This document shows, one piece after another, positions 1 through 57,092 of a stretch of DNA of 57,092 nucleotides. The notes under the pieces were generated by a model, which searched no databases, was not told the origin of the DNA, and worked only from the letters and a program-made list of their open reading frames with translations. The stretch is from positions 2,198 through 59,289 of the forward strand of contig NW_003107091.1 of assembly GCF_000003605.2 (NCBI RefSeq), in the 5' to 3' direction. The DNA is from Saccoglossus kowalevskii. Lineage: Eukaryota > Hemichordata > Enteropneusta > Harrimaniidae. The position numbers were made by a program, and so were the translations under genes. Within the stretch, counting starts at the first letter, position 1. Each line of letters begins with the position of its first letter.

Positions 1-19
1 TTTGTCCAATGTAGTACAA

Positions 20-86
20 TTTGCCCTCCTCAAAAAAAAATTGCCTTATAAAAACTCGAGAAACAAGAAATAAAAAAAGTCTGGCC
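20..86. mobile_element. Right end of a TTA-flanked MITE (PIF/Harbinger-like), cut by window edge
   Basis: This segment closely matches the right end of the complete element at 9505-9909, including the terminal GTCTGGCC followed by TTA at 87-89. Only this end is visible, because the rest lies left of the window. The GGCC terminus and TTA target duplication suggest a PIF/Harbinger-type non-autonomous element, as argued for the complete copy. Confidence 0.7.
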
Positions 87-502
87 TTAGTTTGTACAAT
101 CATGAAGCTAATGTCCCATGGTACAATGAAATAGCATTATTTTGTGAGAAACGTGTCCTAATATTTCTTGAAAATCGCTATTTTTAGAACAATTTCATAG
201 AACACAATGTTAAAGAAAAATTGCATTTTTTGACACTTTTTAAAACCCAGATTTTTTAAATAATTCCGAACAAAAAGTACCCCATCATTAACAATATATG
301 ATTTTTTCAGCCTATGTCACCAGGCTAGATTTTGAGATATTGCATAATAATTCTGGGTTTTTTAATTTATGAGTAGGCTTCTACCTTACTTGAATAACAT
401 TTCTTGAAGATTATTTGAAAATTTATCTATATCAAGAGTGACAAATGACACAACAAAGGCATTCATCTTCACAAAGATTTATAAATGTCAATGGCGGTTG
501 AA

Positions 503-880
503 TCAAACAAGCCAATCAATGAGGGCAGCGACATTATTTAAAAAATGTTCCAATGTTATAGGTGATTTTCCGTACAACTGCGAGATCTCGCGAGATGCAT
601 GAAAGACGCGCGTCGAACGTCTGCTGCAAAAATGGAACGATTTGATTTTTAACTCGAATTTCTTTATTTCGTAGCGCACATCGACCGGCCGATCTTCGAC
701 AGAGGAATATTGCATTCGAATATCCTCACTTAATCGAAATTGCCCATCATCAAATGTGTAAAGCACATTATTAAGCATGGAAATGTTCCCCAAAATACTT
801 TCGCGTTTGTCGAATCTCACGCGATGTTTGACGCCACTACGACCTTTGTTTGTCCTGTTTTTACGTTCGATTTCACGCAT
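503..880 (-). CDS. Unidentified ORF, possibly a first exon or an intronless small gene
   Basis: A 125-codon open frame starts at an ATG and begins with a very basic stretch (MREIERKNRTNKGRSGVKHR). A mixed charged region with no membrane segment or signal peptide follows. It has more CpG and more balanced codons than the AT-rich flanks, which is the main reason to think it codes. It ends in a stop at 503, but a possible GT donor lies within its last third, so it could splice leftward past the window edge. I do not recognise the family. A chance ORF or an old transposon fragment remains possible. Confidence 0.35.
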   Translation of the reverse strand: MREIERKNRTNKGRSGVKHRVRFDKRESILGNISMLNNVLYTFDDGQFRLSEDIRMQYSSVEDRPVDVRYEIKKFELKIKSFHFCSRRSTRVFHASREISQLYGKSPITLEHFLNNVAALIDWLV

Positions 881-1928
881 AACGCGTGATTCTCGCAGTG
901 AACGGAAAATGGTCTATTCAATCGACCAATAGAAACCTCTCATTTTCAGTTTGAATTGTGAGATTTATAAATAAAGATGAAGGGAATGAGTTTGTTGCGC
1001 AAGGGAGTATGTAAACAAAAATAAACATTATTGCGTTCTATTTACCAGTTTATTTAAGGTAGCGAGACTATTATTTGCATACTTGTTTTCATCTTCTAAT
1101 TGTGACTAAATATGACTACAAAAAGACCCAGGAAAGTATACATTTTTGGAATCACCAGACTTCAAGCTTTTCAAAAGTGTGTTTTTCTGCATTCTACGAC
1201 GCATTACTCAATCAAAGGTAAAAAATTACTTTTTCTGTAAAAAAAGTTACTAGAGAAAGGACAAGTGTTCTATGCAGATTAATTCTGTTTGTGTTAGCAA
1301 ATTAGAAATAAGTTTCTTGATTGGAAACTGTCTAAAATAAAAGTACAATAATATCAAAATACCTGTCTGTAATAATTCCTTTGGGCAATGTATTCATCTA
1401 CCTTAAAAAGACGCACATGAAAATTCATGTAAGAACAGGTTCCATCACCCATGTATTAGCACATTTTTTTTTAATTTTATAAAAATAGTTTCATTATCCT
1501 GAATTTTAAACCATGGTAAAGAAACTTTATAATAAAGTTCCATGTATTGGTAATCGGTAAAGCACCTAAAACGATATCACATTTGTGTAAAAAAATTGAG
1601 CATAGCATTTTATTCCAAATATTCGTAATATAAATAAATATTACAAATTGTTATAAATATGTTTATAAACCAAGGTAAAACCATCTGCCATTCATTTTAA
1701 TATGCATAGTTTGCAAAGGGGTCTAGGGGTCTACATTTCAAATAGTAGGTCCAGAGCTACTGTTGACACACCCAGTCATATCGTGGAGGTAGTGGACATG
1801 AATGAAAGGTGAAAAGAACTGATTTTAGGCATTCAAAGGGTTAAAAGTAAGGCTAAATTTATTAGTGATATTAATTACACCCTACGCATTACTAGTAGCT
1901 CAATCCATAACACATATATTGTACTGGT
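881..1928. other. Non-coding spacer, nothing recognised
   Basis: AT-rich sequence upstream of the ORF at 503-880. A CCAAT-type motif near 923-930 and modest CpG content just upstream of that ORF would suit a promoter but prove nothing. I see no exon with paired splice sites and coding sense. Confidence 0.5.
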
Positions 1929-2071
1929 CAGTGGCGGATCCAGCAAAATGTATTGGGGGGGTCCAAGCTACGCTAAAGATATACGGACCGTAAATCGCAG
2001 AGAAGCTATGCGTAATCCAGATGATACGAATCGTCATGGCCCCCCTGCCCCCCCCTCTGGATACGCCACTG
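1929..2071. mobile_element. hAT-like MITE with CAGTGGCG terminal inverted repeats
   Basis: The segment starts CAGTGGCGGATCCAG and ends CTGGATACGCCACTG, inverted repeats of 15 bp with one mismatch, enclosing 143 bp in total. CAGTGGCG-type ends are common in hAT superfamily non-autonomous elements. The flanking 8 bp (gtactggt and gtattaaa) are only partly alike, so the target duplication is decayed or the insertion is old. Confidence 0.7.
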
Positions 2072-2194
2072 GTATTAAAGATTTGAAACATTGTGTTGAG
2101 ACTTGAATATATGCGGTTGATACAAGAACACCACCAAGTATCCACAAAGGCAGTACATTGATTAGATCGACCGTTGTGTAGTGTCACTACTGCC

Positions 2195-2285
2195 CTAGCA
2201 GAGGCGGCGGCACAAAATTCTGCATGAGGGGGCAAGATCTGCTCACTGCACCAACCGCGCACGACCTTACTAGGGGGCCCGGGCA
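2195..2285 (-). repeat. Dispersed repeat, copy 1 (inverted relative to 13855-13950)
   Basis: Read on the minus strand, this segment matches 13855-13950 over about 90 bp. Shared blocks include CCTAGTAAGGT, GGTTGGTG, GAGCAGATCT and GCCTCTGCT. The two copies face opposite ways and are moderately diverged. I cannot assign a class, and no coding potential is evident. Confidence 0.6.
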
Positions 2286-2289
2286 TGCT

Positions 2290-3425
2290 CCCCTGTTTTC
2301 ATCACATGCTACCGGTAATAGCAGTTCTGCATCTGAAGTAAACAAAAGATAGTGTTCAAATATGACATAAACGTGAAGCACAATTTCCAAATAAGGAAGA
2401 AATTTGAATGCGTCTGTAGCACTTTTAAACATGAAAGCACAGCATATATGAGGATAGATTAATACCTATTGTTTTCGACGTCAGATGTATAATAATAATA
2501 CTTTAATTTTCGCTGAAACGACATTCTGGCCATTTAGTATGACATTAATTTTCAGTGAATTTTGATAAGTTGAATGTAAAAGATAGGAAAAAATGTATTT
2601 TCAATCATTCATCCCTTCAGCGAAAATAAATTCTGAGTGAAAATAAAGTACTTTACCGTAGTGCATTTCATTCATATACTTGATTGCATTACTCGACAAT
2701 GAAACAGTAACAAGAGATTATTAACAAAACTATATTTTATTGCTACATAAATTACAAATTAACTAAATATATGCAGCAAAAGACAGTGCAGTCTTTTTTC
2801 CCCCAGGACACTAGATGACAGTAAAATGAGCCAAATCACTGCGGAGGAAGACTTCAGGCTAGAAAAAGCCAAATGAACACATTTTTGGTAAAGAATTTGT
2901 TTGTATGGTCACAGTGTTATCATAGAGCATAGGGAATAGACACTTCTTTATTGTCTTTGCGTAGAGACAATATTTGTATCATGATTATTGTCAGCTTCAT
3001 TATCCGTAGCACCTTATATTAGAAAAAAATATTTCAAAACAGACTTTTACAAATACAACAAACATGCATGGTTCAGTTATAAGATATATGAATCTTCTTG
3101 TAGTTGAGTTTACAAAAAACAATTACAAGAAATTTTAAATGCATTCTTATCACTAAAAATTGTCATTCAGTTTGTTTACCTTGCAGATAATTTGTATTTT
3201 TCAATTAAAGATTTTGGTTTTAATTTTAGATTACCTGACTTCAATACATTGCATTGTGTTATAACTGTGCACTTTATTATCAGTGATGTTTGCTTTCTAT
3301 ACTTGCAAATTTTGCATCTTTTCTCTGAAATGTCTGAATTCCATTTCAATTTGTCCTAAAAAGGATAGAAATTTTGGTTCATATTTTCATGCAAGAAAGC
3401 ACTATGTTGTGAAAGATGACAAAGT
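2290..3425. other. Intergenic spacer 3' of the WD40 gene, with one decayed MITE
   Basis: AT-rich sequence without convincing exons. Between about 2495 and 2661 lies a diverged copy of the palindromic MITE described at 11861-12067; tttcgctgaa and cagcgaaaat motifs mark both halves. A minus-strand AATAAA at about 3268 is a possible distal polyadenylation signal for the WD40 gene. Confidence 0.45.
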
Positions 3426-3432
3426 TGACATG

Positions 3433-4268
3433 ACAATGGAAGATATGCAAATTACCTAATTGATATGCACAGAGACAACATATCACTACTTTGTGGAAGG
3501 TGAAAAAAATTGACAATGGTAGTGAAAGTGTTGATGATATGCAAACTACCTATTTAATATGCAGACAGAACATATCACTCCTTTGTGGAAGGTGAAAACA
3601 ATAGACAATGGCAGTGAAAGTGTTGATGATATGCAAACTACCTATTTAATATGCAGACAGAACATATCACTCCTTTGTGGAAGGAGGAAACAATTGACAA
3701 TGGCAGTGAAAAGTTTGATGATATGCAAATTACCAATTTAATATGCAGACAGAACATATCACTGCTTTGTGGAAGGTGAAAACAATTGACAATTGCAGTG
3801 AAAGGGTTGATGATATGCAAACTACCTATTTAATATGCAGACAGAACATATCACTCATTTGTGGAAGGTGAAAACAATTGACAATGGCAGTGAAAAGGTT
3901 GATGATATGCAAATTACCTATTTAATATGCAGACAGAATGTATCACTACTTTGTGGAAAATGAAAACAATAGACAATGGCAGTGAAAGGGTTGATGATAT
4001 GCAAATTACCTATTTGATATGCAGACAGAACATACCACTGCTTTGTGGAAGGTGAAAACAATTGACAATGGCAGTGAAAGGGTTGATGATATGCAAATTA
4101 CCTATTTAATATGCAGACAGAACATACCACTGCTTTGTGGAAAGTGAAAACAATTGACAATGGCAGTGAAAGGGTTGATGATATGCAAATTACCTATTTG
4201 ATATGCATGGACAGAACATATTACTACATTGTAGAAGGTAAAAAAATTGACAATGGCAGAGAAAGGGT
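3433..4268. repeat. Tandem array, about 91 bp period, about nine copies
   Basis: Each unit contains GATGATATGCAAATTACC, TTAATATGCAGACAGAACAT and CTTTGTGGAAGGTGAAAACA, and GACAATGGCAGTG recurs about every 91 bp. The array lies about 60 bp beyond the WD40 gene stop codon. ATGCAAAT-like octamers occur in most units. Short open frames crossing it are by-products of the repetition. Confidence 0.9.
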
Positions 4269-4329
4269 TAAATTTCCACAGTAGTTTCGAGAAAAAAATA
4301 GTAGTTCACATCCTAACATAGTAAAAAAA

Positions 4330-4673
4330 CTAGTCTTTTTCAGGGCAGAAATATTTATTGGGAATTCTGTATGCAGCAACGTACACATGACCCACAGAAA
4401 CCCGAGAAACCATAAACAAGATGTTGCCAACAATCTCCATGGAAACAGCCATGAGGGCACCTCTACTAGTGACTTCATTAGATGAGCTACTCAATTTCTT
4501 TTGACCAATCATATATCCAGATGTCCACTCAACAGCAGTGACATCATCATTATTGGTGATGATGTCATCAATTTCAGTGGTTCTCCAAAATAGGATCTGA
4601 CCATCCCAACCAGCTGACACCAGATAATTTCCGCTCGGAAGAAACTGAACAGCTGACACAAATGATGCGTGGC
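4330..4673 (-). CDS. WD40/Cys-module gene, terminal exon
   Basis: The acceptor is ttgtatacag. The exon encodes residues 628-740 and the stop codon at 4330-4332. GHASFVSAVQFLPSGNYLVS followed by GWDGQILFW is an almost textbook WD40 repeat. The C-terminal tail ends in EKD. A minus-strand AATAAA lies inside the coding sequence at 4354-4359, just before the stop, and a 91 bp satellite begins about 60 bp beyond it. Confidence 0.88.
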
Positions 4674-7600
4674 CTGTATACAAAATATGGAATATTTTAA
4701 AACGCATTTTTAAAAATTACACATGGTATGAAATTTAAATATATTATGTGCACACAGGTCATAAGCAAAGAGATGAATTTAAGACACAAAATAAAATATA
4801 ATTGTTTTAGGCGTTTACATGAATCAGGAAAATCTACCGGTAATACTACATCAAACTTTTTTATTGGCGCCTTCTAAGGTGAAAATGTTTAAACATTTTA
4901 AAGTTAATGATGTAATGCAAAGTAGATTTATAAACTGGATTTAATTTGAGCGGATTTGATATTAATCACTAAAGTAGGTACCGGTAATCACTGGTTTGTG
5001 GAATAAACAATACAATAGTTCAATTTGCATAATCGCTATGTTTTATCACCAGACTTCCTTGCCTAAATTTTCTGTACTTTTTTCTTATATTCTTCAATAT
5101 TTCTGGAAATGAACTCTAATTTTGGAGCCAACAGTAAAATTTTTGGTTTTTACTCAAAACATTAGGCTATTTTTGTCCCAATCTTCTGAAGGAAAGTGCA
5201 GACTATAAACAGGGGTATTTTGTGAATATGTGATGGAAGAGGGAACTGGTGGTGAAAAAGTTTATTTATTATTTATTATTAGTTGTCAGCCAAATAGAAG
5301 AAAATTAAAGTCAGCAAATAATTAAGCCTTTATAGTGACTACTGCAATTTCCCACTGATATCAGTCAATCAAAATATGTCATGACATCATACTAAATCAA
5401 AATCTGCCATGACATCATATCAGTAAATTAGAATCAGCCATGACATCATATCAGTAAATTAGAATCAGCCATGACATCATATCATGAAATTAGAATCAGC
5501 AATGGCATCATATAAGTAAATTAGAATCAGCCATGACATCATATCATGAAATTAGAATCAGCCATGACATCATATCATGAAATTAGAATCAGCCATGGCA
5601 TCATATCAGTAAATTAGAATCAGCCATGACATCATATCAGTAAATTAGAATCAGCCATGACATCATATCATGAAATTAGAATCAGCCATGGCATCATATC
5701 AGTAAATTAGAATCAGCCATGACATCATATCATGAAATTAGAATCAGCCATGGCATCATATCAGTAAATTAGAATCAGCCATGACATCATATCATGAAAT
5801 TAGAATCAGCCATGGCATCATATCAGTAAATTAGAATCAGCCATGGCCTCAGAAGATAAAAATCTGCCATTGACATTAGTAAATCAAATCAGACCAGAAA
5901 CGTTTTGTTTTTTTACTTACCTTTTAATATGCAGCATTTATGAAATATGTCTGGAGAAAGTTGTTTCTTTGGTGTAACTACAAAAAACAAAACATATGCA
6001 TATTTATTGTCAAAAGAATTAAGTAGATGCTTGAACAATGGTAGATTACAGCATATAGAGGGCAGTAGATATACATTTCAACGTCATTGCCGGCTACCAT
6101 CTTAATAACAAATACTGCAACATATTGCACTTACGATAATGGACAGTATTCTTTCGTTCTACCACTTTCTCTGACGATGACCTCATGTAGAATATGGTAA
6201 CGTTGTCATCTTCACCACCGACAGCCAACAAACTAAAAAATCGATAGTTAGATGTTTGAATTCAATGATATTTGGGATGTTTGGTAGCGGGAGAAGACCA
6301 ATCTGTAGGACAGGAACCCAGAACATGATAATTGGGTTGACAAATTTAAAGGGCAGTAGTCGTCGCGCCCTGCATGCACGAGATATATGGGTCTCATATA
6401 AACAAAGATGGCGACTTTGACTATTGCGCAGATCATCTAGTACAAACTGAGACGTTACAAAGCTTAAATTTAGCTAGTTAATTTAATTAATATTTTTTAG
6501 GCAACTGGAAGGTATTGAAAGAGACACCGGCGGTAATTATTGCATGTCGCGCTCAGGTCAAACCTCATACTTCCATTAGAAGAGCGCATTGGATTGTGGG
6601 AAAATCAATGTTTATCAACAAAAAATGTCGAACATGCACAGCGCGACAATTGCCGCCCTTTAAAAAAAGAAATGTTTTTGTTTATAGTTGTTGGATTGAG
6701 TCTTATTTAATTTTATTTAACTAAGCTGTTTGGATGGACAGAAAAATAAGTTGAGTTTTAAAAAAGATTTTGGTTTACACTTAGTTATACATGTAGGTAA
6801 AGTAAAAGTAATTGTATTGCAATACCAACAGATGATTACATGTGACCTCTTGGAAACAAATTCAAAGAAGTACTGGGAATGTAAAAGAAAATAATCAGAG
6901 GATCACGGAAGAATTGTCTACTTTTCACAAAAGTTACCTTTTAAGAGGATGCCATGTTATGCATCGAACTGAACCATATCCAATTCTGCCTTGGTTGATA
7001 CAGGATAGATACAATTCTCTATGATACTTCAATTTATAGAAGATGACATCGCCAGAATTTGCATATCCAACGGCGCAATATCTACAGAATAATTACAATG
7101 TCCAATGAGAATAAAGCTATTAGTATATCATCTTCATGATTGGGTAGACAATGAGTTTATTCACCAAAATGAAAGTGTTTTCAAACTGAAGATGACAAAA
7201 GCTGAAAATTGTGGTGACCTGACCAAATGACCAATGACTACAGGTATCAAGAAATGTCCATATACATGTACTGTAAAATGTATCTTGTACAAATTTGGTG
7301 TAACAAATGATATATTTTACACACATTGTATATGTTGTAAGGGACTCACATGAGGCAACCACCCTTTAAAGTTGTTAAATGAATTTGTGATTGTGATAAA
7401 GTATTTCCTGTATTACAATTGCATCTCAAATAAAAACACACACAAACCAAAATAAATGCATTTATTGTGTTCTTAGTCAATGAAGTATTCTTCAACATTT
7501 TTATGAATGATGGTCCGTCATGGATTGGATAGTGATCACGTGAGAGTGCATATGTCACTGATGATGTTTTGACTTTGTGACAAGTTTTGAGGAACTCGGT

Positions 7601-10600
7601 CCGGGTACGTTTGAGAAATCAATCCATGATGAATTGAATAAATGAATGGATGGAAGAGTTCAAACTGGATCTAAATAGTAAGTATGTTTGTCAGATTTTC
7701 TCTGAGCAAGCACAACTAAAATATCAGAGCTTACTGTAAGTTTGGAGAGACAGCAATTGTTGAAATCTGCTGTTGTATATCCCCTATATCTTGAATTAGT
7801 TGTAATTTGGTAACCTCGGCAACCATCAATTGCCACAAACATAGATGACCATTCTTGTAACCAGACAGAAGATAGCATGTATCATTCTTCTCAAACCAGC
7901 AGAGCCTGGAAATCAGTAATGTATAATATCAAGGTCGTAGAACATTGACGAACTGTCATTTTTCAGAACAGTAAATCGGTGTATGAGTATTTGACAAGCT
8001 GCTTAGCGGTAAAAGTCATTTAATACACATGTTTACTGATGACATCATTTTCCCACAATGCAGTGCATTGTTATCAAACTTAAAATGGCTGACAAGCATC
8101 CTTTTCATAGGTCACAAACAACTTTACAGTTAAATGCTGGAACAAAAAATCTAGACATGTGAAAACTGTGGCACTTCAATACTCTGTTTGACCAAAATAC
8201 AGATTAGGGTTGGAAGTAGTTTTGCAGTCAATAGTTGTGTTCACATTACACAAAGTACGGGCTAAGATTTAAGCTGATTTCGGCTTATCTAGCATATTTG
8301 CATTTCGGCTAGACCCAATTGCGTCCACGCACAGGGAGAGCCAGTCGTTAGCACGGGCTAAGGTGCAAGTCGCTATTTACGAACGAAAAATGGATGATAC
8401 GCGCGAGGTTCTATTTCTGCTGCTGACATGTTTTGTTCTAATTTTGAAGCGACGTGCACAGGAACGCGAGAGAAGACGGACCCAACTTATTTGGATGCAC
8501 AGAAACAGTATACAACGGCGTAACAGAAAACAGAGTTTTATTAAATGCATGTCGTAGACAGCGAACCAACTTTATTTTGTCTACAATTGGTGCTACTGTA
8601 CGCTCTACTACAGCGACCCAATCAGTGTGGAAGCGTGTACACTGAGCTCGGTTGCCATTTTGGGAATGAGAAAGTTGGATATATTTGATCACGTGCATAT
8701 TGTTCACACCCAAAGGTCGCCGCAGAGGGCGCTTAGCCCTGGGCTAAGCGTTCGCACACACTTCGTTAGCCCGTGCTAAGGGTCTAGACTGCGTCTTAAA
8801 TTCGGATCAGATTTAACCCGTACTTAGAATTCCTTAGCCCGTGCTAAGCGTTCACGCACGTTTGCTTAGCACGGGCTAAGGAATTTGACCTCTTAGCCCG
8901 TGCTAAGGAGCTGTGCGTGAACGCAACTAATGTGAAGCTACAATGTATTTACAAGACTCTGCTTGATTGGCTACCCAACCCTAACACCTAACAATCAGAC
9001 CAATCAGAGAGCAGCTTGTATGTTGACAGGTTTTTTGAATGTATCAAATTCAACCTTGTATTTATGCATCAACTCTACTGTAGTTTTGCGGGTACTTCAG
9101 GTTTAGCAAGATGGAGTATCAAAGAACAAGGTACTGTAATTAATTCTCAGATAAATCAGAATTAGAATAAAAATTATTGGAGAAAATCAAGATATAACAT
9201 ACTTACTTGGTTAAAGAGGAGGAAGATGGATTACCGTCAACTACAATAGCCTCACATTTATCATTATATAACTTATATAATGATAATATACCCTTATTGG
9301 AGCCTAAGGCAACAGTCAATCTGTCTCCTGTGGAGTGAACAGCGGAAGAACGTTAATGTACAAACATTAACATAATGGCAGCATTTTCGGCTTGTTATCA
9401 ATTGTTAGAGCGAGTGCAAATAGTTAAAGAACTCTCTTTATCAAATCAGTAGTGATTACTGGAGCCACATTCTAAGTGAAATCAATGACAATATGTAAAG
9501 ATTAGGCCAGACTTTTATTATCCCTTGTTTCACGAACCCGCCGAATGAACAGGAGCCGAAAATGAAATAAAAATAAAATTTTATTTCAGCGTAATTTCTC
9601 GCGCCCGCTGACTTCTAAACGCAAAAAATTGCTAAAAAGAAATTATTTTTATCTTCATTTTTTTTATGCCCGCCGCATAACAAATCTAAGTTCATTTTCG
9701 TGGGAGTATCATGATCAAAGTACCGAGGTCTCGCGCAGATGAGAAACAAGGTTATACATGGAATATAATTTTATTTCATTTCTTCTCTCTGATCACACTT
9801 ACAATTCTTTGAGAATCACACAAATCTAATGGATTAATTTTTTTTTTTCGCCCTCCTCAAAAAATTGCCTTATAAAAACCCGAGAAGCAAGGAATAAAAA
9901 AGTCTGGCCTTAGTCGTATATACTGACGATGCATGAAGGCAACATGTATTTCATTTTATCAATCGTCTTTCTCTTGTGAATAAACATTGTCATTTCTGAA
10001 GCAAACAAATCAATATCCACCCACTGACAATCATTGACTGTCGTTGCTTATATGTCGGCTGAATTGTGACTTTTTTACTTACACCTACAGATTAATCATA
10101 TACCGTACTTCCCCGATCAAAAGCTCAGGGGCCTGAACATGTCAAATTGGGAAAATTAGGGAGTGGGCTTATACTCGAGGACCGTCTCAGAAAAAAAAAT
10201 TTGTTGGGGGGTTTAAAATTGAAACCATCTTGCCACCCACAAAAAATTATTCAAATTACATTTTTCGTTAACAGCACCGGTCTTGGAGAAATATTACGTT
10301 GTTTTAAGGAAAAAAATGTGAAACGAGTCGTCATGATCTCCACGACACATGTTCATAAAAATACACACATTTTATTACAATACTGTTTACATACCATCTG
10401 AATTTACAGTGCAAAAATGAGTAGGGTCTGTGGGAAAACAGTCGAAGGCAAGATCATTATCATTATCATTATCATCGTTGTGGAATGTTTTCGATCGTAT
10501 GCAAATTCTAGATACAAAGCAATTTCCGCCATGGTGTTTTTCATCATGATTTGACCTGAACAACTTCCTTTGACCTAACAGATCTTTCGTTAACCAATGA

Positions 10601-13600
10601 AATTGCTGTGTCATACAGACAAAGTTTTCCGATCAGAAGTGAATTACCGCGTTGTTAAAATGCGATTAACACTGATTTCTACAAAAAAAAACGGTGATTT
10701 TTTCCTCTAAAAGCTGTTGATTCACAATTTTCGAAAGGTAAACTGAGGGTTGAGGAAGTATTTAAACCTTTCACGGTCTTCAACAAGTTAAGTTGAAGAA
10801 TAGTTTGCTCGTTCAATGGACGAAAACTACTACTCAAAAGAAATATGGATTACTTCAGTATTGCAATATCAGGGTTCATCCTGAGTAAATAACAGAATAG
10901 AATGTTCCTACGTTCGCTCCCAGGAACCAAACTACCATACTAATCACAATTATTAGGCAATGAAATACACTTTTACATGCATATTTTAATAAATGTCATT
11001 GACACTCGGAAAAACACCTTGGGACTATACACGAGGATGCCCTCAACTCATTAAATGTCTAAAAATAGAGGGGTGGGCTTATACTCGGGGAGGGGCTTAT
11101 GCTCAGGGAAGTACAGTATATACGCTGAATATTATTCAAGTTATCACGTCCACAAAAAAAGTTTACAACACTGACAACAATGATGCTATCACTACCGACA
11201 AACATTTTGCCAGTACTACGATTTTCCTTCACTTACGGGAAACCCAACAGTGAAAATACGGTAACTGGATTTGATACTTGAAGTGAGGTGAATACCTAAA
11301 AAAGATTGTTTCAAGAAATGAGCAATTTTCTGAGCAATAACCCATCTCTGTATACTACTTGTACTTATCATTTCAGTAGATATACTATGTATGTATACCA
11401 CTTGTACTTATCATTGTCATTAGATATACTATGTATGTATACTACTTGTACTTATCATTTCATTAGATACTGTAATAGGTAACACTGATATGTAATTATT
11501 ACTTGATTCCAATAAATATTAAAAAAAAAAAATGGATTTGATACTTTACCTATTTTAACCGGACACCACATCAAACTGGTCACAGGGTCACATGTTTTGA
11601 TATAAATCTGATGACTACCACTATTTAGATTTTCTAATATACTATAGATAGACTTCTCCTCTAAATTGTAACGATTCACAAGTTGAGAATCGCCGATCAA
11701 TACATCACTGTAACGATAAATCACAATTTCGTTTCATTCTCAACGTCTTCAACATTACCCTAATATTTTTTGAGCCTAGCCACCATCAGAATTCTTTCCA
11801 GGATTTCTGGATTTGTAAAATTTCAATGTTACTAATAAAAAAATAAAAGAGAATTATGTATACTGTAGAATACTTTATTTTCGCTTGGAATATATTTTCG
11901 TTATTTTCGCTGAAGGGATGATTCCGTGAAAATAAAATCCAGCGAATATACTTTTTTCCTATATTTCACATTAAACTCATAAAAAATCAGTGAAAATAAA
12001 TTCCATACAAAACTCCTAAAAAGCCCTTTAAAAATTAATTCCAGCGAAAATAAAGTATTCCACAGTAGTATATAATTTAATTTGTTTAAATTTCTAAATT
12101 ACAATTGTAAAATTTATCAACATATTGAAAAAAAAAAAGTATCACAAAATTTTTATTTTTATTTCGGAAAATAACAGCATTGCACACAGAATGAAAAACA
12201 ATGATCACTTGTGCAAGAACATTTTGCTTTCATCTACAAAAATGTACGTCCCATTTCTCTAAACATCAGTATTACCTTGGGAATGATTCATCACCATCAC
12301 TTTTCCTCTTCCGTTTCTGTTTATTCTTCGGTTCAACCTTTACCTCTGCACAGCCAATGCCTTCACTGCTTTTTCTCTTTCTTGTCCCGTGTATGGTAGG
12401 CTGTTTCTCACTCTGACCATTGGTGGCAGTATTTAGCAAAAGTCCAGAGATTTGTTTTGGTAGAATGCAGCATTTGATATGGTATGTATTTGAAGTGCTT
12501 GAGTCTTTAGTTCTGGCAAATGCCACCTAAAACGTTCATTAAAAATTAAAATAATATTATTTCACGCTATTTCATAAAAATAAACATTCAATATCATTCA
12601 AAACACGAGGTAATAATTAATTATTTGTTACCATATGATACAATGTTACATTTTACATTCATTTGCATGGGGTATATGCATCGACCTTATTAGGTAATGC
12701 AAATTCCAAATATGGAACGATTATGCAATCTTTTCAAGATGGCAGATGTACATGTATATCTAATTTGTTTCAGTATTGATTTTTTTTTCTAATTTTTTTT
12801 GTGTGCCAAGCGACAAGTTTTGAACATTGAATGTCGCTGTCGTCTCTCCTGACTTTTGTTATTAAGCCTTATTTAGCAAGTTAGAAGCTCCTGTTTATAT
12901 GGCTTTTGGTTCAAACTTTATTGAAACATTGTATGAATTGTATTCACAAAAGGTTAAAATGAGAATCAGGCTCAGAATTGAACACAAGGAACATATTCCA
13001 GTGTTGTAAGATACAAGGATTCCAACTGTGCCAAGATCTTGCACATTTGACAGGCTATTGTGAATCTGGGAGTTGATTTGAACATAAAACGGTTTGACCA
13101 GCCGTCTGGAGACTTGCTCAAGTTTGCTATTCCCAAAATTTGTGTGACCATATCAGAGGACCAAGATGGCCATGCTCGTATTAACGTGTTTGTGTTCTAT
13201 GCAAACTAGTTAGCAGTGAGTACCGAACATATGTACAATAGTACATTGTGTATACTGTAAAATACTTTATTTTCGCTTAGAATTAATTTTCGCTGAAGGA
13301 AAGATTCAGTGAAAATAAAATCCAGCGAATATACCTTTTTTCCTATATTTTACATTCAACTCATCAGAAATCAGTGAAAATAAATTCTATACAAAATGAC
13401 CAAAAGTCTTTTCAGTGAAAATTAATTCCAGCTAAAATAAAATATTTGACAGTAACTGATTGGAGAGTAATGTTCACTAACTAACAAAGAATACTACTGG
13501 TAGTACTTAATTAACAAATCAGTTAGTTCAAATATGCAAATTTACCTGACTATTGACTTCAGGAATCGGCAATAACAACGCAGCAATCTCACTACTAGTA

Positions 13601-16600
13601 TAGTGACTTGACGTTTGAAATCCAACCACTTTAACCAAAGACAATACAGCAGACTTTTCCTTAGCTCTCTGAAAACAAAAGTAAATTTATATTGTTTATA
13701 ATATTATTAGTTATGCCATTGAACACAATACAGTAGCTGGTTCATCAGCCTAAAAACCATCTGGGGAAACCAGAAAATGCATTTTTACGCACACCACCTC
13801 AGAGATTTGGAAGCCCCCTTAAAAATAATGTTTAAGGGGGGGGGTGTCGCCTCGGACGTCCTAGTAAGGTTGCGCTTTCGGCACACGGTTGGTGAGCAGA
13901 TCTCGCCCCTCCCCTCCCATGCAAAATTCCATACTGCTGCCTCTGCTGAGAATTTCAGAAGTTACTGAATCACATAATCAAATGATGAATGCTCATTGGT
14001 TGAACCACAGAGAGCAGCTGTGAGGTCACATGACTAATCAATACAATTTGATTGGATAAAATCCCTCACCTTTATAGTTTCCTGAGTTGTTGACTCTCTA
14101 TGGTTTTCTAAACTATGCAGACAACTTGGACATGGTAGTGCAGCCAGCAATGGCTTTACTAACTCCTGACTAGAAACAAATGCAAGACATGTCTGTTTAT
14201 TGGAAACACAAACACACTTCTACTCATTACGGAACAAGAATAATGTGCATTTTATTTATTGCTCTATGTAATATTGAACTGACTTAGAAGCCACACAGAG
14301 AGCAGACCTGGCCTGAATGTGGTGTATCTTTTTAAATATTGACAATAAATAAATGCGTTTAGGGGAGGACCATTTGAAGTATGGGGCATGGGGGGGGGGG
14401 TGATTTTAAAGAAGTGATATTTTTTTTATTTTTTTTTTAAAGTTTTTTTCATATTTAATTACAACTGAATATATACAATATATATACAAGTCGATTGTGG
14501 TTAGATTTGTTTTTTACTTGAACTTCCAATCCCCTCCCAATTAATCTAATTGGTCCTCCCCTTGGGATATCTACATTTCTAAATGTGCTGAACAATATAA
14601 TTCTGAAAGTCATAGCAGTGTTTTATTACTCACGAGAATCCATTGAATTTCAAGCATATTTTCATGAGGTCATCGAGACTGTAACCTTTGCATCGACATA
14701 TTCTGTGAGTACTCTGGAGAAAAAACACAAAATACAGTGGAAATAGAACCAGTGTAAATTATCTGATGCATGCTTATTACTGAAGTATTGGATACCTCAC
14801 GTACCCAAAGATCAATCACACCAGGTTGATGAAATTCCAAAACAATCATACATGTACACAACTTAGATGACAATTTCATTTTGATGACTTGAGTGTAGCT
14901 GTGTTACAGTGCCCCCCCCCAGCTGAGGGACCAGAAAATAATGGACCGGATACGGCTTTTGCGACCGAGGTCGTGCGGCCAGAAACGCCTGAGCTTGCGA
15001 AAGCACGCGAGCCGTATGACCGAGGTCAGCAAAAGCCGTATTTTTGGATGTTTTTTTAAAACTTTGGGGTTTTATGATTACCAAAACTTTGAAAAACAAG
15101 CAACAAATAAATAAATAACAAGTCATCGTCAATGACATACTGTGGAATACTTTATTTTCGCTGGAATTAATTTTCCCTGAAAGGGCTTTTTGGGTGTTTT
15201 GTATGGAATTTATTTTCAATGATTTTTGATGAGTTTAATGTGAAATATAGAAAAAAAAGTATATTCGCTGGATTTTATTTTCACGAAATCATCCTTTCAG
15301 CGAATATAGCGAAAATAAATTCCAAGCGAAAATAAAGTATTCTACAGTTGTCCCCATTTGCATTATAGCCATGAGATATCACAATAATACCAAGCGATAT
15401 CCATGATATTGACTTACATGTATAAAATATGGCTCAAGGGAACTGTAATAGTTTAAACAAGATGGCCGCCAGTCAGACATTTAGAATTTTGATGGTGATA
15501 AACATGCATGTGTGTTTGTCTGATATAATGTCTGATGTATACATGCAGTTTGTACTTGATTGATCCAGGAATGTTGAAGATGCATTTTGAACACAAATAA
15601 AAAATATGTTTAACATATGTATGAAGAGTAATCTGCATTTGCACGACTGACATTTTTGGCCTTGAAATGACTGCCATTCCGCCATCTTGGATTGGATCAT
15701 GAAACAAATGCCCTATATGATGTATGTGTGAAGTTTAAACTTGATTGATCCAGCCAAGTCAAATATATGGATTTAGTACCAGTGTTATTTTAAATACACA
15801 AATAATCATTTATTCATTATTTAATAAGTTGGTTGCCAAATAAAATTGATAGTGTGTTTCTGGTAACATTGAAAATAAAAGTAGAAACAGCTTTTTATTT
15901 TATGAAAATTAATTTATTATTCTGCAATGCTACTAACCCACACTGTTATATGAAAGTATTTTTCAATAATACACCACATCTTGCATGTACAGGTTGATAT
16001 TTGGGTCAAAAATAAAAAATTTCAAGAAGACCTGAAACAAGTGTCTATTTTCCATAACAAAATACAGGATCGGCCAGAAAAATCTATACATGGTCAGGTT
16101 ACCGAAAACACATTATTTTTATTTTATTTGGCTTTAGAAATTATTACAATGATATTTAAGATGTCTTTGATTGGTTGACAGTTTACAACAGAGGTACTTG
16201 TACAGTTATGTTAAGTATCGCAGTCTACCACATGGACCAGCTCAGCTAAGAGTTTCAAACGAACACCACTGAGGGCAGCATATACAAACTGCAAGGTGAG
16301 GCATAACTCTAGCCCAGAAATCAAGATTTTGGAACTGTCAACTTTTAGAAAATGTATATTTACCTGCTCCACAAGTTCATCGGGATCTACGCAGACTGCT
16401 TCAAACCACTCAGTCATGTCAGTTTCCTCATCATCCGAGATGACGTTGTGTTGTTTCACTTCACAGTGGCATCTCAGTTGACTGACTGATGAAAACTCTA
16501 ACATGATGTAGTGGTCTGTTTCTGATAACGGTCGATGTGCATCAATGTGGTGTTTGCATCCGGTACATTGTCTGGCTTGGGGTGTGGCCACTGGCACGCT

Positions 16601-19600
16601 GAACAATACAGAAATCATGGTACATAATACTACGGTACATTATTCAGTTTTAATTAAACACACTCAAGTGATAAATTAACTACAAAATGAAAACAGAACG
16701 AAACATAGTTGAACTTTGGTGACCTTGCCCTTTGTTATATAATACTATTCCCTTCATCATAGTTTGTTTCAATATGAATTGGGGTTGAAACAACAGTGAG
16801 GAATCAGTCTACCAAATGTCCTTGATAGATGTAAATATCTTACAAAAACTTTAGTGCCTAATATGTTTAATTATTTTAAGGGACATAATTTCCAACTTTA
16901 TTCAAAGTAATTCAGATTTGTTATTATAAAAACAAATGCTGCATCTCAGAAAAAAAGTGCTGCATTTAGACGTGAATAGATTCATAAATCATGCAAGATA
17001 CCAGGAAATCTTAGCTGGCTTTTGCCCAAGTATTTTGTACAGGTGTCTGTCAAAAATTAATGATTCACCGAGACAAATATTAACTGCCTTATTATATTCA
17101 TTGTGTGAAAAGTAAAAAAAACACCCTCTATCATGTTGCAAGCTCTGCTTTGTAATGCAAATCAACTTAAATAGTTAGTTGGTGTCCAGTGAGAGAGTCA
17201 ACAGTACTTTTGTCTCTACATCTTCAAACTTTGCAATCTTTGATTTTTAAAGTGCATATTTAAATAATTATTATTACTATATCAATCTGTTCCAATAGCT
17301 GAAAGAAATTCCTGTGAATTTTCATTTGTCGAATGAACTGTTTGTCAAATATATCTTAGTACAATTTTCTTTTCAAAATGTGGATGCAACGTTTTGCTTT
17401 TTATGTATTTTTTATGTATTGTTTTTGATTTTATAACTTTGGACTAAACAGATTTTCTATTAGATTCAGATCTTGATCAAAGTTTGGCACCCAATTCATA
17501 GGAGTGTTTATCTTGTTTTCTGTAAAGATTTTAGAATTGCAAATGTGTATCAGACTGTGTAAACACTATGAATGAGTTGGTTTTGAAACCCAGTCTAGTA
17601 TTCCCATGGGATTTGAGAAATACATTACCAAGGATATTATTACAAGATAAATGATTTGCTTCATTGAACACAGACAACAATGCATATTTCCACCTTTGAA
17701 TGTGCATCACCAGTGATCAGTCAAGTAGAAACAGTCAAAATATTTATATCAGATATTCTCAGATTTTCTAAATTTTTGCATGATATATTTACACAGAACA
17801 TCTGTTGTTCATACTCAGGGAAGACTTTATACTGGTGAATAAAGTGACCAAGTTTGATGAAGTTTGGAATAGAATTAGTAAAGTTATTGTGCACACAATA
17901 ACAATTATTAACAACGACGACAACGCCGGACAGAAATTTTTCCCTTAATATACCTTTCCTTTCCATCATTGATGTTACGTCAAGGTAAAAATGTACATGT
18001 GTATTAATATGACATATCACGCTATCAATGCTGGGTTTCAGATTGTAACTTGTTGTCTAGTTTATGTTTCCCTAGTTCTACTACTGTACGGTGAATGTAG
18101 TCAATATCTAGAGTAGATATTAGCATGGTTGTGAGCATTGTAATATTTATTTTCCGTTGACCCCTTTGTGGCCAACTATTTCTATGGTAGCACCAGCTAC
18201 AGGAGATGGTTGTTTTAGCCACAGAGGGCACAACTCTACCCTACTCCACTGTTTGCTGTTTGCAAATGAATTGTCTCAGAACCATTTTGTTTGGTGTGGT
18301 GTAAATGATATCAAATGATCTAAATAGATAACTATTTCATGTTTATATTTGTAACTGCTGTACGCATCAAAAAAGGATAAACTCTATAGAATCACTAAAA
18401 GGAAGATGGTTCATTTGCATAAATTACTACCCAGATAACCTGGGCGTGGCAAGTTAGCAGTTGGGCTGGGTGTGGCAGAGGACTCCTGAACTTTCATTGA
18501 GAAGGTACTCGGCTTGGCTTATTCCAGTGTGCAATTTCACCTAAAAAAGGCTGTAATGGCACTTCCTGTAAATTATGAAGACTGTCACTGTATTTCGGGA
18601 ATGAATTTAGGGTTTGCTATCTGACGGGGTTTTTCTTTGTGTTTTGTTCACTCGCTTACTTTAGTTGTAAGATGAATGAATTGTAAGAATTTCTCGGATA
18701 GAAATAAAGCCTGGAATGTGTAAACCTGGCGATTCTCTACCATACATTGTGTTGTATCAACTTATTTTCAACTTGGTCACATGGTCAATACAGGAAACCA
18801 TGCACATTGGCCGCCCAGTGTGTATGGTAGTGTATTGCGTTCCTACTTACATTTATGTATTTGTAAGTTCATGTTTTTTAAGTTCACGACTGATTATTTA
18901 GATATGTTCGGTCGGGTAATTATTTAAGTTGTTTATATTTTACTGATTAGGTTGTGTTGTTAATTTGAGTATATGTACTGGCAGTTTATGCAAACTCGTG
19001 TCAACTAGTAACTAGCCAGACTGTATGGTGTTTAATGTGGGAGGGTGTCACCTGTGCACGTGCGGGAATTAAGTCCCAAGTGACGATAACAACACACGCT
19101 AAAAAGGCTCATGGGCAGACGGTTGTTTGTAAACAATGACATGCTATGGCCATCTGACGCATGCGCAGGTGACGACTCCCTCGCTCTAAATAAACTAATG
19201 CGTACTGAATGCACAACTCGGAACTGTAAGCGTTACTTAGTTACTAGATTTCTACTACTACTGTAACAGTGTCTTTATTGTGTGCGAGTGCTTGAACATG
19301 GATTGCGTGCACAGATCCAAATGAACCCCCAACATTGATATCTATGCACAACACAAATATGTTTACCTTTCATCTGGTCTTTGGTAACCTTGGCAACTGC
19401 ATCCAATACAAGGATACGTTTCAGCCTTCTCCATTTGCTCTTTCTTCTGTTTATCACATTTAGTTGGCAGTCGGTGGTCTGTTTGTTTGTGTCGACACCC
19501 CTGGCAGGTAGGTAGGGAGAATGTCGGTTTGAACCCTCCTTGGGGTGCGGTGAAATCATCACAATCACATCGGGGGTACTGACATGGTGTGCCACTTTTG

Positions 19601-19962
19601 GCGCCCTTTTTTCTAATCTACAAAATTATGAAAAACAATGCAATTTTTGTAGTGTTTTGAAGTGTGGTGATAACAATTTTTTTATTCTTTATTCTGCCAC
19701 AGGATTCACTCACTTGGATCATACGTCATTGCAATTTTAATCCACTATCAAAATTTACTTTGTTGAGTGGCTTGGAATTGTGTGCCACAATTTGATATAA
19801 CACTTAGGTTAATTATATTCCCACCACCATTATCGGTAGTAAAGTTTTTGCAACAGTTTCCAAACAATGAAAATGTCTTGACAAGCTTCTAATCTCATCA
19901 TTCAGCCAAGGTTTTGATATCCAGATTTCTTACCTTTTTCACTTGAGCTTCTGTGAGTGAAT
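4330..19962 (-). CDS. WD40-repeat protein with three Cys/His (basonuclin/PCAF_N-like) modules, 15 exons, 5' end missing
   Basis: I joined 15 minus-strand exons: 19962-19934, 19617-19367, 16598-16364, 16288-16229, 14713-14634, 14169-14070, 13668-13546, 12526-12276, 11707-11550, 9327-9207, 7905-7735, 7081-6938, 6232-6135, 5977-5921 and 4673-4330. Every intron is GT-AG, every phase matches, and no stop interrupts about 740 codons. Residues 22-58, 80-115 and 198-242 form three modules, each with C-x-C and then C-x2-C-x-H-x4-H. A basic stretch (around 350-370, KRKS and KQKRKRK) looks like a nuclear localisation signal. Residues 378 to about 660 read as WD40 blades, with the clearest ending GWDGQILFW. 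The role is inferred only: a nuclear scaffold with zinc-binding modules and a propeller. I do not recognise an ortholog. The starting Met exon lies upstream of 19962 and was not found. Confidence 0.82.
5371..5875. repeat. 31 bp tandem array, about 16 copies, in the last intron of the WD40 gene
   Basis: The unit core is GAATCAGCCATGACATCATA, followed by TCATGAAATTA or TCAGTAAATTA; the two variants are interleaved. The array fills nearly half of the intron between 5921 and 4673 and ends about 45 bp before the upstream donor. Confidence 0.9.
5921..5977 (-). CDS. WD40/Cys-module gene, 57 bp exon
   Basis: The acceptor is gttttttgtag and the donor GTAAGT. It encodes 18 whole codons (TPKKQLSPDIFHKCCILK) plus split codons. 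The split glycine at its end starts the GH dipeptide of the last WD40 blade. Confidence 0.75.
6135..6232 (-). CDS. WD40/Cys-module gene, propeller exon
   Basis: The acceptor is gattttttag and the donor GTAAGT. It encodes residues 576-607, with LLAVGGEDDNVTIFYM as a WD40 blade end. Confidence 0.83.
6346..6663. mobile_element. MITE with AAAGGGC terminal inverted repeats, about 318 bp
   Basis: The left end reads TTAAAGGGCAGTAGTCGTCG and the inverted right end reads TTAAAGGGCGGCAATTGTCG. Both ends continue with CGC and a TGCATG stretch. No transposase is visible. It sits in the intron between the exons at 6938-7081 and 6135-6232 of the WD40 gene. A short plus-strand ORF crossing it is an artefact. 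Confidence 0.7.
6938..7081 (-). CDS. WD40/Cys-module gene, propeller exon
   Basis: The acceptor is attctgtag and the donor GTAACT. It encodes residues 528-574. YCAVGYANSGDVIFYKL completes one blade and VRCITWHPL opens the next. Confidence 0.83.
7735..7905 (-). CDS. WD40/Cys-module gene, propeller exon
   Basis: The acceptor is ctgatttccag and the donor GTAAGC. It encodes residues 471-526, containing YLLSGYKNGHLCLWQL, a classic WD40 blade with G-x-L-x-L-W, and then ISTIAVSPNL, the first strand of the next blade. Confidence 0.85.
8235..8926. mobile_element. Palindrome-rich TIR element, about 690 bp
   Basis: The ends are TTGTGTTCACATTACACAAA and, inverted, TTGCGTTCACGCACAG, each followed by a CGGGCTAAG block. 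Inside, CTTAGCCCGTGCTAAG and its inverse recur several times. Positions 8832-8881 form an 18 bp perfect stem with a 14 nt loop. GC and CpG are well above the surrounding intron. Small ORFs inside show no transposase similarity that I can see. Confidence 0.65.
9207..9327 (-). CDS. WD40/Cys-module gene, propeller exon
   Basis: The acceptor is ttcactccacag and the donor GTAAGT. It encodes residues 431-469, with the blade-like LTVALGSNKGILSLYKL. Confidence 0.8.
9505..9909. mobile_element. Complete TTA-flanked MITE, 405 bp (PIF/Harbinger-like)
   Basis: The element begins GGCCAGACTTTTATTATCCC and ends with the inverse ATAAAAAAGTCTGGCC. It is flanked on both sides by TTA (9502-9504 and 9910-9912), as expected for a 3 bp target duplication of the PIF/Harbinger superfamily. 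A second, partial copy lies at the left edge of the window. No transposase is present. Confidence 0.8.
10101..11118. mobile_element. About 1 kb TIR element with TACYGTACTTCCC ends
   Basis: The left end TACCGTACTTCCCCGA matches the inverted right end TACTGTACTTCCCTGA. Subterminal blocks GTGGGCTTATACTCG occur near both ends (about 10162 and 11074) in the same orientation. The interior includes an ATCATT microsatellite near 10455-10480. No transposase is recognised. It lies in an intron of the WD40 gene. Confidence 0.65.
11330..11470. repeat. Short tandem repeat, about 58 bp period, about 2.4 copies
   Basis: TACTTGTACTTATCATT and AGATATACTATGTATGTATA recur in tandem next to the 5' splice donor side of the exon ending at 11550. 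No function is evident. Confidence 0.7.
11550..11707 (-). CDS. WD40/Cys-module gene, first propeller exon
   Basis: The acceptor is atcgttacag and the donor GTAAAG. Residues 378-429 start the beta-propeller: DVLIGDSQLVNRYNL looks like the end of a blade and CDPVTSLMWCP the start of the next. Confidence 0.8.
11861..12067. mobile_element. Palindromic ACTGTAGAATACTT MITE, copy A2
   Basis: Both ends read TACTGTRGAATACTT inward, followed by TTTTCGCT. The roughly 205 bp element is nearly palindromic throughout, with repeated TTTTCGCTG and TTTTCACTG blocks. This is the best copy of the most frequent MITE family in the window; the others are at about 2495, 13253, 15138, 34647 and 39187. Confidence 0.8.
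12276..12526 (-). CDS. WD40/Cys-module gene, exon with basic nuclear-localisation-like linker
   Basis: The acceptor is aacgttttag and the donor GTAATA. It encodes residues 294-376. The second half is lysine/arginine-rich (TRKRKSSEG, then KNKQKRKRKSDGDE), which resembles a nuclear localisation signal next to possible phosphorylation sites. The basic, low-complexity linker contrasts with the ordered segments on both sides. Confidence 0.75.
13253..13454. mobile_element. Palindromic ACTGTAAAATACTT MITE, copy A3
   Basis: Starts TACTGTAAAATACTTTATTT and ends with the inverse AATATTTGACAGTA. Internal blocks are in the same order as at 11861-12067. It lies in an intron of the WD40 gene. Confidence 0.8.
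13546..13668 (-). CDS. WD40/Cys-module gene, 123 bp exon
   Basis: Phase 0 at both ends, acceptor tgttttcag, donor GTAAAT. It encodes 41 residues (253-293) linking the Cys/His region to the propeller. No motif is recognised. Confidence 0.72.
13855..13950 (+). repeat. Dispersed repeat, copy 2
   Basis: Matches the inverse of 2195-2285 (shared CCTAGTAAGGT, CGGTTGGTG, GAGCAGATCT and GCCTCTGCT). A G-run precedes it at about 13837. The open frame across it is not supported as coding. Confidence 0.6.
14070..14169 (-). CDS. WD40/Cys-module gene, exon with the second half of module 3
   Basis: The acceptor is tttgtttctag and the donor GTGAGG. It encodes residues 220-252, including C232-x2-C235-x-H237-x4-H242, the same second-half pattern as modules 1 and 2. 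Confidence 0.78.
14634..14713 (-). CDS. WD40/Cys-module gene, exon with the first half of module 3
   Basis: A strong polypyrimidine acceptor (gttttttctccag) and a GTGAGT donor flank 80 bp encoding residues 193-218, with C198-x-C200-x2-Y203. The split serine codon joins exactly to the next exon. A second AG 10 bp inside the exon would break the frame. Confidence 0.75.
15118..15765 (+). mobile_element. Truncated Helentron/pearl-like element interrupted by a MITE
   Basis: The start, CAAGTCATCGTCAATGACA, matches the start of the element at 50117. The sequence is interrupted at 15138-15348 by a palindromic MITE and resumes with GTCCCC, as in the intact element. The later part shares AAGATGGCCGCCAGTC, the CATGAAACAAATGC block and GTGTGAAGTTTAAACTTGAT with the core repeats at 50.3-51.0 kb. 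The 3' microsatellite and terminal hairpin are missing. Confidence 0.65.
15138..15348. mobile_element. Palindromic ACTGTGGAATACTT MITE, copy A4, nested in a larger element
   Basis: Starts TACTGTGGAATACTTTATTT and ends AAGTATTCTACAGT, with the internal structure of the family. It is inserted into the 5' end of the Helentron/pearl-like copy that starts at 15118. Confidence 0.8.
16229..16288 (-). CDS. WD40/Cys-module gene, 60 bp exon
   Basis: The acceptor is accttgcag and the donor GTAGAC. It encodes 20 mostly hydrophobic, helix-like residues (FVYAALSGVRLKLLAELVHV) in phase 0 at both ends. It is exactly a multiple of three, so it could be a cassette exon. The short intron before it (16289-16363, 75 bp) is open in the same frame. 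Confidence 0.65.
16364..16598 (-). CDS. WD40/Cys-module gene, exon completing module 2
   Basis: The acceptor is ttgttcag and the donor GTAAAT. It encodes residues 95-172, including C105-x2-C108-x-H110-x4-H115, the second half of module 2. An acidic tail (SDDEETDMTEWFEA) follows. If the donor were skipped, the frame would stay open through to 16211, giving a possible truncated isoform. Confidence 0.8.
16620..19366. other. WD40 gene intron, no exon found
   Basis: A 2.8 kb intron. The stretch 18430-19270 is less AT-rich, has AATAAA motifs at about 18703 and 19190 and a CpG-containing segment near 19130-19180. It resembles a decayed LTR or other insertion, but I could not fix its ends. No coding exon with matching phase is seen. 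Confidence 0.45.
19367..19617 (-). CDS. WD40/Cys-module gene, exon with module 1 and the start of module 2
   Basis: The exon begins in phase 0 after ttttgtag and ends in phase 2 at GTAAAC. It encodes residues 11-93. Module 1 is C22-x4-C27-x-C29-x2-F32, then C48-x2-C51-x-H53-x4-H58. A Lys/Glu linker follows, then C80-x2-C83-x-C85-x2-Y88, the first half of module 2. The first half of module 1 has exactly the spacing of the basonuclin N-terminal module encoded at 51542-51644. Confidence 0.8.
19934..19962 (-). CDS. WD40/Cys-module gene, first recognised exon (29 bp)
   Basis: The acceptor is tttttgcag and the donor GTAAGA. The exon completes a split codon and adds SLTEAQVKK, which runs in frame into the next exon. 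It is accepted because both splice sites are strong and the phases fit. A 29 bp exon is still the least secure part of the model, and the preceding exon must end with one nucleotide of a codon. Confidence 0.6.
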
Positions 19963-22300
19963 CTGCAAAAATTAATTTTAGATTAAAAAGTGAAATTTCT
20001 TACAAGAATAATTTTAACTTTAATGTTCTTGTCTGTATACTAACACCATGCAAGCAGCTATGAAGTAGAAGCATTCTCAAAAATAAAAACACTAAACTTC
20101 AAAAATTAAGCCATTAACAATAATTCCCACAATATTTCTATTGTTTTAATAATTAATCTTATAAAATATTTTTTTGCCCATTGATTGAACAAGCCCCTCA
20201 ATCTTTCCACAATAATTGGCTAAGTTACATCTCCTCGAATCTTTGAATATGGCCAAGTTAAGAAGTGGTTCAACACCCCCAATAATCTTTGAACAAGACA
20301 TGGCCCTTGTTAACGCCTTTTTGTTCAACAGGGAGTTATACCAATGACAGCGCCCTCACAGGCCATGTAACACTTAAAACATTCTCAACTTGCGACTATT
20401 TTACAATTTGATGGAGTTAATAGTTTCATAATACATGCCTAATTTATCAGGACTCTCCAAATTTGTCAGTAGTATTGGCTTTAGCTAAAATTCAGATATG
20501 AACGATTCATTGATATATATATATTGCATAGCCCCTAAAATGTGGGTGTATCAGCGACTGCTGCTCGTGTCATTGAAGGAGTGCAACAACTAAGAACCAA
20601 GTGAATGCTAATGAGGCTGTTTTGGCCACACCAACATCCTTGGCATCACAGCAGGTAAATGAGGCAGAGGAACACCCTAAAGAACCTGGAAAGTTTACAT
20701 AAGGAATGGATAGGGAAGAGACTGAAAGAATGGCAAAAAATCAAGATCAAAGTCACAGCAGCTTAATCACCTGACCAGGAAGAGAGTTAGCCCAAAGCAT
20801 TTTTTTAAAAATACATACTGTAAATGCATTAATTATTCACTGGGTTTTAATTTTGGTATTTTTAGCTAAATTAAATCTACATAAACATGTAAAATAACAA
20901 TAAAACTCGTTGTTTCCTTGACAAAATTGTGAAATTAAAACACAGTGAATATGCTGAAAACATCAAAATAGTGAAATTAAATATCAGTGTATATAAATTG
21001 TTTGACAGTTGTTATTTTACACACTGCACATGCTCTGTCAGAAGCACTGTTCCCTTTAATTTTTTTGAATCATGAAAATTTGCCCATTTTCCCCTTGAAA
21101 TGTTTTTTCTGCATACAAAATGCATGGAAAGTTTCTCAAAATTTCACTGAGAAACTACAATTGAATCTGAGAAAATTGAGCGAAATTAAGGCTTAGAGGG
21201 GACACTGGTCAGAAGTTCATCACGCTTACTTCCTGATGCATAATTGTGTAAATCACCAGATGTAAACAGCGCCACCAAGTTTCAAACTGAGACAGGTGGT
21301 TGTTCAATCAAGGGGCAGAAATGTACAGCACACTGTTCTTCTAACTTAATAAAAACATCCAAATCCTTAACAAGATTATTTCCGGCTTCAGCATTGTGGA
21401 AATCATACAAAATAGATTTGTTTTTTGACAGAGATGCACGAGAACATACTTAGTGAGGATTGACTCAGTTCATTACCTTTATTTTGCATACTACAGAACT
21501 TGAATACAAAACTAATGTATAATAATAACTTTTCTACAAACATTTTTTTTATATAATAAGTATATTACAATAAAAAAAGCAGCTTTATACTTTTAGGAAT
21601 AAATTTTACAGTATATAGATTTATTTGGAAAATAAAAATATTGAAATAGCACTACCTGTTTTTGCTTTTGTAGGGAAGAAAAGAATTTTTTTTAAATGAA
21701 ACGCATAAATGCTCATGGTGATACAATGCTACACACCACAAGCTAATTCAGTAACATTCATCATTTAACAGCATATAAATACAAATATAATACGAATTAT
21801 AAAATAAAGTTTACAAGAGCCACGCATTCTATAAAACTTGTCCAACAATAACGTTCAAGCTCAAGTTACCTTTATTACAAATCTGCTGATTGGCTAAGCA
21901 GTAGTATAACTACAAATATACAATATAATAGCCCAATCACAGCCACTGTTTCATCACATAGTATCTCTGAATGTGATAACTTTCTGGATTTCAGCACAGG
22001 GTGCATACTTTTAATAAGGAAAAGAAAAACAACATGCACACTGTGCTACAAAAACAATATGGAGTATTATCTGAAAGGCAGTTACCATACCAACACAAAA
22101 TTGGCAAGTATGGAGCTATTGTTTATAATAAATATTGGACTAGGATGAGATTTCCATCAATACAAGTTACGATAGTTGGTCACCAATAAAAAGTGGGTTG
22201 AATTACCGGGGTAACACCCAAATCAATAAATCTGAGCTAATCTATAGTAAGTGTCTGATCAAATCAAATAAGAAGTTGTTAATAATGCTGTATTATCAAT
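19963..22300. other. Upstream region of the WD40 gene, 5' exon(s) not located
   Basis: At least one more coding exon, with the start codon and ending one nucleotide into a codon, should lie here or further up. I found no convincing candidate. A decayed member of a second MITE family (ACTGTAAATGCATTAATTAT end, then TTCACTGGGTTTTAATTTTG) starts at about 20819 and runs to about 20990. A related copy lies near 54545-54745. Confidence 0.4.
20819..20990. mobile_element. MITE of the TTCACTGGGTTTTAATTT family, copy B1
   Basis: Begins ACTGTAAATGCATTAATTAT and then TTCACTGGGTTTTAATTTTG. The second half is rich in the inverse motifs GAAATTAAA and CAGTGAAT. Structure and ends match the inverse of the element at 54545-54745, defining a family distinct from the TTTTCGCTG one. 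Confidence 0.55.
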
Positions 22301-22304
22301 GCAC

Positions 22305-23008
22305 ATGAGGATGCATATTCAACAGTGATTGGTTAGACTTGATCACATGAGGAGAATAATCAACTGTGATTGGTTAAGCTTGAACACACAAGAATCGTCA
22401 ACAGTCACTGGTTAGACTTGCCCACATGATGAACATATTCAATAGAGATTGGTTTGGCTTAACCACATTTGAATTGTCAACAGTGATTGGTTAGAATTGG
22501 CCGCATAAAAATTCTTTTCAAAAGTGATTGGTTAGAATTGCCCAAATGAGAAGAATAATCAACAGTGATTGGTTAGACTTGCCCACATGAGAAGAATAAT
22601 CAACAGTGATTGGTTAGAATTGCCCAAATGAGAAGAATAATCAACAGTGATTGGTTAGACTTGCCCACATGAGAAGAATAATCAACAGTGATTGGTTAGA
22701 CTTGACCACATGAGAAGAATATTCAACAGTGATTGGTTAGACTTGACCACATGAGAAGAATATTCAACAGTGATTGGTTAGACTTGCCCACATGAGAAGA
22801 ATATTCAACAGTGATTGGTTAGACTTGCCCAAATGAGAAGAATAATCAACAGTGATTGGTTAGACTTGCCCACATGAGAAGAATAATCAACAGTGATTGG
22901 TTAGACTTGACCACATGAGAAGAATATTCAACAGTGATTGGTTAGACTTGCCCACATGAGAAGAATATTCAACAGTGATTGTTAAGGCTTGCCCACATGA
23001 GGGTAATA
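22305..23008. repeat. 41 bp tandem array with a CCAAT box in nearly every unit, 17 units
   Basis: The unit reads CAACAGTGATTGGTTAGACT, then TGCCCACATGAGAAGAATAAT. On the minus strand each intact unit contains AACCAATCAC, a full match to the NF-Y consensus RRCCAATSR. By eye 15 of 17 units keep ATTGG. The first five units are more diverged. The array lies about 2.3-3 kb upstream of the first recognised WD40-gene exon. Confidence 0.92.
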
Positions 23009-23354
23009 GTTGATTTTTTTTATAATTCGTGAAAACATTTACATATTTTTTTTTTCTGGAGTTGTTAATATATTATTTGTTAAATGGAGACTGCATTGCA
23101 TATTTTAAATAGCTGCATGTCGGAGATAAACTAAAGAGGTTAGTACTCAAACTAGACATGCATTAAATATTCTGATTGAAATGATAATATTGTCTTTAAA
23201 AGTCTTGTACTTTTTCACACACTGCTCTTAACTGATAACCTCTCAATAATTCATTTACTTTTTTTTGATTTTAAGTCTTGATTGTCATTTCATTTTGAGG
23301 GCATACCAGTGATTTTCCTCTGATGCACAAACCTGAATCTGATAAAAACATATT

Positions 23355-23660
23355 CTAACTCGCCTCATTCTAATAACAAAATGGTGGACATTCTAACTAG
23401 CCTCATTCTGATAACAAAATGGTGGACATTCCTACTAGCCTCATTCTGATAACAAAATGGTGGACATCCCTACTCGCCTCATTCTGCTAACAAAACGGTG
23501 GACATTCCTACTAGCCTCATTCTGATAACAAAATGGTGGACATTCCTACTAATCTCATTCTGGTAACAAAATTGTAGATCTACTAGCGTCATTCTGATAT
23601 TAAAATGGTAGACATTCCTTCTAGCTTCATTCCAATAACAAAACGGTGGACAATCCATCC
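23355..23660. repeat. 38 bp tandem array, about eight units
   Basis: The unit is CTCATTCTGATAACAAAATG, then GTGGACATTCCTACTAGC. The last units are more diverged and vary in length. It lies 350 bp after the 41 bp array and is unrelated to it in sequence. Confidence 0.88.
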
Positions 23661-26486
23661 CGAACATGGAGTACCCACTAGCTTCCCTGAAGACTACTCA
23701 ACTTCTAGCTATTTTCTTTAGATTAGAACTCAAATGACCTGTCCCAGAGGGCAGTCTTTAATGCTACTACATTCAGATTCAATCCTGTAATGCTAACATT
23801 CAAACCACTCATTTATATCAGATCCAGCTCAATAGATTATAAAAAGTAAACAGATGACCAAGCTTTTTCATGATTCACATGCTAGACAAAGAAATACTGA
23901 ATTTCACCCCACAGCTAAGTCCTAAGTAAAAACCAGAAAAAGACATGCTAGTTTTAAATCTGCCTCATGTATGCAATCCTTAATACAAGCCTGGACAGCA
24001 TGGGCTTTAATAAAACATGTGCATTGGAAACGAACGACATGTTGTTTAATGTTTGGTTCATCGTGATTAGATTGAAAAAATACTGTGGCATTTATTCTTA
24101 GGCCAGCAATTCAAAAACTAATTTAAAGTTCATTCAGAAATATGGAAGATGTTTATTTCACTGGCAAACTAAAAAAAAAATTGCAATAAATCTAGATATT
24201 AGCTATTAAAAGAATTATTATATTAAAATTTGTGACAACTGGCAAGATACTGGTATTACAATACATCTTCGTCTCTCTCACTCACTCTTTCACTCTCTAA
24301 CCGATAGAACCATGTACATCTCTCTACTCAGATCGAACTCATTATAACGCTATCTGACTAAGGTCAACAGGGGTCAACTAGATGTTGCTTTCGTTCATCA
24401 GCGAGGAGAGTGACTGGAAATACAATGAGAGAGAAAAGTGAACTCCAATGGTACTTCATACTTAGGTCGCTATTACAAACAACAAACATCTATGGTAAGT
24501 ATCACACAAATCTATTTTTATATTCTCATTTAATAACGTTTTTTACCTCCGCTAGCCTGACTCGTAAAATCTAAATTCTGTAAATTTCGTCTTAAAACAG
24601 ACACAAAAAAACATATATTCAATATTTTGCATATTTTTGGAATACATTTATATATTTTATATATCTTTTAATGTTCAAATAGTAATAAAATGGTTAACTG
24701 CCAATTTTTCAAATATTACTAACAAATTTCTAAGAATTTAATTATTTTTAAAACATAGCCAAGTTTTCACTATATAAATTCATGGTAAAAATGTTCTCTC
24801 TTTGGCAGAATGGAATAAGATAATTAGTGACAAATGGTAAAATAAGTTTGTTTTAGGTACTATACATGTTAGTAACCATGTATGTGCAAAAAATCAAAGA
24901 GGCAGCATGGAAAACGCAGATATTTTTGAGTACATTTAAATAACCTTAATTGAAATGACACCTTGATGGACACAGCATAATACGAGTTTGTACGCCAAAA
25001 AAATAAAAAAAAAAAATACAGGAAAATATACATATTAAAGTAATCTGAAATGCATATGCATTAGAGATTTAAATATTTATCAAAAGAATGCTGTTTTTTT
25101 TCTATAATACCAGTATGTTAAAGTTATTGTACCCATCAAGATACAATATCCAACAAAATTCTGCTAAAATTAAAATAAATTGATATTCAAGTTTGGCCGA
25201 ATTTGCTCAAAGCTAGAAAACGTAATAAAAAGCATTTATTACTAGTTTTGATTCTCATTTTTCTTGATGTGGGTTTTTAATGAACACTATCATTTTTCTC
25301 GCCAAAATTATCAGAAAATATTTTATGTATTTTACTATAAAATTGTCCTTTTTTTTTGACTGTATGGACAGAATTTTCTTTGGTGCATTTATTGATTAAA
25401 TTTTGTGTGCAAAAAAATAATGCTTTTTTTTGTAATTGGTAACAAAAAGTTGACTTTAGCGTTCATGTTTATCGACACGATGTCCAAATTTTCAAACTAC
25501 ACACAGAATAGAATGTTCAATGTAAAAAAAAATAAGAAATATATGGTATTGTAAAAGTAACTCTAGAAACCGCCAGTTTTTGAATAATCTGAATGACAGC
25601 AAAAAGTATGTCAGTAGATAAAAGGTGTGACCCGACTGGGTGTCAAGTCATTAGTGATATCATACCAAATAAAAGCATTTTATAAGCCGGCATGTACTTC
25701 GGCACGATTACCTAAACGCAACAATAACAATGTCGTGACACACATTTTAGCAGATATTAATCTTCTTCGCAAAGTGACACTGATGAGATTGCATCATGAC
25801 AACGCTTTTATTTGTCCTGATGTGAAATCGCCGCTTGACAAAAATTTATAATGAGCCGTTTCAAGTACAGCCGCCGTAAGAAACCGGTCAACTAGAAAAC
25901 TCCTGACTAGATAGCATGTGGGTGTGTCCCACTGGCAGTCACGTACTATCAATGTTACAAAAATTGGTTATTTAACTAAATTTTCCTCATAAAATATAAT
26001 CAAAAATATAATCAAAATTACCTGACACCTGCAAATTAAAACTAAATGTATTCCGTCACCATCAGTGTCCTGGTAACCACAGACGTTTACTTTTTGTGAG
26101 AATAAAATTAAATATAAAATACAGTTTTATATAAGCATAATATTTTTTCTTCTAAATAATACCGGAAAATTGTTTAAAAAAAGGCAATATTTAAAGAATA
26201 TTTCAGATATAAAACGAATAAAGCTTTAGTTTGGTCCAAATATGGAAGGCGTCTCAAACAGGACACTTTATAATCGGTGGGATAATAAATGTTGCCACAA
26301 CTCAACATTATATGACATATATCTCATGACGTATTGTATAAAAGAAAAAAAAAACATTGCACAGGTTCAAATCTAAGTGTTAACAGAGTATTACCACACT
26401 GAGTAAAGCACTGCCAAGTGATGAAAGCATGTAGAATATAGAACATGTCATTTGACAGTCTCAATTATTGATAATTATAGAGATAA
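23661..26486. other. 3' flank and probable 3' UTR of basonuclin
   Basis: Very AT-rich, with no coding exons recognised. Minus-strand AATAAA motifs are present, for example near 25807, so a 3' UTR of several hundred bases or more is likely, but the true end cannot be placed. A short ORF at 25627-25851 on the plus strand shows no support. Confidence 0.45.
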
Positions 26487-29468
26487 TTAATCTGAGACTA
26501 GGTCCCTGTGCAGAGTCTGACTATGTCGATTACAGCTTGCAAGTGTAGAAAACACCATATAACATCCAGGATTTTTACAGTGATACATTTCTAATAGGTG
26601 ACGCTTACGATAATGTTCCTGTAAAAGTACTTTGCTTACGTATCTCTTTTTACATATTGTACACGTAAATACGTTATGTTTCGGTGGTTGGTCTTGTCCA
26701 TGGGTTGGTGACTTTTCTGGTTCAGTTGTTGGAGGGTGATCATGGCCGTTACTTGGTGGCTGATCATGTTTGTTTGTTGGTGGAGAGCCAGGACTATCAT
26801 TGTTGGAAGACGTATCAGCTGCTTCCAGTGCCGCTTTCAGTTGAGACGGATACACTTCAAAAGCGATATCAATCTCTTGGCTTTCATCATCAGCATATTT
26901 AGAAGCTTTCTTGAGGTTAAAATCGTGACTTTTCTCAAACTCTTTCTGAGGATGGTAGCCGTTTATTGCAGACGAACCAGCTTCAATTGACAAATCACCG
27001 TCATCATATTCCTCATTACTTTTTTCAGTTTTTACTTGAATTTTCAAATCATGGTGTGTGTTGTTATTTTGGTTTAAATCAGAGATAAACATTCCATTGC
27101 TTTCTGTTGGACGTTTAATAGCATGAAAATAGTTATCCTCTGCAACATCTTGTACTCGGTACAATTGATGCAAGATGTGGTCGCGGATTTGTTGATTAAA
27201 CTCGTATTCCTGAATGAAATTTCCATCACCTCTGTCTTTGGCAAGTAGTTTCCGATGAAGGTTAATGTTAGAGCTATGCCTATCGCGACTGCGTTTAGAT
27301 GGAAACGCGGCATTGCAGCCCCTGATCGTACAGGCATGCATTATCTTCAAGTGAACATTCTGGTAATGCGTTTTTACACCATGTGTACTCTGAAATGGTT
27401 TAGCACAGTCTAAACAGAATGGGATTCCATCTTTCATCAAATAGACATCATTTAAATTCAAATTACACAATTGAGGTTCATTGTTTTTCAGGATTATCAT
27501 CCCGGGCGAGTTTGGCATAGATGGGCTGCTAGTACAATCTGCATTCATCGGTAAAGAAATGCCAGGACTATGTGGAATGGCATCATATTCAGAGACACTA
27601 TCGGGGTCTTTATTCTCTACATCTTCTTTATGGAAGAGACTCATCCCTTCTTTGGGCAAATAAGGATGGTGATAGGTGGGTTGTATCGTTTGCATCATCA
27701 TCAGCTGACCTATTGTAAAATGGGACTCAGGTTTTATCATCATTCCTGGCGTAGGCATGTAATGTTTGCTAATCTCAGAAATGTTTCTTTCAATGGATGA
27801 CATTTCATGTTCATCTTCTTCATTTGCTCCTTGGCCATCATCCATGATATCCGTATCTTCATCCTCTTGGTCCACATTATAATCCATGCCTTCGGCTTTC
27901 TTACTGGGAGAACTAGTCACCACTGGAACTTTCTTTTCAGGCATTTCTTCATCATCACAGTTGGCATCATTTTTGTCATACAAAATGCTCTCCTGCTCGT
28001 GAGACATTACCTGAGTGGGAGAGACCTCAGATTCATGGTCACTATCACTACTAACCTCATCTTGGTAAGTTTCATCATTTGCTGGGCATCTGGTAGGAGT
28101 ATTACTCTTTCGTTTTCTGACTCCAAGATTCAGTCTTTGTTCGTTGTCATCAGCGAGCACCTTATCGTCGTCTTCCCCTTGATTATTTATGGTCTGCGAC
28201 GAAAGCTTTGTTGGCTTCAAACATTTACGGGGGTTTTTCTTCAGATGAAGAGAAGAATCAAACTTCACATCGTTTTCAGTGGAACAATTTGGAATTGAGG
28301 CATTGCTGTCACTGTCGGTAGGACTGACAACTGTTATACCGTTCATATCATTTGGCAGTTGAGATTGGTCATGTGTTTGATTCGTTGGGCAACGCAAATC
28401 TAGCAGAGCTTCGGTACTTGTAATAACAGGCGGCATCAATGAAGGGCTGACGATCCCACTGTCATGATGGGGGACACCAAGCACTGACGGATTCAGAAAT
28501 CTATCATTCATGGCTCCTAAAACTGGAGGTGATGAATTGGCACTCAGAAAATTATCAGCTCTGGCTGCAGTGTCTGATATCTGTACTCTTTGTTTGGGTA
28601 TTGCAGAATGAATTTTAGGGTTTGGGTTTGAACTATGCCGATTTCTACTCCTAAGCGAGCTAAACAGCATATTGCAGCCATCTATGGTACATTTATACTT
28701 TTGTTTTAGATGTACCGAGCTGTAGTGAATCTTCCACGTCCCCTTATTATAGAAAGCTTTATTGCATAGATTACAAGTGACTTGTTTAGGTCCAGAGCTG
28801 TTGATGGTATAGGGAACAAGATATCGCTTTTTCGGCTGAACTGATTTGCGTAGATGTTTCAATTTCATGGATAAATATGACGAATGGTGATTGGTTCTTT
28901 CCATGGAAGATAGAACGTATCGTTTTGGCATTTCATCTTCAGCAATGGCAGGTGAGGATGACGCAGAAACTGATGGACTTGTATCTGGTGTAGTGACTTC
29001 GATGTTCAGTACTGGAGATTCATTCCTTGGTATCGGTGGGGGAGGAGGCGTGGCTGCGGTCTCACTTTTTGGCGAATGCTTAGAGACTGGGCTACAATTA
29101 GTACTGTTGCTACAAGTACTGGCCGGCCGTTTCTGATCAGGCAGAGACAGCTCCATGTCCGCAGGACTTTGATTATAGCCTGCAAATACAGTTTGTGGTT
29201 GGGATGGGGGAGGGGGTGGCGATTCCGAGCGTACTTGACGATTGATACTCAACTGTCTAATAGTATTCATACGTTCAATAAAAGCTCGGATATCAGATTC
29301 GTTACTTGTTGACGTTGCTTGTGGTGTTTTGCCTTCATTTTTATCTTGCTCTATCATCACTTCCGTGATAGATTTTGTCTCTCCGAAACGTAGAAACTGC
29401 TGTAGGATCAAGCTTTCCTCCTCTCTCGATGCCATAGCCCATTCTTCCAACACCTTTCCATCTGGTGC
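26487..29468 (-). CDS. BNC2: Basonuclin terminal exon with three zinc-finger pairs
   Basis: The exon opens after cttatcaaacag with [10 protein letters not shown] in phase 0 and ends with TAA at 26487-26489. It holds 993 residues in one open frame. Finger pair 1 lies about 230-280 residues in (CNLC to RHSSNPNP), pair 2 about 685-745 (CLDC to [13 protein letters not shown]), and pair 3 in the last 58 residues (CTIC to [13 protein letters not shown]). Between them are proline-rich, acidic and Ser-rich linkers and a basic patch ([13 protein letters not shown]) where BNC2 has its nuclear localisation signal. Pair 3 is the most diverged: it lacks the usual NKG and RSRNRH pattern. The single large last exon agrees with the family's usual structure. 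Confidence 0.97.
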   Translation of the reverse strand, partial: APDGKVLEEWAMASREEESLILQQFLRFGETKSITEVMIEQDKNEGKTPQATSTSNESDIRAFIERMNTIRQLSINRQVRSESPPPPPSQPQTVFAGYNQSPADMELSLPDQKRPASTCSNSTNCSPVSKHSPKSETAATPPPPPIPRNESPVLNIEVTTPDTSPSVSASSSPAIAEDEMPKRYVLSSMERTNHHSSYLSMKLKHLRKSVQPKKRYLVPYTINSSGPKQVTCNLCNKAFYNKGTWKIHYSSVHLKQKYKCTIDGCNMLFSSLRSRNRHSSNPNPKIHSAIPKQRVQISDTAARADNFLSANSSPPVLGAMNDRFLNPSVLGVPHHDSGIVSPSLMPPVITSTEALLDLRCPTNQTHDQSQLPNDMNGITVVSPTDSDSNASIPNCSTENDVKFDSSLHLKKNPRKCLKPTKLSSQTINNQGEDDDKVLADDNEQRLNLGVRKRKSNTPTRCPANDETYQDEVSSDSDHESEVSPTQVMSHEQESILYDKNDANCDDEEMPEKKVPVVTSSPSKKAEGMDYNVDQEDEDTDIMDDGQGANEEDEHEMSSIERNISEISKHYMPTPGMMIKPESHFTIGQLMMMQTIQPTYHHPYLPKEGMSLFHKEDVENKDPDSVSEYDAIPHSPGISLPMNADCTSSPSMPNSPGMIILKNNEPQLCNLNLNDVYLMKDGIPFCLDCAKPFQSTHGVKTHYQNVHLKIMHACTIRGCNAAFPSKRSRDRHSSNINLHRKLLAKDRGDGNFIQEYEFNQQIRDHILHQLYRVQDVAEDNYFHAIKRPTESNGMFISDLNQNNNTHHDLKIQVKTEKSNEEYDDGDLSIEAGSSAINGYHPQKEFEKSHDFNLKKASKYADDESQEIDIAFEVYPSQLKAALEAADTSSNNDSPGSPPTNKHDQPPSNGHDHPPTTEPEKSPTHGQDQPPKHNVFTCTICKKRYVSKVLLQEHYRKRHLLEMYHCKNPGCYMVFSTLASCNRHSQTLHRDLVSD

Positions 29469-32400
29469 CTGTTTGATAAGAAGAAAAATTGAAAATAAAA
29501 AATAAAATTAGATAATCTACCAAATCGTGATGAATTCTCATCTTAAGTCTTTGCAACACAGAAATGTCAAAGTAAGTTTGTAGAATTTGTGAAATCTTCT
29601 TAAGTCGCACTCTGAAATCATTCCTTTACTGGGACTATTGTATTATATAACTTTAAAGATAGTTTTAATACTTAAGGATCGAAAACAACTGTAGATATGT
29701 TTTAGAAAAAATATTGAATGATGGGTTTAATTATCCTGCAGTTTTTATAAAAATACCTACATTTGCAAGTACACTGTCTGCTGATGCCATAGAGGAGGCA
29801 CTTTTATTTAGTTGCCTTAAAACAGGGTGATCTCCAATTTTGCAAACGAAGGTGTATACGTGGAAGTCAAGAAATAGAGACTTTAATACACTACAGGCGG
29901 TGTTGGTTCAGTTGTACTGAATCCACACTATTACTCATCAGTTAAAAACAAAACAAAATGACATATCATGCATTTTCCTATTTGTTATTTACAGAGGTGT
30001 ATTTTTGGTCAAAATAAGTAATATTTTGAATGATTCAGTATTCCAGTACAACAAATGTGATTTTTGGTTTTAATAGAGCAAATATGATTATCCCTGTAAT
30101 ATTATTCACATTAAACAAGGCATGAAATTCGAGAGGGGGTCCATTTTTTTGTATTGTTACTTGTGTAACAGCCTGTAGCGCTTGGTTTACTTTTACATAG
30201 TATTTACCACCTGCCAGCCTTAGATCAATAAACATGGAATCAATTCAACATACTGTATTCACTCTATTATAAGTACATCTCCAAATTTGACAGAAGTCAT
30301 TTCCGTAAAAAGCATGTGCTGGAGAAAATACAGCATAGATATATGCAACACAACACCACACAGACTTGCATCTCAAAGACACATACTGTACACAACAAAT
30401 TGCACATCTAATTACATACATGAGTGACCATCTGTGCCTCCATAGACTAACCATGGAATTCAAATGAAGCAACTGTGTTCATTCCAATGCAATGCAGAGT
30501 CCCCATCCAAAGACACAATTAATTCAAATAATAAAGGTACTGAGGGTATAGTAAATATGCAATAAATGGGGCAGAGGAGGGGAAGATACTGGATGCATGT
30601 ATTCGTTGGGCCACAAATTGACTGGCAATAAAAAGTGATACTGTTTTCTGATAAAGGAACATATTTTGTTTTAATCATTTATTTGACAGTAGTCTGTAGT
30701 CCATGTAATACCAAAATACCAAAAGTGGTGTTTTTTTAATCCTTTTTCTGTATTCTGTGAACTAGTCCATGTAATACTAAAAGCTGTGTTTTTTTTAATC
30801 ATGGTTTTTGTATTCTGCAAATATTCAGAAATACATGTATAATCCCATTTTAAACAATCAAAAATAGTGGGATTGTTTCATGAAAAACACAGGTTTTTGA
30901 CGGAAACTTTCATTAGAAAATCATTAAAAATTCACTAAAGCCTGAAAATAAGTCAAACTACCACACTGCATTATGGGACAGGAATTATAAAACATTGTAA
31001 CAAGATATGGAAAAAGAAGTTTATAAAGCATGAAAGAACTCTTTAATTTTGGATAAAAATAATATTTTGAGATTATCTGTTTTCAACATCAACTCGTAGA
31101 CTATCTTTATAGTGTTGCATTATGGGATAACACAATCCCAGTGGCAGGTAGTAATAGTTGAAACACAGCACGGGTAACCGTACCATCGGTAATTCGCGTA
31201 GCGTGGACGTTACAGCGTCATCAGATAGGATAAACCAGTCAACAGAATCATCACTTTTGTTTTCAGTGACATCCAAATCTCGTTTTTTGCTTTCGTAGGT
31301 CCCATGGGCAGTTCATAGTTTTACTTTGTGGTAATTGGCAAATACGAGGGATTTCTGACTGATGCTATTACAAACTGTAAATGAACGCGGGGATTAAACT
31401 TCCCCAAGTGATCAGAGACCCTCTACCTCTTAAATTCCAAGCACACACAGTACTTTTTTTTTTTTCTCTGCCCTCAAATTACCGATGTATCTTGCTATCC
31501 AGTCAGGTTATCAAATAGATTGTATAGCTGAACACTAATAGGTTTCTACTTGGAATGGCGATCTAAAATGCTCAACAAAAGGGAAATTTCCCAGGAGCAG
31601 CCGAGTTTTGATTACCGAGTCAAGCATGGTTAGATTGTTCCCTTACATCTCACTCGTAGCAGGTGTTGAAATTACTAATAGACGACATATGAAGCGCAAT
31701 ATACTCTATTATCAAATGTTTCTTTTCATAAAGATACCTTCCAAATATTTTCTTTTCACCACCAACCATGAATGCATACAACAAATGTACCTTGCTAATG
31801 GGATTATTATTGTATACTGCTTTTCATCATTTTTCTCTAAAATGACTTATTACATAAAACTTGATTTCAACTTAACAATGTACCGTATTTGCTCTAATAG
31901 AAGCGCATATAAACCTAAAATCATATTTGCTGTATAAATTATTATTACTTATTTTGACCAAGGGTTTTTCTAAACCCGGTAACAGCGGCCGCTGGCGCCC
32001 TCTTACCAAATTGCCGATTGAACTTTCAAGTCATAAATCTATTTCTTGAGCTGCGCATCCGCTGCCGTACAACATGAAATTTTTCTCAAATATATTTTTT
32101 TCTGTGAAAACTTCCCAGCAACCAGCTGAGTGTCTGGACATCAAATACACTAAAATTACTCCAAAAATATTTCAATGGTGATAGATACACCGTTAAAATG
32201 TCCTAGAAACCTTCTAATATGGCGTTTCCAGCTCGCTCGTTTGTGTGTACTCCCTCTTGTTCAGTTTTTCTAGAAAAACCCCTGTTGACCATAGAAACAT
32301 CGCTGTAATTTATATAAGCACATGCATAAAAAAGCAAATTTTTGGACATTTTGAAGATGAATGAAACTGTCTATATGTATTTGATCTTAAAAAAATATAT

Positions 32401-35400
32401 TTTTGTACGAAGTGATGACCTGTGTCATCAATATTTTGAATACTGTGGCCAAAATATTGGTAACCTTGTTTTTGTCAAACCAAATGCTGAAGTAACATTC
32501 AGATCACGAGTGATAATGTTATGATAATGTCACATGGCATTACTTGGCCAGAAATTAAACTGATTGAAAACTGTTCAAGTAGTTGTAATCACATTTTCTA
32601 GTATGTCTCATTAATTGACTCTTTGAAAGCTTTAAAGTCAACTTTCACAAAATGACTACAGACAAGAGGTGTTTCTAGCATCTAATAATTCAGTACAAAA
32701 AAAAAACATTTTTTGGTTTACATGAATTATTATTGACATGTGCTTCTAAAACAACAAATTTGGTTACACGCAATGAAACAAATATGTCTACCNNNNNNNN
32801 NNNNNNNNNNNNNNNNNNNNNNNNNNNNNNNNNNNNNNNNNNNNNNNNNNNNNNNNNNNNNNNNNNNNNNNNNNNNNNNNNNNNNNNNNNNNNNNNNNNN
32901 NNNNNNNNNNNNNNNNNNNNNNNNNNNNNNNNNNNNNNNNNNNNNNNNNNNNNNNNNNNNNNNNNNNNNNNNNNNNNNNNNNNNNNNNNNNNNNNNNNNN
33001 NNNNNNNNNNNNNNNNNNNNNNNNNNNNNNNNNNNNNNNNNNNNNNNNNNNNNNNNNNNNNNNNNNNNNNNNNNNNNNNNNNNNNNNNNNNNNNNNNNNN
33101 NNNAAAAATGTTGCTTTGAAATTTCGATGGTTAAAATAATGGTGCTCAAAAGTACAAATTCACACCAAAATTTTGTTTAAATTAAATCATATTCTTGACT
33201 CCCTCTGGATTTTTGGATTTCTGTTTGAATGCCATTAAAATTCTGGCATTAATTTTTTAGTCAAGACCTGTACTGGAGGCAATCGGAAATTATATCTATG
33301 AAGTATAAGACTGAAATTAACATTTGAAAAATATAAACAAAATGTTGCATTAACAAAATTTGCAGAAAAAATTGAGGCTTTTAAGGGTTAAACTTTTTAT
33401 TTGAAACAAATAAAGCAAAAATGGCAGCAATTTAGAACACATACAAGCTTAATGAATTTTTACTGCTAGGAATACTTGAGATTTCAGGATTTTAAGGCAC
33501 TTGTGAAGAAAAGTAACTCTGTGTTGTAGAACCCCAGAGAAATGTTCACTGCTATGAAAATTTGCTCTCAATAAATTATAGCAGTTTACAGAAACAAATA
33601 TGATTTATGGATCATGATATGATATGTAATCTTTTATAATCATTTTGTAATATTTAGTAAATCCGAATTTTATTTTATCACAATTTATATTAAAAAGTTT
33701 AGGATAGCGAAAACAATGGTAATTGTCATAGACAAAAAAAAAAAAAGAGTCTAACCAATTCATGAAATAAATCTCCCGATTTACCTTTAAATATATTCAA
33801 ATGTACACAATAGCAAAAAAAAACGTGAATTATGGAGTAAAAACGTAAATTATGGAGTACAAACCTGAAGAACGTATCCTCTGGCATAATCTTCATACAT
33901 CCATCCAAGACCATGGAGAACCTGAATAACTTCATCATGTTTCAATACACTGAAGAGACGATCCAGGAGAATCTTTAGTCGTATAGGAATCGCTTGGGTG
34001 CCATACAGGATGAGACTTCCGATATCAAATACGATATTGAACTGGACCACTTCGACTTGAAATGACGGATAGAGATGACGTGTACTGAGTTTGTCCATGG
34101 CTGAATTAAACAGATACCAAGCCTGGCTCAGTGGTTGATGGCTGATGATGATTTAGTGTTGGCAGGAACATGCAGATTGCAAAGCGATGTAGGAATCCAA
34201 CTTTTCTCATGCACAGATATAAACACGAAGAGACCAACAAACTCATGCACACTGAGCTCAAAAAGATTAACTAAAGCAGGAAGCGATCACAGATACTACT
34301 GGTGTTATAACATATAATGTCATTTGTTAAACTATATACATGTATCACTTCATATAAACCCTAAACAGAGAGAATAATTATTTCTTTTTTTTTCAAAAGT
34401 ACTTTAACTGGACTGATCTGTGGGCATTATACACCCACACGGTGCTGGTGGGTAAGTAATTATATTTTACTTTTTAATACTACTATTTGCTCTATTAGTA
34501 GCCCATGCAAAAATATAAATAACAGACAAATATCGCTATGGTCAAAATAAAGCTATAGTGTTAAAGATCCAGCATATGATATATGTATTTGCCTTATTTT
34601 TACTTCTTTTGATGATGTGCTTTTAACAGAATAAGGTATAGGTGTATACTGTAAAATTTGAGCTGGAATTAATTTTCGCTGAAAAGATTTTTTGGGTGTT
34701 TTGCATGGAATTTATTTTCACTGTTTTTTGATGAGTTGAATGTAAAATATAGAAAACAACGTATATTCGCTGGATTTTATTCTCACTGAATCATTCTTTC
34801 AGCAAAAATAGCAAAAATTAATTTCAAGTGAAAATAAAGTATTTTACAGTATGTTTATAACTACTTTCAAACCATCACAAACAGATTTGAATTTAAATTT
34901 TATTCTACAGTACACTGCTTTATTTTATTAACTGAGCTTTATCAGTCTAACCCTGAATTAATTAACTTTGATGAACTTTGAAGTACTTAAAAATGCATGT
35001 GACAGACATCTCACAGGACAGTGATGAGCTTGTAACACAATTTGTATTGAAAAATACATGTTGCATAATTTTGACAACTTAAGACAAATTCAAATTTCGC
35101 ACTACGGTACTGAGTATATTACTGTGCATATATTTGGGGAGAAAAACTCCCATTGTATATAAAGTAAAACTATTACACAGGGAACTCAGCCAAATAAATG
35201 TAAACGTTTTGCCAATAATATGATTCATATCAATAATAATACATAACTTTTCAATCTCATGTCAACGAGCACAATTTTGAGATGAGATGAAAATGTGACC
35301 ATTTTCGATGTCATTCTATGTAATGACTCAGACATAAAGATTTTCCCATGAGCCCATTATAACTGAAGCATGAGAAGATGACATTTAGTCTTCTATTCAG

Positions 35401-38400
35401 CCCAAACCTTCTTAAGATGCGAGTGATCAGAAGGAAAAACCAATGAAAATAAAATTTGAAAAGCTGTATTTTTTTTTTATAATTGCGTAACTTGATCACC
35501 TATAATGACCCAGAGAAACCAATTGGGAATGATATTTGCGTGACTGTTTAATCAGATTGGGCAGTATTCACCCCAGAAGACTTAGAGCGCCAAAGTCAAC
35601 TTCAGACACCATTCCTCTAAATAGTTCCATTAATAGTCTACTTTTTTCCACATGAAATGTTGAGAAAACTTTTTTGTTCCAAAACTCAAAGCAATGTCAC
35701 ATTTTGTCAGTTTGGTACAAAATTAGGATTGAATTCAGAGAAAATTACAGAAAACAAATTTACCCAAATTTAAGTGAGAAAAGAAATTGCCATACAAAGG
35801 GTTAAAGCGTTGAACAGAATACTTGCCAGTACATGTGTATATCTAAAATGAGTACATAAATAGTGCATGCCACAAAGCATATTTAAAGCTATATTTAGGA
35901 ATTTAATACAGACACCGATGCCATCCATCATACATGCATTTTCAAGCACAGTGATCACCTACACATTATCTTGTTTATATTGTTTGTCTACTCAGGAATA
36001 AACCCAAAAAATTAGAAACTTGAACCATAAACAAAGACATTTTAATTGGACTCAACTAAAAGATCTTAAGAGACATTGAGTATGCAAATTAGGAAACATG
36101 TGCCGAGCAATTTTTAGATTAAACCCAACTTTTCAGCATATTCAATTCATGGATAAAACATTTTCTAATACTGTGTTTAAACTACACTGGATTTGTTGAG
36201 TAGACACATGCACATTTAAATGAATATGACATGAATCAACATCAATATGCAAATCAGGTACTTGATATGCATAAACTAAAAAAAAAAAAGAATATATACT
36301 GCCATTAATGCCATGAACATTGAGTCAATTTTTTTTCACTTTTAACAAAATTCTGCATGTATTTCCAAAAAATTTATCAAAAAATTAAAAATTATAAAAA
36401 GATTATAAAAAAATTCATAAAAATTTGCAAAAAGTTGCGACACAAGTTTGGCGAAAAAATGTCGGCATTCAAAGGGTTAAGTTACCTGTATAAGATTTCT
36501 AATACATGTACCTGAGACTTGAAGCAGGAAAGATGCATTATCACAATATTTTATAAACCTATTCTCAGGTCCATTTTTATTTTTCAAAATCAAATTTAAA
36601 CAATATCATGTACTATAACCTGCCCTATGTTTTTGAAGAGAAGGGTCAAAATAAATTAGGTTTTATCGCGATTATAAATTCTTACGAGAAATAGAACAGA
36701 AATTTATAATCACAAAATGCCATTCAGTGAGTGAAACAGATAATGACAATTTCAACCTCAACTATGTTACATTACATTTTGTTTTGTGATCAGAAGAAAG
36801 TTACCAAAGGACTTGCTAAATTATACTACAATACCACAACAGTTACAGATTCGTTAACAAAACATATTTGTCAGTCCGAGTTGAACGTCCTCATGAATAA
36901 TTAATCGCATTATGCAATGCTAATGGTGACGTCATTTGAAACAAAATGATATTTCACAGTAAACAGGAAATTCAAATCATTATAATCCACAAATATCATT
37001 GAATCAATACCAGGTATGACCCAAATATTACAACCAATGTGTGTCCTCTTACATACAAGGATAATATTGAAGACAAGGTGTTGCTCAAATAATTTTTAAA
37101 ATATGTTTTTGGTCACTGTGACATTTTAAAAACAAAATACTCCTGTGCCAGGCGACATTTCCAGACATTGAAGTCATTGCTGTATCCACGAGTACTAGTC
37201 CCCCAAATTTAATACTACGTGTTTGTAAGACAGGGCAGACTGTCCTTTGATTTGTACAGTTAAGTGAACAGTTGGCCTCTTAGATGCGAGGTGAACTCAT
37301 TAACCAATGTACTATTACACTCTGACAGTGTGTATATGTAGTATTAAACAATATTAACGTATAGATATAAATAAACACAAAAAATATTGTGAAATATCAA
37401 GAGATTATTAAATGTATTATGTAAACTAACCAGACTAGACAATTTTTTCCCCATAAATGGTAATAAATGGTACAAATAAGGAAAAATTCCTTGAAGGCAA
37501 TCAGTATCAATGAATTTTTATTTTATTTTAAATTTTTCAATTTTTTTTTAAATATATTGATTGATGGCTTCAGCACTTCATCACAGTAGTAATATACAAG
37601 CAAACAGGCATTAATGAGTGGACAATAACATGCATGAGATGATGGCATCTCTACAATGTGATATACATCAATGAATGTGAAATCCATAAAGCACTTTTGT
37701 CCAACATGGGTATATTAAAATGAAAGTAGGGTATATGTACTGCTAAAATAACAAAGACAGCATGTCATGCCAACATTGACCATAACAGTATGGTGTTCCC
37801 ATGCCACAGCTATAATTACAGGAAAGATGATACTGCTAATGATTTCAAGAACAACATGATATTAGGATCATACATGTATTAAGTAGGAATGTGGTGTCTG
37901 TCTTTTCAATGGCTATTTTCTCTGTACCAATGAAAACCTAATGTTATGTACAGCTACATGTAGCCAGTGAGTAAGGGCTTGCATGTGATGTAGGGATAGC
38001 CAAACCCACCAAGCCTGGGCCTATACATGTATGTAATGAGGACATTAGCCACACCCACCAGGAAAACATGGGATTGCATACATGGCAGGAGCAGGGATAG
38101 CCACACCCACCAAGAAAGCCAGAGCTCCACATGTGGCAAGGCAAGAAATAGCCACACCCACCAAGCCTGGGCGTGTATGCAGTGATGACACAGTAACCAC
38201 ACCCACAATTGACCAAGTAAGCCTGGGTTTGCATATGGTGTAGGGATAGCCACACCCACCAAGAAAGCCAGAGCTCCACATGTGGCAAGGCAAGAAATAG
38301 CCACACCCACCAAGCCTGGGCGTGTATGCAGTGAGGACACAGTAACCACACCCACAATTAACGAAGTAAGCCTGGGTTTGCATATGGTGTAGGGATAGCC

Positions 38401-41400
38401 ACACCCACCAAGAAAGCCAGAGCTCCACATGTGGCAAGGAAAGAGATAGCCACACCCACTAAGCCTGGGCGTGTATGCAGGTCACAATAACCACACCCAC
38501 AATTGACCAAGTAAGCCTGGGTTTGCATATGCTGTAGGGATAGCCACACCCACCATGCAAGTACCATGTCAAGACAGGGACAGATTTGTAGTCATTTCCT
38601 GTGCTGACCACCCAGAAAGGCGCACTCCATACCTATCACGGTATGATGTTCAGCTTACATGTCGTTTTACCTAAGTGTACTTTATACATGCACTATGATA
38701 TAAAGCTCATACAATGAATGCTATCTATGCTTTCACAATACTATCGCGTGTATTGAATATGTCTGCACAAAAAGTCACGTTTTTTTAACTTTATCTAGAG
38801 ACATATACCAGCTCTGAGTTCATGGGGTTCAAACTAAAGTCATGCGGCAGTAAAAAAAAAAATACAATCAAGACAAGGAAGGCAAAAAGACATATTTACA
38901 TGAGAAAATGAATGTATTGTTTTGAAAATGCCAAAAATTAAATTACCTCTACAACATGTTTGTGAGTTTATTATTTTCAGTAAAAATATTTGTTGAAATA
39001 AGTCACATTTTTGAATACATTGGTATAAATTCCATGTTAATTTGAATCCAGAGATCAAAATATTTTTTAAGATTTTGATCAATAATTTACTTCGAAAAAA
39101 TATCAGACTGTACACAAATTTGTAAAACAATGCTGAAGATTTTATTAAACAACAAAATTTCAAACATTTTCTTGCAAAATTCCTAATACTGTATAATACT
39201 TTATTTTCGCTTGAGACTAATTTTCGCTGAAGGAATAATTCAGTGAAAATAAAAGCGAGCGAATATACCTTTATAGTATATTTTACATTCAACTCGCTAA
39301 AAATCAGTGAAAATAAATTCCATACAAAACACCCAAAAAATTCTTTTCAGCGAAAATTAATTCCAGCTAAAAGTATTATACAGTGGTGTATTTTTTTCAT
39401 TGAAACCATGTTTGATATTAAATCAATATTGGATATAATACACAGGATGCATGAATAACTCAAAATGCATTCAGGAAAAACAACACATTTTAAAAATGTG
39501 GGTGAATGAGTTAAGTATGTAATGGCATATGAAATCATCAATAATAATATACTGAGTTTAAAACAGGTCTACAGAGCAGCTGTAGCTAATACAGAGACAT
39601 ACTTGAATGACTTTGTACCAATAATTGTAGAGAAAAAGATTAAAACTTGTGAAAAGAAAAGATGTTGTAGAAAAATGTGATTAGCATTTTAATACAAGAT
39701 TAAAAGATTTTATTTAGTAAGTGCTTATAATTCAATGAAAGTTAATGATAATATGGTCAAGAACGCCAACTAGGAAAGTTTATTAAATTATGTGGTATCC
39801 ATACTCAGTTTAAATGAGCATTCATTAATTATGTATGCAAGACTCCGTCCACCTCAATATTCATATATTACTGTGTATAGGCATGACCAGCCTACTTCAA
39901 TCAACTTTTTTTCACATGTAAAAACAATTATGAATGAAGTTTGCCAAAATTGTAATTGGAAACACAACACTCTGGGAGACACATCCGCTTCAATACTTTT
40001 GTCATCAAAACTATCATCACTTGAGTACATTGTGTACGTGTACATGTGCATGCTCCAAGACCCCACCCACTTGAACAACACATCACACCATTTTTTCTCA
40101 TTCATTTGGGCTATTCGAGGAAGCTTTCAGATGATGATGCGTTAATCAACTTTGTAAAAACACATTTAATAAACAAAATCCAGTTATGTTTACATGAAAT
40201 TAAAGGGAAGACGCAACTTATATTAAATAGGTTTGCAAGCCAGTTTTAAAATATAAACATTTTCGAACAAAGTCCTGATACATAGATTTGAATTTTTAGT
40301 CACAGTGGCTCTGCATGCCAATGCACCATATGGATTGAAAGTTTGTGTTGAAGCTAATTTGTTAAATAGAGAACCCCAGTGAAATGTTGCTATATGCTTC
40401 CTGTACTAGATTATTATGTCTCTGTATTGATCAGTTCTTCAAACCATGCAAAACAATGAATACAATCGTCCAAAAAAACAGATCAATTTTATGTCCTTCA
40501 CATACAAGTCAGTCAGTTTTCCATTTTTGTTTGTACACGAAGTTATCAAAAATGCCACGAGTTTATTTGGGTTGGTGTAGATGAGGGGCGCAGTTTAGTT
40601 TAATCTGCCATTTTGAATATTATGCTGGTAAATAATTATTATTTTACCAAAGTTTCAAACCCCAAACCATGGGAAAACCGAATCAAAACTTTTGAAATAT
40701 ACAGATACCTTACCTACATTTGTACCCCCAACCCAAACTAATTTTTTTCTCATAAAACAGAATAATCGTTGACGCTGCAGGTCGGTGTCCTTTCTACATC
40801 GGTCTGACGCATATCGCGCAAGGTGTGCCAGGAATTTGTTCGAAACTTCAAACGTTTCTCAGTCAATCGCCAATTAGCACCTATTTTACGGATATTTTAA
40901 ATCGTTTCAGGGGCCTGTTTACTAAATAATGATGAATGAATCTTAGAAAACTTATAAAAAAACAAGAACTGGCCCCAAAATTGTGCAAATTTACAATAAG
41001 TTTACGCTGCTAGTGTCTGGTTCGGGAGGCGTTCTACGCGTGATTTTATTGCACTCAAGAACGTTCTATTTCCGAACTATTTGAAACCGTAACTTACGTA
41101 AGTACTTTTGAATTTCACACACAAAATTGGTTAGTTTCTGTTGTGTCAAAGATTGAATTATGTTCGACATTAATATTTCACTCCCTAAACAATATTTCAC
41201 TAAAATATGTGATTAGAAGGCAACTTAAACTGTAAAAAGCAATATCAAATTCCGTGTATGAACACTAGTGTAAAAAGGCGGCAGAGCACTATTTTAGCCA
41301 AAATCGGCTCATAAGGCGTCATATGACACAGGTCTGGGACAGACGTTTCCTGTGACGACACAATGCAGAATAATACGAAATTATTGCATTCATGACTTGT

Positions 41401-44400
41401 GCAATTAAAAATGGTGTTCCTATGACAGGATTATTACACACCCTTATAATATATCAATACCGCACGATTAAACTTGAATGCAATCAAATTTAAATGCCAA
41501 TAAAAGTAACTTTAAGTCTTCGGAGCTTCCACAAACATCAACGATAAGTATATGCTACATTGGTTTACCCACAGTTACTAAAAAAACGTGGTTCACCTTG
41601 ACATTCACAAATTCATTGGTTATTTAGGACAGAATGAATAAATTTAACTATTATTAAACATTTCAGTACTGATGTAGAAATCAGCAAACCTGTTATTGAA
41701 ACACAATAATCAAACTCGTGTTACCATAGAAACCAGTCTGCTATTCAGAGCCAACCAAGGAAACTAAACCAACATTCTCGATATTGAATAACACGCAGCC
41801 CAGTGACATAAGAAGTACATCAGTTTTCTTGTTAACAGAATTGTAGTGTATGTGCAGAGTAATATGGAAGTCCACATGTGTGCTGGACTCATTGCTGCTT
41901 AGGAATTCCTGTAGTGTGTGTTTTTTTTAATGACAGTTTTCTTAGACAATCCACCATACATCCACGTAAATTATGATTTATGTTGGCTGTGCTAAGCCAC
42001 TCAATGACAACTTCTTGCTGGTTGATGGGAGTCTGATCCCGTCTCGGGTCCAATAAATGCCACAACAGTCTGAATCAGCAGTTGTAAAACTAACCAGGGA
42101 ATTGCGCACACCAAAGATACAAAGCATCAATCAATTTAAGGCTTTTAAAACCAGGGTGTTGACAAAGCCACAATGACAAGTTCTTTTCCAAGAGGCTTTG
42201 AGTATCATGTCGGGATTTGTGTTGAGCAAACATGCATCATCATCGGCTGTCATCCCTGTGTCAGTTAGCGAAATCCACCTTAAGCCCTATCTTTGTAACA
42301 CCAATACCACCCGACCAATAATGGCATGACTGATATTCTTGTGGGACAAACATGTTAAAAAGTAGTACAAATGGGAAGGACATAAAATCAATTTGTCTGT
42401 CCACCAGGGTATTGCTGTGTCAAAGTTCACTTTTTAACTAAATTGCTAGCGCACACAAGAAAGTCTTAGGCTATTTTCAAAGGAAACGTCCCCGTACATC
42501 TCATGAATTGAAACGACGTTGAATGAATATTAATCAGCCGATTGTCAGGAAGATCACATCGTTTGGGAATGAATCAAAATCTCTAGACATACTCAACCAT
42601 TTATTTTTTCGTATTAAACCTAATATTATTACAATTTTCTCGAAAATTTACATTTTCACTTTGTTTATTATCTCCATATTATCTCAAAATGAATAACAGA
42701 ATCAATGCATATGATAACCCTCCACTTGTCATGTATCCTTTTTGACGCCAAATTTATATATTTTCACAATCAGGTAACTAAAAAATGGAATTATTTCATT
42801 TAGAATTTAGTTTTGTCTGCTTTTTAACTGTATGAACATTTAAAATTCTAAGAATGGTTCTGGTAAGAAATTTGTATTTTTCTTTATATTTGTATCACTT
42901 GAATATGCACATTGTCACCAACATTACATATACTTTGGCTTATGTTGCAGTACAGCATGTACCATACTACATGTATATTTTTCAAATGAGGTATAATTTC
43001 ACCCATAATTATGTCTTGATCATTTTTTTTCAATAAAAGATAAAAAGAAATGAAGATTTTTTTGTAAATAATTTTAAAATACATATTAATTTGACCTATA
43101 ATATGGACTGTAAATTGTAACAACATGTTTTGGTTTGAAATTACTACTTAATTATAAATTTGGATATACATGTATAGTTTTTACACAAAATGACAAAAAT
43201 GGGCATTTTTGAAACAATTTCCATAGTAATCCATTATTTCATGGAAAATCAATAGTATTTTCCCGAATCTCCTAATAATATTCATTCTAATGACTATAAA
43301 CAGAAAATAGAAGGAAAAAAACTAATATTTCACGATGGAAAATATGGTGATGGGAAGCAAGAATGAAACACAATCACATATTTCATTCAAGTCAATTGGA
43401 GTTTGTCTCAAACAACTAGTATTTATTTACTGGTTAAAATAAATAGTGGGTAATACGAAGTGAATATACAAGTATTCATTTCTAGTCTCGTAAATTAGAT
43501 GAAATCAGTGTGCACAACAGCATCGATTTAAAGTTGCACCATTATCACATGATGAATACGCATGAATTTGATTCAGAAAATCTTATCAGTAATCAACAAC
43601 TACTAGCGTAATAACATACATATTTATAAATATTGTGGTGTTGAAATAATTTTGCAATGTCTTTGATCAGGACGCAAACTTCCGTAGGATTCATATCAAT
43701 TCACTTAAAAGCCACAATAAAGTAATGTCGTTGGGGTTGAGGCAAGTTTTTCTGCATTTAATTTGCTTCAAACACTTAACAATGCTTTGTGATTATGTCA
43801 GTTCTATTTTTAGTAAGATTCATTTTTATTCAGCTACATATGTAATATATTGTAAATCGCCATTTAAACATTTTTTTTTACATTTTTATATATCTTTCCA
43901 TAATTTCTTTTGGTAAAATTGACAATTTCGCATTGGCAACAGCTCCTGATCAAAATATTGCCAAAAAAAAATAATGTAGATTTTAATGCTTGTTATCATT
44001 TTGCACACCAAATCAGCAACCTTTTCCAACTGCATGTACATGTAACTTGCTACGTTCATTTCCAGTTTGTTTTCTTAATACACCAGTCTGGGCTAACTAA
44101 CACCGAGGGACACATGGAATATCAATAAGAAACACACTTCCCTTTCAATTTATTTTATTCAATCGTATAAATTGCCGTACACGGCAATGAAAAAGATACA
44201 TATATAAATAAAATTAACACATAACAACCAGATTCAAATGTGCTTGGCTACACATAGATTTTTTTTTTTGAATAAATTATGCAGTATAGCTAAAAAATAC
44301 ATGAAGATATTAACTTTATATTAATTAAGTACACATGGGATCATACAAAGAGTTGATAAATAAGGGCTTACAACATCCCTATTGATGTATACTAACTTGT

Positions 44401-47400
44401 GACAATCTCAGTACACAATGGGATCTCACATCATGTACTGTACGAAAATTTGCTTTATACTAATTCCCAATTTCAAGGAACTTGAACAGTAGTCTTTATC
44501 AGTCTTAAACATCCAATACTGAGGTCGAAATAACAATATTGCCTACAACGGTGATATGGTGCTGTGTTGTATGGGTATCTACATGTATGCTAAAATGAGT
44601 CAAGCTGCTATTCAATGTATGACTTTCCTCCAAAGCAAACATTGGTCAACACAACTTAACCATTTAAACACTAAAATGTCAACTTCTGTCTGAACTTTTC
44701 AAAAAATTACAACTAACATACTCTTCCTCATGTTTTTATTTTTTACACAGATTTTGATTGAAACCTGTAGGCTATGAAAAAATATACCCATTTGGTCCAA
44801 AACTAACATAAGAATGTTGTTAAAACTTTAGTGAAAAAAGTTATGTAATTCAATGACTGATACAACTATCGAGGTAAGACACATTTTCTGATCACTCTTT
44901 TGGGAAGCAAAGAAATCTTTTCCTGAAATCTTCTGCTAAAGTTACTAGAAAACATATTTTTAGAATCCTGCTCATTACTTTACCAAGATAACATGATCCA
45001 GAAAAAAAAACCCCACAATACATGCAAGTTTCATAAGCAAGACCAACCTTTCATCTTCTATTAAAGGGTTTAACCATTTTAAATGACGGGGGTGGCTGGA
45101 AAAGTATGACCAGTACAATATTTTTTGATCTAAATGTCTTCACATTTTTATTTTTCTAGAATGTGACGCCTTTTATTTCATTAAATATTTTTTTCCGTCT
45201 TTTATTTAAAAAAAAAAAATCTTCCACCCCCTGTGAGTTTAAATGGTCAACCCCTTATACCACGAATGTCACAACTCAAAACTGATACATGTCATAAGGT
45301 CACAGATCTGATATCCACCCAGCAGTGAATGACATTCCAGGCTTACTAAATTCCTGATTGGAAGAACTATCCAGTAAGGAGGGGATGTTGGTACAGTGCA
45401 CTCGACTCGCCCCCAAAGATTGTACTTCTGGACTGTCCCACACATACAACATACAGTGTATTGAAATACATTGTACTGTGCGAGTATGGAGTAGCAAATT
45501 TAATAATTTTCACTCTTTTGATGTGTTTCAAAGCAGCTGACCCACCCTATGAGTAGAGACAGAAATTAGTTTGTCATGACGATAGGGTGCCCTCTTTTTA
45601 AAACCACACATGGCATCAATGACAATGTTATTTTAAACAGAAAATAGACCACCTTGAAAGCATATTTGTGGATTTTATCTTGATTGATGACAGATGGAAC
45701 CAAGAACAGGAACATATCCCACAAGAGGTTAAATCATTATATGACAGAAGACCACACTATGTGTCACTATGATCATGCAATAATATGCATAGTTTACAAA
45801 TATTCCGTTACTATTTATATATACAAATCGTTTAATATGTCGAAGTTGAGACAAATCTGATTATGTGTTGGGATGCACAGTATGCGAGTGTGCATACATT
45901 AGTTGTACTTTAGAAAATTACTTGAACAGATGCTCTCAGCAAACAATAGAAAAATGTAAAAATTTAGTAGTTGCCCACTCGCCAAATGACATCATTAAGT
46001 TTCGTTTTCACATACAGCACATCTTTATGGTCTGCAATTAGTACGTACTGTATTTGCTCTACTATTAGTGTATATTCAATATAATCGCATCTAAATCAAC
46101 AGCTGCATGTATTATATATACTAGATCATGAAAATACAACTTTTTTGGCCATAGACACACCCTTGTCATTTGTCAAAAGAAGTCTTTGGATTTTTTTTTA
46201 TTTACATTTTTGCAAATAGATTGCTTATTGCTACACAAGGTCAAGTGTGAAAAAAATTAAATTTGAGATAAACATGATATCACTGTATGTGGATTTAGGA
46301 GGTAAAATTTGCAAAAATGTTTTCAAATTGAACGAGTTGTTTGACTTTTTGCTCATGTGTATATATACGAAAAAAAAATGAAAACAACTCATTCAATTTA
46401 AAAAAATACAAATATTTGACACAAATACTATCCTGAAAGCTTTAAATCACACACACTTTGAAGGGAAAGCATAAACCCTGCTCAACAAACAACAAAACCG
46501 ATTGTTGATTGCCAAGCTTATTCAATTAAACAATTAAAATAAGTTTGGGGGAGGGGGAGGCTTTCCTTCCCCCTTTTTTTGCAGGTGCAGAGAATTCTGT
46601 TTTTTATCACTAGCGAGTGACTCCCAACCAGTGGCTATGATCTTTCTCACACTCACCCAGAAAAGGATTTTCAGTGTTGAACCGATTCTAGATGGAATAG
46701 ATTCTACTGTTCATGATCCAACAATCACTATGCTACCGCTACCATGATTGGTAGTTATCAGGCTTGTATTAAACTATGTATTTGAGACGCCCACTTCCAT
46801 ATAAGGTCATGATGATTGCACAACAATGATCAATAACACCTAGCAGCATATTAAAGGGGCATTGCTTGTTTTTTAAGTAAACTACCCTAATCAATATTTT
46901 GGATAATTTGATAATATTTGTGGAAATAATATTTCACAGCACTGTATTTACTCTATTAGTTGTGTACATGCATGTCAACATTTTTAAAAAAAATTAAAAA
47001 TAATAAATCATCTTCGAGTAAAATTAAAAAAAGATTCCAGAGTTGTAGCCACGCCTTCTTCCCGTCACAGTTGACTGTTTCTGGCTTTCCGACTTCTCCC
47101 GAAATGAAACTGCGCCACCAAACTCCAAACAAAGGGGAAGCCATGCAAGTGCCATGCACTGAATACCGTAAATATTTAGAATATTTAAAAGTCAATAGAC
47201 ATTAAATTGGAACCATGTCTACGTTGTGATGTCACAAGGGGGATACTTGTATGTAAATGAGGGATAAGAATTTTAAAAGTGGAGTTGCAATGATAACCGT
47301 ATTAGTCTCTTAATGTGCACAAGTAGATGAGACATTACAAGATAATTCAGCACAGACCATGTCACCTGTCACTCGGAAATGACAATAGGTATTACTTCTC

Positions 47401-50400
47401 TGGTAGTATACACTCTAGTTTAACCTTTCCACCACCAGCTCCCTCTTTTTCTCACAAATTCGTGCCCCTTATAGTCTGTACTTTTCTTCAGACGATTGGT
47501 ACAAAAATAGGCAAATTATTTGTGTAAAAACTAAAAATTGACTTAAATTTGTCCAAAATTAGGGTTTATTTCCTGAGATATTGAATACAAGAAAAAATAC
47601 AAAACAACTTTGGGCAAGAAAGTCTGGTGGTGAAAAGGTTGTGGAGTAACCAAATTAGTTTTGAATTACTGTATGTGAATTTGATAATTCAAAATGGCCG
47701 TCAGACCAGCACTTCATGCTGTTGGGAAATCACAAAGTCAATGTTTCCATGGAAACAGATACTCACACTCCTTAATTTGCTTTGTCATTTAATGGATGGA
47801 ATCTATCACTTGACAAAATATCACAATTTGTAGTGCCTTTAAATTTTCCGCATTTAACTGGTTAGCAGCATATTTATTTAAAAGTATATGAATTCCCCAG
47901 TTTCTCCTCATTTATGTAATACAAATACCCTTAACAGTCCGACAAATGACATGTTATTTTTAAAATTTACAACAAGCAATTTATCTGACACCTAAATTCA
48001 CTATGGATACTGCATGACCAGTGTAATATTATTAGATAATTCCCTCATGACCTGAATTCATTATTGACTAAATCACACATTTATGACAAACACAAGGATG
48101 AATATTCATGTGATTTAAATCACTTATTTAATTTGATTTTTTTATCACCATATTTATACTGTTTGAGCTAGTTAGGTCTTGAGGACATACCTCAAAAAGA
48201 AGGCGGAGGGGGGGGGGGGGACATGTTTTGTCATTATTTATGCATATAACAGCGTTTCCTGTCATTTTTTGAAGGAGTGTGACAAATGAAAACCCACACT
48301 TAGCACACATCTTGGTGAAACAGTGGAGTACACAGGAAATGAACCCTACTTAAGTAAACACCCCCCCCCCCAATGATCCCAGTTTTTCTTTAATTTGAAA
48401 TTACTACTGATGAAAATGGGTAGGACAGGTCACATGTTGACCTGATAAAGATGACAGCCCTTATATGGATGGAGCTTATATGAACAGGACAGGTCACATG
48501 TTGACCTGATAAAGATGACAGCCCTTATATGGATGGAGCTAATATGGACAGGACAGGTCACATGTTGGCCTGATAAAGATGACAGCCCTTATATGGATGG
48601 AGCTAATATGGACAGGACAGCTCACATGTTGACCTGATAAAAAGGACAGCCCTTATATGGATGGAGCTAATATGGACAGGACAGGTCACATGTTGAACTG
48701 AGAGATGACAGCCCTTATATGGATGGAGCTAATATGGACAGAACAGGTCACATGTTGAATTGAGAGATGACAGCCCTTATATGGATGGAGCTAATATGGA
48801 CAGGACAGGTCACATGTTGACCTGAGTGATGACAGCCCTTATATGGATGGAGCTAATATGGACAGGACAGGTCACATGTTGACCTGAGTGATAACAGCCC
48901 TTATATGGATGGAGCTAATATGGACAGGACAGGTCACATGTTGACCTGATAAAGATGACAGCCCTTATATGGATGGAGCTAATATGGACAGAACAGGTCA
49001 CATGTTGACCTGATAAAGAGAACAGCACTTATATGGATGGAGCTAATATGGACAGAACAGGTCAAACCTTGACCTGAGAGATGGCAGCCCTTATATGGCT
49101 GGAGCTATTATGGATAAAACAGGTCACATGTTGACCTGAGAGATGACAGCCTTCATATGGATGGAGCTAATATGGACAGGACAGGTCACATATTGACCTG
49201 ATAAAGATGACAGCCCTTATATGGATGGAGCTAATATGGACAGGACAGGTCACATGTTGACCTGAGAGATGACAGCCCTTATATGGATGGAGCTAATATG
49301 GACAGGACAGGTCACATGTTGACCTGAGAGATGACAGCCCTTATATTGATGGAGCTAATATGGACAGAACAGGTCACATGTTGACCTGATAAAAAGGACA
49401 GCCCTTATATGGATGGAGCTAATATGGACAGAACAGGTCACATGTTGACCTGAGAGATGGCAGCCCTTATATGGATGGAGCTAATATGGACAGCACAGGT
49501 CACATGTTGACCTGATAAAGAGGACAGCCCTTATATGGATGGAGCTAATATGGACAGGACAGGTCACATGTTGACCTGATAAAGATGACAGCCCTTATAT
49601 GGATGGAGCTAATATGGACAGGACAGGTCACATGTTGACCTGATAAAGATGACAGCCCTTATATGGATGGAGCTAATATGGGCAGAACAGGTCACATGTT
49701 GACCTGATAAAGAGGACAGCACTTATATGGATGGAGCTAATATGGACAGAACAGGTCACATGTTGACCTGATAAAGATGACAGCCCTTATATGAATGGAG
49801 CTAATATGGACAGGACAGGTCACATGTTGAACTGAGAGATGACAGCCCTTATATGGATGGAGCTAATATGGACAGGACAGGTCACATGTTGACCTGATAA
49901 AGATGACAGCCCTTATATGGATGGAGCTAATATGGACAGGACAGGTCACATGTTGAATTGAGAGATGACAACCAGAGTAAGGGACACGTTTACTACAAGA
50001 TGAATGTGTTTGTTATTTAATGCTATGATAAGAATGTCATTTCAGTTTTATTATGGAATAAAACAATTTTTTTTTATGGGAGGATTATCAATTATCTACA
50101 TGACAAATCTAAATTAACAAGTCATTGTCAATGACACGTCCCCGTTCCGTTCATATTTGAGTGACATATACATTCAAAGCAGATCATGACCGAAATGCAC
50201 CTGCATATGTACAACACATTGTGCTAAATCTGAACAAAATCCATCCATGCATGACTGAGATCCGGTTCTGGAATTGTGAAAATACGTGATTTTGATGCAT
50301 TTTCGGCCTTAAAATGGCCATCATTTCGCTATTGTTAAGCAGATCATGAAACAAAGGCACATATCTATTTGTGACATGATGTACCATGTGTGTGTGAAGT

Positions 50401-51644
50401 TTGAACTTGATCAATCCAGACATGTCTTGGATACGGATCCAGAACTGAATTCTTTAACAAAATGGCCGCCAGTCGGCCATTTCAAACTTGATCCGAAAAA
50501 AAAAAGACGTGCATCAAGGTCCTATTATGTTTAATGTATGTACCAAATTTGAACAAAATCCATCCATGCATAACTGAGATACCGGGTCCGGAATGGTGAA
50601 AATGTGCGATTTCAATGCATTTTCGGCCTTAAAGCGGCCCCATTTGGCTATCGTTAATGAGATCATGAAACAAATGCACATACATATTTGTGACATGATG
50701 TACCTTGTGTGTGTGAAGTTTGAACTCGATCAATCCAAGCATGTCTCAGATACGGATCCAGAACTGAATTCTTTAAAACAAAATGGCCGCCAGTCGGCTA
50801 TTTCGAACCCGATCCAAAAAAAAAAAAGACGTGCATCAAGGTCCTATTATGTTTAATGTATGTACCAAATTTAAACAAAATCTGTCCATGCATAACTGAG
50901 ATCCGGGTCCGGAATGGTGAAAATGTGCGATTTTGATGCATTTTCGGGCTTAAAATGGCCGCTATTCGGCTATCGTTAATCGGATCATGAAAAAAATGCA
51001 TGTGCATATGTCCCATATAATGTGTGATGTATGAGTGAAGTTTGAACTTAATCGGTCCATGCATGTTCGAGATACAGGTGATCACGGACGCACGGACGCA
51101 CGGATGCACGGACGCACGGACGCACGGACGCACACAGGGCAAACCATAAGTCCCCGTTTTCGGACTACGTCCGAACGGGGACTAATTAAGCATTTTTTTG
51201 CAGCAAACACATGTCATTTTGAAATACGCCACAAAAAATCCATTATGAGCTTGGGTCAGAGTGCACCAGTTTAATTTATTTGAAAACAGTTGAAACTTAA
51301 ATTTTTTTTCTAAAGATGGACGATTTTAATTTAATTATATTTAATTATAATTTACCAAGCATTGACAATACACCTAACAGTGAATTACGCTAATAATATA
51401 TTTTATATTAATACAATGTACAACCATTGCTGAAATGTACATGAAACTAAAAAGGCACTAGAGGAAGCAGACACCAGACAGGAACATTAAGCAAGGCAGT
51501 ATGCAAGGCAAATAAAAGAACTACCAGGTATGTGTACCTACCATGAGCCACCCAACCGTGTTTACATGAATCGCAGGTTCGGATATGTACCTTGCCAGGG
51601 GAAAAACATTCACACGAACAATTTGGCAGTGTGCAGCGGATCGC
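26487..51644 (-). CDS. BNC2: Basonuclin (BNC1/BNC2 family) zinc-finger protein, start-codon exon not found
   Basis: Three exons (51644-51542, 34100-33865, 29468-26487) join with GT-AG introns and matching phases into about 1106 residues, close to the size of vertebrate BNC2. Residues 1-34 are the N-terminal Cys/His module ending HGWVAH. Residues 36-113 are the conserved basonuclin block with [20 protein letters not shown]. Later segments include [13 protein letters not shown] and three separated pairs of C2H2 fingers with the typical RSRNRHS/RSRDRHS ends. In vertebrates basonuclins are nuclear DNA-binding regulators of epithelial, germ and mesenchymal cells; this role is inherited by inference. 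The AIRCT start and DKLST motif are closer to BNC2 than to BNC1, but an invertebrate single-copy gene is probably co-orthologous to both. The first exon should encode a short M-x-E-like start ending in phase 0. Confidence 0.95.
29469..31072. other. Basonuclin intron, proximal part, no exon recognised
   Basis: AT-rich intron. A roughly 60 bp segment is duplicated near 30690-30830 (AGTCCATGTAATAC and TGTATTCTG repeated). TACTGTATTCACTCTATTA at about 30252 belongs to a dispersed TACYGTATTTGCTCTA end family also seen near 31880, 46048 and 46940. Confidence 0.45.
31073..31318 (-). CDS. Possible exon or retroposed fragment of unknown protein inside a basonuclin intron
   Basis: The minus-strand frame is open from about 31318 to a TAA at 31073. 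It reads as balanced protein sequence ([20 protein letters not shown], then [13 protein letters not shown]) with more CpG-containing codons than the intron around it. No ATG-promoter context is evident and the upstream splice site is unclear. It could be the last exon of a nested gene, a retrocopy fragment or chance. I do not recognise it. Confidence 0.28.
31959..32284. mobile_element. MITE with CARGGGTTTTTCTA ends and TTGAC duplication
   Basis: The left end CAAGGGTTTTTCTA matches the inverted right end CAGGGGTTTTTCTA. TTGAC flanks both sides (31954-31958 and 32285-32289). The element is 326 bp, more GC-rich than its surroundings, and has no ORF of note. The CA-start TIR suggests hAT, but the visible duplication is 5 bp rather than 8 bp. 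Confidence 0.72.
32793..33103. other. Assembly gap of 311 N
   Basis: A run of N within the basonuclin intron between 33865 and 29468. ORFs reported through it are meaningless. The joined basonuclin phases show that no essential coding exon must lie in the gap, although an optional exon could. Confidence 1.
33865..34100 (-). CDS. BNC2: Basonuclin conserved-block exon
   Basis: The acceptor is tttaattcag and the donor GTTTGT. It encodes 78 residues from [11 protein letters not shown] to GYVLQ, including [20 protein letters not shown] and [14 protein letters not shown]. This is the best-conserved non-finger part of basonuclins. The Met at 34098 is internal, because the frame and split codon continue from the exon at 51542. 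Confidence 0.95.
34101..37970. other. Large basonuclin intron, distal part
   Basis: Apart from the MITE at 34647-34851 I see only AT-rich intron. No exon with paired splice sites and coding sense was found. A fragment TACTATTTGCTCTATTAGTAG at about 34480 belongs to the dispersed TACYGTATTTGCTCTA family. Confidence 0.45.
34647..34851. mobile_element. Palindromic ACTGTAAAAT MITE, copy A5
   Basis: Starts TACTGTAAAATTTGAGCTGG and ends AAGTATTTTACAGTA. It has lost about 10 bp of the left TTTATTTTCGC block but is otherwise collinear with 11861-12067. Confidence 0.8.
37975..38560. repeat. Higher-order tandem array, about 149 bp period, rich in CCACACCCACC
   Basis: GGGATAGCCACACCCACCAA recurs at about 38093, 38243 and 38392. 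Each 149 bp unit contains three CCACACCCAC boxes, plus CCAGAGCTCCACATGTGGC and AGCCTGGG blocks. CACACCC/CCACCC is the core bound by KLF/Sp-type factors. The several 130-160 codon minus-strand open frames here are by-products of the repeat. Confidence 0.88.
39187..39384. mobile_element. Palindromic ACTGTATAATACTT MITE, copy A6
   Basis: Starts TACTGTATAATACTTTATTT and ends AAAAGTATTATACAGT, with the family's internal TTTTCGCT and CAGTGAAAATAA blocks. Confidence 0.8.
39385..48420. other. Large basonuclin intron, middle part, no gene supported
   Basis: Nine kilobases of AT-rich intron. Fragments of the dispersed TACYGTATTTGCTCTA family occur near 46048 and 46938. A C-run (48360-48371) and a G-run (about 48210-48221) border the next array. 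Open frames of 60-80 codons at 45300-45540 and 46960-47205 have no splice or codon support. Confidence 0.45.
48424..49972. repeat. About 60-65 bp tandem array with a CArG box and an AGGTCA palindrome per unit, about 24 units
   Basis: The unit reads GACAGGTCACATGTTGACCT, then GATAAAGATGACAGCCCTTA, then TATGGATGGAGCTAATATG. By eye CCTTATATGG, a perfect SRF-type CArG box, is intact in about 19 of 24 units. AGGTCACATGTTGACCT, an inverted pair of nuclear-receptor half-sites with a 5 bp spacer, is intact in about three quarters. Unit length varies slightly (GATAAAGATGAC versus GAGAGATGAC variants). Confidence 0.93.
50117..51186 (+). mobile_element. Helentron/pearl-like non-autonomous element (HINE)
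   Basis: The 5' end carries the palindrome GTCATTGTCAATGAC, then CGTCCCCGTTCCG. About three core repeats of roughly 320 bp follow (ATCCATCCATGCAT and ATTTTCGGCCTTAAA blocks at about 50229, 50550 and 50873), then an (ACGGACGC)n microsatellite at 51083-51133. The 3' end is a hairpin (51149-51183) with arms AGTCCCCGTT and AACGGGGACT, ending in CTAAT. The 5' GTCCCCGTT is the inverse of the 3' arm, as expected for the subterminal inverted repeats of Helentron-associated elements. Bivalve pearl elements, from memory, have similar core repeats and an ACGG microsatellite. No protein is encoded. Confidence 0.72.
51083..51133. repeat. (ACGGACGC)n microsatellite inside the Helentron-like element
   Basis: About six tandem copies of the 8 bp unit, one carrying a G-to-T change (ACGGATGC). 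It lies just before the terminal hairpin. Confidence 0.9.
51542..51644 (-). CDS. BNC2: Basonuclin exon with the N-terminal Cys/His module
   Basis: The exon starts in phase 0 after ttttccactag with AIRCT and ends one base into an alanine codon at GTAGGT. It encodes C-x4-C-x-C-x-C-F, then PGK, then C-x2-C-x-H-G-W-x2-H. The long open frames in the other phases at this locus are shadows. Joined to 34100, the split codon gives alanine, as in vertebrate basonuclins (VAHA). Confidence 0.93.
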
Positions 51645-51960
51645 CTAGTGGAAAAAAAAGAAGAGAATAATTGTAGACAGTATGAAACATCAGGGATTAG
51701 GCATTTGCATGTCATGTACTGATTTCTATTTGCCCTAGTAAATAAGCTTGTCATTCAGCCAACCTTTCAGGAGAACACCAAGACAGGCTGTGATAAAAAA
51801 AAACACAGTAACTCAGTTGTTTGAAATTTATTCTCTAACAGCATCTACTGTACTAATACATCTATATCAGCTAGGATCAATTTGTTCATCTGCTAAAAAA
51901 TGGGGGTGTTGTGTGTTCAAAATTGAACGGGTGAATATAGATTTACTGGTGCCACTCAAA

Positions 51961-52843
51961 GCAGGGGACACTGGGTGAGTGCAGGGGACACTGGGTGGGT
52001 GCAGGGGACACTGGGTGGGTGCAGGGGACACTGGGTGGGTGCAGGGGACACTGGGTGGGTGCAGGGGACACTGGGTGGGTGCAGGGGACACTGGGTGAGT
52101 GCAGGGGACACTGGGTGAGTGCAGGGGACACTGGGTGAGTGCAGGGGACACTGGGTGAGTGCAGGGGACACTGGGTGAGTGCAGGGGACACTGAGTGAGT
52201 GCAGGGGACACTGGGTGAGTGCAGGGGACACTGGGTGAGTGCAAGGGACACTGAGTGAGTGCAGGAGACACTGGGTGAGTGCATGAGACACTGGGTGAGT
52301 GCAGGGGACATTGGGTGAGTGCAGGGGACACTGGGTGAGTGCAGGGGACACTGGGTGAGTGCAGGGGACACTGGGTGAGTGCAGGGGACACTGGGTGAGT
52401 GCAGGGGACACTGGGTGGGTGCAGGGGACACTTGGTGAGTGCAGGGGACACTTGGTGAGTGCAGGGGACACTGGGTGAGTGCAGGAGACACTGGGTGAGT
52501 GCAGGGGACACTGGGTGGGTGCAGGGGACACTGGGTGGGTGCTGGGGACACTGGGTGGGTGCAGGGGACACTGGGTGAAAGCAGGGGACACTGGGTGAAA
52601 GCAGGGGATACTGGGTGGGTGCAGGGGACACTGGGTGAACGCAGGGGACACTGGGTGGGTGCAGGGGACACTGGGTGGGTGCAGGGGACACTGGGTGAAA
52701 GCAGGGGACACTGGGTGAAAGCAGGGGACACTGGGTGGGTGCAGGGGACACTGGGTGAAAGCAGGGGACACTGGGTGAAAGCAGGGGACACTGGGTGAAA
52801 GCAGGGAACACTGGGTGGGTGCAGGGGACATTGGGTGAGCGCA
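51961..52843. repeat. 20 bp G-rich minisatellite, about 44 units
   Basis: The unit is GCAGGGGACACTGGGTGAGT, with an almost invariant 20 bp period. Three endings occur: GTGAGT, GTGGGT and GTGAAA. They cluster: GTGGGT first (to about 52080), GTGAGT in the middle, then an irregular GTGGGT/GTGAAA/GTGAAA pattern from about 52540 to 52800. All three minus-strand frames are open for more than 300 codons because 20 bp repeats lacking stops keep every frame open. It begins about 300 bp upstream of the first recognised basonuclin exon. Confidence 0.95.
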
Positions 52844-52844
52844 C

Positions 52845-54190
52845 ACACACACTGGGTAGGCTGAGTTAGCACACATGTTCATGTGGTTGGGTGTGGCAAG
52901 CATAAAACAGTTGAACGCAAGGGTTAATGACAAGTACTAAATGGGTGTGGCTAGTTGAGATGGGTACTGTTGGGTTTGGAGAGTTCAGTGCTAGATTGCA
53001 GCATTTGGGTTTGGAGAGTTCACTTCAGTGCTAGACTGCAGCAGCTGCGCTTGCAGAATTCTCTAAGTTGACCTGGATCTGCTGCAAGTAAGCTGCAGGA
53101 TGGCATGAACGCTCAGAGCAATATGTCTTCAGAACTGCATTCACTAAAAAGTCCCTCTATCCCCGGTCTGGAAACAGCTATTGTCTAAGGTGTGAATTTT
53201 CCTCAGTGCTCGGACAGCCCGGGGTATGGCTCTCTGTGAAGCATAGTCTCTTGAGAGCAGAGCATTCTATTGAAATGATTGATTCATTGTTCCTTGCATA
53301 TTCTAGTTATTACAACCAAAAAAGACACACTGATACATTTATATATAGATTTAGAAGCTCGACACAATTCTTTAGCCGGCAGGTCATTCTACAGTGGCAT
53401 ACTGACATTATTATTCGTGAATATCGCACTTAAATTTGAGGTACTCAGGGATCACAACTTGGAACACTTCTAACAACCTTGATCGGTAGGCCCGTTTTAT
53501 TCGTCATGTGTTTTAGAAAGATCAATATTTTTTTCATTTATTGGATAACTTAAACCTAGTTGTAGTTGGTGGGTCAGTTCATTGTGCTTGTTTTATTATA
53601 TTATATACAGTATACGTATCATATTTAGGCATTCACTTTTTTTGTTCAAAATAAGGCCTCTCGCCAATTTATTGCCATTGTCATTATTTTTGTTTTTAAG
53701 CATATATTTGGAATGTAGTTTCCAATGCTGGTGACATCATGTCTCTAAGAATAACATCCTGCAGTATCAATTCTTTAGCACTGCCAGGAATTGAGTAGAG
53801 AGACTTTTTTTTAATTTATTTACGGACGCCATTTTCTTTTCGATTTACTAAACTTACTCGACGTGTTTTCAGCGGGTTGGCCCCTTTTATAGTAAGAAAA
53901 CAACATTCAACCATAATATTTGTTTTTCATGTGAATAGATATGTACATTTACTTTTTGGTGATGTGGTTAGTTTTTCTCTCGGATGTTCCTATTTTGATA
54001 AATCATGGTGATAAGCTGGCATTCGATCAAAGTCTAAACAGGACTAATAAACATGCCTTAAATTATTTAATTGGCAATCAGGTCATGCTGCTAGATATTT
54101 GATTTCAAACTAGTTTAAAACTGAAATTAAGCAAGAAATTTTGAACTTTACAAATTTGTATTTGTGCATAACATTAATATTTCAATTACT
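52845..54190. other. Upstream region of the first recognised basonuclin exon
   Basis: Less AT-rich around 52950-53230, with repeated GGGTTTGGAGAGTTCA (about 52972 and 53008) and CTGCAGC motifs. A start-codon exon of basonuclin could lie here, but no ATG followed by a phase-0 GT donor stood out. The ORFs at 53206-53473 are unsupported. Confidence 0.4.
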
Positions 54191-54194
54191 AATC

Positions 54195-54268
54195 AATAGA
54201 ATAGAATAGAATAGAATAGAATAGAATAGAATAGAATAGAATAGAATAGAATAGAATAGAATAGAATA
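54195..54268. repeat. (AATAG)n pentanucleotide microsatellite, about 14 units
   Basis: An uninterrupted run of ATAGA units, probably length-polymorphic. Confidence 0.97.
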
Positions 54269-54544
54269 TGTATCACAGAACAAACGATATTACTGTGAGG
54301 GCGTTGACGATAATTGTCACATGAACAGTGAAATGATTCATTGCTTCTACTGTGATTCACATTTCATACAACATTTCCAACTATGCCAGCTAGAGTTGAC
54401 ATTACATGTAATAATTATAATGTATTTGATATAAATACCAAGATATTACAGCAAGTATTCACATAGCCTATGACCTCAGAATTACCATCAGTCAACTTTG
54501 GCACAAACCAAAGCGACTCATAGTACGCACAGACAGGTAGTGGC

Positions 54545-54745
54545 ACTAATTTTCACTGGGTTTAAATTTCGCTGATTTACCATTTCAGGCATATTCAGTG
54601 GGTTTTAAATTCACGGTTTTATCATTTAGATAATGTGTTCTATGCTAAATTTCACATATTCACTGGGTCTTAATTTAATGCATTTTCCAGTCAGCGAAAT
54701 AAGCAAAATAAAAACCCAGTGAATAATTAATCCTTTTACAGTATA
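54545..54745. mobile_element. MITE of the TTCACTGGGTTTTAATTT family, copy B2
   Basis: Left part TTTTCACTGGGTTTAAATTT, right end AAAACCCAGTGAATAATTAA followed by TCCTTTTACAGTA. The right end is the inverse of the start at 20819. It sits directly after an isolated single unit of the 43 bp repeat (54511-54545). Confidence 0.6.
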
Positions 54746-55800
54746 TTTTGTATGTCTGAATTTGTCAGGTTCTTTAGAAATTAAAATATTTTAATTGTAG
54801 CACAAATCAATTAAAAGCAAAATTGGAAATTAATAAATTCATTGAAGCAAATGATGCATTTTGAAATTAATGCCGGATGGAATTTGTAGCTACTAGTACA
54901 ATAATTTTAGCACTTAAACTGATGCCAAGTTATAGAAGGAACCATATCCATTGGTGATTTGTGAACTCCTGGAGTACTAGCAATTCAAAGGAATTTTGTT
55001 TTCTGATTGGGAATACTGTCAATATTTAATGAATTACAATAGCATTTGGCTGAACTCATGTAGCTCTATTGAATCATATATGTATTGAAAACCAATTGAA
55101 GTGAAATGAAACAACCTTACTAAGAAAGACACAGAGAAAAAAAAAATTCACAACACATGTACTACATTTAGGCTCTAAGCCCAAGCGACTTGTTAACAGT
55201 TTTTTTTCCATTGTTGATCTGCATTGGTTTCATTTCATCCATGAAAACCCCTGACAAAACAGACACAAAGAATTCAAGTGATAGTATCAGAATTGAGAAA
55301 CACAGAACAACAATTTGTAATTTCATACGATCAGTGCCTTGGCAACTGACATGACACAATCATACTACAACACCACTCAAGTCATGAACTAAGAAAATTG
55401 TCAGGTTCTCACAAGGACTTGAAACGCAATACAACCGAGAAACAGAGAGTGCATTTTCCACTCAATGTGTGTTATTAAACCATTAACAGGCTTTGATTTA
55501 TACCCAATAAACTAACTTCAAACTAAACAATCTTAACAATAAAGTCCTCCAACAACAAACGGGAGCTACTCAGTTCTTGACAGGACAAATGTGAAAAACT
55601 CACCATATCCGACCGCTTGCTTGCCTGGCTTATATTATTTCAGAGTGACATTTCAGTCTCAGCTACGGAGTTCTTTGGAATTCGAAAATCCAGTGGGTGG
55701 TCTCATTGTTGAAACCGATACTTGCCAACAATGCACAGGACAAGTTTTATCATTTCAGTTGCCAAGCAAATAGCATACCTCATAGTACTAGAGCTGGTAT

Positions 55801-57092
55801 TGACAAACCAAAGAAACTCACAGTATGTAGAGATGGGTAGAGGCACAAACCGAAGAGACTCATAGTACGCAGAGACAGGGTAGTGGCACAAACCAAAGAG
55901 ACTCACAGTACGCAGAAACGGGGTAGTGGCACAAACCAAAGAGACTCATAGTACGCAGAGACAGGGCAGTGGCACAAACCGAAGAGACTCATAGTACGCA
56001 CAGACGGGGTAGTGGCACAAACCAAAGGGACTCACAGTACGCAGACGGGGTAGTGGCACAAACCAAAGAGACTCACAGTGCAGAAACGGGGTAGTGGCAC
56101 AAACCAAAGAGACTCACAGTACGCAGAAACGGGAGTGGCACAAACCAAAGAGACTCACAGTACGCAGAGACGAGGCAGTGGCACAAACCAAAGAGACTCA
56201 CAGTACGCAGAGACGAGGCAGTGGCACAAACCAAAGAGATTCATAGTACGCAGAGACAGGGTAGTGGCACAAACCAAAGAGACTCACAGTACGCAGAGAC
56301 AGGGCAGTGGCACAAACCAAAGAGACTCATAGTACGCAGAGACAGGATAGTGGCACAAACCAAAGAGACTCATAGTACGCACAGACGGGGTAGTGGCACA
56401 AACCAAAGAGACTCATAGTATGTAGAGACAGGGCAGTGGCACAAACCAAAGAGACTCATAGTACGCACAGACGGGGTAGTGGCACAAACCAAAGAGACTC
56501 ACAGTACGCAGAGACAGGGCAGTGGCACAAACCAAAGAGACTCATAGTACGCAGAGACGAGGTAGTGGCACAAACCAAAGAGACTCACAGTGCGCAGAAA
56601 CGGGGTAGTGGCACAAACCAAAGAGACTCACAGTACGCAGAGACGAGGTAGTGGCACAAACCAAAGAGACTCACAGTACGCAGAGACGAGGCAGTGGCAC
56701 AAACCAAAGAGACTCACAGTACGCAGAGACAGGGCAGTGGCACAAACCAAAGAGATTCATAGTACGCAGAGACGAGGCAGTGGCACAAACCAAAGAGACT
56801 CACAGTACACAGAGACGGGGTAGTGGCACAAACCAAAGAGACTCACAGTACACAGAGACGGGGTAGTGGCACAAACCAAAGAGACTCACAGTACGCAGAG
56901 ACGGGGTAGTGGCACAAACCAAAGAGACTCACAGTACACAGAGACGGGGTAGTGGCACAAACCAAAGAGACTCACAGTACGCAGAGACAGAGCAGTGGCA
57001 CAAACCAAAGAGACTCATAGTACGCAGAGACAGGATAGTGGCACAAACCAAAGAGACTCATAGTACGCACAGACGGGGTAGTGGCACAAACC
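55801..57092. repeat. 43 bp tandem array running off the right edge, about 30 units visible
   Basis: The unit is CACAAACCAAAGAGACTCAC, then AGTACGCAGAGACGGGGTAG, then TGG. Variants (CATAGTACGCACAGAC, GAGGCAG, GACAGGG) are mixed through the array, suggesting repeated unequal exchange or gene conversion. Plus-strand open frames of 65-84 codons are repeat artefacts. The array continues beyond 57092. Confidence 0.95.

Follow-up and report, generated by a model that had tools for sequence, protein, structure and literature searches.

The Zn region of PCAF_N in KAT2A (GCN5) and KAT2B (PCAF) (PF06466; structure 7by1) is one of the closest described systems to the module reported here. In the available sections of PMC8586995, the GCN5 site is given as a binuclear Zn2Cys5His2 cluster with the crystal ligands C107, C113, C115, C142, C145, H147, and a second histidine, together with W118. 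The same sections state that one residue is inserted between the first two cysteines in GCN5 and PCAF relative to the Pfam logo, and that the PCAF_N Zn region is unlike other ubiquitin ligases. A similar Zn2Cys5His2 binuclear cluster is mentioned for the RAG1 dimerisation domain; this likeness is as stated in the review (PMC8586995). For Basonuclin 1/2, the domain list in the available part of PMC2776513 consists of three zinc-finger pairs, an NLS, and a serine stripe, and that list does not include an N-terminal Cys/His module.

The window, defined here as the whole 57,092-nucleotide stretch of Saccoglossus kowalevskii contig NW_003107091.1 that was analysed, carries a basonuclin gene on its minus strand, followed by an unnamed WD40-repeat gene as the next gene downstream. 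Judging from their sequences, the N-termini of the two encoded proteins probably share a small zinc module with the GCN5/PCAF Zn region. Basonuclin has one copy, contained in a single exon, and the WD40 protein carries a tandem set of three. The features are listed in Table 1.

Table 1. Features of the basonuclin gene and the WD40 gene, in positions of the window.
Feature	Position	Strand	Description
Basonuclin exon with the entire Cys/His module (AIRC...VAH)	51542..51644	-	acceptor AG/GCG, donor G/GTAGGT; phase 0 in, 1 out
Following basonuclin exon, with the helical region downstream of the module	33865..34100	-	79 residues align with human basonuclin at 70% identity; splice sites checked
Basonuclin last exon, paired C2H2 zinc fingers, ends at stop codon	26487..29468	-	
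WD40 gene	4330..19962	-	720 residues from 14 exons, chosen by eye and then checked; the 13 introns are all GT-AG
WD40 module 1 (residues 22-58), C-x4-C-x-C-x2-F-x15-C-x2-C-x-H-x4-H	19474..19584	-	wholly in exon 19367-19617
WD40 module 2 (residues 80-115), first half C80-x2-C83-x-C85-x2-Y88	19367..19410	-	runs to phase-2 intron
WD40 module 2, second half C105-x2-C108-x-H110-x4-H115	16535..16567	-	
WD40 module 3 (residues 175-222), first half H175-x2-C178-x-C180-x2-Y183	14634..14707	-	runs to phase-2 intron
WD40 module 3, second half C212-x2-C215-x-H217-x4-H222	14100..14132	-	
WD40 gene exon with basic stretch KNKQKRKRKSD	12276..12526	-	sequence inspection
WD40 gene exons of the C-terminal propeller	4330..11707	-	

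By sequence, the upstream gene is a basonuclin (Basonuclin 1/2, Disco family). It contains the N-terminal block, the FGETKS block, and three paired C2H2 fingers, the last recognised by inspection; PF00096 matches two stretches (23.2 bits, cut-off 25.2). The module exon is identical at 24 of 34 residues to human basonuclin (E 3e-16), which indicates that the exon is real, and two later exons also match the human sequence. A single-sequence AF2 model of the exon after the module gives three helices with a pLDDT of 60.0.

The WD40 gene model lacks its start exon, and the initial base of its opening codon is assumed. One candidate for the start exon (20366-20360), the only one found by a simple rule, is not believed. 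Pfam WD40 matches cover residues 377-662 (PF00400, 52.3 bits, cut-off 27). Four of the 25 Pfam families listed for the protein pass their cut-offs: PF00400, PF23383 (IFT140 first propeller), PF23389 (WDR19 first propeller), and PF12894 (ANAPC4_WD40). The protein shares C-terminal WD40 repeats with these propeller families, but the four span different stretches of it with modest scores. CDC20, EML, WDR3, and others fall below their Pfam cut-offs. The protein appears to belong to no named family, and its architecture seems to be unnamed by Pfam. Its basic stretch resembles a nuclear localisation signal and may act as one. Searches of the same genome for paralogues of either gene returned only the window's own exons among the best candidates listed. 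Among ten further long frames in the window, the only Pfam match at E up to 0.01 was to PF07839, in a tandem array (17.7 bits, cut-off 24).

A six-frame scan of the window for C-x4-C-x-C-x2-[FWY] gives two matches, 51603-51635 and 19552-19584, each of them on the minus strand. The scan for C-x2-C-x-H-x4/5-H gives four (51543-51575, 19474-19506, 16535-16567, and 14100-14132). The scan and the spliced model both agree with the original prediction that the two neighbouring genes share a Cys/His module, with one copy in the first and three in the second. Modules 1 and 2 lie at the predicted residues; module 3 had been placed at 198-242 and lies instead at 175-222, and the gene model behind that placement evidently had about 20 extra residues. 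The predicted spacing is exact in basonuclin and module 1 only, since module 2 has C-x2-C rather than C-x4-C and module 3 starts with a histidine. The aromatic residue after C-x-C is F in basonuclin and module 1 and Y in modules 2 and 3. Internal duplication is the probable origin of modules 2 and 3, because each is interrupted by a phase-2 intron that lies ahead of the second C-x2-C by 11 or 13 residues.

Composition does not explain the pattern. With a first gap of 2-5, it occurs twice within single reading frames of the window and in none of 150 second-order Markov windows. Shuffling 200,000 times, with C or H allowed as the first ligand, reproduced it once for the 273-residue N-region of the WD40 gene and never for the 113-residue region of basonuclin, its 34-residue exon, or exon 2 of the WD40 gene. 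Shuffled sequence, here and in the comparisons below, does not stand for a background of real zinc proteins.

All seven KAT2A ligands map in order, and nearly in spacing, onto every window module, with a histidine in place of the first cysteine in module 3. The inner spacings C-x-C-x2-aromatic and C-x2-C-x-H-x4-H are common to the window modules and the PCAF_N Zn region. KAT2A reads C-x5-C-x-C-x2-W ... C-x2-C-x-H-x4-H, whereas the first gap is x4 in basonuclin and module 1 and x2 in the other window modules. The position of W118 is also aromatic in the window modules, but as F or Y and not Trp. The gap between the halves is 9-28 residues in the window modules and 23-24 in the KAT2 Zn region. 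Neither an acetyltransferase domain nor a bromodomain was seen in the window proteins. The shared pattern suggests a shared small zinc-binding module in basonuclin, the WD40 gene, and GCN5.

Five module profiles were run against the PDB (177,635 distinct sequences and E up to 10 in the search with profile A8). KAT2A came first in two of them. Profile A8, made from the four window modules and the FAM221 module of this genome, retrieved only KAT2A (7by1 and 10dw; E 0.32 and 0.33). With human FAM221A in place of the genome's own FAM221, KAT2A took ranks 1 and 2 of 4 (E 0.18 and 0.19). The alignments in both searches begin at the second ligand cysteine. Profile A1, built from own-genome sequences only, placed KAT2A 6th and 7th of 9 (E 1.2). 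The basonuclin-rich profile A3 missed KAT2A and gave XPA at E 0.012, over the second half only, and the profile of the 113-residue basonuclin region retrieved nothing. A single-sequence search with the WD40 N-region gave only XPA (E 0.38-0.44) and missed KAT2A. No KAT2A match in the PDB searches reached significance; judged by the profile test that came with the original prediction, the result is borderline. With E allowed up to 10, Pfam PCAF_N (cut-off 24 bits) did not appear for either N-region or for single modules; KAT2A as a control scored 396.6 bits, and most matches above about 0.1 are removed by the HMMER filters. Homology to GCN5/PCAF, also part of that prediction, is supported by ligand order and inner spacings and is not proven.

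Shuffles of the KAT2A Zn region never reached the real score with the genome-only profile (0 of 5000), the profile of modules plus basonuclin (0 of 5000), or A1 (0 of 4000). By hhalign, A1 matches KAT2 at E 2e-4 with a probability of 47%. The E-values for KAT2 are 3.4e-5 with the WD40 modules together and 7.6e-5 with module 2; those for basonuclin are 1.9e-4, 1.5e-4, and 9.2e-6 with the WD40 modules together, module 1, and module 2, respectively. None of 300 column shuffles scored as high in any of these five comparisons. The three-module alignment in this series has the first half of module 1 out of register. Smith-Waterman scores were reached by none of 3000 shuffles for module 1 with basonuclin, module 2 with module 3, and module 2 with KAT2B. 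When a KAT2 and FAM221 profile was used to rank 1428 reading-frame segments of the window by best-domain score, the four WD40 module exons came 1st, 2nd, 4th, and 7th (E 0.6-11), and the basonuclin exon was outside the top 12.

Other pairs are weaker. The direct link between basonuclin and KAT2 was equalled by 6 of 300 shuffles in hhalign and by 537 (KAT2A) and 21 (KAT2B) of 3000 in Smith-Waterman. Module 3 was equalled by 804 (basonuclin) and 49 (KAT2A) of 3000 shuffles in Smith-Waterman, and by 56 of 300 with basonuclin in hhalign. A KAT2-only profile against the four window modules was matched by 18 to 73 of 3000. Past the module, the comparison with KAT2 picked up nothing more: basonuclin and KAT2 align over 14 columns only. 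The profiles were shallow, and of the connecting coiled coil and MSL3-like region that follow the Zn region in PCAF_N, the latter lies outside the 113-column KAT2 alignment. An extended module 1 aligns with KAT2 over 11 columns and not past the second half. The AF2 model of the module 1 exon from a two-row alignment had a pLDDT of 39.7, and its fold is not usable. Pfam PCAF_N, the KAT2A N-region, and a shorter Zn-region query found no KAT2 in the same genome, an empty answer that is uninformative, and the comparison rests on KAT2A/KAT2B sequences for this reason. An acetyltransferase-bromodomain query gave three matches there, all in its last 100 residues, which are presumably the bromodomain.

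These results bear on whether unrelated short zinc knuckles converged on the same spacing, in which case the modules would work alike locally but would have no common ancestry, either with GCN5 or among themselves. The PDB E-values for KAT2A (0.18-1.2), the small likeness outside the ligands, and the basonuclin pairs with KAT2A and module 3, which are within noise, are what convergence would give. It would not readily give seven ligands and an aromatic whose order is the same and whose inner spacings are fixed. Nor does it sit well with KAT2A as the sole retrieval of A8, the 0 of 5000 shuffles from profile to KAT2A, or the WD40 modules beating all shuffles against KAT2 or basonuclin in five of eight hhalign (300) and two of nine Smith-Waterman (3000) comparisons. 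Convergence is considered unlikely.

The original prediction also raised exon shuffling or local duplication, in which one gene would have gained the module from the other as its neighbour. The genes are adjacent on the same strand and a phase-0 intron precedes both modules, but a phase-0 start alone is common. The two exons end differently and in different phases (basonuclin 0 in and 1 out; WD40 exon 2 0 in and 2 out), and human basonuclins have the module, while KAT2 and FAM221 have the pattern too; local copying is for these reasons unsupported. Basonuclin and module 1 also share mostly ligands (12 identical columns). This origin is very improbable.

FAM221A/B (PF14753) has a nearly identical pattern. 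Human FAM221A and this genome's FAM221 read C-x4-C-x-C-x2-[FY] ... C-x-C-x-H-x4-H, in which the second pair has one residue fewer than the C-x2-C of the window modules. Pfam FAM221 was not listed for the window N-regions or single modules. Smith-Waterman scores against human FAM221A were equalled by 0 (module 2), 1 (module 1), 64 (module 3), 92 (basonuclin), 1015 (KAT2A), and 676 (KAT2B) of 3000 shuffles. The three-module profile against FAM221 was equalled by 6 and 13 of 5000 shuffles, and the values for this genome's FAM221 were 109 and 938 of 5000. Against profiles A1 and A3 they were 243 and 66 of 4000, and in hhalign 113, 272, and 65 of 300. A two-row FAM221 profile was equalled by 146 (module 1), 4893 (module 2), 126 (module 3), 571 (basonuclin), and 1079 (KAT2A) of 5000. 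With near-identical pattern but mixed statistics, FAM221 is not accepted as a proven relative.

DUF6422 (PF19986) matched module 1 at E 0.048. It was not found in the same genome; a single match below the cut-off (E 0.09) came from an 841-residue frame of one Streptomyces plasmid record. The likeness, known here from the profile match alone, is taken as chance. A tblastn search of plasmids and phages with the module region gave one record at E 4 and two at E 10, which were rejected.

In the proposed module, two zinc ions would be held by five cysteines and two histidines, and the aromatic after C-x-C would pack the core. Basonuclin would carry one such unit ahead of its helical segment and C2H2 fingers, and the WD40 protein three ahead of a basic linker and beta-propeller. 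By analogy with GCN5, the module is most likely a protein-interaction surface. With three knobs and a propeller, the WD40 protein could act as a multivalent adaptor in the nucleus, perhaps one with a link to ubiquitin conjugation.

A stronger version holds that basonuclins, GCN5/PCAF, FAM221, and the WD40 protein form an unrecognised binuclear-zinc superfamily of working E2-recruiting cores, with basonuclins and the WD40 protein as atypical ubiquitin ligases like GCN5/PCAF. Mouse GCN5 without the Zn region loses ubiquitin-ligase (E3) activity, but the essential E3 region of PCAF_N is described as not known (available sections of PMC8586995). The window proteins, as far as shallow profiles show, have no sign of the PCAF_N part that follows the Zn region. 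A ubiquitin-ligase role for them would follow by analogy only, and this version is quite doubtful.

The best reading is a small interaction module with a binuclear zinc site, which several proteins of animals have reused and which is present three times in tandem in a WD40 architecture. If basonuclins and the WD40 protein do hold the same site, it would be a reusable module. The basonuclin N-terminus would gain a testable structure and binding role, and these natural variants would separate the zinc site from the remainder of PCAF_N.

The basonuclin and WD40 genes are arranged head to tail, with basonuclin upstream, on contig C168 of the 572-Mb assembly, of which the window is a part. The 34-residue first recognized basonuclin exon, at 51644-51542, is taken up almost entirely by its module. 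Identity of the three basonuclin exons to human basonuclin is 71% (34 residues), 70% (79), and 57% (46). In the WD40 gene, all 13 introns are GT-AG. Once the exons are joined, the frame stays open over 720 residues; the model has no start exon, and the first base of its first codon was assumed. The propeller forms the C-terminal half of the protein (residues 377-662, Pfam). Four of the 25 Pfam families listed for the protein are above the cut-off (PF00400, PF23383, PF23389, and PF12894); the others, including CDC20 and EML, are below it. No family exceeds the cut-off in the N-terminal 300 residues. Among the best candidates scored in the assembly, only the window's own exons matched, and no paralogue of either gene was found.

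Tandem arrays are numerous within and around both genes. The palindromic element in the WD40 introns, with inverted ends of about ACTGTAGAATACTTTATTTTCGCT, looks like a MITE family. In each of the six reading frames the run of N gives rise to spurious open frames.

Coordinates of genes, repeats, and the assembly gap (window positions, except for the FAM221 locus)
Feature	Position	Strand	Remarks
Basonuclin exons	51644-51542, 34100-33865, 29468-26487	minus	
WD40 gene, 14 exons	19962 to 4330	minus	exons chosen by eye
Own-genome FAM221 (locus L015)	C994:592000-601900, matches near 3067-5523		PF14753
Palindromic element, ~220 bp	11853-12069, 13245-13462, 15130-15351		three copies, WD40 gene introns
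Tandem array, 92-bp x9	3442-4269		
Tandem array, 31-bp units	5358-5845		
Tandem array, 41-bp units	22302-23001		
Tandem array, 38-bp units	23358-23656		
Tandem array, 149-bp units	38093-38555		
Tandem array, 64-bp x24	48422-49956		
Tandem array, 20-bp x44	51961-52843		coincides with long frames at 51867-52936
Tandem array, 43-bp x30	55803-57092		
Run of N, assembly gap	32793-33103		basonuclin intron

The same Cys/His pattern had been noted in both neighbors, once in basonuclin and three times in the WD40 gene, and it was found in these numbers, with spacings that differ in modules 2 and 3. The basonuclin module is C-x4-C-x-C-x2-F-x9-C-x2-C-x-H-x4-H. Module 1 is C-x4-C-x-C-x2-F-x15-C-x2-C-x-H-x4-H, and module 2 is C-x2-C-x-C-x2-Y-x16-C-x2-C-x-H-x4-H. 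Module 3, H-x2-C-x-C-x2-Y-x28-C-x2-C-x-H-x4-H, has His in place of the first Cys. The pattern arose in 1 of 200,000 residue shuffles of the N-terminal region of the WD40 protein, in none of 200,000 for each of three basonuclin and exon-2 stretches, and in none of 150 simulated windows, which excludes composition as its cause.

In the crystal structure of mouse GCN5 PCAF_N, as described in a review (PMC8586995), the zinc-binding region forms a binuclear Zn2Cys5His2 site whose ligands are C107, C113, C115, C142, C145, H147, and H151. C145 bridges both zincs, and W118 bonds with the E140 and G102 backbone. The same review gives 26 Pfam architectures for PCAF_N and notes one residue inserted between the first two Cys of GCN5 and PCAF relative to the Pfam logo (PMC8586995). 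From this remark we read the PCAF_N consensus as C-x4-C, which is how basonuclin and module 1 are spaced. KAT2A itself is C-x5-C-x-C-x2-W-x23-C-x2-C-x-H-x4-H, and counting on its sequence places the last His ligand at 152, so we attribute the printed 151 (PMC8586995) to a misprint or to different numbering. Judged by ligand order and the crystal ligands, every window module has a complete ligand set (His for the first Cys in module 3) and an aromatic residue at the W118 position.

FAM221A bears a similar pattern; the protein sequence used was verified by Pfam PF14753 (329 bits). The own genome has a FAM221 gene (28.8 bits, cut-off 25) with the module VPCTQGGCLCKAF...KCRCKHTHEEH, or C-x4-C-x-C-x2-F ... 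C-x-C-x-H-x4-H, in which the second pair is one residue shorter than in the window modules. An extra partial copy (C-x-C-x-H-x4-H) lies in an earlier exon. Statistical support for FAM221 as a fourth family is mixed, and it is kept as a lead.

Five module profiles were run against 177,635 distinct PDB sequences. KAT2A was first in two, lower in one, and missed by two. Profile A1 (four window modules) placed it sixth and seventh among 9 matches (E 1.2). With A7 (the same modules plus FAM221A) it took the first two of 4 places (E 0.18 and 0.19), and for A8 (the four window modules plus own-genome FAM221, all rows from this genome) it was the sole protein retrieved, in two entries (E 0.32 and 0.33). 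The A7 and A8 alignments begin at the second ligand Cys. A3 (modules 1 and 2 and three basonuclins, two of them from outside this genome) gave six matches without KAT2A, the top one being XPA (E 0.012, second half only). A5, built on 113 basonuclin residues with two of its three rows from outside this genome, gave no match. A single-sequence PDB search with the N-terminal WD40 region matched XPA alone (E 0.38-0.44), not KAT2A. The window sequences had no listed match to Pfam PCAF_N, with which the KAT2A control scores 396.6 bits. By profile search the link across families proposed originally is borderline: KAT2A was top for A7 and A8, but no single PDB search reached significance for it.

In the reverse direction, a KAT2 and FAM221 profile ranked the four WD module exons 1, 2, 4, and 7 by best-domain score among 1428 window segments (E 0.83, 0.6, 0.77, and 11); the basonuclin exon was not in the top 12. 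With a KAT2-only profile, sixth place went to the basonuclin exon (E 6) and ninth to one of the WD module exons. Profile and sequence searches of the own genome did not find KAT2 (GCN5) and matched three bromodomain-like exons; the miss may be due to a gap in the assembly, to short exons, or to limits of the searches.

Shuffle tests count the shuffles that score as high as the real pair. Against KAT2A, A1 gave 0 of 4000 and A3 1 of 4000. The three-WD-module profile gave 2 of 5000 for KAT2A, 11 for KAT2B, and 4 for basonuclin. Adding basonuclin gave 0 of 5000 for both KAT2A and KAT2B, as did all five rows; adding FAM221A in place of basonuclin gave 0, 1, and 21 of 5000 for KAT2A, KAT2B, and basonuclin. 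The genome-only profile gave 0 of 5000 for KAT2A. With a KAT2-only profile, modules 1, 2, and 3 and basonuclin gave 73, 25, 47, and 18 of 3000.

By hhalign, A1 and KAT2 align with E 2e-4 and a probability of 47%. None of 300 column shuffles matched module 1-basonuclin, module 2-basonuclin, module 2-KAT2, or the WD modules with KAT2 or basonuclin, the first half of module 1 being out of register in the three-module alignment. Counts were 2 for module 3-KAT2, 4 for module 1-KAT2, 6 for basonuclin-KAT2, and 56 for module 3-basonuclin. Smith-Waterman counts of 3000 for modules 1, 2, and 3 were 1, 2, and 49 (KAT2A), 15, 0, and 13 (KAT2B), and 0, 12, and 804 (basonuclin). KAT2A-basonuclin gave 537 and KAT2B-basonuclin 21; pairs 1-2, 1-3, and 2-3 gave 1, 5, and 0. 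On these tests modules 1 and 2 bridge the KAT2 and basonuclin families. Those two families show only slight closeness between themselves, and module 3 is near mainly to module 2.

The common part detected among the families is the zinc module. The basonuclin-KAT2 profile alignment covers 14 columns, all inside the module, from shallow profiles of which the KAT2 one does not extend to the MSL3-like region. The stretch KKIRKKGAKSGTPC, upstream of module 1, is similar to KAT2A KKLEKLGVFSAC, including the Gly at G102 (by counting). For the extended pair, the shuffles that scored as high numbered 1 of 3000 with KAT2A and 15 of 3000 with KAT2B, but hhalign of these stretches aligned only 11 columns, all in the second half. 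This upstream likeness is suggestive, no more. The AF2 model of the module 1 exon, from a two-row alignment, has pLDDT 39.7, too low to be informative; that of the basonuclin exon after the module, from one sequence, has three helices at low confidence (pLDDT 60.0). At 19369-19617 there is also a weak Pfam match to DUF6422, below its cut-off (E 0.048), which covers the whole of module 1.

A phase-2 intron interrupts both module 2 and module 3, lying 11 or 13 residues ahead of the second C-x2-C, a shared placement that fits internal duplication. Exon shuffling or local duplication between the neighbors, proposed from their adjacency, is disfavored because the exon phases differ and because human basonuclins have the module. 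The basonuclin module fills one exon that is entered in phase 0 and left in phase 1, whereas the exon with module 1 is entered in phase 0 and left in phase 2.

Basonuclin is described with three zinc-finger pairs together with an NLS and a serine stripe (PMC2776513) or six paired fingers (PMC1975673), and Disco homologues with 4 to 6 in pairs (PMC2889900); the domain descriptions in these three papers do not mention an N-terminal Cys/His module. In the open-licence literature, no statement was found linking basonuclin, WD40, or FAM221 proteins with GCN5/PCAF_N; earlier notice of such a link elsewhere is possible.

GCN5 without its zinc-binding region loses ligase activity (PMC8586995), and ligase activity of PCAF and GCN5 is likewise reported (PMC9477270). 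By analogy with GCN5, the module is most likely a compact interaction surface. The WD40 protein, with its three modules, its propeller, and a basic linker between them, would probably act as a multivalent nuclear adaptor.
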